From Gallionella capsiferriformans ES-2 (GTDB taxonomy: Bacteria > Pseudomonadota > Gammaproteobacteria > Burkholderiales > Gallionellaceae), in assembly GCF_000145255.1 (NCBI RefSeq), contig NC_014394.1, positions 310,001-374,000 on the forward strand: a stretch of 64,000 nt of DNA, in the 5' to 3' direction. How positions within the stretch are numbered: position 1 is the first letter of the stretch; each line of letters opens with the position of its first letter. A program made the position numbers and the translations under genes. Shown here piece by piece: positions 1 to 64,000 of this stretch. The notes under the pieces are model-generated. The model was not told the DNA's origin, made no database searches, and saw only the letters and a program-made list of their open reading frames with translations.

Positions 1-495
1 ACGCGACTCCCAGGCGAGTTGGGGTAATTGCTCCTTTAGTGCGATGAGTGCCTTTTCGTGTGTCGATCCGGCAACAACCGCAATGCGTTTGCCAATCAGA
101 TCGTTCAAGTGTTTAGGGGCATCCTGATCCTGATTGAAAGCGACTTGCTCGCGTACCGTTAAAAAGCCGGGGCCTAATAAGAGTCCGCTGCTTTTTTGAT
201 CGAGTCTGAAGCCCGAAGCCGACAAATGCGCCTGATGCTTTTGCAGTGTGGCACTGATTTGATCGGCAGGAACCAAGATGATTTTTAACGGGACGTAGAG
301 ATGGTCAGCAAACTGCTGGGCAAGCTGCTTGGAAAATTCTTCATCGGAGAGCGTAGAGTCTTGAGCGATGACGACGATCAGTTCCTCGTCACTCCAGGAG
401 GCGATGTGCTTGTTAAGATGGGTATAGCCGAACAGCATCAGTGCAAAAAAAACGCTGATTTGAAACAGCCGGATTATAAGTTTGTGTCGTTGCAT
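1..495 (-). CDS. mltF: Membrane-bound lytic murein transglycosylase F-like, 5' part only
   Basis: The minus strand is open from an ATG at 495 to the window edge (165 codons, 3' end cut off). Residues about 8-24 form a hydrophobic signal or anchor. The rest resembles the N-terminal solute-binding-like module of MltF, with segments such as LAQQFADHLYVPLKI and GKRIAVVAGSTHEKAL. In the MltF family this module regulates a C-terminal SLT lysozyme-like domain that cleaves peptidoglycan; that catalytic half lies outside the window and cannot be seen. An in-frame GTG at 510 is an alternative start, and neither start has a strong ribosome binding site. The gene is divergent from tRNA-Ser. Confidence 0.65.
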   Translation of the reverse strand, partial: MQRHKLIIRLFQISVFFALMLFGYTHLNKHIASWSDEELIVVIAQDSTLSDEEFSKQLAQQFADHLYVPLKIILVPADQISATLQKHQAHLSASGFRLDQKSSGLLLGPGFLTVREQVAFNQDQDAPKHLNDLIGKRIAVVAGSTHEKALIALKEQLPQLAWESR

Positions 496-543
496 GTCAT
501 CATTCTGCACCAAATCACCGGTATCTGGTAGAATTCGCCTCAC

Positions 544-634
<91 letters not shown>

Positions 635-638
635 AATT

Positions 639-670
639 AAAAAAGGACACCCATTCGGGTGTCCTTTTTT
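639..670 (+). terminator. Rho-independent terminator after tRNA-Ser
   Basis: A perfect 14-bp stem, AAAAAAGGACACCC / GGGTGTCCTTTTTT, with the loop ATTC and a run of six T. Confidence 0.93.
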
Positions 671-787
671 AATTCTGAGTGAGGTGGCGTCTGGCAGTAT
701 CGCGCGGGACGCGAACAGTCCTCTCTATCATCGGATTGGAAATGCCCATGACCGGGGTGTTTTTATTAACCGATATCCGTTCAGTGA

Positions 788-801
788 TTGATTTATATCA
801 A
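788..801 (+). promoter_or_regulatory. FNR box upstream of ccoN
   Basis: TTGATTTATATCAA is an exact match to the FNR/ANR consensus TTGAT-N4-ATCAA. Its centre (794.5) lies about 41.5 bp upstream of a start predicted from the -10-like TACTAT at 823-828, which is class II activator geometry. The fnr gene is in the same window at 10921-11646. Activation at low oxygen is inferred from the family. Confidence 0.9.
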
Positions 802-822
802 ACGACACCCGCATATATCGTC

Positions 823-828
823 TACTAT
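823..828 (+). promoter_or_regulatory. Candidate -10 box of the ccoNOQP promoter
   Basis: TACTAT lies 22 bp after the FNR box and would place transcription start near 835. The implied leader of almost 200 nt up to the ccoN GTG holds no other gene I can support; a 75-codon open frame over 679-906 spans the promoter and is not believed. Confidence 0.55.
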
Positions 829-1031
829 TCGCTCATGCAATTCATGGTAAAGCTTGAGTGTTTTAGGTGGGAATGCGCGGCGGATTGTCGCAATTTGCTT
901 TACTAAAACCTTGTGGATGTGCCATGATTGCGCAGCTTTATTTAAGCTGTAAGAAGAGATGGGTTAATTGCTTGGCAGTTGCGAAGCAAATAACTCATTA
1001 TTTTTAAACTTTGCTCTTGGGAGGAGATACT

Positions 1032-2462
1032 GTGGAAGCTACGCAAGCGACACCAGTAAAGTATGATATGGATATCGTCAGATGGTTTACCATCGCGGCG
1101 GTCATCTATGGGGTAGTAGGTACGTTGATCGGTGTGTATGTCGCATTCGAATTAGCGTTTCCGTTTTTAAACTTTGACATTCCTGAAATTACCTTCGGGC
1201 GTCTGCGTCCACTGCATACCAATGCGGTGATTTTTGCGTTTGGTGGTTGTGTACTGATGGCGACTGGTTTCTACATCGTGCAACGCACCGGCGCTACTAA
1301 GCTGTGGAGCAACACCATGGCGTGGTTTACGTTCTGGGGTTGGAATCTGATCATCGTTCTGGCTGTAATCACTTTGCCTCTGGGTCTGTCAGAAGGTAAG
1401 GAATACGCAGAATTGCCTTGGTGGGTTGATATTATGATTGCCGTGGTTTGGCTGTCATATGGTCTCAATTACATCATGACGATCGGTATCCGCAAGACGT
1501 CACACATCTATGTGTCAAACTGGTTCACGATGGGTATGATCGTTATGATCACTTACCTGCACGTGGTTAACAGCTTGGCTATTCCAGTGGATTGGGCGAC
1601 TTCGTACTCCATCTATTCTGGTGTTCAGGATGCGATGATTCAATGGTGGTGGGGTCATAACGCGGTTGGTTTCTATCTGACCGGCGGCTTCCTCGGTATC
1701 ATGTACTACTTCATCCCTAAGCAATCGGGTCGTCCAGTGTTCTCGTATCGTTTGTCTGTTCTGCATTTCTGGACACTGACTTTCGGTTACGTATGGCTGG
1801 GTGCTCACCATCTGCAATACACCGCATTGCCTGACTGGACCGGTTCACTCGGTGCAGCTGTTTCTCTGGCGATGATCATCCCTTCATGGGGTGGCGCGAT
1901 GAACGGTATGATGACGTTGTCCGGTGCATGGGACAAGCTGCGTACCGACTACATCCTGCGTTTCTTGGTTACTGCGATGGCGTTCTATGCGATGTCTACA
2001 TTCGACGGTCCTGTTATGGCGATCAAGTCTGTAAACGCATTGTCTCATTACACTGACTGGACTGTGGGTCACGTACACGCTGGTGCTCTGGGTTGGATGT
2101 CCATGATCTCCTTCGGTGCTCTGTACCATATGGTCAAGAAATTGTGGAATACCGAAATGTATTCTGACAAGCTCGTGAACGTGCATTTCTGGGTTGCTCT
2201 GATCGGCGCGACAACTTATGTTGTTGCAATGTGGGTGTCCGGCATTATGCAGGGTCTCATGTGGCGTGATTACGACGAGTTCGGCACGTTGACCTACACC
2301 TTTGTTGAATCTGTATCTGCTATGCATCCTTACTATGTAATGCGTGCGGTTGGCGGTGCGATTTTCAATCTGGGCGCATGGATCATGCTGTTCAACGTTG
2401 TGATGACTATTCGTCAGGCTAGCGCTGTTCGCGGCGTAAACGCTGTCGCAGCTAAAGCATAA
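1032..2462 (+). CDS. ccoN: cbb3-type cytochrome c oxidase subunit I
   Basis: Catalytic haem-copper subunit of the high-affinity terminal oxidase, which reduces O2 to water at the inner membrane. About 476 residues and 12 or so membrane helices. Visible ligands are His in RPLHTNAV (about residue 62, low-spin haem), WWWGHN (about 207, CuB), GAHHLQY (about 258, CuB pair) and VGHVHAG (about 346, haems). The start chosen is GTG 1032, because GGGAGGAG (1019-1026) lies 5 nt upstream; an in-frame TTG at 1011 precedes this site and is unlikely. First gene of ccoNOQP, behind an FNR box. Confidence 0.97.
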   Translation: MEATQATPVKYDMDIVRWFTIAAVIYGVVGTLIGVYVAFELAFPFLNFDIPEITFGRLRPLHTNAVIFAFGGCVLMATGFYIVQRTGATKLWSNTMAWFTFWGWNLIIVLAVITLPLGLSEGKEYAELPWWVDIMIAVVWLSYGLNYIMTIGIRKTSHIYVSNWFTMGMIVMITYLHVVNSLAIPVDWATSYSIYSGVQDAMIQWWWGHNAVGFYLTGGFLGIMYYFIPKQSGRPVFSYRLSVLHFWTLTFGYVWLGAHHLQYTALPDWTGSLGAAVSLAMIIPSWGGAMNGMMTLSGAWDKLRTDYILRFLVTAMAFYAMSTFDGPVMAIKSVNALSHYTDWTVGHVHAGALGWMSMISFGALYHMVKKLWNTEMYSDKLVNVHFWVALIGATTYVVAMWVSGIMQGLMWRDYDEFGTLTYTFVESVSAMHPYYVMRAVGGAIFNLGAWIMLFNVVMTIRQASAVRGVNAVAAKA

Positions 2463-2474
2463 GGGGAGAAAAAT

Positions 2475-3272
2475 ATGTCTGATCACGATAAAATTTATTC
2501 AACCAAGTTTCAGGACAAGATCGAACGCAATACACTGCTGATGTTCGTCCTAACTGCGATTGCTGTCGCGGTTGGCGGTATCGTAGAAATTGTGCCTTTG
2601 TTCTACCTGCCAAACACGGGTATGAATGGCGGTGACGGTACATTTAACGGTACTTCACACAAAGACTTGCAAGGCAATGCGATCCCTATGGATAAAATTG
2701 TCTGGAATCCAACTACCTCGGCCCACAAGACCCTGGCAGACTGGCAGCCAGGCGATGGCGTGCGTCCTTACACTGCGCTGGAAACCGCCGGTCGTCATGT
2801 CTACATCCGCGAAGGCTGTTTCCTGTGCCACTCGCAGATGATTCGTCCGTTCCGTGATGAGAAGGATCGTTATGGTCACTACTCTATCGCTGAAGAGTCG
2901 ATGTACGATCATACGTATCAGTGGGGCTCCAAGCGTACCGGTCCGGATATCGCCCGCCTAGGTGGTAAGTATTCCGATGAATGGCATCGCAAGCATCTGA
3001 AGTATCCGCGTGATGTGGTTCCTGAATCCGTTATGCCTAACTTCTTCTTCCTGGACAAGGCGATGGTTGATAAGACCAAGACTGTCAAGACGCTGGAAGT
3101 TATGACCAAGATGCCGTTCAATCCTGTTCCTAAGACAATCTACACTGATGCCTACATCGCAGGCGCAGCGGCAGAGCTCGAAGGCAAGACAGAAATGGAC
3201 GCAGTTATCGCTTACCTGCAATCCTTGGGTAATCACGTGAAGTTTGAGGAAGGTGTCAACTACCGTGACTAA
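2475..3272 (+). CDS. ccoO: cbb3 oxidase subunit II, monohaem cytochrome c
   Basis: Membrane-anchored cytochrome that passes electrons from CcoP to CcoN. 265 residues with one N-terminal helix (about 22-45), then a single CFLCH haem-binding motif at about residues 115-119 followed by SQMIRPFRDE, a hallmark of CcoO/FixO. ATG 2475 is preceded by GGGGAG at the right distance. It begins 12 nt after ccoN, as expected for one operon. Confidence 0.97.
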   Translation: MSDHDKIYSTKFQDKIERNTLLMFVLTAIAVAVGGIVEIVPLFYLPNTGMNGGDGTFNGTSHKDLQGNAIPMDKIVWNPTTSAHKTLADWQPGDGVRPYTALETAGRHVYIREGCFLCHSQMIRPFRDEKDRYGHYSIAEESMYDHTYQWGSKRTGPDIARLGGKYSDEWHRKHLKYPRDVVPESVMPNFFFLDKAMVDKTKTVKTLEVMTKMPFNPVPKTIYTDAYIAGAAAELEGKTEMDAVIAYLQSLGNHVKFEEGVNYRD

Positions 3273-3477
3273 ACTGATGAACTACCTGCACACGGACTGG
3301 GCAGCTATGAGCGGTAATGACTGGCAAGGTGTATTTTTCACCGTGGCGGCTTTCATCGCCATGATTGTGGTCTATGTGATGGTGTTCAATCCTAAGAACA
3401 AGGATGCATTCGACTCGCAGAGCGACATGGCTCTGCGGGAAGATGGCGAGTACAACAATTCAGGAGATAAAAAATGA
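3265..3477 (+). CDS. ccoQ: cbb3 oxidase subunit CcoQ
   Basis: Small single-helix subunit thought to stabilise the oxidase. The helix is about FFTVAAFIAMIVVYVMVF and the tail is charged. The start is uncertain: GTG 3265 overlaps the ccoO stop and lies 11 nt after AGGAAGG (3247-3253), while ATG 3277 has no ribosome binding site. The stop overlaps the ccoP ATG. Assignment rests on position between ccoO and ccoP, size and topology. Confidence 0.85.
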   Translation: MTKLMNYLHTDWAAMSGNDWQGVFFTVAAFIAMIVVYVMVFNPKNKDAFDSQSDMALREDGEYNNSGDKK

Positions 3478-4475
3478 GTGATAATCACAACTCCGCTGGT
3501 GGTGTGCCTACCACGGGGCATGTATGGGATGATGATTTGGCGGACTTTGTCAATCAACCGCCGAAATGGTGGATGCTTGGTTTGACTGCAAGTGCACTTT
3601 GGGTAGTGATATATTTTATTATGTATCCGGCTATCCCTCTGGCAACTAATGGTACGTTCTTTAAGGGTATTGGTTTGCCCGGAACGGGACAGTGGACTGC
3701 TATTAAAGAGTTAGCTGAAGACCAGAAAGTGCTGGATGACGTGCGTCGTCCGTTTGAAGACAAGCTGAAGACAATGACACCGGCTGCGATTCTTGCAGAC
3801 GAAGAACTGTCGAAGTATGTTGAACGTTCAGGCAAAGTATTGTTCTCGGACAATTGCGGTGGCTGTCACGGTCAAAACGGGGTGGGTACAGAGCAGGTGG
3901 GTGCTAAGTTTGCAGTTCGCGAACAAGGCCTGATGGCGCCACGTCTGAACGACGATGACTGGCTGTATGGCGGTAAGATTGACGACATCCATGCAACCAT
4001 CGCAGGCGGTCGCCAAGGCATGATGACAGCGCACAAGGACACCTTGTCTGCTCAGCAAATCGAGGACGTATCAAAGTACGTGCTGGCGATGAGCGAAGGC
4101 CGTGGCGATTCTGAAGCCGCTGGTAAGAAGGTATTTATGGAGAGCGACTGTACAGCTTGCCATGGTGCCGATGCCAAGGGTATCCAAGCGATGGGTTCAG
4201 CTAACCTGACTGATCGTGTTTGGCGCTTCGATGGTTCTATCGAAGGTATCAAGCAGACCATCACTTATGGTGTGAACTCCGGTGATGCGAATGCTCGTGC
4301 CGCGATCATGCCTAACTTCACAGCTGCAGGCAAATTGTCTGACGTTGATATGAAGAAGCTGGCTGTTTATGTATACAAGTTCGGTGGTGGTCAGAAGGAT
4401 GAAGCAGCTGCACCTGTAGCAGCCGTTGAAGCAGCTCCAGCACCTGAAGCAGCTCCCGCACCTGAAGCCAAGTAA
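3474..4475 (+). CDS. ccoP: cbb3 oxidase subunit III, dihaem cytochrome c
   Basis: Entry point for electrons into the cbb3 oxidase. 333 residues: N-terminal segment ending QPPKWW, one membrane helix (about 32-55), then two cytochrome c domains with CGGCH (about 128-132) and CTACH (about 226-230). The last 25 or so residues form a low-complexity Ala/Pro/Glu tail that most CcoP proteins lack. ATG 3474 has AGGAG at 3462-3466 and overlaps the ccoQ stop (ATGA). Confidence 0.97.
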   Translation: MSDNHNSAGGVPTTGHVWDDDLADFVNQPPKWWMLGLTASALWVVIYFIMYPAIPLATNGTFFKGIGLPGTGQWTAIKELAEDQKVLDDVRRPFEDKLKTMTPAAILADEELSKYVERSGKVLFSDNCGGCHGQNGVGTEQVGAKFAVREQGLMAPRLNDDDWLYGGKIDDIHATIAGGRQGMMTAHKDTLSAQQIEDVSKYVLAMSEGRGDSEAAGKKVFMESDCTACHGADAKGIQAMGSANLTDRVWRFDGSIEGIKQTITYGVNSGDANARAAIMPNFTAAGKLSDVDMKKLAVYVYKFGGGQKDEAAAPVAAVEAAPAPEAAPAPEAK

Positions 4476-4532
4476 ATCTCCGTTTTCCTGCACAGTTAAT
4501 CCCTGTGCAGGTTTTATGAAAGGAAAATAGAA

Positions 4533-4655
4533 ATGGGCCACGACTTTGTATATTGGAGTTTGATGATCGGCACTGCCGGCGCTTTTGCGGCGTTGATTTT
4601 TGCTCTGGTCTTTTTGTTCAAAAATGCAATGACTAAAAAATCCGGCGATAAGTAA
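4533..4655 (+). CDS. 40-residue single-helix membrane protein after ccoP (candidate accessory oxidase subunit)
   Basis: The ORF reads MGHDFVYWSL..., then a continuous hydrophobic helix (about residues 10-29), then a basic C-terminus (KNAMTKKSGDK). AAGGA at 4520-4524 gives a good ribosome binding site. It lies 57 nt after ccoP and before the terminator of the operon, so it should be co-transcribed with the oxidase. The size and topology recall CcoM, the tiny cbb3 subunit described in Pseudomonas stutzeri, but I see no convincing sequence identity. It could also belong to one of the small single-helix DUF families. Coding status is likely; function is inferred only from context. Confidence 0.7.
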   Translation: MGHDFVYWSLMIGTAGAFAALIFALVFLFKNAMTKKSGDK

Positions 4656-4672
4656 TCGCAGGGTTTGAATGC

Positions 4673-4699
4673 AGGAGGAGGCTAGCCTCCTCCTTTTTT
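4673..4699 (+). terminator. Terminator of the ccoNOQP operon
   Basis: AGGAGGAGGC / GCCTCCTCCT inverted repeat (4673-4694) running into a T tract. Confidence 0.85.
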
Positions 4700-4744
4700 A
4701 TTACAGTCTGTAAACTGAAGATGTCTCAGAATAATCACGTTAAT

Positions 4745-4767
4745 ATTAGAGAAATCTAATTTATAAT
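4745..4767 (+). promoter_or_regulatory. Candidate ccoG promoter with a dyad next to the -10 box
   Basis: A consensus TATAAT at 4762-4767 follows the dyad ATTAGA-GAAA-TCTAAT (4745-4760). No good -35 box is present at the expected distance, so activator dependence is possible. The ccoG start is about 73 nt downstream. The protein that would bind the dyad is unknown; it is not an FNR box. Confidence 0.45.
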
Positions 4768-4840
4768 GTTCGTGGTTATCCAGAGCGATCTTTGCAAGCG
4801 TCATTAAGTTGCTTCGAATGAAGGACATGAGGAGTTGAAG

Positions 4841-6262
4841 ATGAGTGAACCAGTAAAAGAAGTGGGCAGTGTCACAGGGATTTATAGTGAACATGTGGAA
4901 TGGGCAACCAATCTGGGTGACAAAACGATACATGCAAAACGCATGCCGGGGCGCTTCAGAACGCTTAAATACATTACGGAGTCGTTCTGGTTGATTTTTT
5001 TCTTCGGTGCCTATCTGCGCTGGAATGGCAAGCAGGCTTTGCTGCTCGATGTTAATAATCGCCAGTTTCACATCTTTAATTTGACGATCCTCCCGCAAGA
5101 TATCTGGATGGTTTCATTGCTGCTGCTGCTGCTCGCGATGACCCTGTTTGCGGTGACTTCGGTCGCATCACGCGTATTTTGCGGTTTTTTCTGCTTTCAG
5201 ACTGCCTGGGTTGATCTGTTTACCTGGGTAGAAGAAAAAATTGAGGGAAACCCGAACAAGCGTCACAAGCTGGATGCCGCTCCGTGGAATGCAGATAAGA
5301 TTTTACGCAAGGTTAGCAAACATTTGATCTGGCTGGCCATTGCCGTATTTACTGGTATCAGTTTTACGATCTGGTTTGAAGATGCCTTCGTTTACTGGCA
5401 TGATCTGATGCACTTCAAGCTGTCGATGATGGAAATGACAACGCTAACTGCGTTTACACTGGGTACCTATTTTCTTGCAGGCTTCATGCGGGAGCAGGCG
5501 TGCTTGTGGTTGTGTCCGTATGCACGGATTCAAGCGGTTATGGCTGACTCGCAGACGATACTTCCTGCCTATGATGTGGCACGGGGCGAGCCGCGCGGTA
5601 AGTTGCGCAGCGGAGGTAAGGTTGTTGAGCAGCAGGGTGATTGCATCGATTGTTTTCAGTGCGTGCAGGTTTGCCCGACGGGTGTTGACATACGGGATGG
5701 TCAACAACTCGGATGTATTACCTGCGGCTTATGCCTTGATGCGTGCGATTCCGTGATGGATAAAATCGGAAAACCACGCGGATTGATTCGTTACGCATCG
5801 CTCGATGAACTGGAAGGTCGTCCGGTCAAGAAGCTGTATCAGCACCCGCGCACTTGGGTGTATATCGTAATTATCTTGCTGGCGTTGGGTGGAATCATTT
5901 ACGGCCTGACACACTTGGGTGCGATGAAGTTGAGTGTGGAGCCGGAACGTCAGCCGTTATTTGTGCGTATGAGTGATGGATCGATCCAAAACAAATACAC
6001 CTTTAAAGTTTTGAACAAAACCGATAAGGATCTGTATGTCAAAGTCAGTGCTGAAGGCGGCGTAAAAGGTCAGGTTATCGTCGATGCGGATAAGCCGCAG
6101 TTAGTCCACCACGGCAAAGCCGCCGGATTTACGGTGTTTGTGAAGGCCCCGGCTGAAAATGTAGCGGGTGAAGTGACCAAGATGCAGTTCAGAGTTGAAA
6201 ATGTGGAGAATCCGACGATAGCTGCTGAATACAATAGTGTATTCCGTGGTCCTAAACGTTGA
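4841..6262 (+). CDS. ccoG: cbb3 oxidase accessory protein CcoG (RdxA/FixG family)
   Basis: Membrane iron-sulfur protein of the cbb3 assembly cluster; family work links it to copper handling (Cu(II) reduction) for oxidase maturation. 473 residues with several membrane helices. A ferredoxin-like region has two cysteine clusters (CIDCFQCVQVCPTG at about 268-281 and CITCGLCLDAC at about 294-304), and an Ig-like periplasmic C-terminal domain follows a last helix near 350. Extra Cys pairs occur in FCGFFCF and CLWLCPYAR. ATG 4841 has GAGGAG 6 nt upstream; the in-frame TTG at 4835 overlaps this site and is rejected. Confidence 0.95.
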   Translation: MSEPVKEVGSVTGIYSEHVEWATNLGDKTIHAKRMPGRFRTLKYITESFWLIFFFGAYLRWNGKQALLLDVNNRQFHIFNLTILPQDIWMVSLLLLLLAMTLFAVTSVASRVFCGFFCFQTAWVDLFTWVEEKIEGNPNKRHKLDAAPWNADKILRKVSKHLIWLAIAVFTGISFTIWFEDAFVYWHDLMHFKLSMMEMTTLTAFTLGTYFLAGFMREQACLWLCPYARIQAVMADSQTILPAYDVARGEPRGKLRSGGKVVEQQGDCIDCFQCVQVCPTGVDIRDGQQLGCITCGLCLDACDSVMDKIGKPRGLIRYASLDELEGRPVKKLYQHPRTWVYIVIILLALGGIIYGLTHLGAMKLSVEPERQPLFVRMSDGSIQNKYTFKVLNKTDKDLYVKVSAEGGVKGQVIVDADKPQLVHHGKAAGFTVFVKAPAENVAGEVTKMQFRVENVENPTIAAEYNSVFRGPKR

Positions 6263-6276
6263 TTTAAGGAGTTGAG

Positions 6277-6837
6277 ATGATTTCACAAAAGCAAAAGGGC
6301 TGGCGTAACCCGTGGGTGTTTGGCTTGCTGATCATCATATTGTCAGGTGTATTGATCAATGCCCGATTTTTGTGGAACGTACTCCACAATCCTGTTCGTG
6401 TGCTTGACGATAACTACAGTGTGAAGGCACACAACAAGTACGATGCAAAATGGGTGCAGCAGCAGGCCGAGCGATCAACACTCGGTTGGCAGGCCAGTTT
6501 GCACTCCCCTCAGCGTTTGCAGAATGATAGCCAAGCTAAACCTGATGAGGCGCGCTTTATTCTGACTGCCAGCCCGGCTATTTTGCAGTTCAATCTGCTG
6601 GACCGCGAGAGCAAGCCAGTACAGAGTGGTGCCGTTGTGGTGGTTGCACAGTGGCCCGGCGATCCGAACTTCGATTTCAAGGAAACACTGCGGGAAATTG
6701 CACCGGGTCATTATCAAGGTGAGCTTAAATTTCCCCGGGCGGGAAACTGGGATCTGTTGATCAGGGCCGAGCGCGATGGCAGCCAGTTTGATACGGAACA
6801 AAAGGTTTTTGTCGCTATTTCAAAACAGCCCGAGTGA
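6277..6837 (+). CDS. ccoH: cbb3 oxidase assembly protein CcoH (FixH family)
   Basis: Small assembly factor that stays associated with cbb3 oxidase. 186 residues, with one N-terminal helix (about 13-30: VFGLLIIILSGVLINARF) and a periplasmic beta-rich domain containing the FixH-type DDNYSVKAHNKYD segment. AAGGAG precedes ATG 6277. It lies 14 nt after ccoG and 8 nt before ccoI. Confidence 0.93.
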   Translation: MISQKQKGWRNPWVFGLLIIILSGVLINARFLWNVLHNPVRVLDDNYSVKAHNKYDAKWVQQQAERSTLGWQASLHSPQRLQNDSQAKPDEARFILTASPAILQFNLLDRESKPVQSGAVVVVAQWPGDPNFDFKETLREIAPGHYQGELKFPRAGNWDLLIRAERDGSQFDTEQKVFVAISKQPE

Positions 6838-6845
6838 TTTGATTA

Positions 6846-9299
6846 ATGTCACACACTGAAACTGCACACCTCGCGCATGCGGGGTGTTTTCATTGCGGAT
6901 TGCCCATTGCCTCTGACGCGCATTATCAGAAGCTGCTCGATCACGGGCAGCGCGAATTTTGCTGTTTTGCCTGCCAGTCGGTCTGCGAAGCCATCTATGA
7001 GGCCGGGTTGCAGGGGTATTACCAGCGCACGCCGCAAGGGACTTTGCTTGCACCGCCGCCCATGCCGCCGCGAGATATTGAAATGTATGATCTCGACGAT
7101 GTGCAGCAGGATTTTGTCAATTGTCAGGGTGAGCTGCGCGATGCGCATTTGCTGGTTGAAGGTATACATTGTGCGGCCTGCGTATGGCTGATCGAGCGCG
7201 GCATGATGCGCACGCCCGGCGTGCTGTCAGCCGGCGTCAATTTAGCGGGTAAACGATTGCACCTGCGCTGGAATGAGCGTCAGGTGAAATTGTCGACCCT
7301 GATTCATCAGCTGGCAAAGATTGGATATTCTGGTGTTCCCTACGATCCTGAAGTAGCAGAAGGATCGATGAAGCGTATCAATCGCGCACTGCTATTCAGA
7401 TTATTCTTCGCCGCCTTTGCGATGATGAACCTGAATTTGATCGCAATCGCGTTATACAGCGGTGCTGATCGCGGACAGTTCGTCAATTTTTTCCACTGGA
7501 TGGCTTTTGCGCTGGCGACCCCCGCTTTGTTGTACTCCGGATATCCATTTTATAAAGGCGCTCTGAGCGGTTTGCGAAATGCGAGTCTCACAATGGACTT
7601 GCCAATCGCGATTGGACTGACGGTTACTTATGTCTTTTCGCTCTATGTGACGATCACAGGCGGGGATAGGGTCTATTTCGATACCGTCACTAATCTGACC
7701 TTCGTGATTTTAATCGGTCGATATCTGGAGGGGATGTTCCGTCATCAAGCCGTATCGGCAACCAATCGTCTGATGGACCTGCAACCGCGCGTGGCCACAG
7801 TGTTGCGTGAGGGTGATGAAAAAATCGTCTCGGTACGGGCCGTGAAAGTGGGTGAAACTGTCCTCGTTAAACCGGGCAGCCATATCCCTATGGATGGCAT
7901 TGTGCTCGAGGGGAGCAGTTCAGTCGATGAGTCTATGCTAAGTGGTGAATCAGCTCATGTTAAAAAGCAGCCTGATGATCGTGTATCTGCCGGTACGCTG
8001 AACGGCAGCGGGGCATTACTGGTGGAAGTTCAGGCTGCTTCACAGGATTCGACGTTATCTAAAATCATTCGTCTGGTTGAAGAGGCGCAGTCCTCGAAAG
8101 CACCGATACAGCGTCTGTCAGATAGTATCGTGCCGTGGTTTGTGCTCGCAACGCTGATATTGGCGAGCGTAACCTTTTATATCTGGTCGGCAGACTTTGA
8201 GTTTGCACTGATGGCAGCGACCTCAGTATTGATTATCACCTGTCCCTGTGCACTCGGAATGGCTACGCCGATGTCAATCGCGGTCGCATCGGGACTCGGT
8301 GCACGTCACGGCATACTGGTGAAAAATGGCGTGGTGCTGGAAACTTTGTCACGCGTGACGCATTTCGTCTTTGATAAGACGGGTACGCTGACTGAAGGAA
8401 AAATGCGCGTCGAGCAGGTGGTCGTAGCACAGGGACAAGATGAGGAGGCTTTGCTGGCGCTCTGTGCGAGCGTTGAACGTTACTCTGAGCACAGTGTGGC
8501 TCGTGCCGTGGTGATCGCGGCAGAGGCGCGCGAATTGCCCTTCCGGGATCAGCTGGTGCAAGGATTTTTAGCAACAGCTGGTGCGGGTGTTGAGGCGGAA
8601 GTCGCAGGGCGGCAGATTTTGCTGGGAACTGCGGATTGGCTGTTGAAGCAGGGCGTTGTGCAATCAGAACAACTGATTAAAGTTCAGGATACGAGTGAAG
8701 CGCAGGCAAAAACTTGTGTGCATCTAGCCGTAGGGGGCGAGCATGTGGCCGTGCTGGTGATAGCTGACACATTGCGCGTCGATGCAAAGGCGCTGATCGA
8801 TACGTTGCGTGAGGCGGGTATTGGTATGACGCTGCTATCGGGCGATCGGCGCGCCGTTGCGGAAGAAATTGCGCGCCAGTTGGGCGGTATGGAGGTCATC
8901 GCCGAGGTGCTGCCGCAAGATAAGGATCGCGTCATTCAAGCGTTGCAAGAGCGCGGTGAATGCGTGGCCATGGTCGGCGACGGGGTTAACGATGCGCCCG
9001 CGTTGATACGTGCTGATGTCGGAATTGCACTGGGCTCGGGGACCGATGTGTCGGTTGAAAGTGCTGATATCGTGCTGATGCATAACGAACTCGATAAGGT
9101 GAGGCTGGCGACCTTGCTGTCACGGCGTACGCTGCGCACCATTAAACAAAATATCGGCCTGTCATTCGTGTATAACAGCATCATGGTGCCGTTGGCGATT
9201 ATGGGGCATGTGACGCCCTTGCTCGCGGCAATAACGATGCCGGTCAGTTCTCTGCTGGTGATAGGTAACGCAGCCAGAATACGCAGTTTATTCAAATAG
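6846..9299 (+). CDS. ccoI: Copper-transporting P1B-type ATPase for cbb3 assembly
   Basis: Exports Cu(I) to supply the oxidase CuB site. 817 residues: a Cys-rich N-terminal module (CFHC, CCFAC, residues 14-43), an HMA domain with GIHCAACVW (Cys109, Cys112), membrane helices, the TGES-like SGES actuator loop, the CPC ion-binding motif (TCPCALGMATP, about 464), the phosphorylated Asp in DKTGT (about 509), and GDGVNDAP in the hinge. The start has only a weak ribosome binding site. Confidence 0.96.
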   Translation: MSHTETAHLAHAGCFHCGLPIASDAHYQKLLDHGQREFCCFACQSVCEAIYEAGLQGYYQRTPQGTLLAPPPMPPRDIEMYDLDDVQQDFVNCQGELRDAHLLVEGIHCAACVWLIERGMMRTPGVLSAGVNLAGKRLHLRWNERQVKLSTLIHQLAKIGYSGVPYDPEVAEGSMKRINRALLFRLFFAAFAMMNLNLIAIALYSGADRGQFVNFFHWMAFALATPALLYSGYPFYKGALSGLRNASLTMDLPIAIGLTVTYVFSLYVTITGGDRVYFDTVTNLTFVILIGRYLEGMFRHQAVSATNRLMDLQPRVATVLREGDEKIVSVRAVKVGETVLVKPGSHIPMDGIVLEGSSSVDESMLSGESAHVKKQPDDRVSAGTLNGSGALLVEVQAASQDSTLSKIIRLVEEAQSSKAPIQRLSDSIVPWFVLATLILASVTFYIWSADFEFALMAATSVLIITCPCALGMATPMSIAVASGLGARHGILVKNGVVLETLSRVTHFVFDKTGTLTEGKMRVEQVVVAQGQDEEALLALCASVERYSEHSVARAVVIAAEARELPFRDQLVQGFLATAGAGVEAEVAGRQILLGTADWLLKQGVVQSEQLIKVQDTSEAQAKTCVHLAVGGEHVAVLVIADTLRVDAKALIDTLREAGIGMTLLSGDRRAVAEEIARQLGGMEVIAEVLPQDKDRVIQALQERGECVAMVGDGVNDAPALIRADVGIALGSGTDVSVESADIVLMHNELDKVRLATLLSRRTLRTIKQNIGLSFVYNSIMVPLAIMGHVTPLLAAITMPVSSLLVIGNAARIRSLFK

Positions 9300-9342
9300 T
9301 GTGGTGAGTGTTGCCGCATTAATTTCAAGATAAGGAGCAGCA

Positions 9343-9537
9343 ATGGATGTCATTTACAGTCTTATCCCCGGCATGACAGTTTTCGGGCTGGTGTTTGTGG
9401 GTATTCTGATTTGGGCGGTTAAGAAGGGGCAGTATGAGGATATGGAAGGAAACGCTAGCCGCATACTGCTCGATGATGATGAGGACGCGATGTTACATAA
9501 TCAATCAAGCGCTCAGCAGGATGCCAAAAAAGATTAG
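9343..9537 (+). CDS. ccoS: cbb3-type oxidase assembly protein CcoS
   Basis: 64 residues with one N-terminal helix (about 9-27), then the CcoS-type WAVKKGQYEDMEG and an acidic stretch with DDDEDA. It is needed for cofactor insertion into cbb3 oxidases in characterised species. AAGGAG precedes ATG 9343. Last gene of ccoGHIS. Confidence 0.92.
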   Translation: MDVIYSLIPGMTVFGLVFVGILIWAVKKGQYEDMEGNASRILLDDDEDAMLHNQSSAQQDAKKD

Positions 9538-9570
9538 AAGCAGCGCTTTGAATTCACAGGCAGCACAATG

Positions 9571-9605
9571 AAAAAGGCCGCACCATTTCTGGGTGCGGCC
9601 TTTTT
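9571..9605. terminator. Bidirectional terminator between ccoS and the convergent gene
   Basis: AAAAAGGCCGCACC / GGGTGCGGCCTTTTT with a 6-nt loop. A-rich on one side and T-rich on the other, so it can serve both strands. Confidence 0.92.
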
Positions 9606-9615
9606 AAGTCAGGTG

Positions 9616-10323
9616 TTATTGAACAGCGGATTTAGCGGCGGAATCAGTTGTCATTATTTCACCATTGGCAAGAAGCGGGGCTCGCAAAATTTCAAAATCC
9701 TTAGGCGGGAGGTATTGGAAAAACGGCTTTTGCCCTTCGCCCAAGACGACATCCAGACCATGTTGCGGGTACAACCAATGAATCAGGTTGGTCTTCTTCT
9801 CACGGATGCGCTGCGCAGGTTCACCGAAGCGTTTGGAAATGACGGATTCTTCGATGCGCGCGGTGGGCATATAGGTCAGGCTTGCGACCGGCAACGAACG
9901 AACCCGTGCCAGATCATCTGCAGTGAGCGTGATGCGCTTGCCGCTCGGCGTACTGTTCATGCGCAGACCGCGTTCAAACATGCCTGGCAATTCTTCGGTC
10001 GGGATTGCAATGGTCATGATGATTTTTGCCTTCAAACCGTTGAAATTCACCTCTTCAAAAAAGGCTTCTACGCCCATTGCCGCATCGCTGGGCTTGAACA
10101 GACTGATTTCAAGTTCCGTTTCATATTTGTAAGTATGTGCGACTTCATCTAAGGTGCTTTTGCCCAGTGTGATGCCGAAAACACGGGTGGTGTCGGGTGT
10201 CGGGTGGGTGATCTTCCAGGGGAGTGTGTCCGGCGTGCTGACCGAGTTATCCGGCATCATAAGGATGATGCCTATCGTTGCGACCACCAGTGCGATGACG
10301 CCGAGTATGATCTTCTTGTCCAT
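9616..10323 (-). CDS. Unrecognised membrane-anchored periplasmic protein
   Basis: 235 residues, with one N-terminal hydrophobic segment (about 5-23) and a soluble domain presumably in the periplasm. Notable parts are RVFGITLGKSTLDEV near 47-61 and a second similar-looking segment ISKRFGEPAQRIREK near 160. This pattern recalls small repeat folds in which a FG(x)TLG motif begins each unit, but I cannot name the family. ATG 10323 overlaps the stop region of the upstream gene (TAATATG), so the two are probably translated together. Position between the cbb3 assembly genes and fnr is the only functional hint. Confidence 0.75.
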   Translation of the reverse strand: MDKKIILGVIALVVATIGIILMMPDNSVSTPDTLPWKITHPTPDTTRVFGITLGKSTLDEVAHTYKYETELEISLFKPSDAAMGVEAFFEEVNFNGLKAKIIMTIAIPTEELPGMFERGLRMNSTPSGKRITLTADDLARVRSLPVASLTYMPTARIEESVISKRFGEPAQRIREKKTNLIHWLYPQHGLDVVLGEGQKPFFQYLPPKDFEILRAPLLANGEIMTTDSAAKSAVQ

Positions 10324-10324
10324 A

Positions 10325-10828
10325 TTAGTTCTTCTTCAGCGCTGAATGTAACGCCAAAGCCGAGGCAGGAATTTTTCCGTCTTTGCATTGATGCTCAGCG
10401 TCAAACTCCAGAACCACAAGAATCAGCAGCGCCACCATAAAGGGAAGCTGTCCAATGCCGCCAGCTAATGCGTAACTGGTTACTTTGCTCATGCCGAATT
10501 GAGCGCCGCCGACCACCAGCGCAGTAGTCAATGTGCCGGTCACAATAAACAGGATCAGGAACAGTTTTGCGCGTTTTGCAGCCAGCAAATTATGGCAAAG
10601 TACAAAAATGGATTCTTCTTTGTTGATGGCACGTTTCGCTTTAAAAATCACGTTGGTCAGCAGCGCAATGGAGAGGAGCGGCATCAGTGTAATGGGCAGC
10701 ATGCTGGTTTTAAGCAGGCTTAATGCGAGGACAAACACAAAAACATGAACGACGATAAAGTCAAACAGCAGCATGGAGTGCAGGCTTTTTGCGCGTGATA
10801 CTTCGGCTTCTGTGACTTGGTGTTCCAT
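10325..10828 (-). CDS. Unrecognised integral membrane protein, about four helices
   Basis: 167 residues with hydrophobic segments at about 20-40, 44-61, 90-112 and 125-142. The first loop is basic (KAKRAINKEES). It ends with a soluble tail carrying the only late Cys (EHQCKDGK). I do not recognise a family. It lies downstream of fnr on the same strand and directly upstream of the anchored protein at 9616-10323, suggesting an fnr-linked membrane module. Confidence 0.72.
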   Translation of the reverse strand: MEHQVTEAEVSRAKSLHSMLLFDFIVVHVFVFVLALSLLKTSMLPITLMPLLSIALLTNVIFKAKRAINKEESIFVLCHNLLAAKRAKLFLILFIVTGTLTTALVVGGAQFGMSKVTSYALAGGIGQLPFMVALLILVVLEFDAEHQCKDGKIPASALALHSALKKN

Positions 10829-10920
10829 ATTTTTAGTCTCCGGGAAAATAGTAGGTTGCGAATAATCCGCTCAAGCACGCCGACTGTCAAACGATAAGGT
10901 GTGCAGGGCGGTGAAGTGCA

Positions 10921-11646
10921 TTAGCGGGTATTGTTTAAGCAGGCTTGCAGGCCTGCCAGATCGAGGATTTCAACCGTGCGTACTTTGACGTTAATCAGTC
11001 GCTCGCTTTGAAAATGAGAGAAAGCGCGGCTGACGGTTTCCAGCTTTAAACCAAGGTAGCTGCCGATTTCCTGTCGGGACATGCGCAATTGAAACTGTGT
11101 GGGGGATAATCCACGCGCTGCAAAACGCTGCGATAGATTCAGCAAAAATACCGCTAGGCGTTCTTCTGCTCGCATCGAACCTAGTAATAGCATGATGCCT
11201 TGATCGCGGACGATTTCCCGGCTCATGATTTTATGCAGATGGCGCTGCAGCAGTGGAATTTCGCGGCTGAGGGCTTCTAACTTGTTGAAGGGCAGTTCAC
11301 AAACAACGCAAGACTCCAGCGCCACGGCATCGCAGGCGTGAATGTCGGTGCTGATGGCATCGAGACCGATAATTTCCCCAGCCATCTGAAAACCGGTTAC
11401 CTGTTCACGTCCGTCTTCATGAAGGATCTGGGTTTTGAACGATCCGCTGTGTATGGCGAACAGCGAGCGAAACTTGTCTCCGCTGCGATACAAATAATCG
11501 CTGCGTGCGAAACTGCGCTTTACGGTGCTCAGTTCATCCAGTTTGTGCATTTCATTTGCGCTGAGATCGGCAGGCAGGCACAGTTCCGCAAGATTGCAGC
11601 TGGAGCAGGGTGAATGCAAATGGTAAATCGGGGCGGGTAACGGCAC
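10921..11646 (-). CDS. fnr: FNR-type oxygen-sensing transcriptional regulator
   Basis: CRP/FNR-family regulator that binds a [4Fe-4S] cluster and activates microaerobic or anaerobic genes. 241 residues. Three N-terminal cysteines (Cys14, 17 and 23 in PCSSCNLAELC) and Cys116 in VVCELPF match the four ligands of E. coli FNR. The recognition helix LKLETVSRAFSHFQ keeps the E-xx-SR contacts that read TTGAT. Targets visible here are the boxes at 788-801 and 11734-11747. Divergent from hemN. Confidence 0.96.
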   Translation of the reverse strand: MPLPAPIYHLHSPCSSCNLAELCLPADLSANEMHKLDELSTVKRSFARSDYLYRSGDKFRSLFAIHSGSFKTQILHEDGREQVTGFQMAGEIIGLDAISTDIHACDAVALESCVVCELPFNKLEALSREIPLLQRHLHKIMSREIVRDQGIMLLLGSMRAEERLAVFLLNLSQRFAARGLSPTQFQLRMSRQEIGSYLGLKLETVSRAFSHFQSERLINVKVRTVEILDLAGLQACLNNTR

Positions 11647-11733
11647 TTAATTTTACCTTTGAAGTGAAGGTCGGCAGACCGGAGGCCAAAATGTGATGGT
11701 AATTTGGTCAACTTCTGGAATATGCCATGATTT

Positions 11734-11747
11734 TTGACATATATCAA
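11734..11747 (+). promoter_or_regulatory. FNR box in the fnr-hemN intergenic region
   Basis: TTGACATATATCAA differs from the consensus at one base. A CATTAT -10 box at 11769-11774 fits class II spacing and would start transcription near 11781, in front of hemN. The site is also about 88 bp from the fnr start, so autoregulation is possible. Confidence 0.85.
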
Positions 11748-11802
11748 ACCGCATTGATGCCCAACTGGCATTATGGCGAACCTTATAAATAGCGGCGATA
11801 TT

Positions 11803-13194
11803 ATGTTGAACAACAATGAATTGGTCGTAGACCTGGAACTGATACGCAGACTCGATAAAAACGGCCCGCGCTACACCTCGTACCCGACCGCAGATCGTTT
11901 CGTTGAAGCCTTCAATGCGGAGACCTATAGTCAATGGTTATTGAAGCGCGAAATTGGTGGCGTCAGTCGCCCGTTGTCGCTCTATATTCATATTCCGTTT
12001 TGCAATACCTTGTGTTTTTATTGTGCCTGTAACAAGGTGATTACCAAAGATCGCAGTAAGTCTGCCGAATACGTGCGTTATCTGATCAAAGAAATGGGGA
12101 TGCAGGCGAACTTACTGGGCAAAGGTCAGGTTGTCGAGCAGTTGCATTTTGGCGGCGGTACGCCAACCTTTTTATCGGATGATGAAATCCGTCAGGTGAT
12201 GGCGGCGATACGCGAAAACTTTAAACTGGTTGAGGATGGCGAATATTCTATCGAAATCGACCCGCGTAAAGTGACCAATGAGACGATTGCGCTGCTGGGA
12301 GAGGCGGGCTTCAATCGCATCAGTATCGGTGTGCAGGATTTTGACGATGACGTGCAGCGCGCGGTGAACCGTATACAGAGTGAAGAAGAAACGCTGGGCA
12401 TTATCGCGGCGGCTAGAGCGAACGGCTTTAAGTCGGTGAGCATTGATCTGATTTATGGTCTGCCGAAGCAAACGCTGGAAGGCTTCGGTCGCACGCTGGA
12501 TAGAATTATTGCGGCGAATCCCGACCGACTCTCGATCTACAACTACGCGCATATGCCGACGCTGTTCAAACCGCAGCGCCGGATTCATGAAGAGGATCTG
12601 CCGTCGCCGCAGATGAAGCTGGATATTCTCGGTATGACGGGGCGCAAGCTGACGGGTGCGGGTTATGTCTATATCGGCATGGATCATTTTGCCAAACCTG
12701 AAGACGAGTTGGCCGTCGCGCAACGTCAAAGCCGTCTGCACCGTAACTTTCAAGGGTATTCCACCCATTCCGACTGCGATTTAGTTGCGCTGGGTGTGAG
12801 CGCGATCGGTAAGATCGGCCCGACCTACAGTCAGAACTATCGTGAACTGGAAGACTATTACGATGCGCTTGATCGGGATCAGTTGCCGATTATGCGCGGG
12901 ATGGAGCTCAATGCCGATGACCTGGTGCGTCGCGCCATCATTCAGGATCTGATGTGTCATTTCGAACTCTCAAAAGAGTCGCTCAATATTGCCTATCTGA
13001 TCGATTTTGACAGCTACTTCGCAACCGAGCTCGAAGAGTTGCGAGAGTATGAGATGGAAGGTTTGCTGGAGATTTCTCCTCAGTGGATCAGCGTTACACC
13101 GAAGGGACGCATGTTGATACGCAATATCTGTATGGTCTTTGACAAATATCTCCGCACGCGCACTGAGCACGCGCGCTATTCGAAGGTCATTTAG
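11803..13194 (+). CDS. hemN: Oxygen-independent coproporphyrinogen III oxidase
   Basis: Radical-SAM enzyme that decarboxylates coproporphyrinogen III without O2 in haem synthesis. 463 residues. The radical-SAM cluster motif is CNTLCFYCACNK, preceded by the HemN signature GPRYTSYPTADRF. HFGGGTPTFL and the C-terminal HemN domain are present. An in-frame ATG at 11773 lies inside the predicted -10 box, so ATG 11803 is chosen. The FNR box upstream fits oxygen control. Confidence 0.95.
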   Translation: MLNNNELVVDLELIRRLDKNGPRYTSYPTADRFVEAFNAETYSQWLLKREIGGVSRPLSLYIHIPFCNTLCFYCACNKVITKDRSKSAEYVRYLIKEMGMQANLLGKGQVVEQLHFGGGTPTFLSDDEIRQVMAAIRENFKLVEDGEYSIEIDPRKVTNETIALLGEAGFNRISIGVQDFDDDVQRAVNRIQSEEETLGIIAAARANGFKSVSIDLIYGLPKQTLEGFGRTLDRIIAANPDRLSIYNYAHMPTLFKPQRRIHEEDLPSPQMKLDILGMTGRKLTGAGYVYIGMDHFAKPEDELAVAQRQSRLHRNFQGYSTHSDCDLVALGVSAIGKIGPTYSQNYRELEDYYDALDRDQLPIMRGMELNADDLVRRAIIQDLMCHFELSKESLNIAYLIDFDSYFATELEELREYEMEGLLEISPQWISVTPKGRMLIRNICMVFDKYLRTRTEHARYSKVI

Positions 13195-13263
13195 TGACGC
13201 CCAAGGTGGGAAGCGTTACTGTTTCGGTTGAAGGTCGGCTCGGCATGTCGCTGGCGAATCAGA

Positions 13264-14316
13264 TTGTCTAGTTTTTCGTCATCCCTTATTGCATGGCAGC
13301 GCAGCCACGGGCGGCACGACTTGCCCTGGCAGTGTGCCGATCCCTACTGTATCTGGCTGTCTGAAATCATGTTGCAACAAACGCAGGTCGTCACGGTCAT
13401 TCCGTACTATCAGCGTTTTGTTGCATCGTTTCCGACGATTGCCGCGTTAGCCTCCGCCACTGAAGAACAGGTGCTCGCGCACTGGAGCGGATTGGGCTAT
13501 TACGCACGCGGGCGCAATTTGCACCGTGCTGCACAAATTATCGTGGCGCAGCATGGCGGAGCGTTTCCTCGTCAGTTTGAATTGATACTCGCGCTACCGG
13601 GCATTGGGCGCTCAACGGCTGCCGCGATATGTGCGCTGGCCTATCAGCAAAATCGCGCCATTTTAGATGGCAATGTCAGGCGTGTGCTGGCTCGCTATTG
13701 CGGGATCTATGGTTCACCTGCGATCAAATCGGTAGAGGCGCGGCTCTGGCAACAGGCCGAAGCCCTGTTGCCGCTAAACGATGTCGATCGCTACACGCAA
13801 GCATTAATGGACATGGGCGCAACGTTGTGTACCCGAAGCCGGCCGAAATGCGCTTCGTGTCCGGTGCAACCCGATTGCGTCGCGCATCAAACAGGGTGTG
13901 TCGCTGATTTACCGACCCCGCGCCAGCGCCGCGTTGTGCCGGAGAGGACGGCTTGCTTTTTGCTGTTGCTGGTAGATCATGATGTATTTATGGAGCGGCG
14001 GGAGCCTGCTGGAATCTGGGGCGGGCTTTGGTGCTTGCCACAATTTGAGGACGAAGCGGCCGCATTGTTCTGGTGTGCTCAGCATGGCGTTGAGGCAGCT
14101 GATCGTCAGCGTGATGCACTCACGCCATTTACCCATACCTTCACGCATTTTAAGTTACACATTACGCCGTTGCGGGTGTCAGTGACGGCTAAGCCTCTGC
14201 ACGTTTTGCAAACAAAGGGGGCGTGGTTGCGGGTCAGTGATGCTTTATCATCTGCCATTCCCGCGCCAGTCCGAACGATACTGGAAGGCTATGGCGTGCC
14301 GGATGACGCGTTTTGA
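13264..14316 (+). CDS. mutY: A/G-specific adenine DNA glycosylase
   Basis: Removes adenine mispaired with 8-oxoguanine. 350 residues from TTG 13264 (length as in E. coli). Visible: the helix-hairpin-helix LPGIGRSTAAAI with the downstream catalytic Asp region (AILDGNVRRVLAR), the 4Fe-4S cluster cysteines C-x6-C-x2-C-x5-C (CTRSRPKCASCPVQPDC), and a C-terminal Nudix-like 8-oxoG recognition domain. The start is uncertain: no ATG fits, and an upstream TTG at 13228 would add 12 residues unlike the family. Confidence 0.93.
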   Translation: MSSFSSSLIAWQRSHGRHDLPWQCADPYCIWLSEIMLQQTQVVTVIPYYQRFVASFPTIAALASATEEQVLAHWSGLGYYARGRNLHRAAQIIVAQHGGAFPRQFELILALPGIGRSTAAAICALAYQQNRAILDGNVRRVLARYCGIYGSPAIKSVEARLWQQAEALLPLNDVDRYTQALMDMGATLCTRSRPKCASCPVQPDCVAHQTGCVADLPTPRQRRVVPERTACFLLLLVDHDVFMERREPAGIWGGLWCLPQFEDEAAALFWCAQHGVEAADRQRDALTPFTHTFTHFKLHITPLRVSVTAKPLHVLQTKGAWLRVSDALSSAIPAPVRTILEGYGVPDDAF

Positions 14317-14430
14317 TTTAAATTAAAATTTTTGCTGATGCAGGCTTTAACGTGCACAGGTAGTTAGCATCGTTAAGTGAAGTCATTTTTGTCAGGCGGG
14401 CAAGAGCCGCAGCGCGTCCTGTGAGGGGTG

Positions 14431-16404
14431 TTACAGCCCGCCTTTATGCAGTCTGATTTCTGCATCTAATAGTGCTTCTGGAAGTCCCAGCAGTACAAGC
14501 ACATCTTCGCTACGTAACACCATATCTTCGCTGGGTTGTGCGCCGTGAACATTGTAGCGACGCAGGGCTTTGACTTCGACGTTCAGCGTGTCCAGTTCGC
14601 TGTCACGCAATCTTTTGCCCACGGCGAAGGAGTCGGCTTTTAACATGACATTCAGAAAACGCGGTTGCATGTCGTCGCTGATTTCAATACCGCTATTTTG
14701 TGAGTTATTTATGTATCCATTGAACATCGCATAGCGGCGTGCCCGATTTTCCTGAACGTGACGAATAACGCGGTTAAGCGGAACGCCTGCCAGCAGTAAT
14801 GCCTGAGATGCCAGCATTACACTTCCTTCGAGTACCTCGGCGACCACTTCGGCAGCGCCTGCATTTTTCAATAATTCCAGATTTGTGTCATCGTTGGTGC
14901 GCACCACGACCGGCAGGTCGGGGCGTAATTCTTTTACGTGGCGCAAAATGGCCAGAGTTGAATGTTTGTCCTTGTAGGTGACCACCAGCACGCGTGCGCG
15001 CATCAGGCCAGCTGCCATGAGCACTTCGCGCTTGGCGGCGTCGCCGTAGACCACACTTTTATTTCCCGCCGCGGCTTCACGAACGCGCCGAGAGTCAAGG
15101 TCTAAGGCGATGAAGCGTAGTTCTTCATCCTCAAGGATGCTGGCCAGTTTTTGTCCACTGCGCCCGTAGCCGCATAAAATCACGTGGCCGGTACTCGACA
15201 TGCTTTTGATGGCGATTTGGTGCATCTGCAAAGCGCGGTTGGTCCACTCGTCGGAAAAACGCCTGGAGATGGCTTCGCCGTATTGGATTAAAAAGGGGGC
15301 GGTTACCATAGACAACAGCATGGTGGCGAGCGTGATTTGCATCGTCTCACCCTGTAGTAAATGCGCCCCATCGGTCAGTGTCAGGAGAACAAAACCAAAT
15401 TCTCCCGCTTGTGCGAGGCCTATGCCGCTACGCAATGCAACGCTCCACTCACCTTCAAAAATGCGTGCCAGAATTGCGACTAACAGCGCTTTAAACAGAA
15501 TCAGCAGAGGCAGTGCCAGCGCGATCCAGCCCAGATTGCTGACAATGCTGGCCGGATTGAGCATCATGCCGATGGTAACGAAGAACAGGCCTAGCAGGAC
15601 GTCGCGAAACGGTTTGATGTCCTCTTCAACCTGATAGCGGTATTCGGTCTCGGAGATCAGCATGCCGGCGACAAAGGCGCCCAATGCCATTGATAGACCG
15701 GCCAGTTCTGTTAAGTAGGCCAGTCCTAGCGTGATAAACAGCACGTTCAGGGTGAAAAGTTCGGAGGACTTTTGGCTTGCCACGATATGAAACCAGCGTC
15801 GCATGACGTGCTGACCAAACACCAGCAGGATCAGTAAAACGATCGTTGCCTTGAACATCGCCAATCCCAGTGTTAAGTGGAGATTGTCCGGTTGCGATGC
15901 CAGTGCCGGGATGATGATCAAAAGCGGGACAACCGCCAGATCCTGAAATAGCAGCACGCCCATCATCTGCTGGCCGTAGGGTAAATTGAGTTCGGCGCGT
16001 TCAACCAGCATTTTACTGACAATCGCAGTAGATGACATTGCCAGAATGCCGCCTAATGCCAGGCCCGCGCGCCAGTCCACGCCTAGCAAGGTGGCCGCTG
16101 CCATGACCAGCAATATGGTTGACAGCACTTGTGCGCCGCCTAAACCAAACACAGTGCGATGCATGGCTTTGAGGCGGGTTAGGCTGAACTCAAGGCCAAT
16201 GCTGAACATCAGAAAAACGACGCCGAATTCGCCCAGGTGGCGCGTGCTGGGTGAATCGGGTATCCAGCCAAAGGCATGCGGACCGATTAAAATTCCCACC
16301 GCAAGATAGCCCAGCATGACCGGTAGGCGCAGAATGCGGCATACCACAACGACCATGACGGCGGTAGCGAGCAGTATCAATACCAGAGAGAGCGAGTTGT
16401 CCAT
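14431..16404 (-). CDS. Kef/CPA2-type cation:proton antiporter with TrkA domains
   Basis: 657 residues. About 12 membrane helices with the CPA2 patterns PVMLGYLAVGILIGP and FGVVFLMFSIGLEFS, then a TrkA-N/RCK nucleotide-binding domain (HVILCGYGRSGQKLA near 412) and a TrkA-C domain at the end. It is closer in build to KefB/YbaL proteins than to simple Na+/H+ antiporters. The ion (probably K+ or Na+) cannot be told from sequence. Divergent from kdsD. Confidence 0.9.
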   Translation of the reverse strand: MDNSLSLVLILLATAVMVVVVCRILRLPVMLGYLAVGILIGPHAFGWIPDSPSTRHLGEFGVVFLMFSIGLEFSLTRLKAMHRTVFGLGGAQVLSTILLVMAAATLLGVDWRAGLALGGILAMSSTAIVSKMLVERAELNLPYGQQMMGVLLFQDLAVVPLLIIIPALASQPDNLHLTLGLAMFKATIVLLILLVFGQHVMRRWFHIVASQKSSELFTLNVLFITLGLAYLTELAGLSMALGAFVAGMLISETEYRYQVEEDIKPFRDVLLGLFFVTIGMMLNPASIVSNLGWIALALPLLILFKALLVAILARIFEGEWSVALRSGIGLAQAGEFGFVLLTLTDGAHLLQGETMQITLATMLLSMVTAPFLIQYGEAISRRFSDEWTNRALQMHQIAIKSMSSTGHVILCGYGRSGQKLASILEDEELRFIALDLDSRRVREAAAGNKSVVYGDAAKREVLMAAGLMRARVLVVTYKDKHSTLAILRHVKELRPDLPVVVRTNDDTNLELLKNAGAAEVVAEVLEGSVMLASQALLLAGVPLNRVIRHVQENRARRYAMFNGYINNSQNSGIEISDDMQPRFLNVMLKADSFAVGKRLRDSELDTLNVEVKALRRYNVHGAQPSEDMVLRSEDVLVLLGLPEALLDAEIRLHKGGL

Positions 16405-16525
16405 CTTTGTGGGGAGAAAATTAATGATTTGATAATGCCGTACTCTTGCCCAGTTTGCAAAGTTTTTAAAAACAGCGCGAGCGCAATTTATTGCCTGACT
16501 TACGACTATCCATGCCTCAATGGCT

Positions 16526-16534
16526 TGCTATAAT
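16526..16534 (+). promoter_or_regulatory. Extended -10 promoter directly before kdsD
   Basis: TGCTATAAT is a perfect extended -10 element, and it ends only 5 nt before the kdsD ATG (16540). The predicted start falls at or next to the A of ATG, implying a leaderless or nearly leaderless transcript. No clear -35 box is present, as is common with extended -10 promoters. Confidence 0.65.
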
Positions 16535-16539
16535 GCGGC

Positions 16540-17526
16540 ATGAATAAATTTCTTGCCGATGCGCCGCGCGCGCTTCAACTGGGTCGTCAGGTTCTCGATA
16601 TCGAAGCCGCTGCCGTTCTGGCGTTAAGCCAGCGTCTGGACGACCATTTTTTGCAGGCCTTGGATGTGATTCTGCGTTGTGAAGGTCGTGTGATTGTCAG
16701 CGGTATGGGTAAATCCGGTCATATCGCCCGAAAAATCGCCGCTACCATGTCCAGCACTGGTACGCCCGCTTATTTTGTGCATCCGGGTGAGGCCAGTCAC
16801 GGAGATCTGGGTATGGTCGCAGGTTCGGATGTGTTTATCGCGCTGTCCTATTCGGGAGAGAGTCAGGAGTTGATGACGATCGTGCCTATTATCAAGCGTC
16901 AAGGCGCAAAGCTGATCAGCATGACCGGTAATCCTGCCTCCAGTTTGGCACGCGTGGCTGATGTGCATCTGAACGCCGCGGTCGATAAGGAGGCGTGCCC
17001 GATGGGGTTGGCGCCGACCGCCAGCACGACCGCCTCTTTAGCGCTGGGTGATGCGCTGGCCGTTGCACTGCTTGATGCGAAGGGGTTTAGCGCTGAAAAT
17101 TTTGCCAGATCACATCCGGGCGGTAGTCTGGGGCGGCGTTTGTTGACGCTGGTGCGTGATGTGATGCGCAGTGGTTCGCGTATGCCGTTGGTGCAGGAGG
17201 GTGCGATGTTGAGCGAGGCGCTTTTGGAAATGTCCCGCAAAGGCGTCGGCATGACGGCGATTGTTGATGCGCACGGTGGGGTGCTGGGGATATTTACCGA
17301 CGGCGATTTGCGGCGCACGCTGGAAAAGAAACTGGATTTTAGCAGCACGCCGGTGAAAAGCGTGATGTCCGCCCATCCCCGCTGCATAGGCGAAGAGAGT
17401 CTGGCTGTCGAGGCTGTGCAGTTGATGGAGCAATACAATATCAGTCAAATGCTGGTAGTCAACACTCAGCATCAATTGGTCGGTGCATTGAATATGCACG
17501 ATTTGTTACACGCCAAAGTTATTTAA
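16540..17526 (+). CDS. kdsD: Arabinose 5-phosphate isomerase
   Basis: Converts ribulose 5-phosphate to arabinose 5-phosphate, the first step to Kdo for lipopolysaccharide. 328 residues: SIS domain (SGMGKSGHIARKIAATMSST, then HPGEASHGDLGM) and two C-terminal CBS domains (from about 210). It heads the cluster kdsD-kdsC-lptCAB. There is no ribosome binding site, in keeping with the promoter placed right before the ATG. Confidence 0.95.
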   Translation: MNKFLADAPRALQLGRQVLDIEAAAVLALSQRLDDHFLQALDVILRCEGRVIVSGMGKSGHIARKIAATMSSTGTPAYFVHPGEASHGDLGMVAGSDVFIALSYSGESQELMTIVPIIKRQGAKLISMTGNPASSLARVADVHLNAAVDKEACPMGLAPTASTTASLALGDALAVALLDAKGFSAENFARSHPGGSLGRRLLTLVRDVMRSGSRMPLVQEGAMLSEALLEMSRKGVGMTAIVDAHGGVLGIFTDGDLRRTLEKKLDFSSTPVKSVMSAHPRCIGEESLAVEAVQLMEQYNISQMLVVNTQHQLVGALNMHDLLHAKVI

Positions 17527-17574
17527 CATTGTGGCCACTTGCAGCCCGCTACTTAAAATTCTCAGGAGACCATC

Positions 17575-18093
17575 ATGTTTTTAAGCCGTGCAAAATTGAT
17601 CCGTCTAGTTGCTTTCGATGTGGATGGCGTGATGACCGATGGCGGTTTGTTCCTGTCCGATTCGGGTGAGGAATTTAAACGCTTCAATTCGCTCGATGGT
17701 CACGGCATTAAAATGCTGCGTGCCAGTGGTGTCGAGGTCGCCATCATTACCGGGCGGACTTCGCGTTGCGTGGAAAGACGCGCGCAGAATCTCGGTATTG
17801 CTCATGTGTATCAAGGAGTCGAGCGCAAACTCGAAGCGATGGTCGATTTGCTGGGTAAATTGCAATTGTCCCGTGATGCCGCCGCTTACATGGGGGATGA
17901 TGTCGTTGACCTGTGTGTGATGCGTCATGTGGGACTCGCGATTACCGTTCCTGAGTCGCCACAGTTAGTGCAAGCACATTCGCACTATATGACGAAGCGT
18001 AGCGGTGGTTATGGGGCCGTCCGTGAAGTCTGTGAGTTGATTATGTCAGCGCAGGGTACGCTTGATGCCCAGTTGGCGCCCTATTTGAAATGA
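17575..18093 (+). CDS. kdsC: Kdo 8-phosphate phosphatase
   Basis: HAD-family enzyme releasing phosphate from Kdo-8-P. 172 residues. Nucleophile motif FDVDGVMTDG near residue 15, second motif IITGRTS, and GDDVVDLCVM with the Mg-binding acids. AGGAG precedes ATG 17575. The stop overlaps the lptC start. Confidence 0.95.
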   Translation: MFLSRAKLIRLVAFDVDGVMTDGGLFLSDSGEEFKRFNSLDGHGIKMLRASGVEVAIITGRTSRCVERRAQNLGIAHVYQGVERKLEAMVDLLGKLQLSRDAAAYMGDDVVDLCVMRHVGLAITVPESPQLVQAHSHYMTKRSGGYGAVREVCELIMSAQGTLDAQLAPYLK

Positions 18094-18665
18094 CCGCTGT
18101 CTCCAAGTACCGTTATTGGTTGCCGTTGTTGCCTTTGCTGGCATTGCTGGCGGGAGTTTACTGGCTGGATAAGCAGGTGCAGCAGGAAATTGCTGTGGCT
18201 GCCGGTAATCAGCGGCATGATCCCGATGGTATTATGGACAATTTCCATGCAACTAAAATGGATTTGCAGGGGGTGCCGCGTTTTTTGCTGTCGGCTACAC
18301 AGATGCGGCACTATCCGGATCACGATACCACAGAGCTTGATTTTCCTCGCGTGACGATGCTGTCATCAGAACGTCCGCCTTTGTATGTCAATGGTAATCG
18401 TGGCAATGTTTCAAGCCGTGGCGATGAAGTTTTGTTCCATGAAAATGTCGTTGTGCGGCGAGATGCGGGCGGGGATCAGTCTGCGATGACGCTGAAAACA
18501 GAATATTTGCGCGTCTTGCCGAATCAGGACTGGGTAAATACGGATAGGCCCGTCACCATGTTCAATTTGAACACTACGGTGCATGCGATCGGTCTTGAAA
18601 TGGATAATAAGGCGCGTACTATGAAACTGCTCTCTCAAGTCAGAAGTGAACACCATGTTAAATAA
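18090..18665 (+). CDS. lptC: LPS export protein LptC
   Basis: Bitopic inner-membrane protein linking LptBFG to LptA. 191 residues: N-terminal helix (about 8-26, YWLPLLPLLALLAGVYWL) and a periplasmic beta-jellyroll domain with DFPRVTMLSSERPPLY. The ATG overlaps the kdsC stop (ATGA), and the 3' end overlaps lptA. Confidence 0.92.
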   Translation: MTAVSKYRYWLPLLPLLALLAGVYWLDKQVQQEIAVAAGNQRHDPDGIMDNFHATKMDLQGVPRFLLSATQMRHYPDHDTTELDFPRVTMLSSERPPLYVNGNRGNVSSRGDEVLFHENVVVRRDAGGDQSAMTLKTEYLRVLPNQDWVNTDRPVTMFNLNTTVHAIGLEMDNKARTMKLLSQVRSEHHVK

Positions 18666-19191
18666 ATTATCGTTTATTTTTATGCTGTTAGCCGTCTCCG
18701 TGCCCTGTCAGGCGGAACGAGCCGACCGTGATAAGCCCATTGATATCGATGCGGATCAGGTGATTGTCGATGATGCAAAACAAATCAGTACTTTTACGGG
18801 GCATGTGATTTTGACGCAGGGCACCATGGTGTTTCGCGGTGACAAAATTGTCGTAGTGCAGGATAAGGCTGGATTTCAGCGCGGCACAGCCTATGGGCAC
18901 ACGGCCAGTTTCAGGCAAAAGCGCGAAGGTCTCGATGAATATGTGGAAGGATTTGGCGAGCGCATCGAATACGATACGCGTGCAGATACGGTCGATTTTT
19001 ACATTCAAGCACGGGTCAAGCGTGCGCAGGACGAGGTGCGTGGTGAACACGTGACCTACAATTCAAAAACCGAAATTTTTCAGGCGGACAGCAAAAATGC
19101 CGCAGCGGGTACGCCGGGGCGCGTGCATGCGGTGTTGTTCCCTAAGTCTAAAGAAGGTGCAGAGGCTAAGCCTGCTGCAGAGCGTAAATGA
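18655..19191 (+). CDS. lptA: LPS transport periplasmic protein LptA
   Basis: Forms the periplasmic bridge carrying LPS to the outer membrane. 178 residues from ATG 18655; a signal peptide ends near PCQA. The OstA domain begins [18 protein letters not shown] 18646 would add three residues. It overlaps lptC by 11 nt, and its stop overlaps the lptB ATG. Confidence 0.93.
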
Positions 19192-19910
19192 GCGAGTTGC
19201 GTGCGGTCGCATTAAAGAAAAAGTATGGATTGCGCACGGTGGTGCATGATGCGTCATTGTCGGTAAAAAGCGGTGAGGTTGTCGGATTGCTGGGCCCTAA
19301 TGGTGCAGGAAAAACGACCTCCTTTTACATGATCGTGGGGCTTGTCGCTGCCGACGGTGGAAAAATTACCATCGATGATCAGGATATTACTCATCTGCCT
19401 ATCCATCGGCGTGCACGACTGGGTTTGGGGTATCTGCCACAGGAGGCGTCTATTTTTAGGCGCATGACCGTTGCGCAAAATATTCAGGCCGTGCTGGAAT
19501 TGCAGGATTTGTCTGATGAGGAAATCGAGCGTCGCTTAGAGGAATTGCTACACGATCTGCATATTCAGGGAATAAGAAACAATCCGGCGATCAGTCTGTC
19601 TGGCGGCGAGCGGCGCCGGGTAGAAATTGCCCGCGCACTGGCAACCAATCCGCGTTTTATTCTGCTTGATGAGCCGTTTGCAGGGGTCGATCCGATTGCG
19701 GTGCTGGATATTCAGAAAATTATCCGTTTCCTCAAAGAGCGCAATATCGGCGTGCTAATTACCGATCACAACGTGCGGGAAACACTGGGTATTTGCGATC
19801 GCGCCTACATCATTAACGCAGGAGCCGTGATGGCCGAAGGCAAACCGGATGAAATCATCTACAATGAAGGTGTGCGCAAAGTCTATCTGGGTGAAAACTT
19901 CAAGCTTTGA
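19188..19910 (+). CDS. lptB: LPS export ABC transporter ATPase LptB
   Basis: ATPase powering LPS extraction from the inner membrane. 240 residues: Walker [11 protein letters not shown]-loop [10 protein letters not shown], signature [15 protein letters not shown], Walker [14 protein letters not shown] and the H-loop ITDHNVRET. It overlaps lptA by four bases (ATGA). Confidence 0.97.
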
Positions 19911-19953
19911 GGTGATTTGGGTAGAATGATCGCGGATATTGAATAATTAAGTA

Positions 19954-21351
19954 ATGAAAGCCTCTCTACAACTTCGCATGTCTCAGCAACTGACGCTCAC
20001 GCCTCAGTTGCAACAATCCATTCGCCTACTTCAGCTCTCTACGCTGGATATGCAACAGGAAATTGATCGGATGCTCGATGAAAATCCGATGCTGGAATTG
20101 GGTGATGAGTCCGTATACCACGCATTATCAGGCGAGCCTGTTCGTGAAGATCATGCACAGGTGGATAATGCCGAATCGGAACGCGGCGAGGCTGAGCCGT
20201 TTGAGTGGAATGCAGAGACGCGTGGCGCTGATGATGAAAGCGACGCCTATCCCGAACAGGCGGCGCTGCAGGCCAGCATGCGGGAGTATTTGCACAGCCA
20301 GTTGTCAGTGAGTCAACTGGATAGCCGGGATAGGCTGGTGATCGGGATGCTGATCGATGCGCTCGATGAAAATGGTTACATGTTGCAGGATTTGGCGGAA
20401 TTGGCCGGGTTGTTGCCGGCGGAACTGGAGTTGACGCTAGATGATCTTGAAACGGCGCTCGTTCAGTTGCAGTATCTTGATCGTCCGGGGCTTGGGGCGC
20501 GGACGTTAAGTGAATGTCTGGCGTTGCAGTTGAAGGCGTTGCCAGAGCAGACGCCGGGGCGTGATTTGGCGATGAGCCTGGTGAACGGGAATCTTGATCT
20601 GCTGGCCGCACACGATTTTTCCAAAATTAAAAAACTGCTGCGTTGCTCCGATGCCAGTTTGCGTGTGGCACAGGAATTGATTGTCAGCCTGAACCCTAAG
20701 CCCGGTTGCGAGTTTGACCGCAGCGTTGCCGATTACGTTGTGCCGGATGTGATTGTCGAGCAGCACAAGGGTAAATGGCGCGCTAGGCTGAATGCCGATG
20801 CGATGCCTCGCCTGCGCGTCAATCAGATGTATGCGAATATTTTGCAGCAGCGCGATGATAAATCGGGTGCGCCGCTGGTGTCGCAATTGCAGGAAGCGAG
20901 CTGGCTGATTAAGAGTCTGCGGCAGCGTTTTGATACTATATTGCGGGTCGCGCAGGCGATTGTCGATCGGCAGGGGGCTTTTCTTGAACACGGTGACATC
21001 GCCATGCGCCCGCTGGTATTGCGCGAAATAGCCGATGTGCTTGAGATGCACGAGTCAACTGTTTCACGCGGTACGACGCAAAAGTTTATGCGTACGCCGC
21101 GTGGCATTTATGAATTTAAATATTTCTTTGGCAGCGGTCTGGTCACGGAAAGTGGCGGCGTCTGTTCTTCTGCCGCAATACGCGAACTGATTAAACAACT
21201 GGTCGGCGGTGAAGATACAAGCAAGCCACTAACGGACGGCCGAATGTCAGAAATCTTGGCGCAGCAGGGCATAGTCGTCGCCCGACGCACCATAGCAAAG
21301 TATCGGGAAGCGTTGCATATACTCCCGGTGAATCTCCGTAAATCACTCTAA
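19954..21351 (+). CDS. rpoN: RNA polymerase sigma-54 factor
   Basis: Alternative sigma factor needing AAA+ activators. 465 residues: Gln-rich region I (LTPQLQQSIRLLQLSTLDMQ), acidic region II, core-binding and HTH domain (DVLEMHESTVSRGTTQKF), and the RpoN box ARRTIAKYRE close to the end. Standard length. Followed closely by hpf and ptsN, the usual arrangement. Confidence 0.97.
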   Translation: MKASLQLRMSQQLTLTPQLQQSIRLLQLSTLDMQQEIDRMLDENPMLELGDESVYHALSGEPVREDHAQVDNAESERGEAEPFEWNAETRGADDESDAYPEQAALQASMREYLHSQLSVSQLDSRDRLVIGMLIDALDENGYMLQDLAELAGLLPAELELTLDDLETALVQLQYLDRPGLGARTLSECLALQLKALPEQTPGRDLAMSLVNGNLDLLAAHDFSKIKKLLRCSDASLRVAQELIVSLNPKPGCEFDRSVADYVVPDVIVEQHKGKWRARLNADAMPRLRVNQMYANILQQRDDKSGAPLVSQLQEASWLIKSLRQRFDTILRVAQAIVDRQGAFLEHGDIAMRPLVLREIADVLEMHESTVSRGTTQKFMRTPRGIYEFKYFFGSGLVTESGGVCSSAAIRELIKQLVGGEDTSKPLTDGRMSEILAQQGIVVARRTIAKYREALHILPVNLRKSL

Positions 21352-21366
21352 AACAAGGAGCATAAA

Positions 21367-21687
21367 ATGAACCTCCATATAACCGGACACCACCTGGAAA
21401 TCACACCTGCCATTCGCGAGTATGCGACGGGTAAGTTTAGCAAAATCAAACGTCATTTTGACAATGTGCTGGATGTGAACATCATTCTTTCGGTTGATAA
21501 GCTTAAACAAAAAGCGGAAGCGACCGTTCATATCAGCGGCAAGAATGTATTTGTCGAATGCGAAGATGAAAACCTGTATGCTGCCATCGATGCGCTGGTT
21601 GATAAGCTGGATCGTCAGGTGATCAAGCATAAGGAAAAGCTGGCTGATCGTCGTCACGATGAAACCCAGGTTGCAGCAGAAGAGTAG
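21367..21687 (+). CDS. hpf: Ribosome hibernation promoting factor, short form
   Basis: 106 residues with the N-terminal S30AE domain only (MNLHITGHHLEITPAIREY). Short HPF promotes 100S ribosome dimers in stationary phase together with RMF in gammaproteobacteria. AAGGAG precedes the ATG. It sits between rpoN and ptsN, as in most proteobacteria. Confidence 0.94.
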   Translation: MNLHITGHHLEITPAIREYATGKFSKIKRHFDNVLDVNIILSVDKLKQKAEATVHISGKNVFVECEDENLYAAIDALVDKLDRQVIKHKEKLADRRHDETQVAAEE

Positions 21688-21730
21688 AACACCACGGGCG
21701 GCATGATTGCCGCCCATTGTTTAAGGCGCG

Positions 21731-22198
21731 ATGACGATGAACTTGATCAGCAAAATCTTCTCCCCAGGCAATATTCTGCTGGATTCCGAATCCACCAGCA
21801 AAAAACGCGTCTTTGAACGCGTCGGTATGCTGTTTGAAAATGAGATGCAAATTGGGCGCAGTCAGGTTTTTGACAGCCTGTTTGCGCGTGAGAAGCTGGG
21901 TTCAACAGGACTGGGGCAGGGGGTTGCGATACCGCATGGACGAATTCCAAAATTGCGGGATGCGACGGCAGCGTTTGTCAGAACGACACACCCTATCCCT
22001 TTTGATGCGCCGGACGGGCAGCCTGTCACACTGATTTTTGTGTTGCTGGTTCCGGAATTGGCGACGGACTTGCATTTACAGTTGTTAGGAGAATTGGCGC
22101 AGATGTTCAGTGATGCCCAATTTCGAGAGCGATTGACGGCTTGTGACGATCCCGCCTGCATTTACCAAATGTTTGCTGAATGGGACAGTGCTGCATGA
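21731..22198 (+). CDS. ptsN: Nitrogen-regulatory PTS IIA protein
   Basis: EIIA-Ntr, a phosphocarrier of the regulatory PTS. 155 residues; the phosphorylated His lies in GVAIPHGRI (about residue 70). A second in-frame ATG at 21737 is equally possible as start. The stop overlaps the hprK start. Confidence 0.93.
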   Translation: MTMNLISKIFSPGNILLDSESTSKKRVFERVGMLFENEMQIGRSQVFDSLFAREKLGSTGLGQGVAIPHGRIPKLRDATAAFVRTTHPIPFDAPDGQPVTLIFVLLVPELATDLHLQLLGELAQMFSDAQFRERLTACDDPACIYQMFAEWDSAA

Positions 22199-23133
22199 GT
22201 CAGGTCAATATCCGGCAATTGTTTGAAGACAAACAAGTCAGGCTGGAACTTAGGCGCGTTGCAGGCACCGATGGTGTAGACAGAATTATTGATAGCGAAG
22301 CCGTAGAGGCTTCTAATCGCGAAATGGTCGGACATCTTAGTCTGATCCATCCGAGTTGGGTTCAGGTATTGAGTGCGGCGGAGCTCGATTATCTTCGCAA
22401 TCTGAGTCTCGATGAACGCAATCTGGCGTTTGAACAAATAGAACAAAATGGCACAACATGCCTGATCGTGGCGGGCGATAACGAAATTCCGCCTGAGTTG
22501 ATGGTGTTTGCCAATCGCTCCAGTATTCCTCTCTTCTCATCTTCCAAGCCCAGCGTACATCTGATGTGGCTGATCCGGCACTATCTGGCTAAGGAATTGG
22601 CCGAATCGACGACGCGCCACGGTGTATTTCTCGATGTGCTGGGTGTCGGGGTGATGATTACCGGCGAGAGTGCGGTCGGCAAGAGCGAGTTGGGGCTCGA
22701 ACTGATTACGCGCGGTAGCGGGCTGGTTGCCGACGATGTGGTTGAACTGCATCGCATCGCCCCCGATACACTAGAAGGTCGCTGTCCGGAATTGTTACGC
22801 GATTTTCTTGAGGTGCGCGGTCTAGGGATGCTAAATATACGCACCATGTTCGGTGAAACCGCGGTGCGTCGCAAAAAGAGTCTCAAGTTGATTGTGCATT
22901 TGCATCGCTCGCAAGATGGTGAACTGTCGCAAATGGAGCGTCTGCCGCTGGTGGCGACCCATCAGGAAATTATCGGCGTGAAAATTAACACAGTGAACAT
23001 TCCCGTGGTGGCAGGGCGAAATTTGGCGGTGCTGGTTGAAGCTGCTGCGCGTAATTTTGTATTGCAACAACGCGGAATTAATACCATGCAGGAATTTATC
23101 AGCCGGCATGATCAGATGTTGGCAGGAGGCTGA
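22195..23133 (+). CDS. hprK: HPr kinase/phosphorylase
   Basis: Phosphorylates and dephosphorylates HPr on serine. 312 residues: N-terminal Hpr_kinase_N domain, Walker [15 protein letters not shown] (about 160), [11 protein letters not shown], and the family signature [10 protein letters not shown]. The ATG overlaps the ptsN stop (ATGA), which excludes the upstream in-frame ATG at 22180. Confidence 0.96.
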
Positions 23134-23135
23134 CG

Positions 23136-23972
23136 ATGCAGCTATTCTTATTAAGCGGTCTGTCAGGTTCGGGTAAAAGTGTGGCACTCAAGGTGCTCGA
23201 AGACAACGGATTTTATTGCGTTGACAATCTGCCGGCCGAATTGCTCAAGGGCTTGATTGAGTATTTGTTGTCGGCAGGCTATGACAAAATGGCCGTCAGC
23301 ATCGATGTGCGTAGCGCCAACAGCGTGCAACGATTGCCTGAAATATTGCTGCATTTGATGCAAAAAGATCTGGCGGTGCATGTGCTGTTTCTCGATGCCA
23401 AGTCGGATACGCTGGTGAAGCGTTTTTCCGAAACGCGTCGCATGCATCCTTTGAGTGACGGGGTGCGGACATTGCCTGAATGTGTTGAGTGTGAGCGCGA
23501 GTTACTCTCTGAAATCAGCAATATTGGTCATCACATCGATACCAGCGAGCTGGGCGCTAACGCCTTGCGCGCCTGGATCAAGCAGTTCATCAAATTAGAT
23601 CGCGCACGCATGACGCTTTTATTCGAGTCTTTCGGATTTAAGCACGGCATTCCGCTTGATGCTGACTATGTGTTTGATGTGCGCTGTCTGCCCAACCCGT
23701 TTTATGATCCGTTGCTGCGTTCTTTGACCGGTCGCGATGCGCCGGTGATCGAATTTCTTGAAAATACTCCGGCTACTCAGGAGATGTTTGCCGACATCAG
23801 CCGCTTTGTCGAGCGTTGGCTGCCTCATTTTATTGCCGATAATCGCAGCTATTTAACTATTGCGATCGGCTGTACCGGCGGCCAGCATCGCTCGGTTTAT
23901 ATCAGCGAGAAACTGAGCCGTCATTTTCAGTCTCAGCAGCAGGTTTTGTTGCGCCACCGCGAACTCTCCTGA
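23136..23972 (+). CDS. rapZ: RNase adapter protein RapZ
   Basis: Nucleotide-binding protein; in E. coli it guides RNase E to the sRNA GlmZ and so controls amino-sugar synthesis. 278 residues: Walker [24 protein letters not shown], and the C-terminal [14 protein letters not shown]. Two bases after hprK. Confidence 0.95.
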
Positions 23973-23976
23973 CGCC

Positions 23977-24357
23977 ATGTCACCGCTTGCATTAGATCAC
24001 ATCAGGCCGGGTGACTGGCTGACGCTGATTCTGGGTGCGGGCAGTGTGGTGTTGCTTGCACTGATGTTCTGGTCGGGCGAAATAGCCGATAAGGCCATCA
24101 TACGCAGCGGCGGAAAGCTGTTTCGTGAGGTGTCCTTGTCGCGCAACCAGCAAATAGCAGTGCCAGGCCCCCTAGGTGTCAGCCTGATATCGATAGAAAA
24201 TCGCAAAGTACGTATCGCAAAAGATCCCGGTCCGCGCCAGTACTGCGTACGTCAGGGCTGGTTGCAACAGGCTGGCGAAATTGCGCTGTGCCTGCCCAAT
24301 CAGGTGAGCGTCGAACTGGTCGGAAGTCACAAACGATATGACAGTCTTAATTACTGA
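23977..24357 (+). CDS. NusG domain II-type membrane-anchored protein
   Basis: 126 residues: one N-terminal helix (about 15-32) and a stand-alone NusG-domain-II-like fold outside the membrane, ending in the family-typical RKVRIAKDPGPRQYCVRQGWL...GEIALCLPNQVSV pattern (Cys 93 and 107 or so). Such proteins are usually encoded next to a Gx-type membrane protein, as here. It starts 4 nt after rapZ. Role unproven; links to flavin-based or extracellular electron transfer are known for similar pairs in Firmicutes (recalled, not checked). Confidence 0.75.
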   Translation: MSPLALDHIRPGDWLTLILGAGSVVLLALMFWSGEIADKAIIRSGGKLFREVSLSRNQQIAVPGPLGVSLISIENRKVRIAKDPGPRQYCVRQGWLQQAGEIALCLPNQVSVELVGSHKRYDSLNY

Positions 24358-24358
24358 A

Positions 24359-24955
24359 ATGCAGGATCGAGGATCGGGGATTGAGAATCGGGAAGAAGCC
24401 ACAGCTCCAAATTCGGTGTACAACTCAATCCTTCCTCCTCAATCCTCAATCCTCTTAAACACCACTGCAGAGGATCACCATGTCGCGCGGATGGCTGCGG
24501 TGGCGCTGGGGCTGACGATACTGGAAGGCGCGATTCCATCGCCTCTACCCGGAGTTAAGCCCGGACTTGCCAATATTGTCACCCTGATTGTGCTGGCACG
24601 TTACGGCTGGCGCACGGCAGCATGGGTCTCGTTGTTGCGGGTGTTCGCAGGCAGTTTGTTATTCGGCAATTTTTTAACACCGGGATTTTTTCTGAGTTTG
24701 ACAGGCGCGCTGCTGAGCCTGCTGGCGCTGGCGCTGGCGCAACACCTGCCATCACGCTGGTTTGGTCCTGTCACGCACAGCATATGCGCGGCCTTTGCGC
24801 ACATTGCAGGACAGATGGCGCTGGTCTATCTGTGGTTGATCCCGCATGCGGGTATTGCCTACCTGATTCCCCTTTTTGCCGCCGCCGCACTGGTGTTCGG
24901 TGCTGTGAACGGGCTGATTGCGGCCCGTTTCATGGATAATGCAGAAACTAAATAG
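24359..24955 (+). CDS. Gx transporter-family membrane protein with repeat-derived N-terminus
   Basis: Homology to the Gx/heptaprenyl-diphosphate-synthase-component-I-like family begins at about residue 36 (TAEDHHVARMAAVAL, then SPLPGVKPGLANIVTL). About five membrane helices. The first 33 or so residues are encoded by a heptamer repeat element, giving low-complexity sequence. ATG 24359 is two nt after the upstream stop; GTG 24416 is the other choice. ATG 24491 would cut into the conserved part. Probably works with the NusG-II protein upstream; substrate unknown. Confidence 0.75.
   Translation: MQDRGSGIENREEATAPNSVYNSILPPQSSILLNTTAEDHHVARMAAVALGLTILEGAIPSPLPGVKPGLANIVTLIVLARYGWRTAAWVSLLRVFAGSLLFGNFLTPGFFLSLTGALLSLLALALAQHLPSRWFGPVTHSICAAFAHIAGQMALVYLWLIPHAGIAYLIPLFAAAALVFGAVNGLIAARFMDNAETK
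24364..24454. repeat. Heptamer-phased inverted repeat element A
   Basis: The left arm is five heptamers in register that vary around GGATTGA (24364-24398). The right arm has four units varying around CTCAATC, the complement of the same unit (24424-24454). The arms flank a unique centre of 25 nt. The element lies inside the 5' end of the Gx-family gene and shares arm units and part of its centre (CGGTGT) with element B. Confidence 0.85.
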
Positions 24956-24970
24956 TCTGGAGTGTCTGTT

Positions 24971-25603
24971 GTGAAAACGATTAATCTTGCCTTTACCGGC
25001 GCATCGGGGATGCCTTACGGGATGCGTCTGCTCGAATGTCTGTTGAAAAGCGGACAGCGCGTGCATCTGGTGTATTCACAGGCGGCGCAGATCGTCGCCA
25101 AACAGGAAATGGGGTTGGTGTTGTCCAGTCGTCCGCCGGAAGCTGCGCGCGTGTTGCGTGAGCGCATGGGGGAATTTAGCGGCGAGTTACAGGTGTTCGG
25201 GCGCGATGACTGGTATGCACCGATGGCCTCGGGTTCCAATCCGGGTGATGCGATGGTGATTTGCCCCTGCACGATGGGCACGCTGGCTAAAGTAGCCTGC
25301 GGGATCAGCGATGATTTGATCGCGCGTGCGGCGGATGTGATGCTCAAGGAAAAACGCACCTTAATTCTGGCTCCGCGTGAAATGCCTTTTTCCGTCATTC
25401 ATCTGGAAAATATGCTCAAACTCGCCCAAGCAGGTGCGGTCATCATGCCGCCCAATCCCGGCTTTTATTATCAGCCACAAAATGTACAGGATATGGTGGA
25501 TTTTGTGGTCGCACGTATTCTGGATCATCTGGGGGTCACCAATACACTGATGCCAAGATGGGGTGCATGTGTGCCTGAAAATGATTCGGAGGGATTGCGT
25601 TGA
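24971..25603 (+). CDS. ubiX: Flavin prenyltransferase UbiX
   Basis: Makes prenylated FMN, the cofactor of UbiD decarboxylases in ubiquinone synthesis. 210 residues: AFTGASGMPYGMRLLE at the N-terminus, VICPCTMGTLAKVACGISDDLIARAADV and the REMPFSVIHLENM region. GTG 24971 is preferred because GGAG (24959-24962) is 8 nt upstream; GTG 24962 overlaps that site. Confidence 0.94.
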   Translation: MKTINLAFTGASGMPYGMRLLECLLKSGQRVHLVYSQAAQIVAKQEMGLVLSSRPPEAARVLRERMGEFSGELQVFGRDDWYAPMASGSNPGDAMVICPCTMGTLAKVACGISDDLIARAADVMLKEKRTLILAPREMPFSVIHLENMLKLAQAGAVIMPPNPGFYYQPQNVQDMVDFVVARILDHLGVTNTLMPRWGACVPENDSEGLR

Positions 25604-26544
25604 GTGCATTATTACAGAAGGTAGTCGAAGTGGCCGCTGCCGTGTTGCAGCGCCCGGACGGCACGTTTTTGCTCGCACAGCGACCCGCCGACAAAATATG
25701 GGCGGGATACTGGGAATTTCCGGGGGGTAAGGTCGAGGCGGGTGAAACTGCGCACGATGCGCTGGTGCGCGAGTTGCATGAGGAGCTGGGCATTGAGGTT
25801 CTTACCGCCTATCCTTGGCTTACGCGCGTGTTCACCTATCCTCATGCAACAGTCAGGCTGAGTTTTTTTCGGGTCACCGAATGGCGAGGGGAGCTCTATC
25901 CGCATGAAGGTCAGCAATTTTCGTGGCAACAGGCTCAGGACGTGAGGGTGTCGCCTGTGCTGCCGGCGAATGCGCCTATTTTGCGCGCGCTCGAATTGCC
26001 TGCGCTGTATGCGATTAGCAACGTTGCAGAATTGGGTGTGGAGTCGTTTTTGATCAAGCTGCAGGCGCAGCTGGATGCCGGGTTGCAGTTGATCCAATTG
26101 CGGGAAAAAAATTTAACGCCCGAGCGACTTCGCGAACTGGCCGTTCGTACCGTGGCAATGGCGCATGCAGCCGGGGCGAAGGTGTTGATTAATGGGGATT
26201 TAGCGCTGGCGCGCGAGGTCGGTGCGGACGGCGTGCATCTAACCTCACTACAATTGGCTGAACTGACTGAGCGCCCTTCAGTGGCCTGGTGTGCCGCTTC
26301 CTGTCATACGGATGAGGAGTTGCAACGTGCACAGCGACTAGGCTGCGATTTCGCGATGTTAAGCCCTGTGTTGCCAACGCAGAGTCATCCGGGGGCGGCA
26401 CATCTGGGCTGGGAGCGCTTTTCAGCGTTGGCGGCAGGATCATCCATACCGGTCTATGCGTTAGGCGGGCTAACCCGTGCGGAGATGTCGATAGCGTGGC
26501 AGCGGGGTGCGCACGGTATCGCGTTGCTTCGTCAGGCTTGGTAG
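25600..26544 (+). CDS. Nudix hydrolase fused to a ThiE-like domain
   Basis: 314 residues. The N-terminal MutT-type Nudix domain has the box G-x5-E-x7-REL-x-EELGI (about 42-64). The C-terminal TIM-barrel resembles thiamine phosphate synthase ([28 protein letters not shown]), but the usual LIND motif reads LINGD. The fusion is widespread in beta- and gammaproteobacteria; the second domain's role is unclear. The start is TTG 25600, since GGAGGG lies 6 nt upstream, and it overlaps the ubiX stop. Confidence 0.9.
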
Positions 26545-26723
26545 AGTGGTGCGGTAAAGTCTTGTTCGTCGTCGGGCACGGCGACGCGAAATTCTTCGTC
26601 AGCCCATTTCCCCAAGTCGATCATTTTGCAACGTTCGCTGCAAAATGGACGGAAGCGGTTGTTGGTATCCCAAGGGGATTCTTTGCCGCAGCGCGGGCAT
26701 GGCACGATAGGCGGTTTACTCAC
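26532..26723 (-). CDS. yacG: DNA gyrase inhibitor YacG
   Basis: 63-residue zinc protein: [10 protein letters not shown]...[17 protein letters not shown], with all four Cys of the zinc site. It binds GyrB in E. coli. GTG start overlapping the zapD stop. The 3' end overlaps the convergent Nudix-ThiE gene by 13 bases. Confidence 0.94.
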
Positions 26724-27481
26724 GTTGTCAGGGTGCAGAAAGTCAGGTCAAAGGGAACGTCTTGTTCTAACAGCGATGATTTGGCTTCGTAGTTCGCGAC
26801 GATGAAACGAATATTGATGGCATATTTGTTTGCGCCGAGTTCAGGTATGCAGGGCAGGTTAGCTGCCAGTCGCACGCGTAATAGTTGAGCCGCGCGTCCG
26901 CCTTGCATTTGCTGAAAAGTGCCCTGATGCGCGGTAAAACTGATGGTTCTGCCATTTTCACGCAGCAGGCGTAGCAAAATACTGATGGCAGCGCTGATAG
27001 GCAGCAGTGGTGAGAGCCATTCCTGAAGATCGCTACGACGCAAGGCAACGGGTTGCTTTTGCCAGTAATGGTAGGACGGAAGATCGAACTGGCAGGTGCC
27101 GCCTGGCATGCTGGCGCGCTGCTTTATGCTCATCAGCCATTCGTTTTCTCGCAGTATCGCACCCACTTTACCCGTCATGGCGAGGAGTGCGGATGAGGCT
27201 TGTTCAATTTCTGTCAGGATGCTATCCAGCGCCTGCTCGGAAATGGCCGGATTATTATGCAAGCAGGCCAGCGCACGTTTTTGGCGCTCGAGTTCTTGTA
27301 GCAATTCAGATTTAAGATCCGGGCGGCTGGCAACTTCGTGAATTTCAAACAGCGTGGTGAGGGCAACATGATGTTCCATGCTGATTTCGCCTGCTAAAAA
27401 GTAATTCATACGCGCGAACAAATCCTCAAGACGCAACCAGGTGCGTACTTTTTCATTGATGGGGAATTCGTAGCTGATCAC
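26720..27481 (-). CDS. zapD: Cell division protein ZapD
   Basis: Crosslinks FtsZ filaments. 253 residues: N-terminal [14 protein letters not shown] and a later SYHYWQKQP region, as in the family. GTG start at 27481; an in-frame stop shortly upstream rules out extension. Order coaE-zapD-yacG is conserved in proteobacteria. Confidence 0.94.
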
Positions 27482-27540
27482 GTCGTTATGGTCTTAAATT
27501 CGATAAAAAAAAATGCTAAGGTCGGAAGATATATTGAATA

Positions 27541-28173
27541 TCAGCTTGCCGTCAAATGGTTGTTGCTTATCTGCTGGTAATCGTTGTGAAAGTTGTTTAC
27601 CTGAGCGGTCAATTCGTCCGGCATGCCGTCGTTTTTGATGAGGTCATCCGAGCGAAAAATCCGCTCTTTGCGTGACATTTGTAGCGCAATAATCGCACGA
27701 ATTTCTGATTCGTCAAGCCCGCTACGCTGCATGACGCGCGAAATCTGCTGTTGCTCGCTGCAATCGACCAGTAGGACGCGCTGCACTAGTTTCAAAAAGG
27801 GTGGATTTTCCAGCAGGAGTGGCACCATCAGCAGTGTATACGGCGCTAAGCTCGGGGTGGAGATTGCCTGCGAACAGGCAGTTAAGATCAGCGGATGCAG
27901 GATGTTTTCCAATTTGGCTTTTGCGGCGTAGTCTGCGAAAACCAGATGGCGCATTTTCGGGCGATCCATCGCGCCGGACGCCAGCAGATACTCAGAACCA
28001 AAGTGGGTGCGAATTGCATCGATGGCGTTGCCACCCGGCTGAGTAAGTTGGTGGGCGATCGCATCGGTATCGATAATGCGAACCCCTTTGGCTTCAAACA
28101 GGTGCGCGACCGTACTTTTCCCGCAGCCTATCCCGCCTGTCAGACCGATGCACGTCTGCGGTAGCGAATTCAC
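27541..28173 (-). CDS. coaE: Dephospho-CoA kinase
   Basis: Last step of coenzyme A synthesis. 210 residues: Walker A GLTGGIGCGKSTVA, DTDAIAHQL and the VPLLLEN lid region. GTG start overlapping the pilD stop. The C-terminus is slightly longer than usual. Confidence 0.95.
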   Translation of the reverse strand: MNSLPQTCIGLTGGIGCGKSTVAHLFEAKGVRIIDTDAIAHQLTQPGGNAIDAIRTHFGSEYLLASGAMDRPKMRHLVFADYAAKAKLENILHPLILTACSQAISTPSLAPYTLLMVPLLLENPPFLKLVQRVLLVDCSEQQQISRVMQRSGLDESEIRAIIALQMSRKERIFRSDDLIKNDGMPDELTAQVNNFHNDYQQISNNHLTAS

Positions 28174-29036
28174 GGTGCCAATAGCTGTAAATAGCTCTGT
28201 GTGAGCGTCTGCCCCCAGAACAGTGCGATCAGTCCGCCGCCGGCAAGATATGGCCCGAACGGAATGGGAATCTCGCGGCCCCTTTTGACTGCGATGATTA
28301 AGGCAATGCCGATGATGGCACCGACCAGCGAAGACAGGATGATGATCAGTGGCAGCAGTTGCCAGCCTAACCAGGCACCTAAGGCGGCTAGCAGCTTAAA
28401 GTCTCCGTAGCCCATGCCTTCTTTGCCGGTGACCAGCTTGAATAGCCAAAATACCGACCACAAGGCGAGGTAGCCAAACACGGCGCCTAAGAATGCGTCA
28501 TGCAATGAAGTAAAAGCGCCGTACAGATTGAACAGCAGTCCGGCCCACAGTAGCGGCAGGGTGATGTCGTCAGGTAGTAACTGGGTGTCAAAGTCGATCG
28601 CCGTCAACGCGATTAACGCCCAGATCAGGATAAGGGCCGCGAGGGCGGTCAGTCCGAAACCGAAATGAAATGCTGCAAATCCGCAGAGCAGACCGCTGAA
28701 AGTCTCGATGATCGGGTAGCGGGAGGATATGGCCGTATGACAGCCGGAACACTTGCCGCGCAGCAGCAGATAGCTGATCACAGGGATGTTTTCCCATGCA
28801 CGGATGGCGTGCTGACACTGCGGGCAGGCGGAGCGCGGCACCAGCAGATTGTACGGTTCACTCTCCACGGGTGCTTCGCCGCGCAACTCGGCACATTGCG
28901 ACCGCCAGCCCAGTTCCATCATCTTGGGCAGGCGATGAATGACCACGTTCAGAAAACTGCCAACCATCAGTCCTAGCAGCGTGCAGGTGCCGATAAACAG
29001 GGGGGCGGATGATTCAAGTAAGTCGAATAAGGTCAT
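28170..29036 (-). CDS. pilD: Type IV prepilin peptidase/methyltransferase
   Basis: Cleaves and N-methylates prepilins in the inner membrane. 288 residues: cytoplasmic zinc site (CPQCQHAIRAW...CSGCHTAIS) and the two aspartates of the GxGD-type protease (ALTAIDFDTQLLPDDIT and GMGYGDFKLLAALG). Eight or so helices. No ribosome binding site is visible before ATG 29036; a repeat element fills the whole leader. Confidence 0.95.
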   Translation of the reverse strand: MTLFDLLESSAPLFIGTCTLLGLMVGSFLNVVIHRLPKMMELGWRSQCAELRGEAPVESEPYNLLVPRSACPQCQHAIRAWENIPVISYLLLRGKCSGCHTAISSRYPIIETFSGLLCGFAAFHFGFGLTALAALILIWALIALTAIDFDTQLLPDDITLPLLWAGLLFNLYGAFTSLHDAFLGAVFGYLALWSVFWLFKLVTGKEGMGYGDFKLLAALGAWLGWQLLPLIIILSSLVGAIIGIALIIAVKRGREIPIPFGPYLAGGGLIALFWGQTLTQSYLQLLAP

Positions 29037-29042
29037 AGGTGA

Positions 29043-29120
29043 GGATTGTGGATTGAGAAACGAGGATTGAGGAGGAAATCACGGTGTTTTACTCGATCCG
29101 CAATTCTCGCTCCTCAATCC
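29043..29120. repeat. Heptamer-phased inverted repeat element B
   Basis: Five left-arm heptamers (29043-29077), three close to GGATTGA, then a 14-nt centre, then four right-arm units varying around CTCAATC (29092-29119). It occupies nearly the whole 88-nt gap between the pilC stop and the pilD start. Confidence 0.85.
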
Positions 29121-29124
29121 GGTT

Positions 29125-30336
29125 TTATACGACTTGGCCCATCTTGAAGATAGGCAGATACATCGCCACCACCATGCCGCCGATCAAAGTGCCCAGCACG
29201 ACCATGATGATGGGTTCCATGAGGCTTGAGAGTGCTTCGACGGCGTCGTCCACCTCGGCTTCGTAAAAGTCGGCGACCTTGGAGAGCATCGCATCAAGGG
29301 AGCCGGCTTCTTCGCCGATCGACACCATCTGGATCACCATGCTTGGGAATACTTCGGTATTTTGCATGGCGACGGTCAGGCTGTTACCGGTGCTCACTTC
29401 GCGCTGTATGCTCTTGGTCGCATCAAAATACACGGCATTACCCGCAGCACCCGCGACCGAATTAAAGGCTTCGACCAGCGGCACGCCAGCCGCGAACATT
29501 GTGGATAAAGTGCGGCTCCAGCGCGCGATGGTGGCTTTTTTTACCAGTTCCCCGAAAATGGGAAGTTTAAGGAGCACCCTGTCCATCAAGTGCTGCATCG
29601 GGCGGCTACGCTTCAGGAAATAGAAGAAAGTGTAGAAGCCCCCGCCTATGCCGCCGAAAATGGCCCACCAGTAGCTGACGAAGAAATCTGAAATGGCCAT
29701 GATGAACAAGGTCGGGGCCGGCAAATCAGCGCCGAAGCTTGAGAATAATTCCTTAAATGCGGGAATGACGAAAATCATGATCACGGCCGTGATGATGAAG
29801 GCCACCACGATAATCGAAACCGGATAGAACAGGGCGGATTTGATTTTGCTCTTGATGGCTAGAATCTTTTCCTGATAAGTCGCCAGGCGCTCGAGCAAAC
29901 TATCCAGAATACCTGCCGATTCGCCGGCACCAATCAGATTGCAATACAAATCATCGAAATAGAGGGGATGTTTTTTGAAGGCTTGTTGCAGGCTGCTGCC
30001 GGTTTCAATATCCGTTTTGATCGAAAACAACAGTCTTGAAACGGACGGGTTGTGATGCCCTTTGCCGACGATATCGAACGCCTGCAATAGCGGTACACCG
30101 GCTTTTAGCATGGTCGCTAGTTGCCTTGTGAACAAGGTGATGTCTTTTTGTGTGATTGCTTTGGCGCTGCTGCGCGCTCGTTTTATTTTGGCAACGGTAA
30201 TACCCTGACGGCGCAGATAGGCGGACAAATTGGCTTCGCCGATGGATCGCATTTCACCTTTGACTAACTTGCCGGACTTGTCTTTGCCTTCCCAAGTGTA
30301 GGTGTATTCTTTTGCTTTTTGTTGTGCGACAGCCAT
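29125..30336 (-). CDS. pilC: Type IV pilus inner-membrane platform protein
   Basis: Platform for pilus assembly and retraction. 403 residues with two T2SSF domains: TRQLATMLKAGVPLLQAFDI (from about 88) and SRTLSTMFAAGVPLVEAF (from about 290), plus three membrane segments. GAGGAAA precedes the ATG. pilB is not in the window; the upstream neighbour is a CorC-like gene beyond a repeat element. Confidence 0.95.
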   Translation of the reverse strand: MAVAQQKAKEYTYTWEGKDKSGKLVKGEMRSIGEANLSAYLRRQGITVAKIKRARSSAKAITQKDITLFTRQLATMLKAGVPLLQAFDIVGKGHHNPSVSRLLFSIKTDIETGSSLQQAFKKHPLYFDDLYCNLIGAGESAGILDSLLERLATYQEKILAIKSKIKSALFYPVSIIVVAFIITAVIMIFVIPAFKELFSSFGADLPAPTLFIMAISDFFVSYWWAIFGGIGGGFYTFFYFLKRSRPMQHLMDRVLLKLPIFGELVKKATIARWSRTLSTMFAAGVPLVEAFNSVAGAAGNAVYFDATKSIQREVSTGNSLTVAMQNTEVFPSMVIQMVSIGEEAGSLDAMLSKVADFYEAEVDDAVEALSSLMEPIIMVVLGTLIGGMVVAMYLPIFKMGQVV

Positions 30337-30413
30337 GAAGTTTCCTCTGAGTTGCTATCCGACATTGCGCGGTATGATGCCGAGCTTTGGGTGGATTGTA
30401 AAGTCGGAGAAGC

Positions 30414-30478
30414 GGTGAGTGGTGAGTGGTGAGTGGAAAAACCAGTAGTATTGACTACTTCCTACTCCCCACTCACTG
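30414..30478. repeat. Heptamer-phased inverted repeat element C
   Basis: Three exact copies of GGTGAGT in a row (30414-30434), a spacer still in 7-nt register, and an inverted arm (30456-30478) with units such as TACTCCC and CACTCAC. The right arm overlaps the stop codon of the CorC-like gene. Confidence 0.85.
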
Positions 30479-31750
30479 TTTTTGTACTTGTTGCGGAAAC
30501 AAACGTGCAACTTTGACGATGCGATCTTGAGTTTGAATGATTTCAATGGGGTAGCCTGCGATCTTCAGGCTGGTGCCCGTTTCCGGAATGTCTTCCAGTT
30601 GTTCGAGTATCAGTCCGTTTAGCGTTTTAGCGCTGTCCATCGGCAGGTGTAAGCCGAGCTTTCGGTTAAGTTCGCGTAAGGTAGTGCTGCCCTCTAGCAG
30701 GATGCTGCCATCTTCCTGGCGCAGAAATTTACCCGTTTGTGAGGGGGACTGCGTGGTGAATTCACCGACGATTTCTTCCAAAATATTTTCCAGCGTCACC
30801 AGTCCCAGCAGTTCGCCGTATTCGTCCACCACCAGCCCCATGCGCGTGTGACGTTCCTGGAATTGTTGCAGTTGCTGGAGCAGAGGGGTATCTGACGGTA
30901 TGAAATAGGGTTCCTGCAGTACATCACGTAATTCTGTCGTATTGAAATTTCCCTCTTGAAAAAGCGCCGGGATGCGCTTGATGTGCAGGATGCCCAGGAT
31001 GTTGCCCGGTGTGTCCGCATAAACCGGCAGCAGCGTGTGGTGGCAGGTGATGATCTGCTCGCGCAGCGCGTCCTCATCTGCGTTGATGTTCAGCGACTCG
31101 ATCTGATTGCGCGGGATCATTACGTCGTTGACTGTGATGCGCTCAAGATCGACGAGGTTGAGCAGCATTTTCTGATGTTTGCGCGGCAGGAAGTGTTCGG
31201 CTTCCAGCACCATGCCACGCAATTCTTCCAGGGTTATTTTTTGTTTGCTCTGATCGGTCTGAACTTTAATGCGTAAGAGCCAGAGTACGCCTTTTACGAT
31301 GCCGCCGGCGACCGATACGACAGGATGAAACAAGGTGATCAGCGGGGTGAGCAAGTAGCTTGACGGAAGTGCGATGCGTTCCGGATAGCTCGCCGCGATT
31401 ATTTTTGGCAGAATTTCGCTAAAAATCAGCAGCATCAGCGTGATCAGCAGTGTGCCGATCAGCATCACCAGTTCGTTATGTCCGTACAGGCGCAGCACGA
31501 TGAATTCGGTTAGGGTTGCTGCTGCAACGTTGAGCAAGGTATTGCCGAGCAGGATAGAGCCTAGCAGCTTGTCAATTTTACCCAGCAGCTGTGCGGTGAG
31601 TTTTGCGCTCTTGTTGCCCTTGCGGATTAAATGGTTGAGGCGGTGGCGATTGATCGCCATCATGCTGGTCTCTGAGCCTGAAAAAAATGCGCTACAAACC
31701 AGCAGCAAGATCAAGATGCCAAATAATGAAGCTGTAGAAAAATCGTTCAA
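30473..31750 (-). CDS. CNNM/CorC-type transporter-associated protein (HlyC/CorC family)
   Basis: 425 residues: CNNM membrane domain (FFSGSETSMMAINRHRL at about 24-40), a CBS pair (VMIPRNQIESL; GLVVDEYGELLGLVTLEN) and a C-terminal CorC/HlyC domain. The family is linked to Mg/Co efflux or resistance. The only sensible start is TTG 31750, with no clear ribosome binding site. The stop codon TGA is formed at the edge of repeat element C. Confidence 0.88.
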   Translation of the reverse strand: MNDFSTASLFGILILLLVCSAFFSGSETSMMAINRHRLNHLIRKGNKSAKLTAQLLGKIDKLLGSILLGNTLLNVAAATLTEFIVLRLYGHNELVMLIGTLLITLMLLIFSEILPKIIAASYPERIALPSSYLLTPLITLFHPVVSVAGGIVKGVLWLLRIKVQTDQSKQKITLEELRGMVLEAEHFLPRKHQKMLLNLVDLERITVNDVMIPRNQIESLNINADEDALREQIITCHHTLLPVYADTPGNILGILHIKRIPALFQEGNFNTTELRDVLQEPYFIPSDTPLLQQLQQFQERHTRMGLVVDEYGELLGLVTLENILEEIVGEFTTQSPSQTGKFLRQEDGSILLEGSTTLRELNRKLGLHLPMDSAKTLNGLILEQLEDIPETGTSLKIAGYPIEIIQTQDRIVKVARLFPQQVQKQ

Positions 31751-31802
31751 AGTAGCGTCGCTGAGTGAATTGCAGTCAGTGTGAAAGAGGTGTCGGGCTG
31801 TG

Positions 31803-32591
31803 TCAAGCCACAGGGCGCCGGTAGCTCCATACCATCATGGCGATTCCGGTCAGCACCATCGGCAAACTTAGCCATTGACCCATGCTGATGCCAAGACTCA
31901 TTAAACCGAAAATACCGTCGTCCGGATTGCGGGCGAATTCGCCTAAAAAGCGGAAGCTGCCATAGCCGATCAAAAACAGGCCGGATACGGCGCCGACAGG
32001 GCGCGGTTGCTTTGCATATAGCCAGAGCAGCGTAAATAGCAGCACGCCTTCAAGCGCGAACTCATAAAGTTGGGACGGGTGGCGCGGTAAATTATCGACG
32101 TGAGGGAAAATCATCCCCCAGGGTGCATCGGTTGGTCGTCCCCACAATTCGCCGTTGATGAAATTTCCCAGTCGTCCGAAGGCCAGCCCGGGTGGCACCA
32201 GCGGGGCGATGAAGTCCATCAGTTCGAGCCAGCGCAGTTTTTGCTGATAGGCGAACACGGCCATCGCGACCAGTACGCCCAGAAATCCGCCGTGAAAAGA
32301 CATGCCGCCTTCCCAGACGGCGAGAATTTTGAGCGGGTTGGCAAAATAGTAGGAAGGATTGTAAAACAGCACTTCACCTAGGCGGCCGCCTAAAATCACG
32401 CCCAGCACGCCGTAAAAAAGCAGATCGTCGAGCGTCTTGTTGGTAATCTGCGTGTAATTCAGCGTAACGATGCGTTTCCGCCCCAGCCACAAAAAGGTCA
32501 AAAAGCCTGCCATATACATCAGGCCGTACCAGTGAATTGCGAGCGGGCCGAGTTGCAGGGCGACGGGATTGATGTGTGGATAAACGAGCAT
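31803..32591 (-). CDS. lgt: Prolipoprotein diacylglyceryl transferase
   Basis: Transfers diacylglycerol to lipobox cysteines in the inner membrane. 262 residues, seven helices, with the Lgt signature [16 protein letters not shown] near 146 and HPSQLYE. It is followed on the same strand by the CorC-like gene and is divergent from ilvD. Confidence 0.96.
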
Positions 32592-32648
32592 GTGGGAATC
32601 AGGTAGAATTGATAACTTGATTATAGCCTACCCTTTCAGAGAGACATC

Positions 32649-34496
32649 ATGCCAGTTTACCGTTCCCGTACTTCCACTCATGGCCGCAATATGGCCGGTG
32701 CGCGCTCCCTGTGGCGCGCGACCGGTATGAAAGAGGGCGATTTCGGCAAGCCCATTATCGCGATTGCCAATTCATTCACTCAGTTTGTGCCCGGTCACGT
32801 TCACCTGAAAGACATGGGGCAGTTGGTTGCGCGTGAAATTGAGCGTGCGGGCGGAATAGCCAAAGAATTCAATACGATCGCGGTGGATGACGGCATCGCG
32901 ATGGGTCACAGCGGCATGCTGTATTCGCTGCCCAGCCGCGATCTGATCGCAGATTCCGTCGAGTATATGGTCAATGCCCATTGCGCCGATGCGCTGGTGT
33001 GTATTTCCAATTGCGACAAGATTACGCCGGGTATGTTGATGGCGGCGATGCGCCTGAATATTCCGGTGGTGTTCGTCTCAGGCGGCCCGATGGAAGCCGG
33101 TAAGGTGAACTGGAATGGCGCGACCCGCGGGCTGGATCTGGTCGATGCGATGGTGGCTGCTGCAGATAGCCATTACAGCGATGCAGAAGTGGATGCGATC
33201 GAGCGCTCCGCCTGTCCGACTTGCGGTTCCTGCTCCGGCATGTTTACCGCCAACTCGATGAATTGCTTGACCGAAGCGCTGGGTCTGTCCCTGCCGGGTA
33301 ACGGTTCGCTGGTTGCGACCCATGCCGAGCGAAAGCAGTTATTTTTGCGTGCAGGGCGCGTGATCGTCGATTTGTGTAAACGTTATTATGAGCAGGATGA
33401 CGAATCGGTGTTGCCGCGCAATATCGCGACGTTTAATGCCTTCGAAAACGCCATGACGCTGGATATCGCGATGGGCGGTTCGACCAATACCGTGTTGCAT
33501 CTGTTGGCTATTGCGCGTGAGGCGGAGGTCGATTTCACCATGAAGGATATGGATCGTTTGTCGCGCCATGTACCCACGTTGTGCAAGGTTGCGCCCTCAT
33601 CCGAATATCACATGGAAGACGTGCATCGAGCCGGCGGCATTCCGGCGATTTTGGGTGAACTCGACAGAGCCGGTTTGCTGCATGGCGAGGTGGGTTCGGT
33701 GCACAGCAAGACGCTGCGCGACGGGTTGGCCGCATGGGATATCGTGCAAAACACCGATGGGACGGCGGACAAGTTTTTCAGAGCCGCACCCGGTGGTATC
33801 GTTACTACCATCGCATTTTCGCAATCGATGCTGTACCCGGAAACGGATTCTGATCGTGCTACGGGCTGCATCCGCGACAAGGCGCATGCCTATTCGCAGG
33901 ACGGTGGTTTGGCGGTGTTGCATGGCAATGTCGCCGTCGACGGTTGTATCGTCAAGACGGCGGGCGTAGATGAGAGCATTTTAAAATTTACCGGGCGTGC
34001 GCGCGTGTTTGAGAGTCAGGACGATGCGGTCGCAGCGGTGCTTGCCGATACTATCGTCGCGGGTGACGTGGTGGTGATCCGTTACGAGGGGCCCAAGGGC
34101 GGTCCGGGTATGCAGGAGATGCTGTATCCGACGGCTTATCTGAAATCGAAAGGCTTAGGCAAAGTCTGTGCCTTGCTCACCGATGGACGTTTTTCCGGTG
34201 GCACCTCGGGGCTCTCTATCGGACATGTCTCGCCGGAAGCGGCTGCAGGCGGTGCGATCGGGCTGGTTGTTGAAGGCGATACGATAGAAATCGACATTCC
34301 CAATCGCAGCATCGTTCTGAGTATTTCGGATGAGGAAATGGTGCGACGCCGCACCGAGATGGCGTCGCGCGGCCGTCTGGCCTGGAAGCCGGTCAGTCGT
34401 GATCGGCAGGTGTCGGTGGCACTGCGGGCCTATGCTGCGATGACCACCAGTGCTGATAAGGGCGCGGTGAGAGATGTGACTCAAATTGAAAGTTAA
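32649..34496 (+). CDS. ilvD: Dihydroxy-acid dehydratase
   Basis: Fe-S enzyme of branched-chain amino acid synthesis. 615 residues, standard for the long form. Cluster cysteines are in [11 protein letters not shown] (about 122) and [17 protein letters not shown] (about 195); [19 protein letters not shown] is near the end. GAGAGA precedes ATG 32649. The stop codon lies at the edge of repeat element D. Confidence 0.97.
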
Positions 34497-34548
34497 CAAC
34501 TGCTAATTTTCAACTATTAATTTTCAATTTTAAATTATCAATTGGAGC
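34481..34548. repeat. AT-rich heptamer-phased repeat element D
   Basis: Between ilvD and the mutarotase gene, successive 7-nt units begin with AA over about nine periods (for example AATTTTC, AACTATT, AATTATC). The left part (AATTGAA) is the approximate complement of the right-hand units. It covers the ilvD stop and ends with the ribosome binding site of the next gene. Base composition differs sharply from the GC-rich neighbours. Confidence 0.7.
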
Positions 34549-34553
34549 TAAAT

Positions 34554-35459
34554 ATGACGACAGCATTGAATTCGCAATTCGGTATCAAAGGGCAATTGGT
34601 TTTTAACGTAGACGCGAGCGGTTTGATCGTCGCTGAAATCGACAACGCATTGGGCCGCGCATCGTTGTGCTTGCAGGGCGCACATCTGATGAGCTGGCAG
34701 CCGAAAAGTCAGGCGGTTCCCGTGGTGTGGTTGTCGCGCGACACGAAACCCGCAGTCGGTAAATCGATACGCGGCGGTGCGCCGGTGTGCTGGCCCTGGT
34801 TTGGCGCGCATGCGAGCGAAGCAGGCTTTCCGGGTCACGGTTTTGCACGCACTGTGCCTTGGCGCGTGATCGAGTCGGGCAGCGAACCCGATGGCGCGAC
34901 GCGACTGACCTTGCGTCTTGTGCCCTCCGACAAAACGCGCGCACAGTGGTTGCATGAATGCAACGTGGATCTGACGGTGATTGTTGGTGAAACGCTGCGT
35001 ATGGAAATGACGACTGAAAATACCGGTGCCACAAATTTCGTGATCGGCGAAGCGCTGCACACCTATTTTCAGATCAGCGACATCGGCGCTATCCGCGTGA
35101 CGGGGCTGGAAGGCACTGAATACTGGGACAAGGTGGGCGGCTCCAACTTGCGTCGTCAGGATGGTGCGATCACGTTTAATAGTGAAGTTGATCGCGTCTA
35201 TATCAACACCGGCAGCGAGTGTGTGATTCACGACGATAAGCTGGCTCGTCGCATTCATATCGCTAAATCAGGCAGCCAATCGACCGTGGTGTGGACGCCG
35301 TGGGTCGAAAAAGCTAATAAAATGGGCGATATGGGGCAGCCGGACGGCTGGCGCGAGATGGTTTGCGTCGAATCGGTCAATGCGATTGAAAATGTGGTGA
35401 CGGTCGCGGCAGGCACGCGTCACACCATGATCGTTGAATATCGTGCCGAGTCGGTTTAA
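34554..35459 (+). CDS. D-hexose-6-phosphate mutarotase (YeaD/GalM-like)
   Basis: 301 residues of the aldose-1-epimerase fold: GAHLMSWQP, SIRGGAPVCWPWFGAH, GFARTVPW, and EALHTYFQISDI with the catalytic His/Glu region. It interconverts anomers of glucose 6-phosphate in the family. ATG 34554 follows GGAG by a normal distance; an in-frame ATG at 34542 lies before the site. Confidence 0.9.
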   Translation: MTTALNSQFGIKGQLVFNVDASGLIVAEIDNALGRASLCLQGAHLMSWQPKSQAVPVVWLSRDTKPAVGKSIRGGAPVCWPWFGAHASEAGFPGHGFARTVPWRVIESGSEPDGATRLTLRLVPSDKTRAQWLHECNVDLTVIVGETLRMEMTTENTGATNFVIGEALHTYFQISDIGAIRVTGLEGTEYWDKVGGSNLRRQDGAITFNSEVDRVYINTGSECVIHDDKLARRIHIAKSGSQSTVVWTPWVEKANKMGDMGQPDGWREMVCVESVNAIENVVTVAAGTRHTMIVEYRAESV

Positions 35460-35470
35460 GGAGTATGCAA

Positions 35471-35704
35471 ATGCGTAAAGTCATCCTGTTTCTTGCGTTG
35501 TTCTATGGCGCGCAAGCCTATGCGTGCGACGTCAAGCACGGCCCGGTAAAACATAAATCCCATAAGCATCCTTGTGCAGAACATGAAAGTCAGCCTTGTC
35601 CTATGCAAGATAAGCATCATGCAGGGGAGGCGGCGAAGTCTGCTGCCGTATTAAAAGCGCCGGTGTTGGATAAGATCGTGCCGGATGCTCAGCCAAGCCA
35701 TTGA
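35471..35704 (+). CDS. Small exported His/Cys-rich protein
   Basis: 77 residues. A signal peptide (KVILFLALFYGAQAYA) is followed by a mature part rich in His, Lys and Cys (CDVKHGPVKHKSHKHPC, then CPMQDKHH). This suggests metal binding in the periplasm, perhaps Cu, Ni or Zn; no family is recognised. AAGGAG (35458-35463) fits ATG 35471 better than ATG 35465. It starts 11 nt after the mutarotase gene. Confidence 0.65.
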   Translation: MRKVILFLALFYGAQAYACDVKHGPVKHKSHKHPCAEHESQPCPMQDKHHAGEAAKSAAVLKAPVLDKIVPDAQPSH

Positions 35705-35750
35705 TGCAGGTATGTGCTGTATTTGTAATAACGGTGTCAACCGGAGTGTG

Positions 35751-35781
35751 TTTCTGAACGTTATTGGCTCACGTTCAGAAA
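35751..35781. repeat. Perfect 11-bp inverted repeat without T tract
   Basis: TTTCTGAACGT and ACGTTCAGAAA flank a 9-nt loop, about 100 bp before the cytochrome c gene. The absence of a T run argues against a simple terminator; it could be a protein-binding site or an RNA hairpin. Confidence 0.6.
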
Positions 35782-35821
35782 AGTTGATAGGCAAACTGAG
35801 CGGAGTTGTTTAGAATCACTA

Positions 35822-35846
35822 GCGGAGGAGAAACCTCCGCATCTTT
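35822..35846 (+). promoter_or_regulatory. Leader hairpin before the cytochrome c gene
   Basis: GCGGAGG / CCTCCGC with loop AGAAA, followed by ATCTTT, 33 nt before the ATG at 35880. It may be a weak terminator for upstream transcripts or a leader structure. Confidence 0.5.
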
Positions 35847-35879
35847 ATAAGTTTTTTGATCATAAAACGGAGAGAACAT

Positions 35880-36197
35880 ATGAAATCTATTATCGCAAGT
35901 ATCGCAGTTGCAGCAGGTTTGATGATCGCAGGTTCAGCTATGGCTGTTGATATGCCAGCAAATGGCAAAGCAAAGTGCGGCGCATGCCACGCTGTAGACA
36001 AAAAGGTCGTTGGTCCAGCTTGGACTGAAGTTGCTAAGAAGTATGCTGGCGACAAAGATGCTGAAAGCAAAATCGCTGCTAATGTTACTAAGGGTGGTGC
36101 ATTTGGCTGGAAGATGGGCAATATGCCTCCTAAGGGCATGGGCGCATCCGATGCAGATATCAAAGAACTGTCTAAGTTTATCGCTGGTTTGAAGTAA
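35880..36197 (+). CDS. Periplasmic class I cytochrome c (c551/c552-like)
   Basis: 105 residues. Signal peptide to AMA, then CGACH as the haem site (about 38-42) and a C-terminal GNMPPKGMG stretch providing the Met ligand. Small soluble electron shuttle, a plausible donor to the cbb3 oxidase. GGAGAG precedes ATG 35880; an in-frame start at 35856 would spoil the signal peptide. It is closely similar to the next gene (both contain KKVVGP after CxACHA). Confidence 0.93.
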   Translation: MKSIIASIAVAAGLMIAGSAMAVDMPANGKAKCGACHAVDKKVVGPAWTEVAKKYAGDKDAESKIAANVTKGGAFGWKMGNMPPKGMGASDADIKELSKFIAGLK

Positions 36198-36210
36198 TCT
36201 AGCGGTACTG

Positions 36211-36242
36211 AAGCGAAGCTGATTCGTCGGCTTCGCTTTTTC
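36211..36242 (+). terminator. Terminator after the cytochrome c gene
   Basis: AAGCGAAGC / GCTTCGCTT stem with a T tract. Confidence 0.88.
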
Positions 36243-36272
36243 ATTTGTCGTACGCCTTAAACCGAGAATTCC

Positions 36273-36656
36273 ATGAAAAAAAGTTACGTTTTTCTAGTTG
36301 TGCTGTTTGCGCTGTTTCTGAGCGCTTGCAACAAGACTGAGGAGGCTCATGCCGTTGCGCCTAAAGCTGTGGTGGCGTCGGTTACCGAATCTGCTAAAAC
36401 GATGCCCTTGGCTGCCAGGGAGAATAATTGCACCGCTTGTCATGCGATTGACAAGAAGGTCGTTGGTCCGTCGTGGATGGATATTGCCAACAAATATAAA
36501 GGGGACGCCACTGCCGAAGCGCGTCTGATCATCAAAGTTTCCAAGGGCGGCGCTGGCAACTGGGGAACCATGCCGATGCCGGCGAACGATGCCTCAGGCA
36601 AAAAGCCCGAACAAATGAAGGAACTGGTGCGCTTTATTCTGGCACTGGCTAAATAA
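36273..36656 (+). CDS. Predicted lipoprotein class I cytochrome c
   Basis: 127 residues. Lipobox LSAC at residues 16-19, a linker of about 30 residues, then CTACHAIDKKVVGPSW as haem site and WGTMPMPAND near the Met ligand. It is a membrane-tethered paralogue of the preceding cytochrome. Separate terminators suggest the two genes can be transcribed independently. Confidence 0.92.
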   Translation: MKKSYVFLVVLFALFLSACNKTEEAHAVAPKAVVASVTESAKTMPLAARENNCTACHAIDKKVVGPSWMDIANKYKGDATAEARLIIKVSKGGAGNWGTMPMPANDASGKKPEQMKELVRFILALAK

Positions 36657-36680
36657 GTCGCTACTGAGTAATCTCCATAA

Positions 36681-36704
36681 AAGTCGGTGCGAGCCGGCTT
36701 TTTT
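36681..36704 (+). terminator. Terminator after the lipoprotein cytochrome c gene
   Basis: AGTCGG / CCGGCT hairpin followed by a T run. Confidence 0.8.
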
Positions 36705-36789
36705 GTTGCCCGTCAAATTGACAAGCAGTGCGGCGGCTATGCATAATCGACCGCTTATCGCCACTGCGCTAATTCCCAGGGATTCAACT

Positions 36790-37944
36790 ATGTCATTCCG
36801 CTCTGTTTCACTGTTGTTCACAGCCTTGTTCGCACTGGCCGCATGCGGAAAATCCGCTAACGATCAGGCGGCTGGTGAATTGGTCGTGCGTATCGGCGCA
36901 GTTGCGCCCCTGACCGGTCCTCAGGCGCATCTGGGTAAAGACAACGAGAATGGCACACGCATGGCGATCGACGATGCGAATGCAAAGGGCATTACGATAG
37001 GCGGCAAAAAGGTACATTTCGAATTGATCAGCGAAGATGATCAGGCCGATCCCAAGACGGCGACCATCGTCGCGCAAAAGCTGGTGGACAATAAAGTGGC
37101 AGGTGTGATCGGCCATCTTAATTCCGGCACTACCATTCCAGCTGCAAAAATCTACAGCGATAACGCGATTCCGCAGATTTCACCTTCCGCCACAGCGGTC
37201 AGCTATACCCAACAGGGCTTTAAGACCGCTTTTCGCGTGATGGCGAATGATGCGCAGCAAGGCCGTGCGCTGGGAGAATATGCGGTGAAAAATCTCGGTG
37301 CCGTGAAAATCGCCATCATCGACGACCGTACGGCCTATGGACAGGGGCTCGCAGACGAATTCATCAAAGCCGCCCGTGCCGCAGGTGCGCAGATCGTTGC
37401 GCATGAATATACCAGCGATAAGTCGGTGGATTTCACGGCGGTGTTGACGGCCGTTAAAGGCCGCCAGCCTGATTTGCTGTTCTACGGCGGTATGGATGCG
37501 CAGGGCGGACCGATGGCCAGACAAATCAAGGCGCTTGCGCTGAATGTGAGGCTTATGATGGGTGATGGCGGGTATACACCCGAATTCGTTAAGCTGGCGG
37601 GGGATGCGGCGGAGGGTGCTTATGCCTCACTGCCCGGCGTGCCGCTGGATAAAATGCCGGGCGGGAAAGATTTTTCAGATCGTTTTGTGGCCAAATACCA
37701 GCCTATCCAGTTATACGCGCCCTATTGCTACGATGCGGTCAACGTGATGATTGCCGCAATGCAAAAGGCCGATTCGATTGATCCTGCTAAATATATGCCA
37801 GCGTTAGCCAGTCTGTCGCATCAGGGCGTCACCGCCAATATTCAGTTCGATGGCAACGGAGATCTGAAGGGCGGCGCCGTGACGTTGTATCAGGTCAAAC
37901 AGGGCAAGTGGCAGGTGCTGGAAACCGTTGGCGCGGAAAAATAA
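36790..37944 (+). CDS. livJ: Branched-chain amino acid ABC transporter substrate-binding protein
   Basis: 384 residues. The signal peptide has a lipobox-like LAAC (Cys near 19), so it may be lipid-anchored rather than free as in E. coli LivJ. Peripla_BP_6 domain: VRIGAVAPLTGPQAHLGKD, GVIGHLNSGTTIPAAKIY, and FRVMANDAQQGRALGEY. First gene of livJHMGF. The ligand could be Leu/Ile/Val or another amide-type substrate; the family is broad. Confidence 0.92.
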   Translation: MSFRSVSLLFTALFALAACGKSANDQAAGELVVRIGAVAPLTGPQAHLGKDNENGTRMAIDDANAKGITIGGKKVHFELISEDDQADPKTATIVAQKLVDNKVAGVIGHLNSGTTIPAAKIYSDNAIPQISPSATAVSYTQQGFKTAFRVMANDAQQGRALGEYAVKNLGAVKIAIIDDRTAYGQGLADEFIKAARAAGAQIVAHEYTSDKSVDFTAVLTAVKGRQPDLLFYGGMDAQGGPMARQIKALALNVRLMMGDGGYTPEFVKLAGDAAEGAYASLPGVPLDKMPGGKDFSDRFVAKYQPIQLYAPYCYDAVNVMIAAMQKADSIDPAKYMPALASLSHQGVTANIQFDGNGDLKGGAVTLYQVKQGKWQVLETVGAEK

Positions 37945-37974
37945 TCCTTAAAACGGATTTTAATCGCACCCGCA

Positions 37975-38898
37975 ATGGAAATATTTTTTCAGCAAATCAT
38001 CAACGGTCTGGTGCAGGGCAGTGTGTATGCGCTGGTGGCATTGGGCTATACCATGGTGTACGGCATACTGGGACTGATCAACTTCGCCCACGGTGAGGTG
38101 GTGATGGTGGGCGCGATGCTGGCGCTGTCAGCACTGACCGCGTTGATCGGCTGGGGGGTGCCGCCGCTGCTGGCCTTGCCGGTCAGCCTGTTGCTGGCTA
38201 TGGCAGGCTGCATGCTGCTGGGTTTTGGCATCGAACGTATCGCCTACCGGCCACTGCGCCATGCGCCGCGCTTAGCGCCGTTAATTACAGCTATCGGCGT
38301 CTCCATCGTGCTGCAGAATCTGGCGATGATGATCTGGGGGCGCGAATACCACGCCTTTCCTCAGTTGATCAACAATCAGTCACACCACGTTGGCGGCGCA
38401 ATTATCAACGATATTCAAATCATTATTATCATCATGGCGTTTGTGATCATGGCGGGCTTAATGCTGATTGTGCATCGCACATCGCTGGGGCGTGCAATGC
38501 GGGCGGTAGCTGAAAATCAGCACGCCGCGCAATTGATGGGCGTGGATGTCAATCGGGTCATCTCGGTCACCTTTATGCTGGGTTCGGCACTGGCGGCTAT
38601 CGCAGGATTGATGGTCAGCGCCAACTACGGTCTGGCACATTATTACATGGGATTTTTGCTGGGATTAAAAGCCTTTACGGCGGCGGTGCTGGGCGGGATC
38701 GGCAACCTGCGCGGTGCGATGCTGGGCGGCTTGCTGCTGGGGTTGATCGAGAGTCTGGGCGCGGGTTATATCGGTGATCTGACGGGCGGATTTTTGGGCA
38801 GCCAGTATCAGGACGTATTTGCTTTCTTCGTGCTGATCGCCGTCCTCGTGTTCAGACCTTCCGGGTTGCTCGGTGAACGACTGGCGGAGCGTGCATGA
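37975..38898 (+). CDS. livH: Branched-chain amino acid ABC transporter permease
   Basis: 307 residues, eight or so helices. NGLVQGSVYALVALGYTMVYGI at the N-terminus and GRAMRAVAENQHAAQLMGVDV as the coupling loop. 30 nt after livJ, with no clear ribosome binding site; the stop overlaps livM. Confidence 0.94.
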   Translation: MEIFFQQIINGLVQGSVYALVALGYTMVYGILGLINFAHGEVVMVGAMLALSALTALIGWGVPPLLALPVSLLLAMAGCMLLGFGIERIAYRPLRHAPRLAPLITAIGVSIVLQNLAMMIWGREYHAFPQLINNQSHHVGGAIINDIQIIIIIMAFVIMAGLMLIVHRTSLGRAMRAVAENQHAAQLMGVDVNRVISVTFMLGSALAAIAGLMVSANYGLAHYYMGFLLGLKAFTAAVLGGIGNLRGAMLGGLLLGLIESLGAGYIGDLTGGFLGSQYQDVFAFFVLIAVLVFRPSGLLGERLAERA

Positions 38899-39995
38899 AA
38901 AAATATAATTTTTCAACGCAGCACGTTCTAAACGGGTTGCTGCTGGTCTCGGTGCTCTTGTTGCCATTTTTGACTGATGCGCTGCTCGGGCGCGGTTGGG
39001 TGCGCATCGTCGATTTCGCCATGCTCTATATCATGCTGGCGTTAGGGCTTAACATCGTGGTCGGCTATGCGGGGCTGCTGGATTTGGGCTACATCGCGTT
39101 CTTCGCGGTGGGCGCGTATTGTTATGCGCTGACCGGATCTCCCCATCTGGCGCTGGCCTTCCCCTTGCTCTTTCCGGACGGCTTGCATCTGTCGTTCTGG
39201 ATCGTATTGCCGCTGGCAGCGGTTTTGGCTGGCGGTTTTGGCGTATTGCTCGGCGCGCCGACCTTGCGTTTGAGAGGCGATTATCTGGCCATCGTGACGC
39301 TGGGTTTCGGTGAAATCATCCGCATCTTCATGAATAACCTGAATGCGCCGGTGAATTTCACCAACGGCCCGCAGGGCATCAGTCGCATCGATCCGATCAG
39401 TGTGGCGGGTGTTTCGCTGAATAGCACGCAGCAGGTGATGGGGATTACGCTGCCTTCGGTGCATCTGTATTTCTACCTGTTTTTGGCTTTTACGATGTTG
39501 GTGGTATTTGTGTCCAGCCGTCTTGAAAAGTCGCGCATTGGACGCGCCTGGATGGCCATACGCGAGGATGAGATTGCCGCCTCCGCAATGGGCATTAATA
39601 CACGCAATCTGAAGTTGCTGGCCTTTGCGATGGGTGCGATGTTTGGCGGCGTGTCAGGCACCTTGTTCGCCGGATTTCAAGGATTCGTCAGCCCGGAAAG
39701 CTTCAGTTTGATGGAATCCATCATGGTGTTATGCATGGTGGTGTTAGGCGGCATGGGGCATATCTACGGCGTGATTCTGGGTGGCTTGCTGCTCGCCTTG
39801 TTGCCCGAAGTGCTGCGCCACAGCGTGGTGCCCTTGCAGCAGGCGTTGTTCGGCAAGACACTGATTGATCCGGAAAGTCTGCGTATGTTGCTGTTTGGTG
39901 TCGCGCTGATTGTTGTGATGTTGTATCGCCCCGCAGGTTTATGGCCTTCGCGCGTGCGTCGCCGTGAGCTGGAATCCGACGAGGCCGCACGATGA
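38895..39995 (+). CDS. livM: Branched-chain amino acid ABC transporter permease
   Basis: 366 residues. ALGLNIVVGYAGLLDLGYIAF is the family hallmark, and GRAWMAIREDEIAASAMGI is the coupling loop. GGAG precedes the ATG, which overlaps livH; its stop overlaps livG. Confidence 0.94.
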   Translation: MKKYNFSTQHVLNGLLLVSVLLLPFLTDALLGRGWVRIVDFAMLYIMLALGLNIVVGYAGLLDLGYIAFFAVGAYCYALTGSPHLALAFPLLFPDGLHLSFWIVLPLAAVLAGGFGVLLGAPTLRLRGDYLAIVTLGFGEIIRIFMNNLNAPVNFTNGPQGISRIDPISVAGVSLNSTQQVMGITLPSVHLYFYLFLAFTMLVVFVSSRLEKSRIGRAWMAIREDEIAASAMGINTRNLKLLAFAMGAMFGGVSGTLFAGFQGFVSPESFSLMESIMVLCMVVLGGMGHIYGVILGGLLLALLPEVLRHSVVPLQQALFGKTLIDPESLRMLLFGVALIVVMLYRPAGLWPSRVRRRELESDEAAR

Positions 39996-40762
39996 GCGAA
40001 CCGTTACTGGCGCTGACAGGCATCGGCAAGCAATTCGGCGGGCTCTCCGCCCTGACGGATGTTTCGTTGCATATTAACGCTGGCGAAATCTACGGGCTGA
40101 TCGGCCCGAACGGGGCGGGGAAAACTACGCTGTTTAACGTAGTCACCGGCCTGTATCAGGCAAGTTCGGGTGAATTTCGCTTCAATGGCCGCCGCTTTCA
40201 AACCGGTGCGCCGCATTTGCTGGCACAGGCCGGGATTGCGCGCACCTTCCAGAATATTCGCCTGTTTGCCAATCTTACCGCGCTGGAAAATGTGCTGATC
40301 GGGCGCCATGCGCGAACCCGTGCCGGCGTGTTCGGTGCCCTGTTTAAGAACCGGGCGACGCGGGATGAAGAGCGCGCGTCCATTGCGCGCGCGCGCCAAT
40401 TGCTGGACTATGTCGGCATCAGCAAGCCTCATCAGACGCTGGCGAAGAATCTGTCCTACGGCGAACAGCGTCGTCTGGAAATCGCCCGCGCGCTGGCCAC
40501 CGAACCGCTGCTGCTGGCGCTCGATGAACCTGCGGCCGGCATGAACGCGACTGAGACGGAGAGTTTGAAGGTATTGTTGCAGGCCATCCGTTCTACAGGC
40601 GTTACCGTGATGCTGATCGAACACGATGTAAAGCTGATTATGGGACTGTGCGACCGGGTGGCGGTACTCGACTACGGCCGTAAAATTGCTGAGGGAACAC
40701 CGGATGACGTGCGCAATAATCCCGGCGTCATCGCCGCCTATATTGGAGCGGAGAGTGAATAA
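39992..40762 (+). CDS. livG: Branched-chain amino acid ABC transporter ATPase
   Basis: 256 residues: Walker [23 protein letters not shown], signature LSYGEQRRLEIARAL, Walker B LLALDEPAAGMN and H-loop EHDVKLIMG. The ATG overlaps the livM stop. Confidence 0.95.
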   Translation: MSEPLLALTGIGKQFGGLSALTDVSLHINAGEIYGLIGPNGAGKTTLFNVVTGLYQASSGEFRFNGRRFQTGAPHLLAQAGIARTFQNIRLFANLTALENVLIGRHARTRAGVFGALFKNRATRDEERASIARARQLLDYVGISKPHQTLAKNLSYGEQRRLEIARALATEPLLLALDEPAAGMNATETESLKVLLQAIRSTGVTVMLIEHDVKLIMGLCDRVAVLDYGRKIAEGTPDDVRNNPGVIAAYIGAESE

Positions 40763-41468
40763 ACTTCTGGAAATAAGCGGGCTGGAAGTCGGCTATGGCG
40801 GAATTCATGCCGTTAAGGGGATCGATTTTCATATCGGTCAGGGTGAACTGGTCGCGCTGATCGGCAGCAACGGTGCGGGAAAAACGACCACGCTCAAAGC
40901 CCTAGCCGGACTCATCGCGCCCGCTGGCGGGGAAATTATTTATGACGGTAGCGTTTTAAACGCCGTTCCTGCGCATCAGCGCGTATCCATGGGTATTGCG
41001 TTAGTACCCGAAGGTCGCGGCGTATTTGCGCGTCTGACGGTGGCCGAAAACCTCCTGATGGGGGCTTATAGTCGTTGCGATCAGGCACAAATCAATGAGG
41101 ATCTGGCGCGTATGTACGCCTTGTTTCCGCGCCTTGTCGAGCGCCGCGATCAACTGGCCGGCACACTGTCCGGGGGTGAGCAGCAGATGCTGGCGATGGC
41201 GCGCGCCTTGATGAGTCGTCCGCGCCTGTTAATGCTCGATGAACCCAGCATGGGACTGGCACCCTTGATGGTGAAGAAGATTTTTGAAACGATCCGCGAG
41301 GTTGCGGCTCAGGGTATGAGCATACTGCTGGTTGAGCAAAATGCCAGGCTCGCGCTGCAGGTCTCCTCGCGCAGCTACGTGATGGAGGGTGGATCGATTG
41401 CCCTGTCGGGCGTATCGGCTGACTTGCTGGGCAGCGATGCGGTACAGCGCGCTTATCTGGGCGCTTAA
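40755..41468 (+). CDS. livF: Branched-chain amino acid ABC transporter ATPase
   Basis: 237 residues: Walker A GSNGAGKTTT, VPEGRGVFARLTV, signature LSGGEQQMLAMARAL, Walker B LLMLDEPSMGLAP. GTG 40755 fits: it overlaps the livG stop and has a purine-rich GGAGCGGAGA upstream. The upstream in-frame ATG at 40686 lies deep in livG and is rejected. Confidence 0.95.
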   Translation: MNKLLEISGLEVGYGGIHAVKGIDFHIGQGELVALIGSNGAGKTTTLKALAGLIAPAGGEIIYDGSVLNAVPAHQRVSMGIALVPEGRGVFARLTVAENLLMGAYSRCDQAQINEDLARMYALFPRLVERRDQLAGTLSGGEQQMLAMARALMSRPRLLMLDEPSMGLAPLMVKKIFETIREVAAQGMSILLVEQNARLALQVSSRSYVMEGGSIALSGVSADLLGSDAVQRAYLGA

Positions 41469-41472
41469 TACG

Positions 41473-43410
41473 CTAGCTGCTCCATTGCGCATTGAGCAGC
41501 CGGTCGCGTGTCAGCTGTAGCGCGAAGGCACAATCTTTACGGTGGATGGTAATACCCCGGTCGCGTGTGACATAGGCGATGATCACATCGGGGGGCGCGG
41601 GGTTGCAGCATTTGGCAGGGCGGGTCACCAGATTCCCCAGCCCTTCGATCAGTATGCCTGTCGCTGAACGTTTTTCCGCCGGTGCCCTGAACACGGGTTT
41701 TGCAATCGCGATTATTTTATTGGGCAGTTCAGCGCTGAGCGCCACCGCAATGCGGCGCTGGGTGATTTCGTTGCGTCCGAGGGCGGCCAGCAGATCGTCC
41801 AGCTTATTGAAATGCAGGCGTTGCGCGAGTTTTTCCTGATTCACTGAAGTCACGCCATGGCGTTGTAATTCGCGATCTAACTGTATTCTGCCTTGCGCGA
41901 TACTCTCATCGATGTTCTGGTTCTTGAACCAGGCCCGCACCTTGGCGCGGGCGCGGGCACCCTGTAAAAATCCCAGCGCAGGGGTGAGCCAGTCGCGGCT
42001 GGGTCCGCCTTGTTTCGTGGTTAAGATTTCCACGCGCTGACCGTTTTGTAACTTGTAGTTGAGCGGCACGATCGCGCCATCCACTTTCGCGCCGCGTGTG
42101 CGGTGTCCCAGATCGGTATGCAGCATGTAGGCGAAATCAACCGGTGTCGCGCCTTTGGGCAGGTCAACGACGCGGCCTTGCGGCGTGAGCACGTAGACCT
42201 GATCGTGAAATAGCTCATTTTTGAATTGCGCCTGCAAATCGCCGCGATCCGTCAGGTCGTCTTTCCATTCCAGTATCTGCCGCAGCCAGATGATCTTTTC
42301 ATCGAGCTTGGCGTCCGTCTTGCCGCCCTCTTTGTAGCGCCAGTGAGCGGCGACGCCCAACTCGGAATACTGGTGCATTTCACGGGTACGAATCTGCACC
42401 TCGAAATTTTGTTCGCGCGGGCCGATTACGGCGGTATGCAGCGAGCGGTAGTTGTTGCTCTTGGGGCGCGCGATATAGTCATCGTATTCGCTGCCGATCT
42501 GTGTCCAGAGATCATGCACCAGACTGAGCGATGCGTAGCAGCTTTGCACATCGTCCACTAGGATGCGCACCGCGCGCACGTCGTACAGTTCATCAAACGC
42601 CAGGTGTTTGCGCTTCATTTTGTTGATGATGCTGTAAATATGTTTGGGGCGGCCCGTCACCTCGGCCTCTATCCCCGCAGCGCTAAGGGTGCGTTTGAGT
42701 TGCTGTACGACGTCATCGATGTAGCGTTCGCGATCGACACGTCGTTCATCGAGCAGTCTTGCGACTTGTTTGTACAGTACCGGATCGAGATAGCGCACGG
42801 ATAAATCTTCCAGCTCCCATTTGATTTGCCATACGCCGAGGCGGTTTGCCAGCGGCGCGAACAGGCTCTGTGTCTCCTGTGCGATCAGTTTTTGCTCATC
42901 CGGGCTTGCACCTGACAGGCAGCGCAGCGTCTGGGTGCGTTCGGCTAATTTAATCAGCACGACGCGAATATCGCTGACCATCGCCAGCAACATTTTTCGC
43001 AGCACATCGATCTGCTGGCTGTTGTCGATTTTCTTGTCGGTACTGCGCAACTCGCGAAATTGTTTGATTTGCTCCAGACGCGAAATGCCCTCGACCAGTG
43101 CCATGACGGGCGCGCCGAAGTCGGTTTTCAGCTTTTCAGCCCAGTCGTCCAGATACTCAGGGACAGCATGCAGGATCGTCGCCGCGATGGTTTCATGATC
43201 CATGTTCATGCCGATTAAGATCGAGGCCGATCCCAGCGCGTGTTGCATCAATGGCGTGCCGGTGAGCTCCGTCTGTCCTCTGTAGAGCGGTTCGGCGACT
43301 GCGCAGGCGCGAGCGATGACATCGATTTCCTCAGGGGAAAATAAACCTGCTAGGCCCGGCAGCCAGGACATCGCATCGGTTTGTGATGATGTGCTCTGAA
43401 TGGAAACCAT
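41473..43410 (-). CDS. relA: RelA-type (p)ppGpp synthetase lacking the ACT domain
   Basis: 645 residues. The HD domain is degenerate (ILHAVPEY in place of LLHDVxED), so hydrolase activity is not expected. The synthetase domain has EYDDYIARPKSNNYRSLHT, whose EXDD motif marks RelA rather than SpoT, and VQIRTREMHQYSELGVAAHW. TGS domain, then the Cys-containing zinc-finger region (PAKCCNPAP...HRKDCAFAL). The protein stops right after it (RLLNAQWSS) without the usual C-terminal ACT/RRM domain. It starts directly after the tauE-like stop (TAAATG) and is convergent with livF. Confidence 0.93.
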   Translation of the reverse strand: MVSIQSTSSQTDAMSWLPGLAGLFSPEEIDVIARACAVAEPLYRGQTELTGTPLMQHALGSASILIGMNMDHETIAATILHAVPEYLDDWAEKLKTDFGAPVMALVEGISRLEQIKQFRELRSTDKKIDNSQQIDVLRKMLLAMVSDIRVVLIKLAERTQTLRCLSGASPDEQKLIAQETQSLFAPLANRLGVWQIKWELEDLSVRYLDPVLYKQVARLLDERRVDRERYIDDVVQQLKRTLSAAGIEAEVTGRPKHIYSIINKMKRKHLAFDELYDVRAVRILVDDVQSCYASLSLVHDLWTQIGSEYDDYIARPKSNNYRSLHTAVIGPREQNFEVQIRTREMHQYSELGVAAHWRYKEGGKTDAKLDEKIIWLRQILEWKDDLTDRGDLQAQFKNELFHDQVYVLTPQGRVVDLPKGATPVDFAYMLHTDLGHRTRGAKVDGAIVPLNYKLQNGQRVEILTTKQGGPSRDWLTPALGFLQGARARAKVRAWFKNQNIDESIAQGRIQLDRELQRHGVTSVNQEKLAQRLHFNKLDDLLAALGRNEITQRRIAVALSAELPNKIIAIAKPVFRAPAEKRSATGILIEGLGNLVTRPAKCCNPAPPDVIIAYVTRDRGITIHRKDCAFALQLTRDRLLNAQWSS

Positions 43411-44202
43411 TTATCCTAAGACCTTGAAAAGTAATTTTGTGGCGAGCAGCAAAAGCAGTACCGCGAATAATTTGCGCAGCACGCCTATATTCATCCGGTG
43501 TGCGGCTTTGGCGCCCAGCGGCGCGGTGATGACGCTGGCTGCAGCTGTCCACAGCAAGCAGGGCAGATAAACGTAGCCCAGGCTCAACGGGGGGAGTCCG
43601 GAGGCATTGAGGCCGGTTGCCACATAGCCTATCGTGCCGCCGATGGCCACAGGAAAACTGATGGCCGCCGAGGTGCCGATGGCGTGCCGGATCGATAGGT
43701 TGCTGCGCAACAGGAAGGGGATGACGACCGTGCCGCCGCCGATGGAAACTAAGCTGCTCAAGGTGCCTGCGAATACCCCGAACAGCCTGATGATCAGCTT
43801 GCCGGGCAGTTGACGCGAGACGGGCGGGCGCAGGTCGAACAGGATTTGTGCGGCGGCGAAATACACGAACAGCGCAAATAAAATCCCGACAAAATGGGTC
43901 GGAATGCTGGTGGCAAGCAGGGAGCCCAAGCCTGTGCCGATCAGGATGCCGGGTGTGATGGTGCGCACTACGTTCCAGTCAACCGCCCTGTGCTGGTGGT
44001 GCTTGTACAGGCTGGCAAGGGCTGTGAAAATGATGGTTGCCATCGAGGTGCCCAGCGCCAGATGCAGCAGGTGTTCGGGCGGGAATTGCTGTGCATCGAA
44101 CAATAGCAGCAGGACGGGTACCAGTACCGTACCGCCGCCGATGCCGAACAGTCCGCCCAGCAGGCCGACGGTTGCACCCAGCAGCAGGTAGGCCCATTCC
44201 AT
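43411..44202 (-). CDS. TauE/SafE-family membrane protein
   Basis: 263 residues, about eight helices. Two repeats carry the family motif: LLGGLFGIGGGTVLVPVLL near the N-terminus and LSSLVSIGGGTVVIPFLL near 145. The family exports sulfonates, sulfite or related anions; the substrate here is unknown. The start ATG 44202 overlaps the end of the EVE gene; longer in-frame upstream sequence is antisense-like and rejected. Confidence 0.9.
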   Translation of the reverse strand: MEWAYLLLGATVGLLGGLFGIGGGTVLVPVLLLLFDAQQFPPEHLLHLALGTSMATIIFTALASLYKHHQHRAVDWNVVRTITPGILIGTGLGSLLATSIPTHFVGILFALFVYFAAAQILFDLRPPVSRQLPGKLIIRLFGVFAGTLSSLVSIGGGTVVIPFLLRSNLSIRHAIGTSAAISFPVAIGGTIGYVATGLNASGLPPLSLGYVYLPCLLWTAAASVITAPLGAKAAHRMNIGVLRKLFAVLLLLLATKLLFKVLG

Positions 44203-44203
44203 A

Positions 44204-44668
44204 TCAGTCGCGAACCAGTACCGTGGTGATGTAATTCCACTCAAGCGGGTCGAGCGGGGTGATGGAGAGGCGGTTGCCTTGTTGCAAGGTGCGCATGCGT
44301 TCGAGTTCAGGATGCAGACGCAACTCACTGAGCGAAATGAGCGGGATTTTTTTGACCAGTTGCACATCGACATTGAACCAGCGTGGCTGTTCCGGAGTGG
44401 CTTTTTCGTCGAAATACTTGCTGGTTTGATCGTATTGTTTTGCGTCCGGATAGGCCGTGGTCGATACGCGTGCGATGCCGGCAATGCCGGGTATTTTGCA
44501 GTTGGAGTGATAAAACAGTACGCCGTCGCCGATAGCCATCTGGTCGCGCATAAAATTGCGTGCCTGATAGTTGCGCACGCCATACCAGGCCACACTTTGA
44601 TCGGGGAAGCTGGCCAGATCGTCAATGCTGACGTCGGCGGGTTCAGATTTCATAAGCCAGTAGCGCAT
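44204..44668 (-). CDS. EVE domain protein
   Basis: 154 residues: MRYWLMKSEPADVSIDDL, WYGVRNYQARNFMRDQMAIGD and VLFYHSNCKIPGIAG are the EVE/PUA-like signature. EVE domains bind modified bases in nucleic acids. In betaproteobacteria the gene is often near zapA and 6S RNA, as here. Alone it gives no sign of a restriction system. Confidence 0.93.
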   Translation of the reverse strand: MRYWLMKSEPADVSIDDLASFPDQSVAWYGVRNYQARNFMRDQMAIGDGVLFYHSNCKIPGIAGIARVSTTAYPDAKQYDQTSKYFDEKATPEQPRWFNVDVQLVKKIPLISLSELRLHPELERMRTLQQGNRLSITPLDPLEWNYITTVLVRD

Positions 44669-44879
44669 GGAGTATTTTATCGTGTTGGGTTGTTGTTAAA
44701 TAATTATTTAAAATCAATATGTTGCATATTTTTATGCCTTGCGCGAATCGCTGCGTACAGCATAGGTGCTCATAGTACTCGAAGGATCACTTTCGTGTTC
44801 ATTGGCATGAACTGAGAAGTTGCGTTACCCTGTGGCACTTGCCGGAGTCATAACTATAACCAGTCAACGAGAATAAATC

Positions 44880-46133
44880 ATGAACGACATCGCCACTGCG
44901 TCTGAAAATACCACAAGAGAGCGAGATCTTGCCAGAATGAAATGGATTGCAGCCGGTTTGTTAGGTTTGGCAGCCTGTTTGTACATTCTGGGGAAGCTCT
45001 TTGCACTGGGGTATCTCGCGGCCTTTGCGGAGGCTGCGATGATAGGTGCACTGGCCGATTGGTTTGCGGTAGTGGCCCTGTTCCGCCATCCGCTGGGGAT
45101 TCCTATTCCGCACACCGCGATCGTGACCCGCAACAAACGCAGTATTGCCGATAGCTTGGCAGATTTTGTCGTCGGGCAATTTTTGAGCGCGGAGGTGATT
45201 GCGCAGCGACTCAAACGTTATGATGCGGCGTTGCAATTGTCGCAGTGGCTGATGCTTACAGATAACCGCAAGCGTGTGGCTGGATATTTAAGTACGGGGT
45301 TTATCTATGGCGTAAAGGCGCTGGACGACAGGCGCATCCATGATTTTATCGCACAGGCGACGCGCAGCAAGCTGCAGAGCATCGACCTGTCAGGATTGCT
45401 GGCGGGAAGTCTGGAGCTTGTCACACGCGGAGAGCGTCACCACAAGATTTTGCATGGCGGGCTGAACCGGTTTGCCGACTATGTGGATAATCCTGACAAT
45501 AACGAAACGATTTCGGCTTTTATCAAGGGCTGGAGCGATAACGCCTTTGTGCAGAGCATGATAGAGCCGTTTGTGCCGACGATACGCACGGCGGTGGTCA
45601 ATAAGTTGCGTGCGGTGGCCGAGGATGAAACCAATGGGTTGTATCGCGAATACAACGAGCAGGTGCAAAGCTATCTGCAGCGACTGCAACAGGATCCCGA
45701 ATTGCAGGCATGGATGAACGCTCAGAAAGAAGCCTTATTGAGTCGTCCTGAATTTGCAGCGCAGATCGAGTTATTGTGGGATCAGTTGCGCGAATGGGTG
45801 GTGCTCGATTTGTCTGAACCTGAATCGGTGCTTGCCGGAAAAATCACCGCGCTGGTTGATCAGCTTGAATCTCAGTTGGTGAGCAATGAGGCCGTGCGCT
45901 CGTGGATCAATGAGCAGATTCAGGCGGCGTTGATACAGGCCGCCAATGCTAACAAGGGGGCAGTGGGCGATTTGATTCGGGAGGAGTTCGCCAACTGGGA
46001 CGATAAAGAGATGGTTAACCGGCTGGAGTTGTATTTGGGCCGCGACCTTCAGTATATTCGCATCAACGGCACGCTGGTCGGTGGCCTGTTCGGTCTGGCA
46101 ATCTATGCGGTCACTCGGTTGATCGGCGGCTAG
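44880..46133 (+). CDS. DUF445 membrane-associated protein
   Basis: 417 residues. Two N-terminal helices (about 20-40 and 45-65) with GYLAAFAEAAMIGALADWFAVVALFRHPLGIPIPHTAI, the DUF445 hallmark; a long helical middle; and a last helix (GLFGLAIYAVTRLIGG). Function unknown; YjiN of E. coli is a relative. Weak ribosome binding site GAGAA. The upstream gap 44669-44879 is AT-rich with nothing recognisable. Confidence 0.9.
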   Translation: MNDIATASENTTRERDLARMKWIAAGLLGLAACLYILGKLFALGYLAAFAEAAMIGALADWFAVVALFRHPLGIPIPHTAIVTRNKRSIADSLADFVVGQFLSAEVIAQRLKRYDAALQLSQWLMLTDNRKRVAGYLSTGFIYGVKALDDRRIHDFIAQATRSKLQSIDLSGLLAGSLELVTRGERHHKILHGGLNRFADYVDNPDNNETISAFIKGWSDNAFVQSMIEPFVPTIRTAVVNKLRAVAEDETNGLYREYNEQVQSYLQRLQQDPELQAWMNAQKEALLSRPEFAAQIELLWDQLREWVVLDLSEPESVLAGKITALVDQLESQLVSNEAVRSWINEQIQAALIQAANANKGAVGDLIREEFANWDDKEMVNRLELYLGRDLQYIRINGTLVGGLFGLAIYAVTRLIGG

Positions 46134-46164
46134 TCGCAGAGACTTGCAACTTCAGAGCCAATAA

Positions 46165-46192
46165 AAAAATGCGACCTTTCGGTCGCATTAAA
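46165..46192 (-). terminator. Terminator hairpin after 6S RNA (also downstream of the DUF445 gene)
   Basis: AATGCGACC / GGTCGCATT with loop TTTC. On the minus strand it is followed by seven T, so it fits best as the end of the zapA/6S RNA transcript; it may also serve the plus strand weakly. Confidence 0.85.
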
Positions 46193-46197
46193 ATAAA

Positions 46198-46374
46198 GCC
46201 CCCCGCCTGTGCCGTTGACCCAGCATCTCGAACCTAAAGGTTCAAGAGGGTCACTTCCCTGTCATATCAGGATCATCCGCAAGGGACGTTCACAACAATG
46301 GCGTGTGGGTCGCGACCTGTAAAGTTACTTGGTTCAAAGAATATATGAGTCTGACGAACACCGCAGGGGACAAC
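46198..46374 (-). ncRNA. ssrS: 6S RNA
   Basis: Minus strand, downstream of zapA, the standard position. The 5' end has CCCCTGCGGTGTTCGTCAG, and the 3' part has CTTGAACCTTTAGGTTCGAG and a GGCGGGG closing strand that pairs with the 5' CCCC. The length and the central internal bulge are consistent with an open-complex mimic that binds sigma-70 RNA polymerase. The ends are approximate. Confidence 0.85.
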
Positions 46375-46395
46375 TCGAAATCTTGAGGTGGCCGA

Positions 46396-46707
46396 TTAAA
46401 ACAGATTTTCCTGTTCGGCTAACGCCTGATCGATCGCTGTCTGCATGGCAGTCATTCTACGCGTTAAGTCTGACAGGTCAACCCCGCGCCCGAGCTTTGT
46501 TGAAAGCAATTCATGGGCAATATTGAGCGCGGCCATGATCGCGATACGCTCGACGTTCACGATCTTTCCGGCATCGCGAATCTCGGTCATTTTTTTGTCC
46601 AGATAGGCGACCGCAGACAGCAGCGCCTCGCGCTCATCTTCAGGACAGGCAACGCGCAATTCCCGATCGAGAATCTTCACGTCCAGCATGTTTTTTTGGC
46701 CGCTCAT
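46396..46707 (-). CDS. zapA: Cell division protein ZapA
   Basis: Promotes FtsZ bundling. 103 residues: VKILDRELRVACPEDEREAL at the N-terminus and the coiled-coil tail; ERIAIMAALNIAHELL is characteristic. Start overlaps the zapB-like stop; 6S RNA lies immediately downstream. Confidence 0.94.
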   Translation of the reverse strand: MSGQKNMLDVKILDRELRVACPEDEREALLSAVAYLDKKMTEIRDAGKIVNVERIAIMAALNIAHELLSTKLGRGVDLSDLTRRMTAMQTAIDQALAEQENLF

Positions 46708-46904
46708 GACAGTTCCTCAGGAAAGGTGGGCAGCAATTTTTCCAGCCGCGTCCGCGCGCTTTCAATTTTGTCATTACACAGCCGGTTATCGCTTTGTGCC
46801 TGAGCCAGTTCCTGGCGCAATTGATGGTTTTCCGTGCGCAACTGGCTGCTGATTTTGATCAGCTGGCCGAGTTTTTGCTCCAGTGTATTTAGTTCATTTT
46901 CCAT
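46704..46904 (-). CDS. Small coiled-coil protein, ZapB-like
   Basis: 66 residues from ATG 46904 (MENELNTLEQKLGQLI). Nearly the whole protein is a heptad coiled coil. It overlaps zapA and is likely a division partner of the TIGR02449/ZapB type, assigned by context and composition. A longer in-frame start at 46940 is less likely. Confidence 0.82.
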   Translation of the reverse strand: MENELNTLEQKLGQLIKISSQLRTENHQLRQELAQAQSDNRLCNDKIESARTRLEKLLPTFPEELS

Positions 46905-47022
46905 GCGGCTAATATAGTTTGAAAAGTGCTGGAAAGTCAATTGCTAAGACGCGCTTTTAGAAGCGTTTTATAAAACACCGTTTTGTGCAGAGCCGGGCGC
47001 GTGTTAAAGTGTGCGCTGCTTT
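46905..47022. other. Divergent promoter region before the B12 operon
   Basis: AT-rich. TAAAGT at 47005-47010 could be the -10 box for the riboswitch transcript, and another promoter must serve zapB/zapA on the minus strand. No gene seen. Confidence 0.4.
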
Positions 47023-47217
47023 GAGGTGCTTGGTTGCTTTGCAGTCAAGTTAAACGGGAAGCAGGTGCGTTGTTTGACACAGGAAATTTCCGGTGCCGTC
47101 GACAAAGCCTGAGCTGCCCCCGCAACGGTCGTCGAGTGTGGATTTGCCATTGAGCCACTGTGAGTCATCATGGGAAGGCGGTAAATCAAGACTTGTGAGC
47201 CCGGATACCGGCCTTAT
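47023..47217 (+). promoter_or_regulatory. Cobalamin (adenosyl-B12) riboswitch
   Basis: Has the conserved core in order: AAACGGGAAGCAGGTG (47052-47067), AAGCCTGAGCTGCCCCCGC, the B12 box with GAGCCACTG (47152-47160), GGGAAGGCGG, and GTGAGCCCGGATACCGGCC at the end. It is followed by about 160 nt to the TonB receptor ATG. A pair ACGGGA (47227) / TCCCGT (47285) in that leader has no T run, so control may be at translation. B12 excess would repress uptake. Confidence 0.95.
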
Positions 47218-47377
47218 TGCAAAGGTACGGGAGATGCTGCGGGCGGCGCATCGGAATTCATGAGAAAGCGCGGCGCAAGCCTTGTCCCGTCTCGTGACTT
47301 TATCGCATTCACTCGCAGTATTTCCTGAAAATAAAACATTCCAACGGGGACGCTTGGGATTTATTCGGGAAATCACG

Positions 47378-49396
47378 ATGCATCAAAAACTTATCATCAT
47401 CGCACTGTTCGGTGCGATCACACTTCCAACGGTATCTTTTGCTGAAACTGCCAGCCTTGATGAGGTGGTCGTCACAGCAACACGTTTTGCAACGACCTCG
47501 GAAAATACGGCTGTTAACGTTACCGTCATTACCGCTGCTGACATTGAAAAGAGTGCTGCGAAAACACTGCCCAGCCTGCTGGCACAACACGTCGGTATTC
47601 AGGTGCGCAGTACGGACGGCACGCCAGATTTAGCCGTTGATATGCGCGGTTTTGGTATGACGGGGAATCAAAATACGCTGGTTTTGCTCGATGGTCAGCC
47701 ACTCAATGATATTGAACTGACTTCGATACACTGGTCGGCCATTCCGCTCGACTCCATAGAACGCATTGAAATCGTCAACGGCAGCGGCGCTGTCCTTTAT
47801 GGAGGCGGTGCTAGCGGCGGTACGATTCATATCGTGACTAAACATCCAGGTAAAGGCGTGCATGGCATTGCAAGTGTAGGAGCAGGAAGCTATGGCGCCA
47901 AGGAATGGCAATTGGCGCTTTCAGGTTCAGGCGAACGACTCGGTATGCGTATCACGGCCAGTGGTTTGGATACAGCCAACTATCGCGCTAATAACAACGT
48001 CACACAAAACAATCTGGAAGCGGATATTCGGGGTGATGTAGGGCAGGGTGATGCGTTCGTGAAGTTCGGTGCGGATAATCAGACGATACGATATCCGGGA
48101 AATCGCAGCGTAAACCCGAATACGGGCGTTAATCAGCTATTGACTGATCCTCGTGGCACAGCAACGCCGCTTGATTATGGCACGCGCAATGGTGTGCATG
48201 TTAGTTTGGGTACTGCGCAACAATTTGAGTTCGGCGAGTTTGCGGGGGAGCTTTCGTATCGGGACACTAAACGGACGGCCTATTTCGCCGCGTTTGGCGG
48301 GGCGTATCTGGATACCGCGCTTAATCTACTTTCCTTTACCCCGCGTATAAAAGTACCTTACCAGCTAGGTGGCGCGGCAAATGAGCTGACTGTGGGTATG
48401 GATCTATCCAACTGGAACTATGATTCCAGCCGTTCAAGTGCTCCGGCAAACATGGGTACGCCGACGACAAAAATTCTGGCAGGGCAGTCCGATCGTGCGC
48501 TATATCTGCAAAATGTAAATCAGCTGGGTGCTGATACTAAGTTGACCTTGGGCGCGCGTTCACAAAGGGTGAGTTATCAGGCGCGTGATGCAGTCAATCC
48601 CGCTGCATACGCTTCGGCTAATCAGGTGAGGACGGCGAATGCATACGAACTCGGGTTGCGTCATAACCTGAATCAAACACTGGCTGTTTTTGGTCGAATT
48701 GGTCGCAGTTTCCGGATCGCGACCGTGGATGAGATTTTTGCCCAGTATGGCGGACCATTCTTTGATTCAAAAGTTACCATGCTAGAACCGCAAACCTCGC
48801 AGGACAGTGAGTTGGGATTGGATTATAAAAGTGCAAAGGACAAAATCCGGGCGACGCTATACCAGATGAATTTGAATAATGAAATTCATTACAATGCGCT
48901 CACCTTTACCAACATGAATCTTTCACCAACGCGTCGCTACGGTCTAGAGCTGGAAGGCACGCACGCCTATAGTGATTCGGTAGAAGTGGGTGCTGCCTAC
49001 AGTTATACCGTGGCTAAATTTTCTAACGGGACTTACGGCGGAATAAATGTGTCCGGCAATAATATTCCGCTGGTGCCACGGCAACGTCTTGCACTTTCAA
49101 CCGCACTCAAGTTGACGGAAAAAACTTCGCTGAGCGGCAGCGCCATGTACGTTGGTCAGCAGCATTTTGATAATGATCAGGCGAATACTTTCGGGCAAAA
49201 AATGCCTGCGTACACGACGGTGGATATGAAGCTAACCCATCGGGAAGGTGCGTGGCAGCTGGCTGCAGCTGTGAATAATCTGTTTAACAGGCAGTATTAT
49301 ACTTATGCCGTATCCAGTACCTTTACGCCGGGCGTTTATAACGCTTATCCGATGCAGGGGCGGAATTTTTCGTTGAATGCAAGTTATCAATTTTAA
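47378..49396 (+). CDS. TonB-dependent cobalamin receptor, BtuB-like
   Basis: 672 residues. Signal peptide to VSFA, a TonB-box-like segment DEVVVTATRF, a plug domain (DMRGFGMTGNQNTLVLLDGQPLN broken as usual; SGAVLYGGGASGGTIHI), and a 22-strand barrel ending in Phe (SYQF). Regulation by the B12 riboswitch makes a cobalamin substrate likely. ATG 47378 begins the signal peptide; GGGAAA lies upstream. Confidence 0.92.
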   Translation: MHQKLIIIALFGAITLPTVSFAETASLDEVVVTATRFATTSENTAVNVTVITAADIEKSAAKTLPSLLAQHVGIQVRSTDGTPDLAVDMRGFGMTGNQNTLVLLDGQPLNDIELTSIHWSAIPLDSIERIEIVNGSGAVLYGGGASGGTIHIVTKHPGKGVHGIASVGAGSYGAKEWQLALSGSGERLGMRITASGLDTANYRANNNVTQNNLEADIRGDVGQGDAFVKFGADNQTIRYPGNRSVNPNTGVNQLLTDPRGTATPLDYGTRNGVHVSLGTAQQFEFGEFAGELSYRDTKRTAYFAAFGGAYLDTALNLLSFTPRIKVPYQLGGAANELTVGMDLSNWNYDSSRSSAPANMGTPTTKILAGQSDRALYLQNVNQLGADTKLTLGARSQRVSYQARDAVNPAAYASANQVRTANAYELGLRHNLNQTLAVFGRIGRSFRIATVDEIFAQYGGPFFDSKVTMLEPQTSQDSELGLDYKSAKDKIRATLYQMNLNNEIHYNALTFTNMNLSPTRRYGLELEGTHAYSDSVEVGAAYSYTVAKFSNGTYGGINVSGNNIPLVPRQRLALSTALKLTEKTSLSGSAMYVGQQHFDNDQANTFGQKMPAYTTVDMKLTHREGAWQLAAAVNNLFNRQYYTYAVSSTFTPGVYNAYPMQGRNFSLNASYQF

Positions 49397-49418
49397 GCAT
49401 CCGTTATTTTGATGCAGG

Positions 49419-49446
49419 CAAGGGCGGTGTGCCGCCTTTGTTTTTT
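49419..49446 (+). terminator. Terminator after the TonB receptor gene
   Basis: CAAGGGCGG / CCGCCTTTG hairpin (one G-U pair) followed by six T. Confidence 0.85.
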
Positions 49447-49503
49447 AGCGGGTAGTGGCGCAGTTTGGTATCATTGCGCCGCTACCCAATTTAAGGAGAG
49501 GTA

Positions 49504-50070
49504 ATGAATAACATCCAGATTAAAAAATCCGCCATTTTAGTGGCGCTTGTTGCGCTCATGGCGTTCACCCGCATGCATCATTTCGGCAGCGGTCTGCATC
49601 TGCCCGATGCCTCGCTGGCGGTGTTTTTACTGGCAGGCGCTGTGATGGCGAGTCCGCTGTTTTTCGGCGTATTGCTGGCTGAGGCCGCACTGCTCGATTT
49701 CACCGCTGTGACTCAATTTGGCGTGAGTGATTACTGCATGACGCCGGCCTATGGCTTCTTGATCCCAACTTATGCTGTGTTGTGGTTTGCAGGGCGCTAT
49801 TACGCAGGCATGCACCAGAATACCCTGCGCAGTCTGGGCTGGTTTTCCGCGATTTCGCTGGCCGCCGTTAATGTGGCCTTTGTCATATCAAACGCTTCGT
49901 TCTACCTGTTCTCGGATCGCTATGTGGGCATGAGCGCTATGCAGTATGCGTCTGAAGTGACTCAGTACTATGTGCCTTACGTGAGCGGCGCCGTCATTTA
50001 CCTGATTCCGGCCGCGATGCTGTATGTCGTGTTTGCACGCAGTGCTGCGACTGACGCGAAACATGCCTGA
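49504..50070 (+). CDS. B12-cluster integral membrane protein, possible inner-membrane transporter
   Basis: 188 residues with five or six helices and charged loops only at LHLPDAS, GRYYAGMHQN and SDRYVG. No ATPase or BtuCDF homologue is nearby. Its position between the riboswitch-controlled receptor and cobO suggests cobalamin passage across the inner membrane, in the style of a solitary S-component. It has its own ribosome binding site (AAGGAGAGG). It overlaps cobO by eight bases. Family not recognised. Confidence 0.8.
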   Translation: MNNIQIKKSAILVALVALMAFTRMHHFGSGLHLPDASLAVFLLAGAVMASPLFFGVLLAEAALLDFTAVTQFGVSDYCMTPAYGFLIPTYAVLWFAGRYYAGMHQNTLRSLGWFSAISLAAVNVAFVISNASFYLFSDRYVGMSAMQYASEVTQYYVPYVSGAVIYLIPAAMLYVVFARSAATDAKHA

Positions 50071-50656
50071 TAGTCATCACCGCAACCGTATGGCCCGCAA
50101 AAAGGCCGTGGTGGATGCGGCTATTGCCAGCGCCGATCGCGATAAGGGTTTATTGCTTGTTCTGACGGGTAACGGCAAGGGGAAATCAAGTTCAGCCTTC
50201 GGGATGGTGGCACGCAGTCTGGGGTATGGACATCGGGTTGGTGTGGCGCAATTTCTTAAGTCTCGCCGCGACACGGGTGAAGAGGCGTTTTTCGCCCGTC
50301 AGCCCGGCGTGCAGTGGCATGTTCTGGGTGACGGTTTTACCTGGGATACGCAAGATCGCGAGGCGGACGTGGCGAGCGCGTTACGCGGCTGGACGGTTGC
50401 GCAAACGCTGTTACAGGATGCCTCCTTGCATCTTGTGGTGCTCGACGAACTGACCTATCTGCTCAATTACGGTTATCTGGATGCGACTCAGGTGTGCGCG
50501 GATCTCGCGGCTCGCCCTGCCGGTCAGCATGTGGTGATTACCGGGCGCGCCGCTTCGCAAGATTTGATTGGTCTTGCCGATACCGTCAGCGAAATTAATG
50601 ATGTCAAGCATGCCTTCCGTGCCGGTATTCGCGCGCAGGCCGGTATTGATCTTTAA
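50063..50656 (+). CDS. cobO: Cob(I)yrinic acid a,c-diamide adenosyltransferase
   Basis: Adenosylates corrinoids (CobO/BtuR/CobA type). 197 residues: P-loop GNGKGKSSSAFGM, VAQFLKSRRDTGEE, LVVLDELTYLLNYG and HVVITGRAA. ATG 50063 overlaps the upstream stop; the in-frame ATG at 50024 is inside the upstream gene. It can convert imported B12 to the adenosyl form, which is the riboswitch ligand. Confidence 0.95.
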   Translation: MPDSHHRNRMARKKAVVDAAIASADRDKGLLLVLTGNGKGKSSSAFGMVARSLGYGHRVGVAQFLKSRRDTGEEAFFARQPGVQWHVLGDGFTWDTQDREADVASALRGWTVAQTLLQDASLHLVVLDELTYLLNYGYLDATQVCADLAARPAGQHVVITGRAASQDLIGLADTVSEINDVKHAFRAGIRAQAGIDL

Positions 50657-50697
50657 GGCCAGTCCGAACGCCCTGCTTTTCTGATAAAGTGCGCGCC

Positions 50698-52488
50698 ATG
50701 AATCTTTCGACCTCTCAGTTGTATTTGCGTCTGCTCTCCTATGTGAAACCGTATTGGCGCGTGTTTGCCGCATCCATTCTCGGGACGGCGATTGCGGCAG
50801 CGACCGAGCCGCTGTTGCCTGCACTGCTCAAACCCATGCTGGACGGCACGTTTGTGCAGAAGGATGATTTTGTCATTCGCTGGGCGCCGCTGATCATTAT
50901 CTTGATTTTTTTGGTGCGCGGAATCGCAGGATTCGTTGCGACCTACGCGATCAATTGGGTGGGTAACAAGGTGGTGATGGATTTGCGCGGTGAGATGTTC
51001 CGCAAACTGTTGACCCTGCCGACGGCGTATTACGATAACCATGCTACCGGCAATCTGATATCCAAACTCACTTTTGACGTTACTCAGGTCACGGCGGCGG
51101 CAACGAGCGTGGTGACCGTCACCATACGCGACTCGATCATCATCGCAGGTTTAATGGGGTGGCTTTTGTACCTGAACTGGAAGCTCACCTTGCTCTCGCT
51201 GATCGTCACGCCGGCCGTCGCACTGGTGATTTACACCATCAATCGCCGCCTGCGCAATTCCAGCCGGGATTCGCAGCGCGCGATGGGAAACGTCACGCAA
51301 GTCATCGAAGAGAGCGTGGGCGCGCACAAAGTCGTCAAGCTGTTCGGCGGTCAACAGTATGAAGAGCAGCGCTTTACCAGCGAGACGAATTGGATGCGCC
51401 GTCATGCGATGAAACAGGCGGCGGCCGCGGCAGCGAACGTGCCCTTGGTGCAACTGGTTGCAGCCGTTGCGCTGGCGGTGATTATTTATTTGGCCACTGC
51501 GCAAGCTAAGACCGATGCGACCAGCGTCGGCGGTTTTTTGTCGTTTGTCGCGGCGATGCTGATGTTGACCGCGCCCATCAAACGCTTGACCGGTATCAGC
51601 GAGCATATGCAGCGCGGACTGGCTGCAGCGGAGAGTGTGTTTGAGCTGCTCGATACGGCCAGTGAACCCGATGCCGGAACGGTTGCCATCGGGCGGGCGC
51701 GTGGTGCCTTGCATATTGAACATCTTAATTTTGCCTATCAAAGTGAGTCGACGGATGAAAAAAGTGCCATTCGTCAGGCGCTGAGCGATATTTGTCTGGA
51801 TATTCCTGCGGGTCAAACGGTGGCGCTGGTCGGCGCATCGGGCAGCGGTAAAAGCACGCTCGCTAATCTGGTTCCCAGGTTTTATCTGCCGGGCAGCGGG
51901 CGCATTACGCTGGATGGCCATAATCTGAACGAGCTGACGCTGACAAGTCTGCGCGCTAATATCGCGTTGGTGAGTCAGGAAGTGCTGCTATTCAATGACA
52001 CACTTGCCGCGAATATCGCCTACGGGCAGACGCGGGCGGTCAGTGAATCTGAGATTGTCGCGGCGGCTACGGCGGCTCATGCGATGGAGTTCATCCGAGA
52101 GTGGCCGGAAGGCTTGAATACGCTGGTGGGGGAACGCGGCGTCAAGCTGTCCGGTGGTCAGCGTCAGCGTATTGCGATTGCGCGTGCGATTTTAAAAGAT
52201 GCGCCGGTGCTGATTTTGGATGAAGCGACATCTGCACTGGATTCCGAGTCTGAGCGTCATGTGCAGGCGGCGCTGGAAACCCTGATGCAGGGGCGTACCA
52301 CGCTGGTGATTGCACACCGGTTATCCACGATCGAAAAAGCGGATCGCATCGTTGTATTGCATAAAGGCGAAATTGCCGAGATCGGCACCCACAGCGAATT
52401 GCTCGCTAAAAATGGCGTCTATGCGCAGTTGCACAGTGTTCAGTTTTCACCCGGCGCACACCTAATTCCACAAGACGCTCAAGGTTGA
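50698..52488 (+). CDS. msbA: Lipid A flippase MsbA
   Basis: Half-transporter ABC exporter. 596 residues: six-helix membrane domain, Walker A GASGSGKST (about 380), signature LSGGQRQRIAIARA, Walker B VLILDEATSALDS and H-loop IAHRLSTI. Length and sequence fit MsbA, which flips lipid A-core. ATG 50698; no strong ribosome binding site. Confidence 0.93.
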   Translation: MNLSTSQLYLRLLSYVKPYWRVFAASILGTAIAAATEPLLPALLKPMLDGTFVQKDDFVIRWAPLIIILIFLVRGIAGFVATYAINWVGNKVVMDLRGEMFRKLLTLPTAYYDNHATGNLISKLTFDVTQVTAAATSVVTVTIRDSIIIAGLMGWLLYLNWKLTLLSLIVTPAVALVIYTINRRLRNSSRDSQRAMGNVTQVIEESVGAHKVVKLFGGQQYEEQRFTSETNWMRRHAMKQAAAAAANVPLVQLVAAVALAVIIYLATAQAKTDATSVGGFLSFVAAMLMLTAPIKRLTGISEHMQRGLAAAESVFELLDTASEPDAGTVAIGRARGALHIEHLNFAYQSESTDEKSAIRQALSDICLDIPAGQTVALVGASGSGKSTLANLVPRFYLPGSGRITLDGHNLNELTLTSLRANIALVSQEVLLFNDTLAANIAYGQTRAVSESEIVAAATAAHAMEFIREWPEGLNTLVGERGVKLSGGQRQRIAIARAILKDAPVLILDEATSALDSESERHVQAALETLMQGRTTLVIAHRLSTIEKADRIVVLHKGEIAEIGTHSELLAKNGVYAQLHSVQFSPGAHLIPQDAQG

Positions 52489-52548
52489 CGGAATGGAGTT
52501 AATGCCCTAAATTGCATCACCCGATACATTCAACTTCAGGAGATAAAC

Positions 52549-53154
52549 ATGGCAGTTCTCGTAGGCAAAGCAGCACCCGATTTTACCGCCGCCGCTGTAA
52601 TGGGCAACAACGAAATCAACGAATCATTCAATCTGAAAAGCCATATCGCTGGCAAGGCTGCGGTGATCTTTTTTTACCCGCTCGATTTTACGTTCGTGTG
52701 TCCTTCCGAGTTGATTGCGTTTGATCACCGTCTGGCGGAGTTCAAAAACCGTGGCGTGGAAGTTATCGGTGTGTCGATTGACTCGCAATTCACCCATCTG
52801 GCATGGAAAAATACGCCGGTTAACAAGGGCGGTATCGGTCAGGTCGGTTATCCGCTGGTGGCTGATATCAAGCATGAAATCTGTCAGGCGTATGACGTTG
52901 AACTGGCGGGTGCGGGCGTCGCGCTGCGCGGCTCTTTCCTGATCGATAAGACCGGCGTGGTGATGCATCAGGTTGTGAATATGCTGCCGCTGGGGCGTGA
53001 TATCGACGAAATGCTGCGTATGGTCGATGCGCTGCAATTTTTCGAAACGCATGGTGAAGTATGTCCAGCTGGCTGGAAAAAGGGCAAAGCTGGTATGAAC
53101 GCATCCACGGAAGGGGTTGCACAATATCTGGCTGATCACGCACAGAGTTTGTAA
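52549..53154 (+). CDS. Typical 2-Cys peroxiredoxin
   Basis: 201 residues. Peroxidatic Cys in DFTFVCPSE (about 51) and resolving Cys in GEVCPAGW (about 171). It reduces H2O2 and organic peroxides, in an AhpC/Prx form lacking a linked AhpF in this window. CAGGAG precedes the ATG. Confidence 0.95.
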   Translation: MAVLVGKAAPDFTAAAVMGNNEINESFNLKSHIAGKAAVIFFYPLDFTFVCPSELIAFDHRLAEFKNRGVEVIGVSIDSQFTHLAWKNTPVNKGGIGQVGYPLVADIKHEICQAYDVELAGAGVALRGSFLIDKTGVVMHQVVNMLPLGRDIDEMLRMVDALQFFETHGEVCPAGWKKGKAGMNASTEGVAQYLADHAQSL

Positions 53155-53178
53155 GCCGCTTCTCCCCGTTTCGCAAGT

Positions 53179-53207
53179 AAAGGGCCATCTTGATGATGGC
53201 CCTTTTT
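53179..53207. terminator. Terminator between the peroxiredoxin and rhodanese genes
   Basis: AAAGGGCCATC / GATGGCCCTTT perfect 11-bp stem with five T; it lies between convergent genes. Confidence 0.92.
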
Positions 53208-53243
53208 GCGTCTGCTACTCGCTAATTTAGTCGAGATTTTCGT

Positions 53244-53648
53244 TCAATTCGGACGCACTACTTTCAATTCGGATTTTTCCCACGCCAGTATGCCGCCCGC
53301 TATATTGCTAACGTGACTGTATCCCGCTTCCTGCAACAGATGGACGGCTTTTGCAGAGCGCCTTCCGGAGCGGCACATCACGATGATGGGTTTATCCTTG
53401 TAAGATGCAATCTCATCAAGTCTCGCACCCAGCTGTCCTAACGGAATCAGCGTGGCATTGGGTGCGTGTACTTCGGTATATTCACTGGGTTCTCGCACAT
53501 CCAGTAACAGCGCTCCTTGCCTATTCATGGTGTGTGCTTGTGTCACATCAATATCTACATCTGTTGTTGCTTGTAAGCGTTGAGCGCCGAGCATCACAAG
53601 CAACAGGGTCGCGAGCGTCAGTGATATTTTTTTAGTCGTTAATTTCAT
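53244..53648 (-). CDS. Exported single-domain rhodanese
   Basis: 134 residues. Signal peptide (about 1-28, ending LQA), then a rhodanese domain with DVREPSEYTEVHAPNA and the active-site loop MCRSGRRS (Cys near 92). Probably a periplasmic sulfurtransferase or redox protein. Divergent from the CoA-disulfide-reductase fusion across a CRP-like palindrome. Confidence 0.9.
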   Translation of the reverse strand: MKLTTKKISLTLATLLLVMLGAQRLQATTDVDIDVTQAHTMNRQGALLLDVREPSEYTEVHAPNATLIPLGQLGARLDEIASYKDKPIIVMCRSGRRSAKAVHLLQEAGYSHVSNIAGGILAWEKSELKVVRPN

Positions 53649-53963
53649 GCTGAGATCCTGAATGAAGGGTAGAAATTGTGTTACATGATATTTGAAGTGT
53701 TACCAGTGATCTGTGATAAATATCACAATAAAGGCATCTATTTAAGAATATTATAATATGCTTGTAATTAAAATCATTTAGGCTGAAAATCCTAAGCGAT
53801 CGTAAGTTAATTAATCGCTGTCCTGCGGTTGCAGGATCTGTCGGCTAGCGCTTTACTGAGTGTGTCTAGTCAATGTCAGAGACTCCGATGAGCGCTATTA
53901 AACGTTATTTTCGACTGGTTTCGATGTGTATCGACGGTTTAACTACCCTTTTAAGGATGCAAG
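53649..53963. other. Divergent intergenic region, no gene seen
   Basis: 315 bp, AT-rich in the first half. It contains one clear dyad (53712-53727) and presumably promoters for both flanking sulfur-related genes. Confidence 0.6.
53712..53727. promoter_or_regulatory. CRP/FNR-superfamily operator-like palindrome
   Basis: TGTGATAAATATCACA is a perfect dyad and matches TGTGA-N6-TCACA, the CRP consensus; relative to FNR sites the outer bases differ. It lies 64 bp from the rhodanese start. A CRP-like or DNR-like regulator is suggested; none other than FNR is encoded here. Confidence 0.65.
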
Positions 53964-56453
53964 ATGAAAGTTGTTATTATTGGGGGTGTCGCCGGAGGCG
54001 CCACTGCGGCAGCGCGGATTCGCCGCAACGATGAGCGTGCGGAGATCGTCATGATAGAGCGCGGCCCGTATATCAGTTTCGCTAACTGCGGCTTGCCCTA
54101 CCACATCTCAGGCACCATCGAACAGCGCGAGCAACTGCTGGTGACGTCTGAACCCGCGTTCGAGGCGCGCTACCGCGTGGATGTACGCAGCCGCACAGAG
54201 GCAATCGCGATAGACCGCCAGGCAAAACTGGTGAGATTGCGCGATCTGAACACGGGCGATGAATACGACGAGTCCTATGATAAGCTGCTGCTCTCCCCGG
54301 GTGCTGAGCCCGTGCGACCCAAACTGCCCGGTATTGATTCGCCGCGCGTGTTCGGTCTGCGCAATATTCCCGATCTGGACCGCATCATGGGTCATCTCGA
54401 ACAACATTCGCCGCGCCGTGCGGTGGTGATAGGTGGCGGCTTCATCGGCATCGAAGTGGCCGAGAACCTGCATGAAAAAGGCATTTTCACCACGCTGGTG
54501 GAAGGCGCTGACCAGATCCTGCTGCCACTCGACTACGAGATGGCGGCCATTGTCCATTCCCACATGAAGGACAAGAACGTCGAACTTTACTTGTCGGACA
54601 AGGTGGAACGCTTCGAAGACAAGGATGATCATACCGTTGTATATCTCGGCAGTGGACGCCGTCTGCAGGCAGATATGGTGGTGTTGGCCATCGGCGTGCG
54701 CCCCGAAACCACACTGGCGCGTGCCAGCGGTCTGGAACTGGGAAGTACCGGCGGCATCAAGGTGGACAGCCATTTGCAGACTTCCGACCCAGATATTTAT
54801 GCGGTGGGCGATGCGATCGAAGTCACGCAGTTCATCAGCGGCCGTCAGGCGCTGATTCCGCTGGCGGGCCCGGCCAACCGTCAGGGCCGCATGGCCGCGG
54901 ACAACATCGTGTTCGGTAACAAACAGCAATATCGTGGCACGCAGAGCACATCAATACTCAAAGCCTTCGATCTGGCCGCCGCGACCACCGGACTGAACGA
55001 GAAACAACTTATCGCCGCAGAGATCCCTTTCCTCAGTTGCATCACGCACAGCGGCTCGCACGCCAGCTATTACCCGGGCGCAAAACAGATCAGCCTGAAA
55101 CTGCTGTTTTCGCCTGAGGGCCGCATCCTCGGCGCACAGGCGGTGGGTGCGGACGGCGCAGACAAGCGCATCGACGTGATCTCGACGGCGATACACGGCA
55201 ATCTGAATGTGGAAGATCTGGCCGAACTGGAGCTCGCTTACGCGCCGCCGTTCAGTTCCGCCAAGGATCCGGTCAATATCGCAGGCTATGTGGCCATCAA
55301 CCTGCTGAACAAGTCACACGAGATGATAGCGTGGCGTGAATTGCATGCGCGATTGCTCGCAAAGTCATCTGAACTTCAACTCATCGATGTGCGCACGGCC
55401 GAAGAGTACGAATTTGGCAGTATCGCGACGGCGCGCAATTTCGATGTCAATCAGATTCGTGAACATTTGGACGAACTCGATCGCAATGCGCCCGTGGTGG
55501 TGTTTTGCCAGATTGGCCTGCGCGGTTATCTGGCTTATCGCATCCTTAAACAGCATGGTTTCACTCAGGTCAGCAACCTTTCAGGCGGCTACAAGACTTA
55601 CTCGTGGGCAGTGGATAAGCAGTCTAATCCGGATATCTTCGACTATGAAGACATCAAGCGTCGTGCGCCAGAAGTAATTGAAGCTGAGCGCAGCGGTAGT
55701 GCTGTACTGGTCGCGCCCGGTGGCGAGCTGCACACGCTGAACGCGGTCGGCCTGCAATGCCCGGGTCCCATCATGAAGACCTACAAGGCGATGGAGGCGC
55801 TCGATGCAGGAGAGTTGCTGGAAGTCACCGTTTCCGACCCGGCCTTTGGTCGCGATATCCGCGCATGGGCTAAGAAGACAGGCAACGATGTGTTGTCGCT
55901 CAAGTCCGACAAGGGGTTGATTGTCGTGCTGTTGCGCAAGAACAAGGCCGTGCCTGTCGTCGCCCTGCCGGCAGCGACACGCGACAAGCTCACGCTGGTG
56001 GTGTTCTCGGACGATCTGGACAAGGTGATGGCTAGCATGATCATCGCAAATGGTGCGCTGGCGATGGGTAAGCCGGTCAGTTTGTTCTTCACCTTCTGGG
56101 GGCTTGATGTGCTGCGTCGTGAAAATGCGCCTGCACGGGATAAGCCGATGATGGATCGGATGTTCAGTTCCATGTTGCCGTCAGGCGTAGATCATCTTAA
56201 CTCGATTTCGAAAATGGATATGCACGGCTTGGGAGCTAAAATGATCCGCAAGGTGATGCATGACAAGGGGGTTGAAACACCCGGCCATTTGCTGCAAAGT
56301 CTGGTTGACGGCGGGGCACAGATGATCGCCTGTCAAATGTCCATGGATGTGATGGGAATACACCAGTCCGAGTTGATTGATGGCGTGGAAATTGGCGGCG
56401 TAGCAGCCTTTTTGGGCGAAGCGTCAGAATCTGGTACGACGCTGTTTATTTGA
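53964..56453 (+). CDS. CoA-disulfide reductase-type flavoprotein fused to rhodanese, TusA and DsrE-like domains
   Basis: 829 residues. Domains in order: FAD/NAD oxidoreductase (GGVAGGATAAARIRR at start; SFANCGLPYHISG holds the redox Cys near 43; GGGFIGIEVAENL near 157); rhodanese (VVFCQIGLRGYLAYR, Cys near 515); TusA-like (LQCPGPIMKTYKAME, near 597); DsrE/DsrF-like C-terminus. It likely handles persulfide or CoA-S-SH sulfur, passing it between its own domains. AAGGAT precedes ATG 53964. Confidence 0.92.
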   Translation: MKVVIIGGVAGGATAAARIRRNDERAEIVMIERGPYISFANCGLPYHISGTIEQREQLLVTSEPAFEARYRVDVRSRTEAIAIDRQAKLVRLRDLNTGDEYDESYDKLLLSPGAEPVRPKLPGIDSPRVFGLRNIPDLDRIMGHLEQHSPRRAVVIGGGFIGIEVAENLHEKGIFTTLVEGADQILLPLDYEMAAIVHSHMKDKNVELYLSDKVERFEDKDDHTVVYLGSGRRLQADMVVLAIGVRPETTLARASGLELGSTGGIKVDSHLQTSDPDIYAVGDAIEVTQFISGRQALIPLAGPANRQGRMAADNIVFGNKQQYRGTQSTSILKAFDLAAATTGLNEKQLIAAEIPFLSCITHSGSHASYYPGAKQISLKLLFSPEGRILGAQAVGADGADKRIDVISTAIHGNLNVEDLAELELAYAPPFSSAKDPVNIAGYVAINLLNKSHEMIAWRELHARLLAKSSELQLIDVRTAEEYEFGSIATARNFDVNQIREHLDELDRNAPVVVFCQIGLRGYLAYRILKQHGFTQVSNLSGGYKTYSWAVDKQSNPDIFDYEDIKRRAPEVIEAERSGSAVLVAPGGELHTLNAVGLQCPGPIMKTYKAMEALDAGELLEVTVSDPAFGRDIRAWAKKTGNDVLSLKSDKGLIVVLLRKNKAVPVVALPAATRDKLTLVVFSDDLDKVMASMIIANGALAMGKPVSLFFTFWGLDVLRRENAPARDKPMMDRMFSSMLPSGVDHLNSISKMDMHGLGAKMIRKVMHDKGVETPGHLLQSLVDGGAQMIACQMSMDVMGIHQSELIDGVEIGGVAAFLGEASESGTTLFI

Positions 56454-56471
56454 TGCATGAAGTCCGTCGTT

Positions 56472-56499
56472 GTAGTGGGTAGTGAGAAGTGAGTTTCAG
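56472..56499. repeat. Short heptamer-phased repeat E
   Basis: Four 7-nt units in register, three of them variants of GTAGTGA. No inverted arm is found nearby. It lies just after the stop of the fused flavoprotein gene and looks like a degenerate half of the element C type. Confidence 0.5.
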
Positions 56500-56576
56500 A
56501 TTGAAGCAATACAATCGGCATTTCCCTCAACGTGAAGTTGATACATCGTATTTTAACTTTCTAATTGGAGATAAAA

Positions 56577-56933
56577 ATGTACAAGAAAATAGTTTTGTCA
56601 GTATTGTCCGTTACGTTGCTTGCGTCATTTGGCATCGCGATGGCGGCCGATATTGCGGTGCAGGAGCCATCTAGAATTCAGCAGACAACCGGCAGGCAGT
56701 TGATGTCATCAGAAGAGCAAAATGAGCAACGCTCAAAAATGCGCAATGCAACCTCTGCCGAGGAGCGCAAGGAAATTCGTCAAGAACATCACGAGAAGAT
56801 GAAAGAAAAAGCCAAGGAAAAAGGCGTTGCTATTCCAGATAGCGTGCCCGCCCGGGGACAAGGTGGCGGAATGGGTGGCGGTCAAGGTGGCAGTATGGGT
56901 GGCGGCCAAGGCGGCATGCGCGGAGGTCGCTGA
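56577..56933 (+). CDS. Small exported protein with helical middle and Gly-rich tail
   Basis: 118 residues. A signal peptide ends AMA; the middle is highly charged and helical (SEEQNEQRSKMRNATSAEER, then QEHHEKMKEKAKEK); the tail is Gly-Gly-Gln/Met repeats. No family is recognised with confidence; the charged middle resembles short periplasmic proteins that bind metals or partners. GGAG precedes ATG 56577. Confidence 0.65.
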   Translation: MYKKIVLSVLSVTLLASFGIAMAADIAVQEPSRIQQTTGRQLMSSEEQNEQRSKMRNATSAEERKEIRQEHHEKMKEKAKEKGVAIPDSVPARGQGGGMGGGQGGSMGGGQGGMRGGR

Positions 56934-57031
56934 GTTGTGAGCTAGAACGGCCCGTTCTTGGAGCCGTTCCGGCTTTACTCCGTTTGATCGTCATACGCGG
57001 TTAATTAATGTAGTCACATTTATTATTGAAC

Positions 57032-57070
57032 ACCTTTGCAAGGCCGCCGATAATCTCCGCTTGCAAAGGT
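57032..57070 (-). terminator. Hairpin after the cytochrome c'-like genes
   Basis: ACCTTTGCAAG / CTTGCAAAGGT perfect 11-bp stem with a 17-nt loop. On the minus strand it is followed by an AT-rich stretch, not a clean T run, so terminator strength is uncertain. Confidence 0.55.
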
Positions 57071-57091
57071 TCTGACGGGCCTGATTTCCCG

Positions 57092-57559
57092 CTATTGTGT
57101 CGTCTCAACAAAACGATAAGTGGCATGACATGCGATGCAGTTGTTCATGGCATCACTCAGTTTGGCTACGGTACGATTGCTCTCCTTGAACTGCTCCGCA
57201 TCAGCGGCAATCTCATCGAATTTCTTGCGCGTTCCAAATCCCAGCGCCTTCATTTCAACGGGGATTTTTCTGAATAGCGAGCCGGGTGTGTCGGCTTCCG
57301 CCGCCATGCCTGAGGCGCGCGCAGACTTGATGACGGTATCAAAATCTTTCTCAGATGCTGCGGCCAATATGGCTTGTGAGTTTTGCAGCCAGTTGCGCAT
57401 CTCGAGCAACAAGGCATTGCGCTCATCCTTGGTCAGTATCACAGCCTGACGGCCATCATCGGACGGTTGCACTTCACCTACGGTAAATTTGTAACCTAAC
57501 AACGTGACGATGATGGATAAAACGACCACCAGACTCCAGCTCAATTTGCAGTTTTTCAT
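57092..57559 (-). CDS. Membrane-anchored cytochrome c'-like protein
   Basis: 155 residues. N-terminal hydrophobic segment (about 8-25) is an anchor or signal; then a four-helix-bundle-type sequence with one C-terminal haem site, CIACHATYRF (about 141-150), as in class II cytochromes c. Such proteins bind NO or transfer electrons. AGGGGAC precedes ATG 57559. Paired with the gene at 57596. Confidence 0.88.
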   Translation of the reverse strand: MKNCKLSWSLVVVLSIIVTLLGYKFTVGEVQPSDDGRQAVILTKDERNALLLEMRNWLQNSQAILAAASEKDFDTVIKSARASGMAAEADTPGSLFRKIPVEMKALGFGTRKKFDEIAADAEQFKESNRTVAKLSDAMNNCIACHATYRFVETTQ

Positions 57560-57595
57560 GACGTCCCCTTTAAGTAGATGATTTTATAAAATGTT

Positions 57596-58018
57596 TTACT
57601 TGGATTTTCCGTAGAAGTGCTCTGTGAAGGCAGGACGGAATGTCTGATGGCAGGCCAGACAGCCTGTCTGTAGTTTCTGAAAGGCGGCGATCACGCTTTG
57701 CCCGTTTTTATCCTGAGCCGCCTCGGCCATTTCATGTGCGGCTTCATGGGTTTGCGCGTCGAAGGACTTGAATTTGCCCATATTGCTTCCCATGAAACTG
57801 ATGATGCGGATTTTTTCGTCCGGCGGTGCCTCAGGATGCTCGCCGATCTGATGAGCGGTGTGTTCAACGAGAACCCAGTCTTCGCGGGATATGCCATCAG
57901 TTACGATTTGCATGTTTTTGCCCAGCTCTTTCATTACCCGCTGCAGTGCAAGCGGCTCTGCGGCTGTGAGCGTGGTAAAAAACAGGGTGCCGGTCAAGAA
58001 TGCGATCCTTTTTTTCAT
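57596..58018 (-). CDS. Periplasmic cytochrome c'-like protein
   Basis: 140 residues from ATG 58018. Signal peptide to LTAAEP; helical domain; C-terminal CLACHQTFRPAF haem site (about 121-132). Longer in-frame starts would disrupt the signal peptide. Lies 25 nt after tetR on the same strand, so it is probably co-transcribed with it. Confidence 0.88.
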   Translation of the reverse strand: MKKRIAFLTGTLFFTTLTAAEPLALQRVMKELGKNMQIVTDGISREDWVLVEHTAHQIGEHPEAPPDEKIRIISFMGSNMGKFKSFDAQTHEAAHEMAEAAQDKNGQSVIAAFQKLQTGCLACHQTFRPAFTEHFYGKSK

Positions 58019-58043
58019 TGAGCTGCCTTTCATGGGTGAATTG

Positions 58044-58670
58044 TTAAAGATCATCGCTACGTTTTTTGATGCCGTGCAGATAAATCGGGAAGGTTTTTTT
58101 GGCCTCCTCCAGCAAGGTGCGTTTGCCGCCAAAAATAGAAACCTGCATAAACAGCCCTTGAATCATCCCGATGTAGAGTACCGCCGCATTTTTGCTGTCC
58201 AGCTCTCTCGCCACCAGCGCCTGATCTTTTGCCATTTCAAGCAGGCCGGCAATTTTCCCTTCATAACCTGAGATGATTTCCTGAATCAGGTCGCGGAGCT
58301 TACTGTTTCTTTTATGCAGCATCTCTGAAAACAGCAAACGCGGAATGGAAGGATGCTTACCGATAAAAGTAATATGTGCAAAGAACATCCGTTCAATCGC
58401 ATCCATCGGATCTGTCGCCTCAGATGCGGCCTTTTCCACCACCGTCATCAGTTTGCCGCGTATCCACTGCATGACGGCCAGCCAGATATCGTCCTTGGTC
58501 GGAAAATGCTTGAAAATAGCCCCCTGAGTCACTTTCATCGCATCGGCCATATCCTGTGTCGTGACGCTGTCTATACCCTTTTCGGCGGCCAGATGAATAG
58601 CGACGCGGACAATTTCGCTTTGCCGCTCCTCACTCGGCATACGGCGTTTAATAACTTCCTGATTCATCAT
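58044..58670 (-). CDS. TetR-family transcriptional regulator
   Basis: 208 residues. N-terminal HTH: IVRVAIHLAAEKGIDSVTTQ then MKVTQGAIFKHFPTKDDIW. C-terminal ligand domain not recognised. GGAGCAAG precedes two ATG codons (58670, 58667). An IS element sits directly upstream, between this gene and the tail of an ABC transporter ATPase gene with which it was once linked. Candidate targets are the ABC genes and the cytochrome c' genes. Confidence 0.92.
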   Translation of the reverse strand: MMNQEVIKRRMPSEERQSEIVRVAIHLAAEKGIDSVTTQDMADAMKVTQGAIFKHFPTKDDIWLAVMQWIRGKLMTVVEKAASEATDPMDAIERMFFAHITFIGKHPSIPRLLFSEMLHKRNSKLRDLIQEIISGYEGKIAGLLEMAKDQALVARELDSKNAAVLYIGMIQGLFMQVSIFGGKRTLLEEAKKTFPIYLHGIKKRSDDL

Positions 58671-58677
58671 CTTGCTC
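58669..58677. repeat. Target site duplication, left copy
   Basis: ATCTTGCTC, repeated at 60021-60029 (10 bp if the next C is counted). It covers the ribosome binding site and part of the first ATG of tetR. Confidence 0.9.
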
Positions 58678-58691
58678 CACTACTGTCCGGT
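58678..58691 (+). repeat. Left terminal inverted repeat of the IS
   Basis: CACTACTGTCCGGT; its last base touches the transposase stop codon. Confidence 0.92.
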
Positions 58692-59860
58692 TAAAAATCG
58701 AATAGATTCAATTGTTTACTGATGTCCGGTTCGTCAAGATTCTGTATCGCATTTGCAACCATTTGATTTATTGGGGTTTTATCGAACATATTGACCTCAA
58801 AAAGATTCAGTAAAATCTGCTGGGAGGCAGGAAGATTGAGCTGTTTTTTGGCAATGCTGACCAGCAGGTAAACGCATATTGCGATCCAGATTTGGGATTT
58901 GACGGCATTGAGGGAATTGCCATAGAAATGTTTGATGGCAAGGTTTTGCTTGAGCCACTTGAAGAACAGTTCGATTTGCCAGCGATTTTTGTAGATATTG
59001 GCGATGGTCAGCGCGGGCAAATCGAAGCGATTGGTCAGGAACACCAAATGCTTGCCGGTTTCCGGGTCGCGGAAAGAAACCCGGCGCAGGCGTTCCGGGT
59101 AAGCGGTTTTTGATTTGGGTGTCGCCAGCAGTATGGTTTGATCGCAGCGTAATCCAGTGGCTTTGTCCACTTCGCGCGACGCAATCCAGGTAAAGCGGAG
59201 ATTGTTCTTTGCGCGGATGACAAAGGTAACTTGGCGCTGGTGTAGCGCATACAATCTGGCGAAGTGCAGGTAGCCCCGATCAATGACGACGATGGTGCCA
59301 GCGGGGAATGGGATCACGTCGAGCAGATTGACATCGTGAACCTTGCCGGTGGTAATGGACAGAAACACAGGGATTGAACCGCGCAGATCAATGATGGTGT
59401 GCGCTTTGACGGCGGCCTTGGTTGAACGAAATTCCGCCCAGGGGAACAGCGTCAGGCACAGATCGATGGTGGTCGAGTCCATGGCGTAGAGCGGTTCTTT
59501 GAGTCCCAGGCCGATGTCCTCGTCCCGGTACAGTTCGAGCGCTATGGAGATCAAACGATGGCCGAGTGCCTCGAACAGCCGCCAGTCGCGCCGTTCGTTG
59601 GCATCGGCCAGTGTGGAACGGGATACTTTGCTGCGGATACCGATATGGTAAAGCTTGCTCTTCTGAGAATTGAGACAGGCAACCAAATCACGCAAGCCAT
59701 CGCGCCGGGTCAGTTGTGCATAGGCCATGCAGATGAATTGGCTCCATGCGGAGAAATGCTTGATCCCGTGGTTGGCGGCAAAGCGCTCGGTCAGATATTC
59801 GAAATGATTGAACGGCACGAAGTCCAGCAATTGTGCGAAAACTGTTTTGCCCCGATTCAT
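58691..59860 (-). CDS. IS4-family transposase
   Basis: 389 residues from ATG 59860 (MNRGKTVFAQLLDFVPF). N-terminal DUF4372-type domain, then a DDE core: Asp in AMDSTTIDL (about 133), Asp in VIDRGYLHF (about 198), and the YREK motif Y-x2-R-x3-E-x6-K in YKNRWQIELFFKWLK (about 290). Consistent with the ISPepr1/IS4Sa-like groups. Longer in-frame starts are non-homologous. Confidence 0.93.
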   Translation of the reverse strand: MNRGKTVFAQLLDFVPFNHFEYLTERFAANHGIKHFSAWSQFICMAYAQLTRRDGLRDLVACLNSQKSKLYHIGIRSKVSRSTLADANERRDWRLFEALGHRLISIALELYRDEDIGLGLKEPLYAMDSTTIDLCLTLFPWAEFRSTKAAVKAHTIIDLRGSIPVFLSITTGKVHDVNLLDVIPFPAGTIVVIDRGYLHFARLYALHQRQVTFVIRAKNNLRFTWIASREVDKATGLRCDQTILLATPKSKTAYPERLRRVSFRDPETGKHLVFLTNRFDLPALTIANIYKNRWQIELFFKWLKQNLAIKHFYGNSLNAVKSQIWIAICVYLLVSIAKKQLNLPASQQILLNLFEVNMFDKTPINQMVANAIQNLDEPDISKQLNLFDF

Positions 59861-60006
59861 GCTGCCGCTCCGTCTGCCGATTAAAGGGCAAACGATACGG
59901 TTTTTTAACCAAAGGCGATTCCAGATAGTATTTGAAATCGTCGGAATGCAAAAACGTGCTGAAAGCCACGTCAATAAAGGGCTACAGCGAAATGAACTTA
60001 AAATCT

Positions 60007-60020
60007 ACCGGACAGTAGTG
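60007..60020 (-). repeat. Right terminal inverted repeat of the IS
   Basis: On the minus strand it reads CACTACTGTCCGGT, identical to the left end. Confidence 0.92.
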
Positions 60021-60029
60021 ATCTTGCTC
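60021..60029. repeat. Target site duplication, right copy
   Basis: ATCTTGCTC, matching 58669-58677. Confidence 0.9.
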
Positions 60030-60043
60030 CAATAATCTTACGG

Positions 60044-60157
60044 TTAGGCTGCACGGCCTTCTCCTGCTTCCTCATAGGTTCGCCCATCGCGAATATGATA
60101 TATACGCTTAAAGGTCGGGATAATTTTTTCATCATGGGTGACAACAATATTGGCTGA
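60044..60157 (-). pseudogene. C-terminal remnant of an ABC transporter ATPase
   Basis: The minus strand reads 37 codons to a TAA: NIVVTHDEKIIPTFKRI then YHIRDGRTYEEAGEG. This is the H-loop and C-terminal end of a LolD/MacB-type ATPase. An in-frame TGA at 60158-60160 and lack of any upstream ATPase motif show that the rest of the gene is gone. Without the IS, its stop would lie about 23 nt before the tetR ATG, so the two were in one operon. Confidence 0.85.
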
Positions 60158-60160
60158 TCA

Positions 60161-60572
60161 GTAGTGCAGGCCTTGTAATAAACAGTGTAAACAAGCAAGT
60201 CGCTTCCAATTCAGTCTATTTAGTCAGGCTTAAAATTCAATTTAGAAAGTAATTGATCACTATCTTATAGGTGTTTCATCGTTATGGTCAAGTCTGATTG
60301 AATGACGCTATGAAATGACTATGTTCTATCTGAGGTTCTCGCTGCCATATTCCGGCCTTGCCTGTCATGCGGGTTGATTTCGCCCAATTTGATCTTAATT
60401 CGACCGCTTTAATTCCCCGTCATGATGGTAACTCGGTGGGCATAAATTTATTGCCCTTCATTAGAAATAACTTTAGCTTAATTGTGCAATCCATTGCTTT
60501 ATAAGCATATTTTATTTTCATTAGCATTATGCTCTAACTCATTGTCTTTTAAAGAAAAAATCTGTTTTTTGC
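60161..60572. other. AT-rich region, no gene seen
   Basis: About 410 bp between the ABC remnant and the mra promoter. No credible ORF or RNA gene. CAGTAGTG at 60159-60166 equals the outer 8 bp of the IS end and sits exactly where the ABC remnant breaks off. Confidence 0.6.
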
Positions 60573-60601
60573 TTGACCCGAGGGTATTTTTTCAATATAG
60601 T
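60573..60601 (+). promoter_or_regulatory. Promoter of the mra/division cluster
   Basis: -35 TTGACC (60573-60578), 17-bp spacer, -10 TATAGT (60596-60601). Start predicted near 60608. The -10 box overlaps the first MraZ repeat. Confidence 0.8.
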
Positions 60602-60635
60602 GGGTGTAAGTGGTAAAAAGTGGGTAATTGTGGAG
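60601..60635 (+). promoter_or_regulatory. MraZ operator
   Basis: Four TGG-type boxes at exact 10-bp steps (60601 TGGGT, 60611 TGGTA, 60621 TGGGT, 60631 TGGAG). MraZ binds TGGGN repeats spaced by 5 nt in E. coli, so this is an autoregulatory site. The last box merges into the mraZ ribosome binding site. Confidence 0.85.
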
Positions 60636-60643
60636 GTGGATGG

Positions 60644-61090
60644 ATGTTCCAAGGGGCAGCGCAACTTAATCTGGACGGCAAAGGCAGGCTCGCAATACCG
60701 GCAAGGTATCGCGACAGGCTGCTGAGTAACTGCGCCGGAAATTTGGTGCTGACAGCTGACGCGGATGGGTGTCTGCTGGTCTATCCGGAGCCTGAGTGGG
60801 TAACAATCCGCGACAAGCTAAATAAGCTGCCTTCATTTAATCCGCGCGCACGTGCCTTGCAACGTCTGATTGTGGGTCATGCCGAAGATGTGCAGATGGA
60901 CAACGCGGGACGGGTACTGGTTTCGCCGGTGCTGCGCAGTTATGCCGGACTGGACAAGAGCGTGATGCTGATCGGTCAAGGCAATAAATTTGAGTTGTGG
61001 GATGAGGTCAAGTGGCAGGCGCAACAACAGGCCGCGTTGCTGTTGATGTCGGGTGACTTGCCGGCAGAGCTCGAAGGATTTTCGCTGTGA
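60644..61090 (+). CDS. mraZ: Transcriptional regulator MraZ
   Basis: 148 residues with two AbrB-like halves: [20 protein letters not shown] (about 3-22) and [19 protein letters not shown]. It represses its own operon. ATG 60644 has GGAGG 7 nt upstream; an in-frame start at 60620 falls within the operator and is rejected. The stop overlaps rsmH. Confidence 0.95.
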
Positions 61091-62022
61091 GTGAGGTGCT
61101 GGTTCATACCACTGTGCTGCTGGCGGAGGCGGTCGAGGCGCTGGCGATCAAACCGGATGGCATCTATCTGGATTGCACTTTTGGCCGGGGTGGGCACAGC
61201 GCACTGATCCTGCAGCAACTGGGCGCAAATGGACGCCTGATCGCGCTGGACAAAGATATGACTGCGGTCAGTCATGGTCTGGAATGGCAGGATGCTCGCT
61301 TTAAGATGGTGCATAGCGGCTTTACCCATCTGGCAGAGGTGCTGCGCGAGCTGGGTGTTGAACGTGTAGACGGTATTTTGCTTGATTTGGGTGTGTCTTC
61401 GCCGCAACTGGATGAGGCCGCGCGCGGCTTTAGTTTCAGGTTTGATGCGCCATTAGACATGCGTATGGATAACAGTCGCGGCCCGACCGCCGCGCAATGG
61501 TTGGAAACAGCGGACGAGGGTCTGCTGACGGAGGTTATACGTGATTACGGCGAAGAACGGTTTGCTAAGCAGATTGCAAGAGCGATTATTGTTGCGCGTG
61601 AAATTCAACCCATCCAGACCACGGGGCAGCTCGTCGAGCTGGTTGGCAAGACGGTACGTACCCGCGAAACCGGAAAAAATCCGGCGACACGCACCTTTCA
61701 AGCTATACGGATTTATCTCAATCAGGAGCTCGAGGAATTAAAGCAGGTGCTGCCCCAGTGCGTCACGCACCTGAAGCCGGGCGGGCGACTGGCAGTCATC
61801 AGTTTTCATTCGCTGGAAGACCGCATGGTTAAGCACTTCATTCGCGATATGAATGATGCGGACAAATTGCCGCGCAATGTTCCTATCCGCGCCAGTGAAG
61901 TGCCCAAGGGCAAGTTGAACTTAATCGGGCGTGCGATTAAAGCTGGCAAAGACGAGCTGAATAGCAATCCGCGTGCGCGCAGCGCCGTGATGCGTGTGGC
62001 TGAGCGCAGCGATGTGGCGTAA
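61087..62022 (+). CDS. rsmH: 16S rRNA m4C1402 methyltransferase
   Basis: 311 residues. [13 protein letters not shown] and [12 protein letters not shown] (SAM site), [31 protein letters not shown] and the C-terminal [16 protein letters not shown] start overlapping the mraZ stop. Second gene of the division cluster. Confidence 0.96.
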
Positions 62023-62323
62023 CGGATTTTTGCAAGGCCTATTGCTGGTGTTGGTTATCACCGGCGCGTTGAGCGTGGTCACCTCGCAGCATCAGGCACG
62101 AAAATTGTTTATCGCTCTGCAGCAGGAAAAAGAACATGCCCATCAGATGGAAATTGAGTGGGGGCAGTTGCAGTTGGAGCAGAGCACGCTGGCCGCATCT
62201 GCTCGGGTGGAAAGAGTCGCAACAAAGCAGCTGCAGATGCAGTTACCCAAAAAAGAGCAAATTAAATTGATAAGGGTTGGGCAGTCCTCGCCTCTCGATA
62301 ACGGAACCAGTCATAAACCATGA
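62012..62323 (+). CDS. ftsL: Cell division protein FtsL
   Basis: 103 residues: a short cytoplasmic start, one helix ([17 protein letters not shown]), then a periplasmic leucine-zipper coil. Partner of FtsB and FtsQ in septum assembly. Starts within rsmH; stop overlaps ftsI. Confidence 0.9.
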
Positions 62324-64000
62324 AATATACGGCTAAATCAAACGACAGCATTACGGCGAAATTGCCGGGATGGCGTGCGATTGTGCTGTTCGCGCTGCTG
62401 CTTTTGTGTCTGGCAGGTTTGGTCGGACGAGCGATTTATCTTCAGGGTATACGGGACGACTTTTTGCAGGAGAAAGGCAATCAGCGCTACAGCCGGATCA
62501 TTGAGGTCAGCGCGCATCGCGGCATGATTACCGACCGCAATGGCGAGCCGCTCGCAGTTAGCACACCAGTCGAGTCGGTTTGGGCCAGTCCGTCCGATAT
62601 CAAGATCGACGATGCGAATGAAACAAAAATCAGCCCGCAGCAATTGAAGCAGCTGGCGCAGGCGTTGGGTATGCGGGTGACCGATGTGCATGACCATCTG
62701 TCCGATGTGAAGCGGGATTTTGTGTTTCTGAAACGGCAGTTGCCGCCTGAGCAGTCAGGAAGTGTGGCAAAACTGAATTTACCGGGGATTTCCTTGCAGC
62801 ATGAATATCGTCGCTATTACCCGGCCGGAGAGGAATTTGCACAGATGCTAGGCTTTACCGGTCAGGATGACAACGGGCAGGAAGGGCTGGAACTGGTGCT
62901 GCAGAACCAGCTTGCCGGCAAACTGGGTAGTCAGCGCGTGATCAAGGACAGGCGAGGCCATATTGTTGAGGATGCCGGCAGTCTGACGCCACCGAAGCCC
63001 GGTGGCGATATTGCATTGAGCCTGGACAGCAAAATTCAGCATCTGGCCTATCGGGAGTTAAAACTCGCCGTCGCGCAGCATCAGGCCAAGGCGGGCGCGA
63101 TCGTGGTGTTGGACGCGAATAGTGGCGAAGTGCTGGCGCTGGCCAATTATCCAAGCTACAACCCCAATAACCGCACACGAGTGAGTACGCAGGCGATGCG
63201 CAACCGCGCGGTGGCCGATGTGTTTGAGCCCGGTTCCACCATGAAACCGTTCACCATAGCGACAGCACTGAATATCGGCAAGGTGCGTCCTGATACGATG
63301 ATCAACACCGAAAACGGCGTGTTTACGGTAGGCAATAAAAAAATTCACGACACGCACGCTGAACCCATGCTGAGCGTCTCTCAGGTGATACAAAAATCGA
63401 GCAACGTGGGCGCGGCGAAAATCGCCTTGTCCATGGAGCCGGACACGATGTGGCAAACATTTTACGATGCGGGATTCGGGCATCACACCGGAAGCAATTT
63501 TCCGGGTGAGGCGATCGGCATGTTGCGAGATGCAAAAAGTTGGAAACCCATCGAGCAGGCCACGATGTCCTACGGACACGGTATTTCGGTCAATCTGTTG
63601 CAGCTGGCGCGTGCCTATACGGTGTTTGCCGGCGATGGCGAAATCAAACCCGTGTCAATGCTAAAACTCGATCAGCCAGCAGCAGGAAAACCGGTATTTT
63701 CCAGTAAAACGGCAGCACAGTTGCGCATGATGATGGAATCGGTGGTGATGCCGGGAGGCACGGCGCCGCTGGCACAAGTGGCGGGCTATCGAGTGGCGGG
63801 GAAAACAGGTACGGCGCATAAGCTTGACGGGCGGCATTACTCGAATCGATATGTAGCCTCCTTTGTCGGATTGGCGCCTGTATCAGCACCGCGTCTGATT
63901 GTCGCCGTCATGATAGATGAGCCAAGCGCCGGACAATATTACGGCGGTCTGGTAGCGGCACCCGTGTTCAGTCAGGTTGTCGCAGGTGCGTTGCATTTAC
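62320..64000 (+). CDS. ftsI: Peptidoglycan D,D-transpeptidase FtsI (PBP3), 3' end cut
   Basis: The reading frame is open to the window end (560 codons). N-terminal helix (about 20-40), PBP dimer domain, and transpeptidase domain with the SxxK motif in FEPGSTMKPFT (about 306), SSN in QKSSNVGAAK (about 363) and KTGT in VAGKTGTAHK (about 495). Septal cross-linking enzyme. ATG overlaps the ftsL stop. Confidence 0.96.
   Translation, partial: MKYTAKSNDSITAKLPGWRAIVLFALLLLCLAGLVGRAIYLQGIRDDFLQEKGNQRYSRIIEVSAHRGMITDRNGEPLAVSTPVESVWASPSDIKIDDANETKISPQQLKQLAQALGMRVTDVHDHLSDVKRDFVFLKRQLPPEQSGSVAKLNLPGISLQHEYRRYYPAGEEFAQMLGFTGQDDNGQEGLELVLQNQLAGKLGSQRVIKDRRGHIVEDAGSLTPPKPGGDIALSLDSKIQHLAYRELKLAVAQHQAKAGAIVVLDANSGEVLALANYPSYNPNNRTRVSTQAMRNRAVADVFEPGSTMKPFTIATALNIGKVRPDTMINTENGVFTVGNKKIHDTHAEPMLSVSQVIQKSSNVGAAKIALSMEPDTMWQTFYDAGFGHHTGSNFPGEAIGMLRDAKSWKPIEQATMSYGHGISVNLLQLARAYTVFAGDGEIKPVSMLKLDQPAAGKPVFSSKTAAQLRMMMESVVMPGGTAPLAQVAGYRVAGKTGTAHKLDGRHYSNRYVASFVGLAPVSAPRLIVAVMIDEPSAGQYYGGLVAAPVFSQVVAGALHL

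Follow-up and report, generated by a model that had tools for sequence, protein, structure and literature searches.

Heptamer-phased inverted arrays at recurrent sites between and within genes of Gallionella capsiferriformans ES-2 and its relatives

Five places (A to E) in one stretch of the Gallionella capsiferriformans ES-2 chromosome, here called the window (the whole 64 kb analysed), carry DNA organised in steps of 7 nt, with unit words that differ from place to place. What kind of element keeps a period while its words change, and how does it come to occupy its sites? The answer that we prefer, while rating it somewhat short of an even chance, is that these are palindromic passengers at permissive hot sites, with arms that change in 7-nt steps.

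Results

Of lags 3-13, lag 7 gave the highest identity in every one of the five (0.55 in A, 0.45 in B, 0.60 in C, 0.54 in D and 0.62 in E), in line with the five 7-nt-phased places named by the first-pass annotation; the phasing that it described as strict is present, but the register is degenerate, and identity at lag 14 exceeds that at lag 7 in B (0.50) and D (0.65). Elsewhere in the 64 kb no stretch scores as high at lag 7 as A or C, while the value of D is reached by one other cluster, that of B by six and that of E by eight. Tandem Repeats Finder (TRF) called a period of 7 or 14 at A-D and returned no report at E. A, B and C are inverted arrays composed of a purine arm and a pyrimidine arm. 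D, taken at first for an AT-rich version of the same form, is indeed AT-rich but is one continuous array, and E is, as it had seemed, half an element: a weak half array, unexceptional within the window. The picture of a dispersed, heptamer-phased and mostly inverted family thus holds for the dispersal, the single period and the different unit words, and for the inversion only in part. The arrays and their flanking genes are the following.

24338..24955, plus strand: ORF with PF07456 (Hpre_diP_synt_I) at residues 52-197 (Pfam)
24363..24394, plus strand: purine arm of element A, AGGATCG/GGATTGA units, lag-7 score 13, inverted relative to the pyrimidine arm
24429..24454, plus strand: pyrimidine arm of element A, CTCAATC units, lag-7 score 13
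28170..29036, minus strand: prepilin peptidase gene, PF06750 + PF01478 (Pfam), called pilD here
29040..29120, no strand assigned: element B, GGATTGA class, between the pilC-like (T2SSF) and prepilin-peptidase genes, both on the minus strand
29125..30336, minus strand: pilC-like gene, PF00482 T2SSF (Pfam), anchor of the comparative survey
30410..30481, no strand assigned: element C, GGTGAGT class, between the CNNM/CBS/CorC_HlyC gene and the pilC-like gene, both on the minus strand
30473..31750, minus strand: CNNM/CBS/CorC_HlyC gene (Pfam)
32649..34496, plus strand: ilvD-like dehydratase gene, whose last codons are the first unit of D
34484..34543, plus strand: element D, AATTNNN class, continuous array, lag-14 score 22, lag-7 score 14 at 34505-34543
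56472..56493, plus strand: element E, weak half array, AGTGRG class, lag-7 score 11

The period is in excess well beyond the window. In a wider sample of 844 kb, consisting of the window and 39 of 40 systematic 20-kb stretches (L015, which overlaps the window, was left out), there were 40 lag-7 segments, against three in a Markov control, five at lag 8 and 22 at lag 6; lags 9, 12 and 21, all multiples of three, gave 25, 26 and 28. Nineteen of the 40 lie inside the 10% of the sample that a crude ORF mask left as non-coding, which amounts to an intergenic excess. This non-coding DNA holds 12 segments at lag 14, seven at lag 21 and at most five at each other lag from 4 to 24 (four at lag 6, three at lag 8), so that lag-7 arrays are commoner there than lag-6 or lag-8 arrays, the opposite of what the first-pass annotation had named as a refutation. 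A strong lag-7 signal accompanies 10 of the 79 strong inverted repeats whose arms reach 16 nt or more; the corresponding numbers are three for lag 12, one each for lags 6 and 11, and zero for lag 8. Close array pairs are purine-first in seven of seven cases, direct-only arrays also exist (G013, L041), and the catalogue of inverted arrays comprises 62 candidates, false positives included. Chance or ordinary low-complexity sequence might be invoked for B and E, which by lag-7 identity are unexceptional in the window when taken alone, but we regard it as scarcely credible in view of the lag-7 excess in non-coding DNA, the inverted repeats and the recurrence of arrays at orthologous sites described below.

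The unit words are partly related to one another. Pairs of units with at most one mismatch make up 12.4% of all pairs, compared with 2.3% after shuffling (shuffle maximum 3.7%). This vocabulary excess stems from GGATTGA-like (18 vs 11.3 shuffled) and GACAGAG-like words (12 vs 5.6), with none for AGTGGGA-like (10 vs 10.7) or AATTGTT-like words (9 vs 8.4). Positions within units look constrained (GGANYGR, AGTRGNR), the units having been pre-selected by anchor. One motif for all classes was rejected: a loose RNYRRNR fits most of them, but also an estimated one third of random heptamers.

Comparison of orthologous borders showed that arrays recur at corresponding places in relatives. An array was found at 6 of 11 orthologous borders where this genome has one and at 1 of 50 where it has none (Fisher 5e-5, shared descent not removed). 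The most informative border is pilC/pilD, occupied by arrays of five unit classes in 15 of 24 same-genus genomes; by hand assignment, AGTGG accounts for seven, GGATTGA for four, ACAGA for two, GGAATC for one and another class for one, and nine genomes are empty. On a 28-tip tree the state of this border changes at least 12 times, gains and losses included (shuffled mean 13.7); some nodes of the tree are weakly supported (0.24-0.51), and six genomes without a ValS row (G014, G015, G016, G018, G022, G023) were placed from PilC alone. The class differs between G011 and both G015 and G003, and between G017 and G016, despite pilC ends that are 0.90-0.96 identical and pilD starts that are 0.80-0.96 identical; horizontal transfer of the whole region was rejected in view of these conserved flanks. 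Across 80 named pilC loci, 20 lag-7 clusters fall in the 34 kb of the two borders and four in the remaining 296 kb, whereas lag 6 gives two and 11, respectively, and lag 8 none. Recurrence nevertheless has its limit at D, whose site lacks an array in 21 of 24 same-genus genomes.

Arrays had been placed at gene borders, which is true of some and incomplete as a description, since others lie in frame inside the PF07456 gene and the genes for an AddA-like helicase-nuclease and valyl-tRNA synthetase. A appears to belong to the N-terminal part of the heptaprenyl-diphosphate-synthase-I gene and not to an intergenic region: it lies in frame in the ORF 24338-24955, upstream of the PF07456 domain, and is probably translated, to judge from the conserved residues that flank it on either side. 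The site is empty in G009 and G017. The loop of the AddA-like protein was compared in 27 proteins; it is empty in nine, contains in-frame heptamer arrays of three classes in seven and three other palindrome families in eight. A loop of valyl-tRNA synthetase likewise contains an in-frame heptamer array. In-frame insertion into coding genes with empty orthologues, which marks Rickettsia-type palindromes, is thus seen here as well. The Rickettsia palindromic elements are palindromes inserted in frame in protein-coding genes; we liken them to the present arrays by description, not by sequence, and they are not known to include heptamer arrays.

The length of an array differs between relatives at two sites, at one of them by whole heptamers. 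A GGGAGAA array has about 1.6 units in G005 as compared with 4-5 in G020 and G021, and D is short in G003 and long in G000 and G010. These differences also bear on the main rival to the passenger reading, namely birth in place, in which a chance native lag-7 match would be amplified by polymerase slippage in 7-nt steps and the inverted arm would arise by fold-back template switching; template switching can create hairpins (PMC8794818). D, which spans the last ilvD codons to the Shine-Dalgarno region of the next gene, begins with native ilvD codons and continues in register, and a QIE-stop-like ilvD end is present in relatives without the array. The GGAGAA-type sequence of G005 could be a seed of the arrays in G021 and G020, although the direction of the change is not polarised. 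When the units of 26 border arrays were compared with the final 12 nt of the gene before them, there were 107 in-register matches, against a mean of 75.7 and a maximum of 95 in the six other phases, and the register was strictly best in 7 of 26 (3.7 expected). This result is only suggestive because orthologues are not independent, the comparison covers just those arrays that lie 12 nt or less from the stop codon, and some unit consensuses span both arms. Local birth is further argued for by the centres, none of which is common to different loci in the two main classes, GGATTGA and AGTGG. Against it stand the excess of GGATTGA-like words within the genome and the centre that ACAGA-class elements have in common at non-orthologous loci. 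We consider birth in place a real possibility, if a less probable one than palindromic passengers.

The shared ACAGA centre measures about 56 nt and was found in G005 and G016; a strict search for it in 25 genomes gave three matches, confined to two genomes, and two of the three lie at loci already known. When centres were compared pairwise, 70 out of 1378 candidate pairs outscored 20 shuffles, against an expectation of 65.6, and those that stood out most were ACAGA or orthologous pairs. A single mobile element with a conserved centre was accordingly rejected for the GGATTGA and AGTGG classes and kept for ACAGA. As for features of miniature inverted-repeat transposable elements (MITEs), inverted arms are present, and a flank repeat was seen by eye at one site only, the PF07456 gene, as a duplication of about 25 nt in G011, G015, G003 and G007. 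Y1_Tnp was the sole transposase family searched, and arrays occurred in 2 of 30 Y1_Tnp loci with flanks of up to 1.5 kb (6 of 36 matches had no locus); mobilisation by RAYT was rejected on this count. The suggestion of a miniature mobile repeat thus survives in the fast turnover, the in-frame inserts and the one class with a shared centre, but not in any link to Y1_Tnp. REP/BIME elements, which are associated with RAYT transposases, are also short intergenic palindromes; the present arrays differ from them in having no copies beside 28 of the 30 Y1_Tnp loci and no single conserved sequence.

Arms of this kind could fold in RNA. In gene sense, the folding z-scores are -2.8 for A, -5.05 for B, -4.08 for C, -1.42 for D and -1.51 for E; the first three fold more stably than shuffled sequence, the last two weakly. 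The proposal that they are terminators finds no support at A-D, where no T-run directly follows the arms and none of 16 matches of a terminator scan of 24000-35000, limited to loops of 3-8 nt, falls on an element; intrinsic terminators were rejected for A-D on these two observations. None of three Rfam matches in the window at gathering score lies at A-E. An alternative is that a useful intercistronic hairpin is selected and kept while its sequence turns over, as the folding of A, B and C (z of -2.8, -5.1 and -4.1) and the occupation of one border by different classes in many species would allow. Similar elements lie in frame within protein loops, however, pilC/pilD is empty in 9 of 24 genomes, D and E fold weakly, and the direct-only arrays of G013 and L041 lack the inverted arm, all of which makes selected hairpins unlikely. 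Real arms paired better with each other than did the average chimera (15 of 17 and 19 of 19 elements), but the arms had been pre-trimmed to their best match, and this biased comparison of arm co-evolution was not used.

Discussion

The passenger reading can be put as follows. Palindromic repeats would settle at a limited number of permissive sites, either spacers between co-directional genes, often near the upstream stop codon, or tolerant protein loops, with one heptamer repeated in the first arm and its complement in the second. Existing arrays would then lengthen or shorten in steps of 7 nt, and copying inside the hairpin may homogenise the two arms. The whole element would often be lost and then replaced in place by another heptamer class or palindrome family, such that a site outlasts the sequences that occupy it. 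The elements would be nearly neutral passengers of the mRNA or protein. The lag-7 excess, the purine-first inverted pairs, the recurrence at orthologous sites, the differing classes between conserved flanks at one site, the in-frame occupancy of loops that are empty elsewhere and the length differences are observed; arrival by dispersal, the direction of length change, arm homogenisation and neutrality are what we infer. Our confidence is lowered by the unpolarised direction of length change and by the absence of the AGTGG class from the vocabulary excess, and constrained unit positions would be unexpected under pure neutrality.

A bolder and rather doubtful idea is that 7-nt-phased palindromes are written, and written anew, at fixed places on the chromosome by a process indifferent to sequence, in which address and period are inherited but the heptamer is not. 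If so, we would be dealing with a system, mutational or enzymatic, that moves in steps of 7 nt and not with an ordinary repeat family. Here the address is often kept, the period is kept and the sequence is replaced; telling these three apart points to a process and not to the function of one sequence. The genus lends itself to testing, since it has closely related genomes, addresses that stay put, sites both filled and empty, and coding sites with readable ends, so that the question "why seven?" becomes testable.

The first-pass annotation knew of no described family with inverted heptamer arms in betaproteobacteria. Inverted heptamer arrays are already in print for Xanthomonas (Rehm et al., 2015; PMC4692102), so that any such gap concerns at most the betaproteobacteria. 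The GGGNATC / GGGGA(C/T)T repeats of Xanthomonas and Nostoc share with ours the 7-nt units, the dispersed, mainly intergenic placement nearer the upstream gene and the often co-directional genes. Convergent pairs number 70 in X. campestris pv. campestris and 75 in X. axonopodis pv. citri, in the latter of which 83% of repeats lie in the same context and the single or paired type is usually preserved; convergent inverted pairs are thus common to the Xanthomonas repeats and the present ones. In contrast to the repeats described there, several unit classes occur here in one genome, the class found at one border varies even among close relatives, and the protein loops are shared with other palindrome families. 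DNA G-quadruplexes, proposed for the Xanthomonas and Nostoc heptamers (PMC4692102), would suit the purine-rich arms, the similar intergenic placement and the GGG runs of the AGTGGGA and GAGTGGG variants; such runs are present only in some AGTGG variants, and since GGATTGA, GGTGAGT, GACAGAG and AATT (AATTGAT) units have none, G-quadruplexes cannot explain the family as a whole and are a very improbable basis for it. The heptamer tandem repeats surveyed across prokaryotes with SPADE (PMC6344855) come, in the part of that report considered, without inverted structure or comparison of orthologous borders. The TAACTGA repeats of Beggiatoaceae, Cyanobacteria and Bacteroidetes (MacGregor, 2015; PMC4679880) consist of one unit, are direct (one inverted set of 170) and lie mostly upstream of start codons, but like the present arrays they are intergenic, heptameric and phylogenetically scattered.

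Heptamer arrays in the window and in the genome

Our analysis showed that the first-pass annotation was right to describe 7-nt phasing at five stretches: self-identity is highest at an offset (lag) of 7 nt in 5/5 of them, among lags 3 to 13. Its inverted arrangement held for three of these; the fourth is a continuous array and the fifth is weak (forward strand coordinates):

A, 24363-24454: inverted array inside the ORF 24338-24955
B, 29040-29120: inverted array, pilC/pilD border
C, 30410-30481: inverted array, CorC/pilC border
D, 34484-34543: continuous array, beginning in the last ilvD codons
E, 56472-56493: weak half array

The 3,162,471-base genome, of which the window is bases 310001-374000, is a single contig, and its closest named genomes are those of Gallionella, Sideroxydans, Nitrotoga and other Nitrosomonadales. 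In an 844-kb sample (the window together with 39 of 40 systematic stretches), 40 lag-7 segments scored 11 or more, compared to 3 in a first-order Markov control. Lag 8 gave 5, lag 6 gave 22, and lags 9, 12 and 21 gave 25, 26 and 28, multiples of three being mainly coding. Lag-7 arrays are commoner than those at lags 6 and 8, the comparison for which the annotation had asked. In the 10% of the sample that a crude ORF rule masks as non-coding, there were 19 lag-7 segments vs four at lag 6 and three at lag 8, with 12 at lag 14, 7 at lag 21 and, across the remaining lags between 4 and 24, no more than five at any one. The same rule assigns the remaining 21 lag-7 segments to coding DNA, partly real genes and partly perhaps spurious ORFs. 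We also examined 79 strong inverted repeats whose arms reach 16 nt or more: lag 7 was strong in 10 of them and lag 12 in 3, lags 6 and 11 each in a single one, and lag 8 in none. The longest array of the sample, about 21 TTTTAAC units over 150 bp, lies at 16753-16902 of stretch L041.

The purine arm leads in 7/7 close array pairs, and ORF calls place 16 of the 19 non-coding segments between co-directional genes (a raw count, with no baseline), the others falling at one divergent gene pair, one convergent pair and one stretch end. AGGAT occurs in the unit consensus of 16/40 lag-7 segments, and alignment of units pre-selected by anchor word yields GGANYGR and AGTRGNR; further words are ACAGAGG, AATTGAT, GGAATCA, ACAAGGN and GGGAGAA. 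Counting both arms of an element separately, 12.4% of all unit pairs match with at most 1 mismatch in some rotation, vs 2.3% (maximum 3.7%) for letter-shuffled units. Allowing 2 mismatches, GGATTGA-like words (18 vs 11.3 shuffled) and GACAGAG-like words (12 vs 5.6) are in excess, AGTGGGA-like words are not (10 vs 10.7), and AATTGTT-like words number 9 vs 8.4.

Orthologous borders

Where the present genome has an array at a gene border, relatives carried one in 6/11 cases, vs 1/50 where it has none (score cut 10, gaps below 400 bases, shared descent kept in the counts). We surveyed pilC in 24 same-genus genomes, including the present one, with both borders readable (G002, a paralogue match only, was left out), and assigned classes by reading the sequences by hand. 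At the pilC/pilD border, 9 of the 24 genomes lack an array; 4 have elements of the GGATTGA class, 7 of the AGTGG class (that of G011 behind another palindrome) and 2 of the ACAGA class, one has a direct GGAATCA array and one a different short array. At CorC/pilC, 14 lack an array, 9 have the AGTGG class and one has AATTGAT. The pairs G011-G015, G011-G003 and G017-G016 differ in class at pilC/pilD despite conserved flanks (pilC is 0.90-0.96 identical over its final 450 bases, the pilD start 0.80-0.96). On a 28-tip PilC and ValS tree with four outgroups, gains and losses together come to at least 12 changes at pilC/pilD vs 13.7 with shuffled labels, 6 vs 8.7 at CorC/pilC, 8 vs 11.0 at the PF07456 site of A and 14 vs 15.1 at the AddA loop described below.

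We also counted lag-7 clusters in 80 named pilC loci, a set that includes some duplicates of unnamed loci. In L281-304 there were 13 in 10 kb of the two borders and 0 in the remaining 87 kb; in L305-360, 7 in 24 kb and 4 in 209 kb, the remainder being mostly coding in both sets. Lag 6 gave 2 clusters at borders against 11 elsewhere, and lag 8 none. Directly 5' of pilC, a leader (CTTTACAA...AAAGCTCGGCATCATGCC; window about 30337-30405, also L053-L081) is apparently conserved, by eye, in same-genus genomes regardless of the preceding sequence, and is a candidate promoter, leader or small RNA.

Arrays inside proteins

Placement at gene borders, as first proposed, applies to the pilC/pilD and CorC/pilC arrays but not to A, which lies inside an ORF, 5' of its PF07456 domain.

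The PF07456 site in compared genomes (24 of 27 rows anchored)
Clean empty site: G009, G017
No array: G022, G012, G024, G038
Short remnant: G002
GGATTGA-class array: G000 (present genome), G013, G008, G018, G019, G004, G014, G010, G001
Degenerate GGATTGA-class array: G006
GGGAGAA array: G021, G020
About 1.6 GGGAGAA units: G005
~25-nt flank duplicated on either side of the element (by eye): G011, G015, G003, G007

In an AddA-like helicase-nuclease, compared across 27 proteins, one loop is empty in 9. Seven proteins carry heptamer arrays there, belonging to three classes, and 8 carry palindromes of three other families; 2 have degenerate or different inserts, and the last protein is truncated. 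The three palindrome families are unrelated (L112, L126, L128, L129; L121, L131; L125, L136), and in G022 further sequence seems nested in one of them. A valyl-tRNA synthetase loop, by eye, is occupied by arrays in G000, G011, G010 and G003, by a degenerate array in G002 and by another palindrome in G013; four relatives have no insert. The reading frame is open at all inserts of these three proteins. Another palindrome (CCCCCGTAAAGGGGACGCC...) lies in frame in the 5' part of an aldose-epimerase gene in G011, G010, G022 and G018 (L264, L268, L274, L280) and was not seen in the other rows compared.

Dispersal or birth in place

The evidence on origin is divided. We favour palindromic passengers that would occupy permissive hot sites and whose arms would change in 7-nt steps; arm homogenisation could proceed through template switching, as we infer from a published account (PMC8794818). 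Dispersal is supported by the excess of words resembling GGATTGA and GACAGAG, by in-frame inserts whose sites are empty in relatives, and by rapid turnover. It is also supported by the ACAGA class: one ~56-nt centre recurs in G005 at the AddA region and at a locus upstream of AddA, and in G016 at that upstream locus, at pilC/pilD and at one more locus. The main rival is birth in place, with no dispersal of elements, which the word excess and this common centre argue against. It agrees, however, with the unshared centres of the GGATTGA and AGTGG classes (70 of 1378 candidate pairs beat shuffles, vs 65.6 expected) and with D, where native last ilvD codons form the start and the array continues in register. 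D recurs weakly, in 3/24 same-genus genomes (one border, that of G018, covered in part only): it is long here and in G010, short in G003, and absent from G015 and G011, close relatives of G003. Birth in place also fits a sum over 26 arrays, in which the unit matches the upstream gene end best in register (107 vs 75.7 on average, next phase 95), with rows non-independent, two anchors missing and some consensuses spanning both arms.

Other lineages and published heptamers

Thirteen other same-genus genomes, sampled over 384 kb, gave 23 segments at lag 7, none at lag 8, 12 at lag 6 and 24 at lag 9, the lag-7 rate being biased upward since stretches were picked around genes then known for arrays or transposases. 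Three other families of the order (120 kb each) gave 0, 1 and 0 lag-7 segments, and another genus of the family 1 in 40 kb. With at most 1 mismatch, the GGATTGA trimer occurred in 2/397 phylum genomes, a sample holding one other genome of the family (11 places here, 3 in the other genome), and the AGTGGGA pattern in 1/141 class genomes, the present one (9 places). Its backward-read control, itself a heptamer, had 15 and 11 matches in two other genomes of that class (G505, G543) and 2 here; other lineages thus seem to use other words, suggesting lineage-specific vocabularies.

Searches of open-access literature that named Gallionella yielded one paper, on Ferrovum, subscription titles being mostly outside this scope. 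TAACTGA arrays are published for Beggiatoaceae and others (PMC4679880), and a broad survey ranks heptamers first in abundance among intergenic tandem repeats of many species, with no known function (PMC6344855). Xanthomonas heptamer arrays, convergent pairs near stop codons among them, are likewise already in print (PMC4692102).

RNA folding

Folding of A, B and C is better than that of shuffled sequences (z of -2.8, -5.1 and -4.1), that of D and E hardly so. The terminator role suggested for the hairpins was not borne out: A-D have no T-run after their arms, and 0/16 terminator-like sites, from a scan that detects short loops only, fell on them. No Rfam family covers the elements. Since similar elements also occur within protein loops, and since many borders lack them, we do not think that a selected RNA role would be the main reason for their existence. 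The window also contains a cobalamin riboswitch (47007-47230) and a 6S RNA gene (46196-46372).
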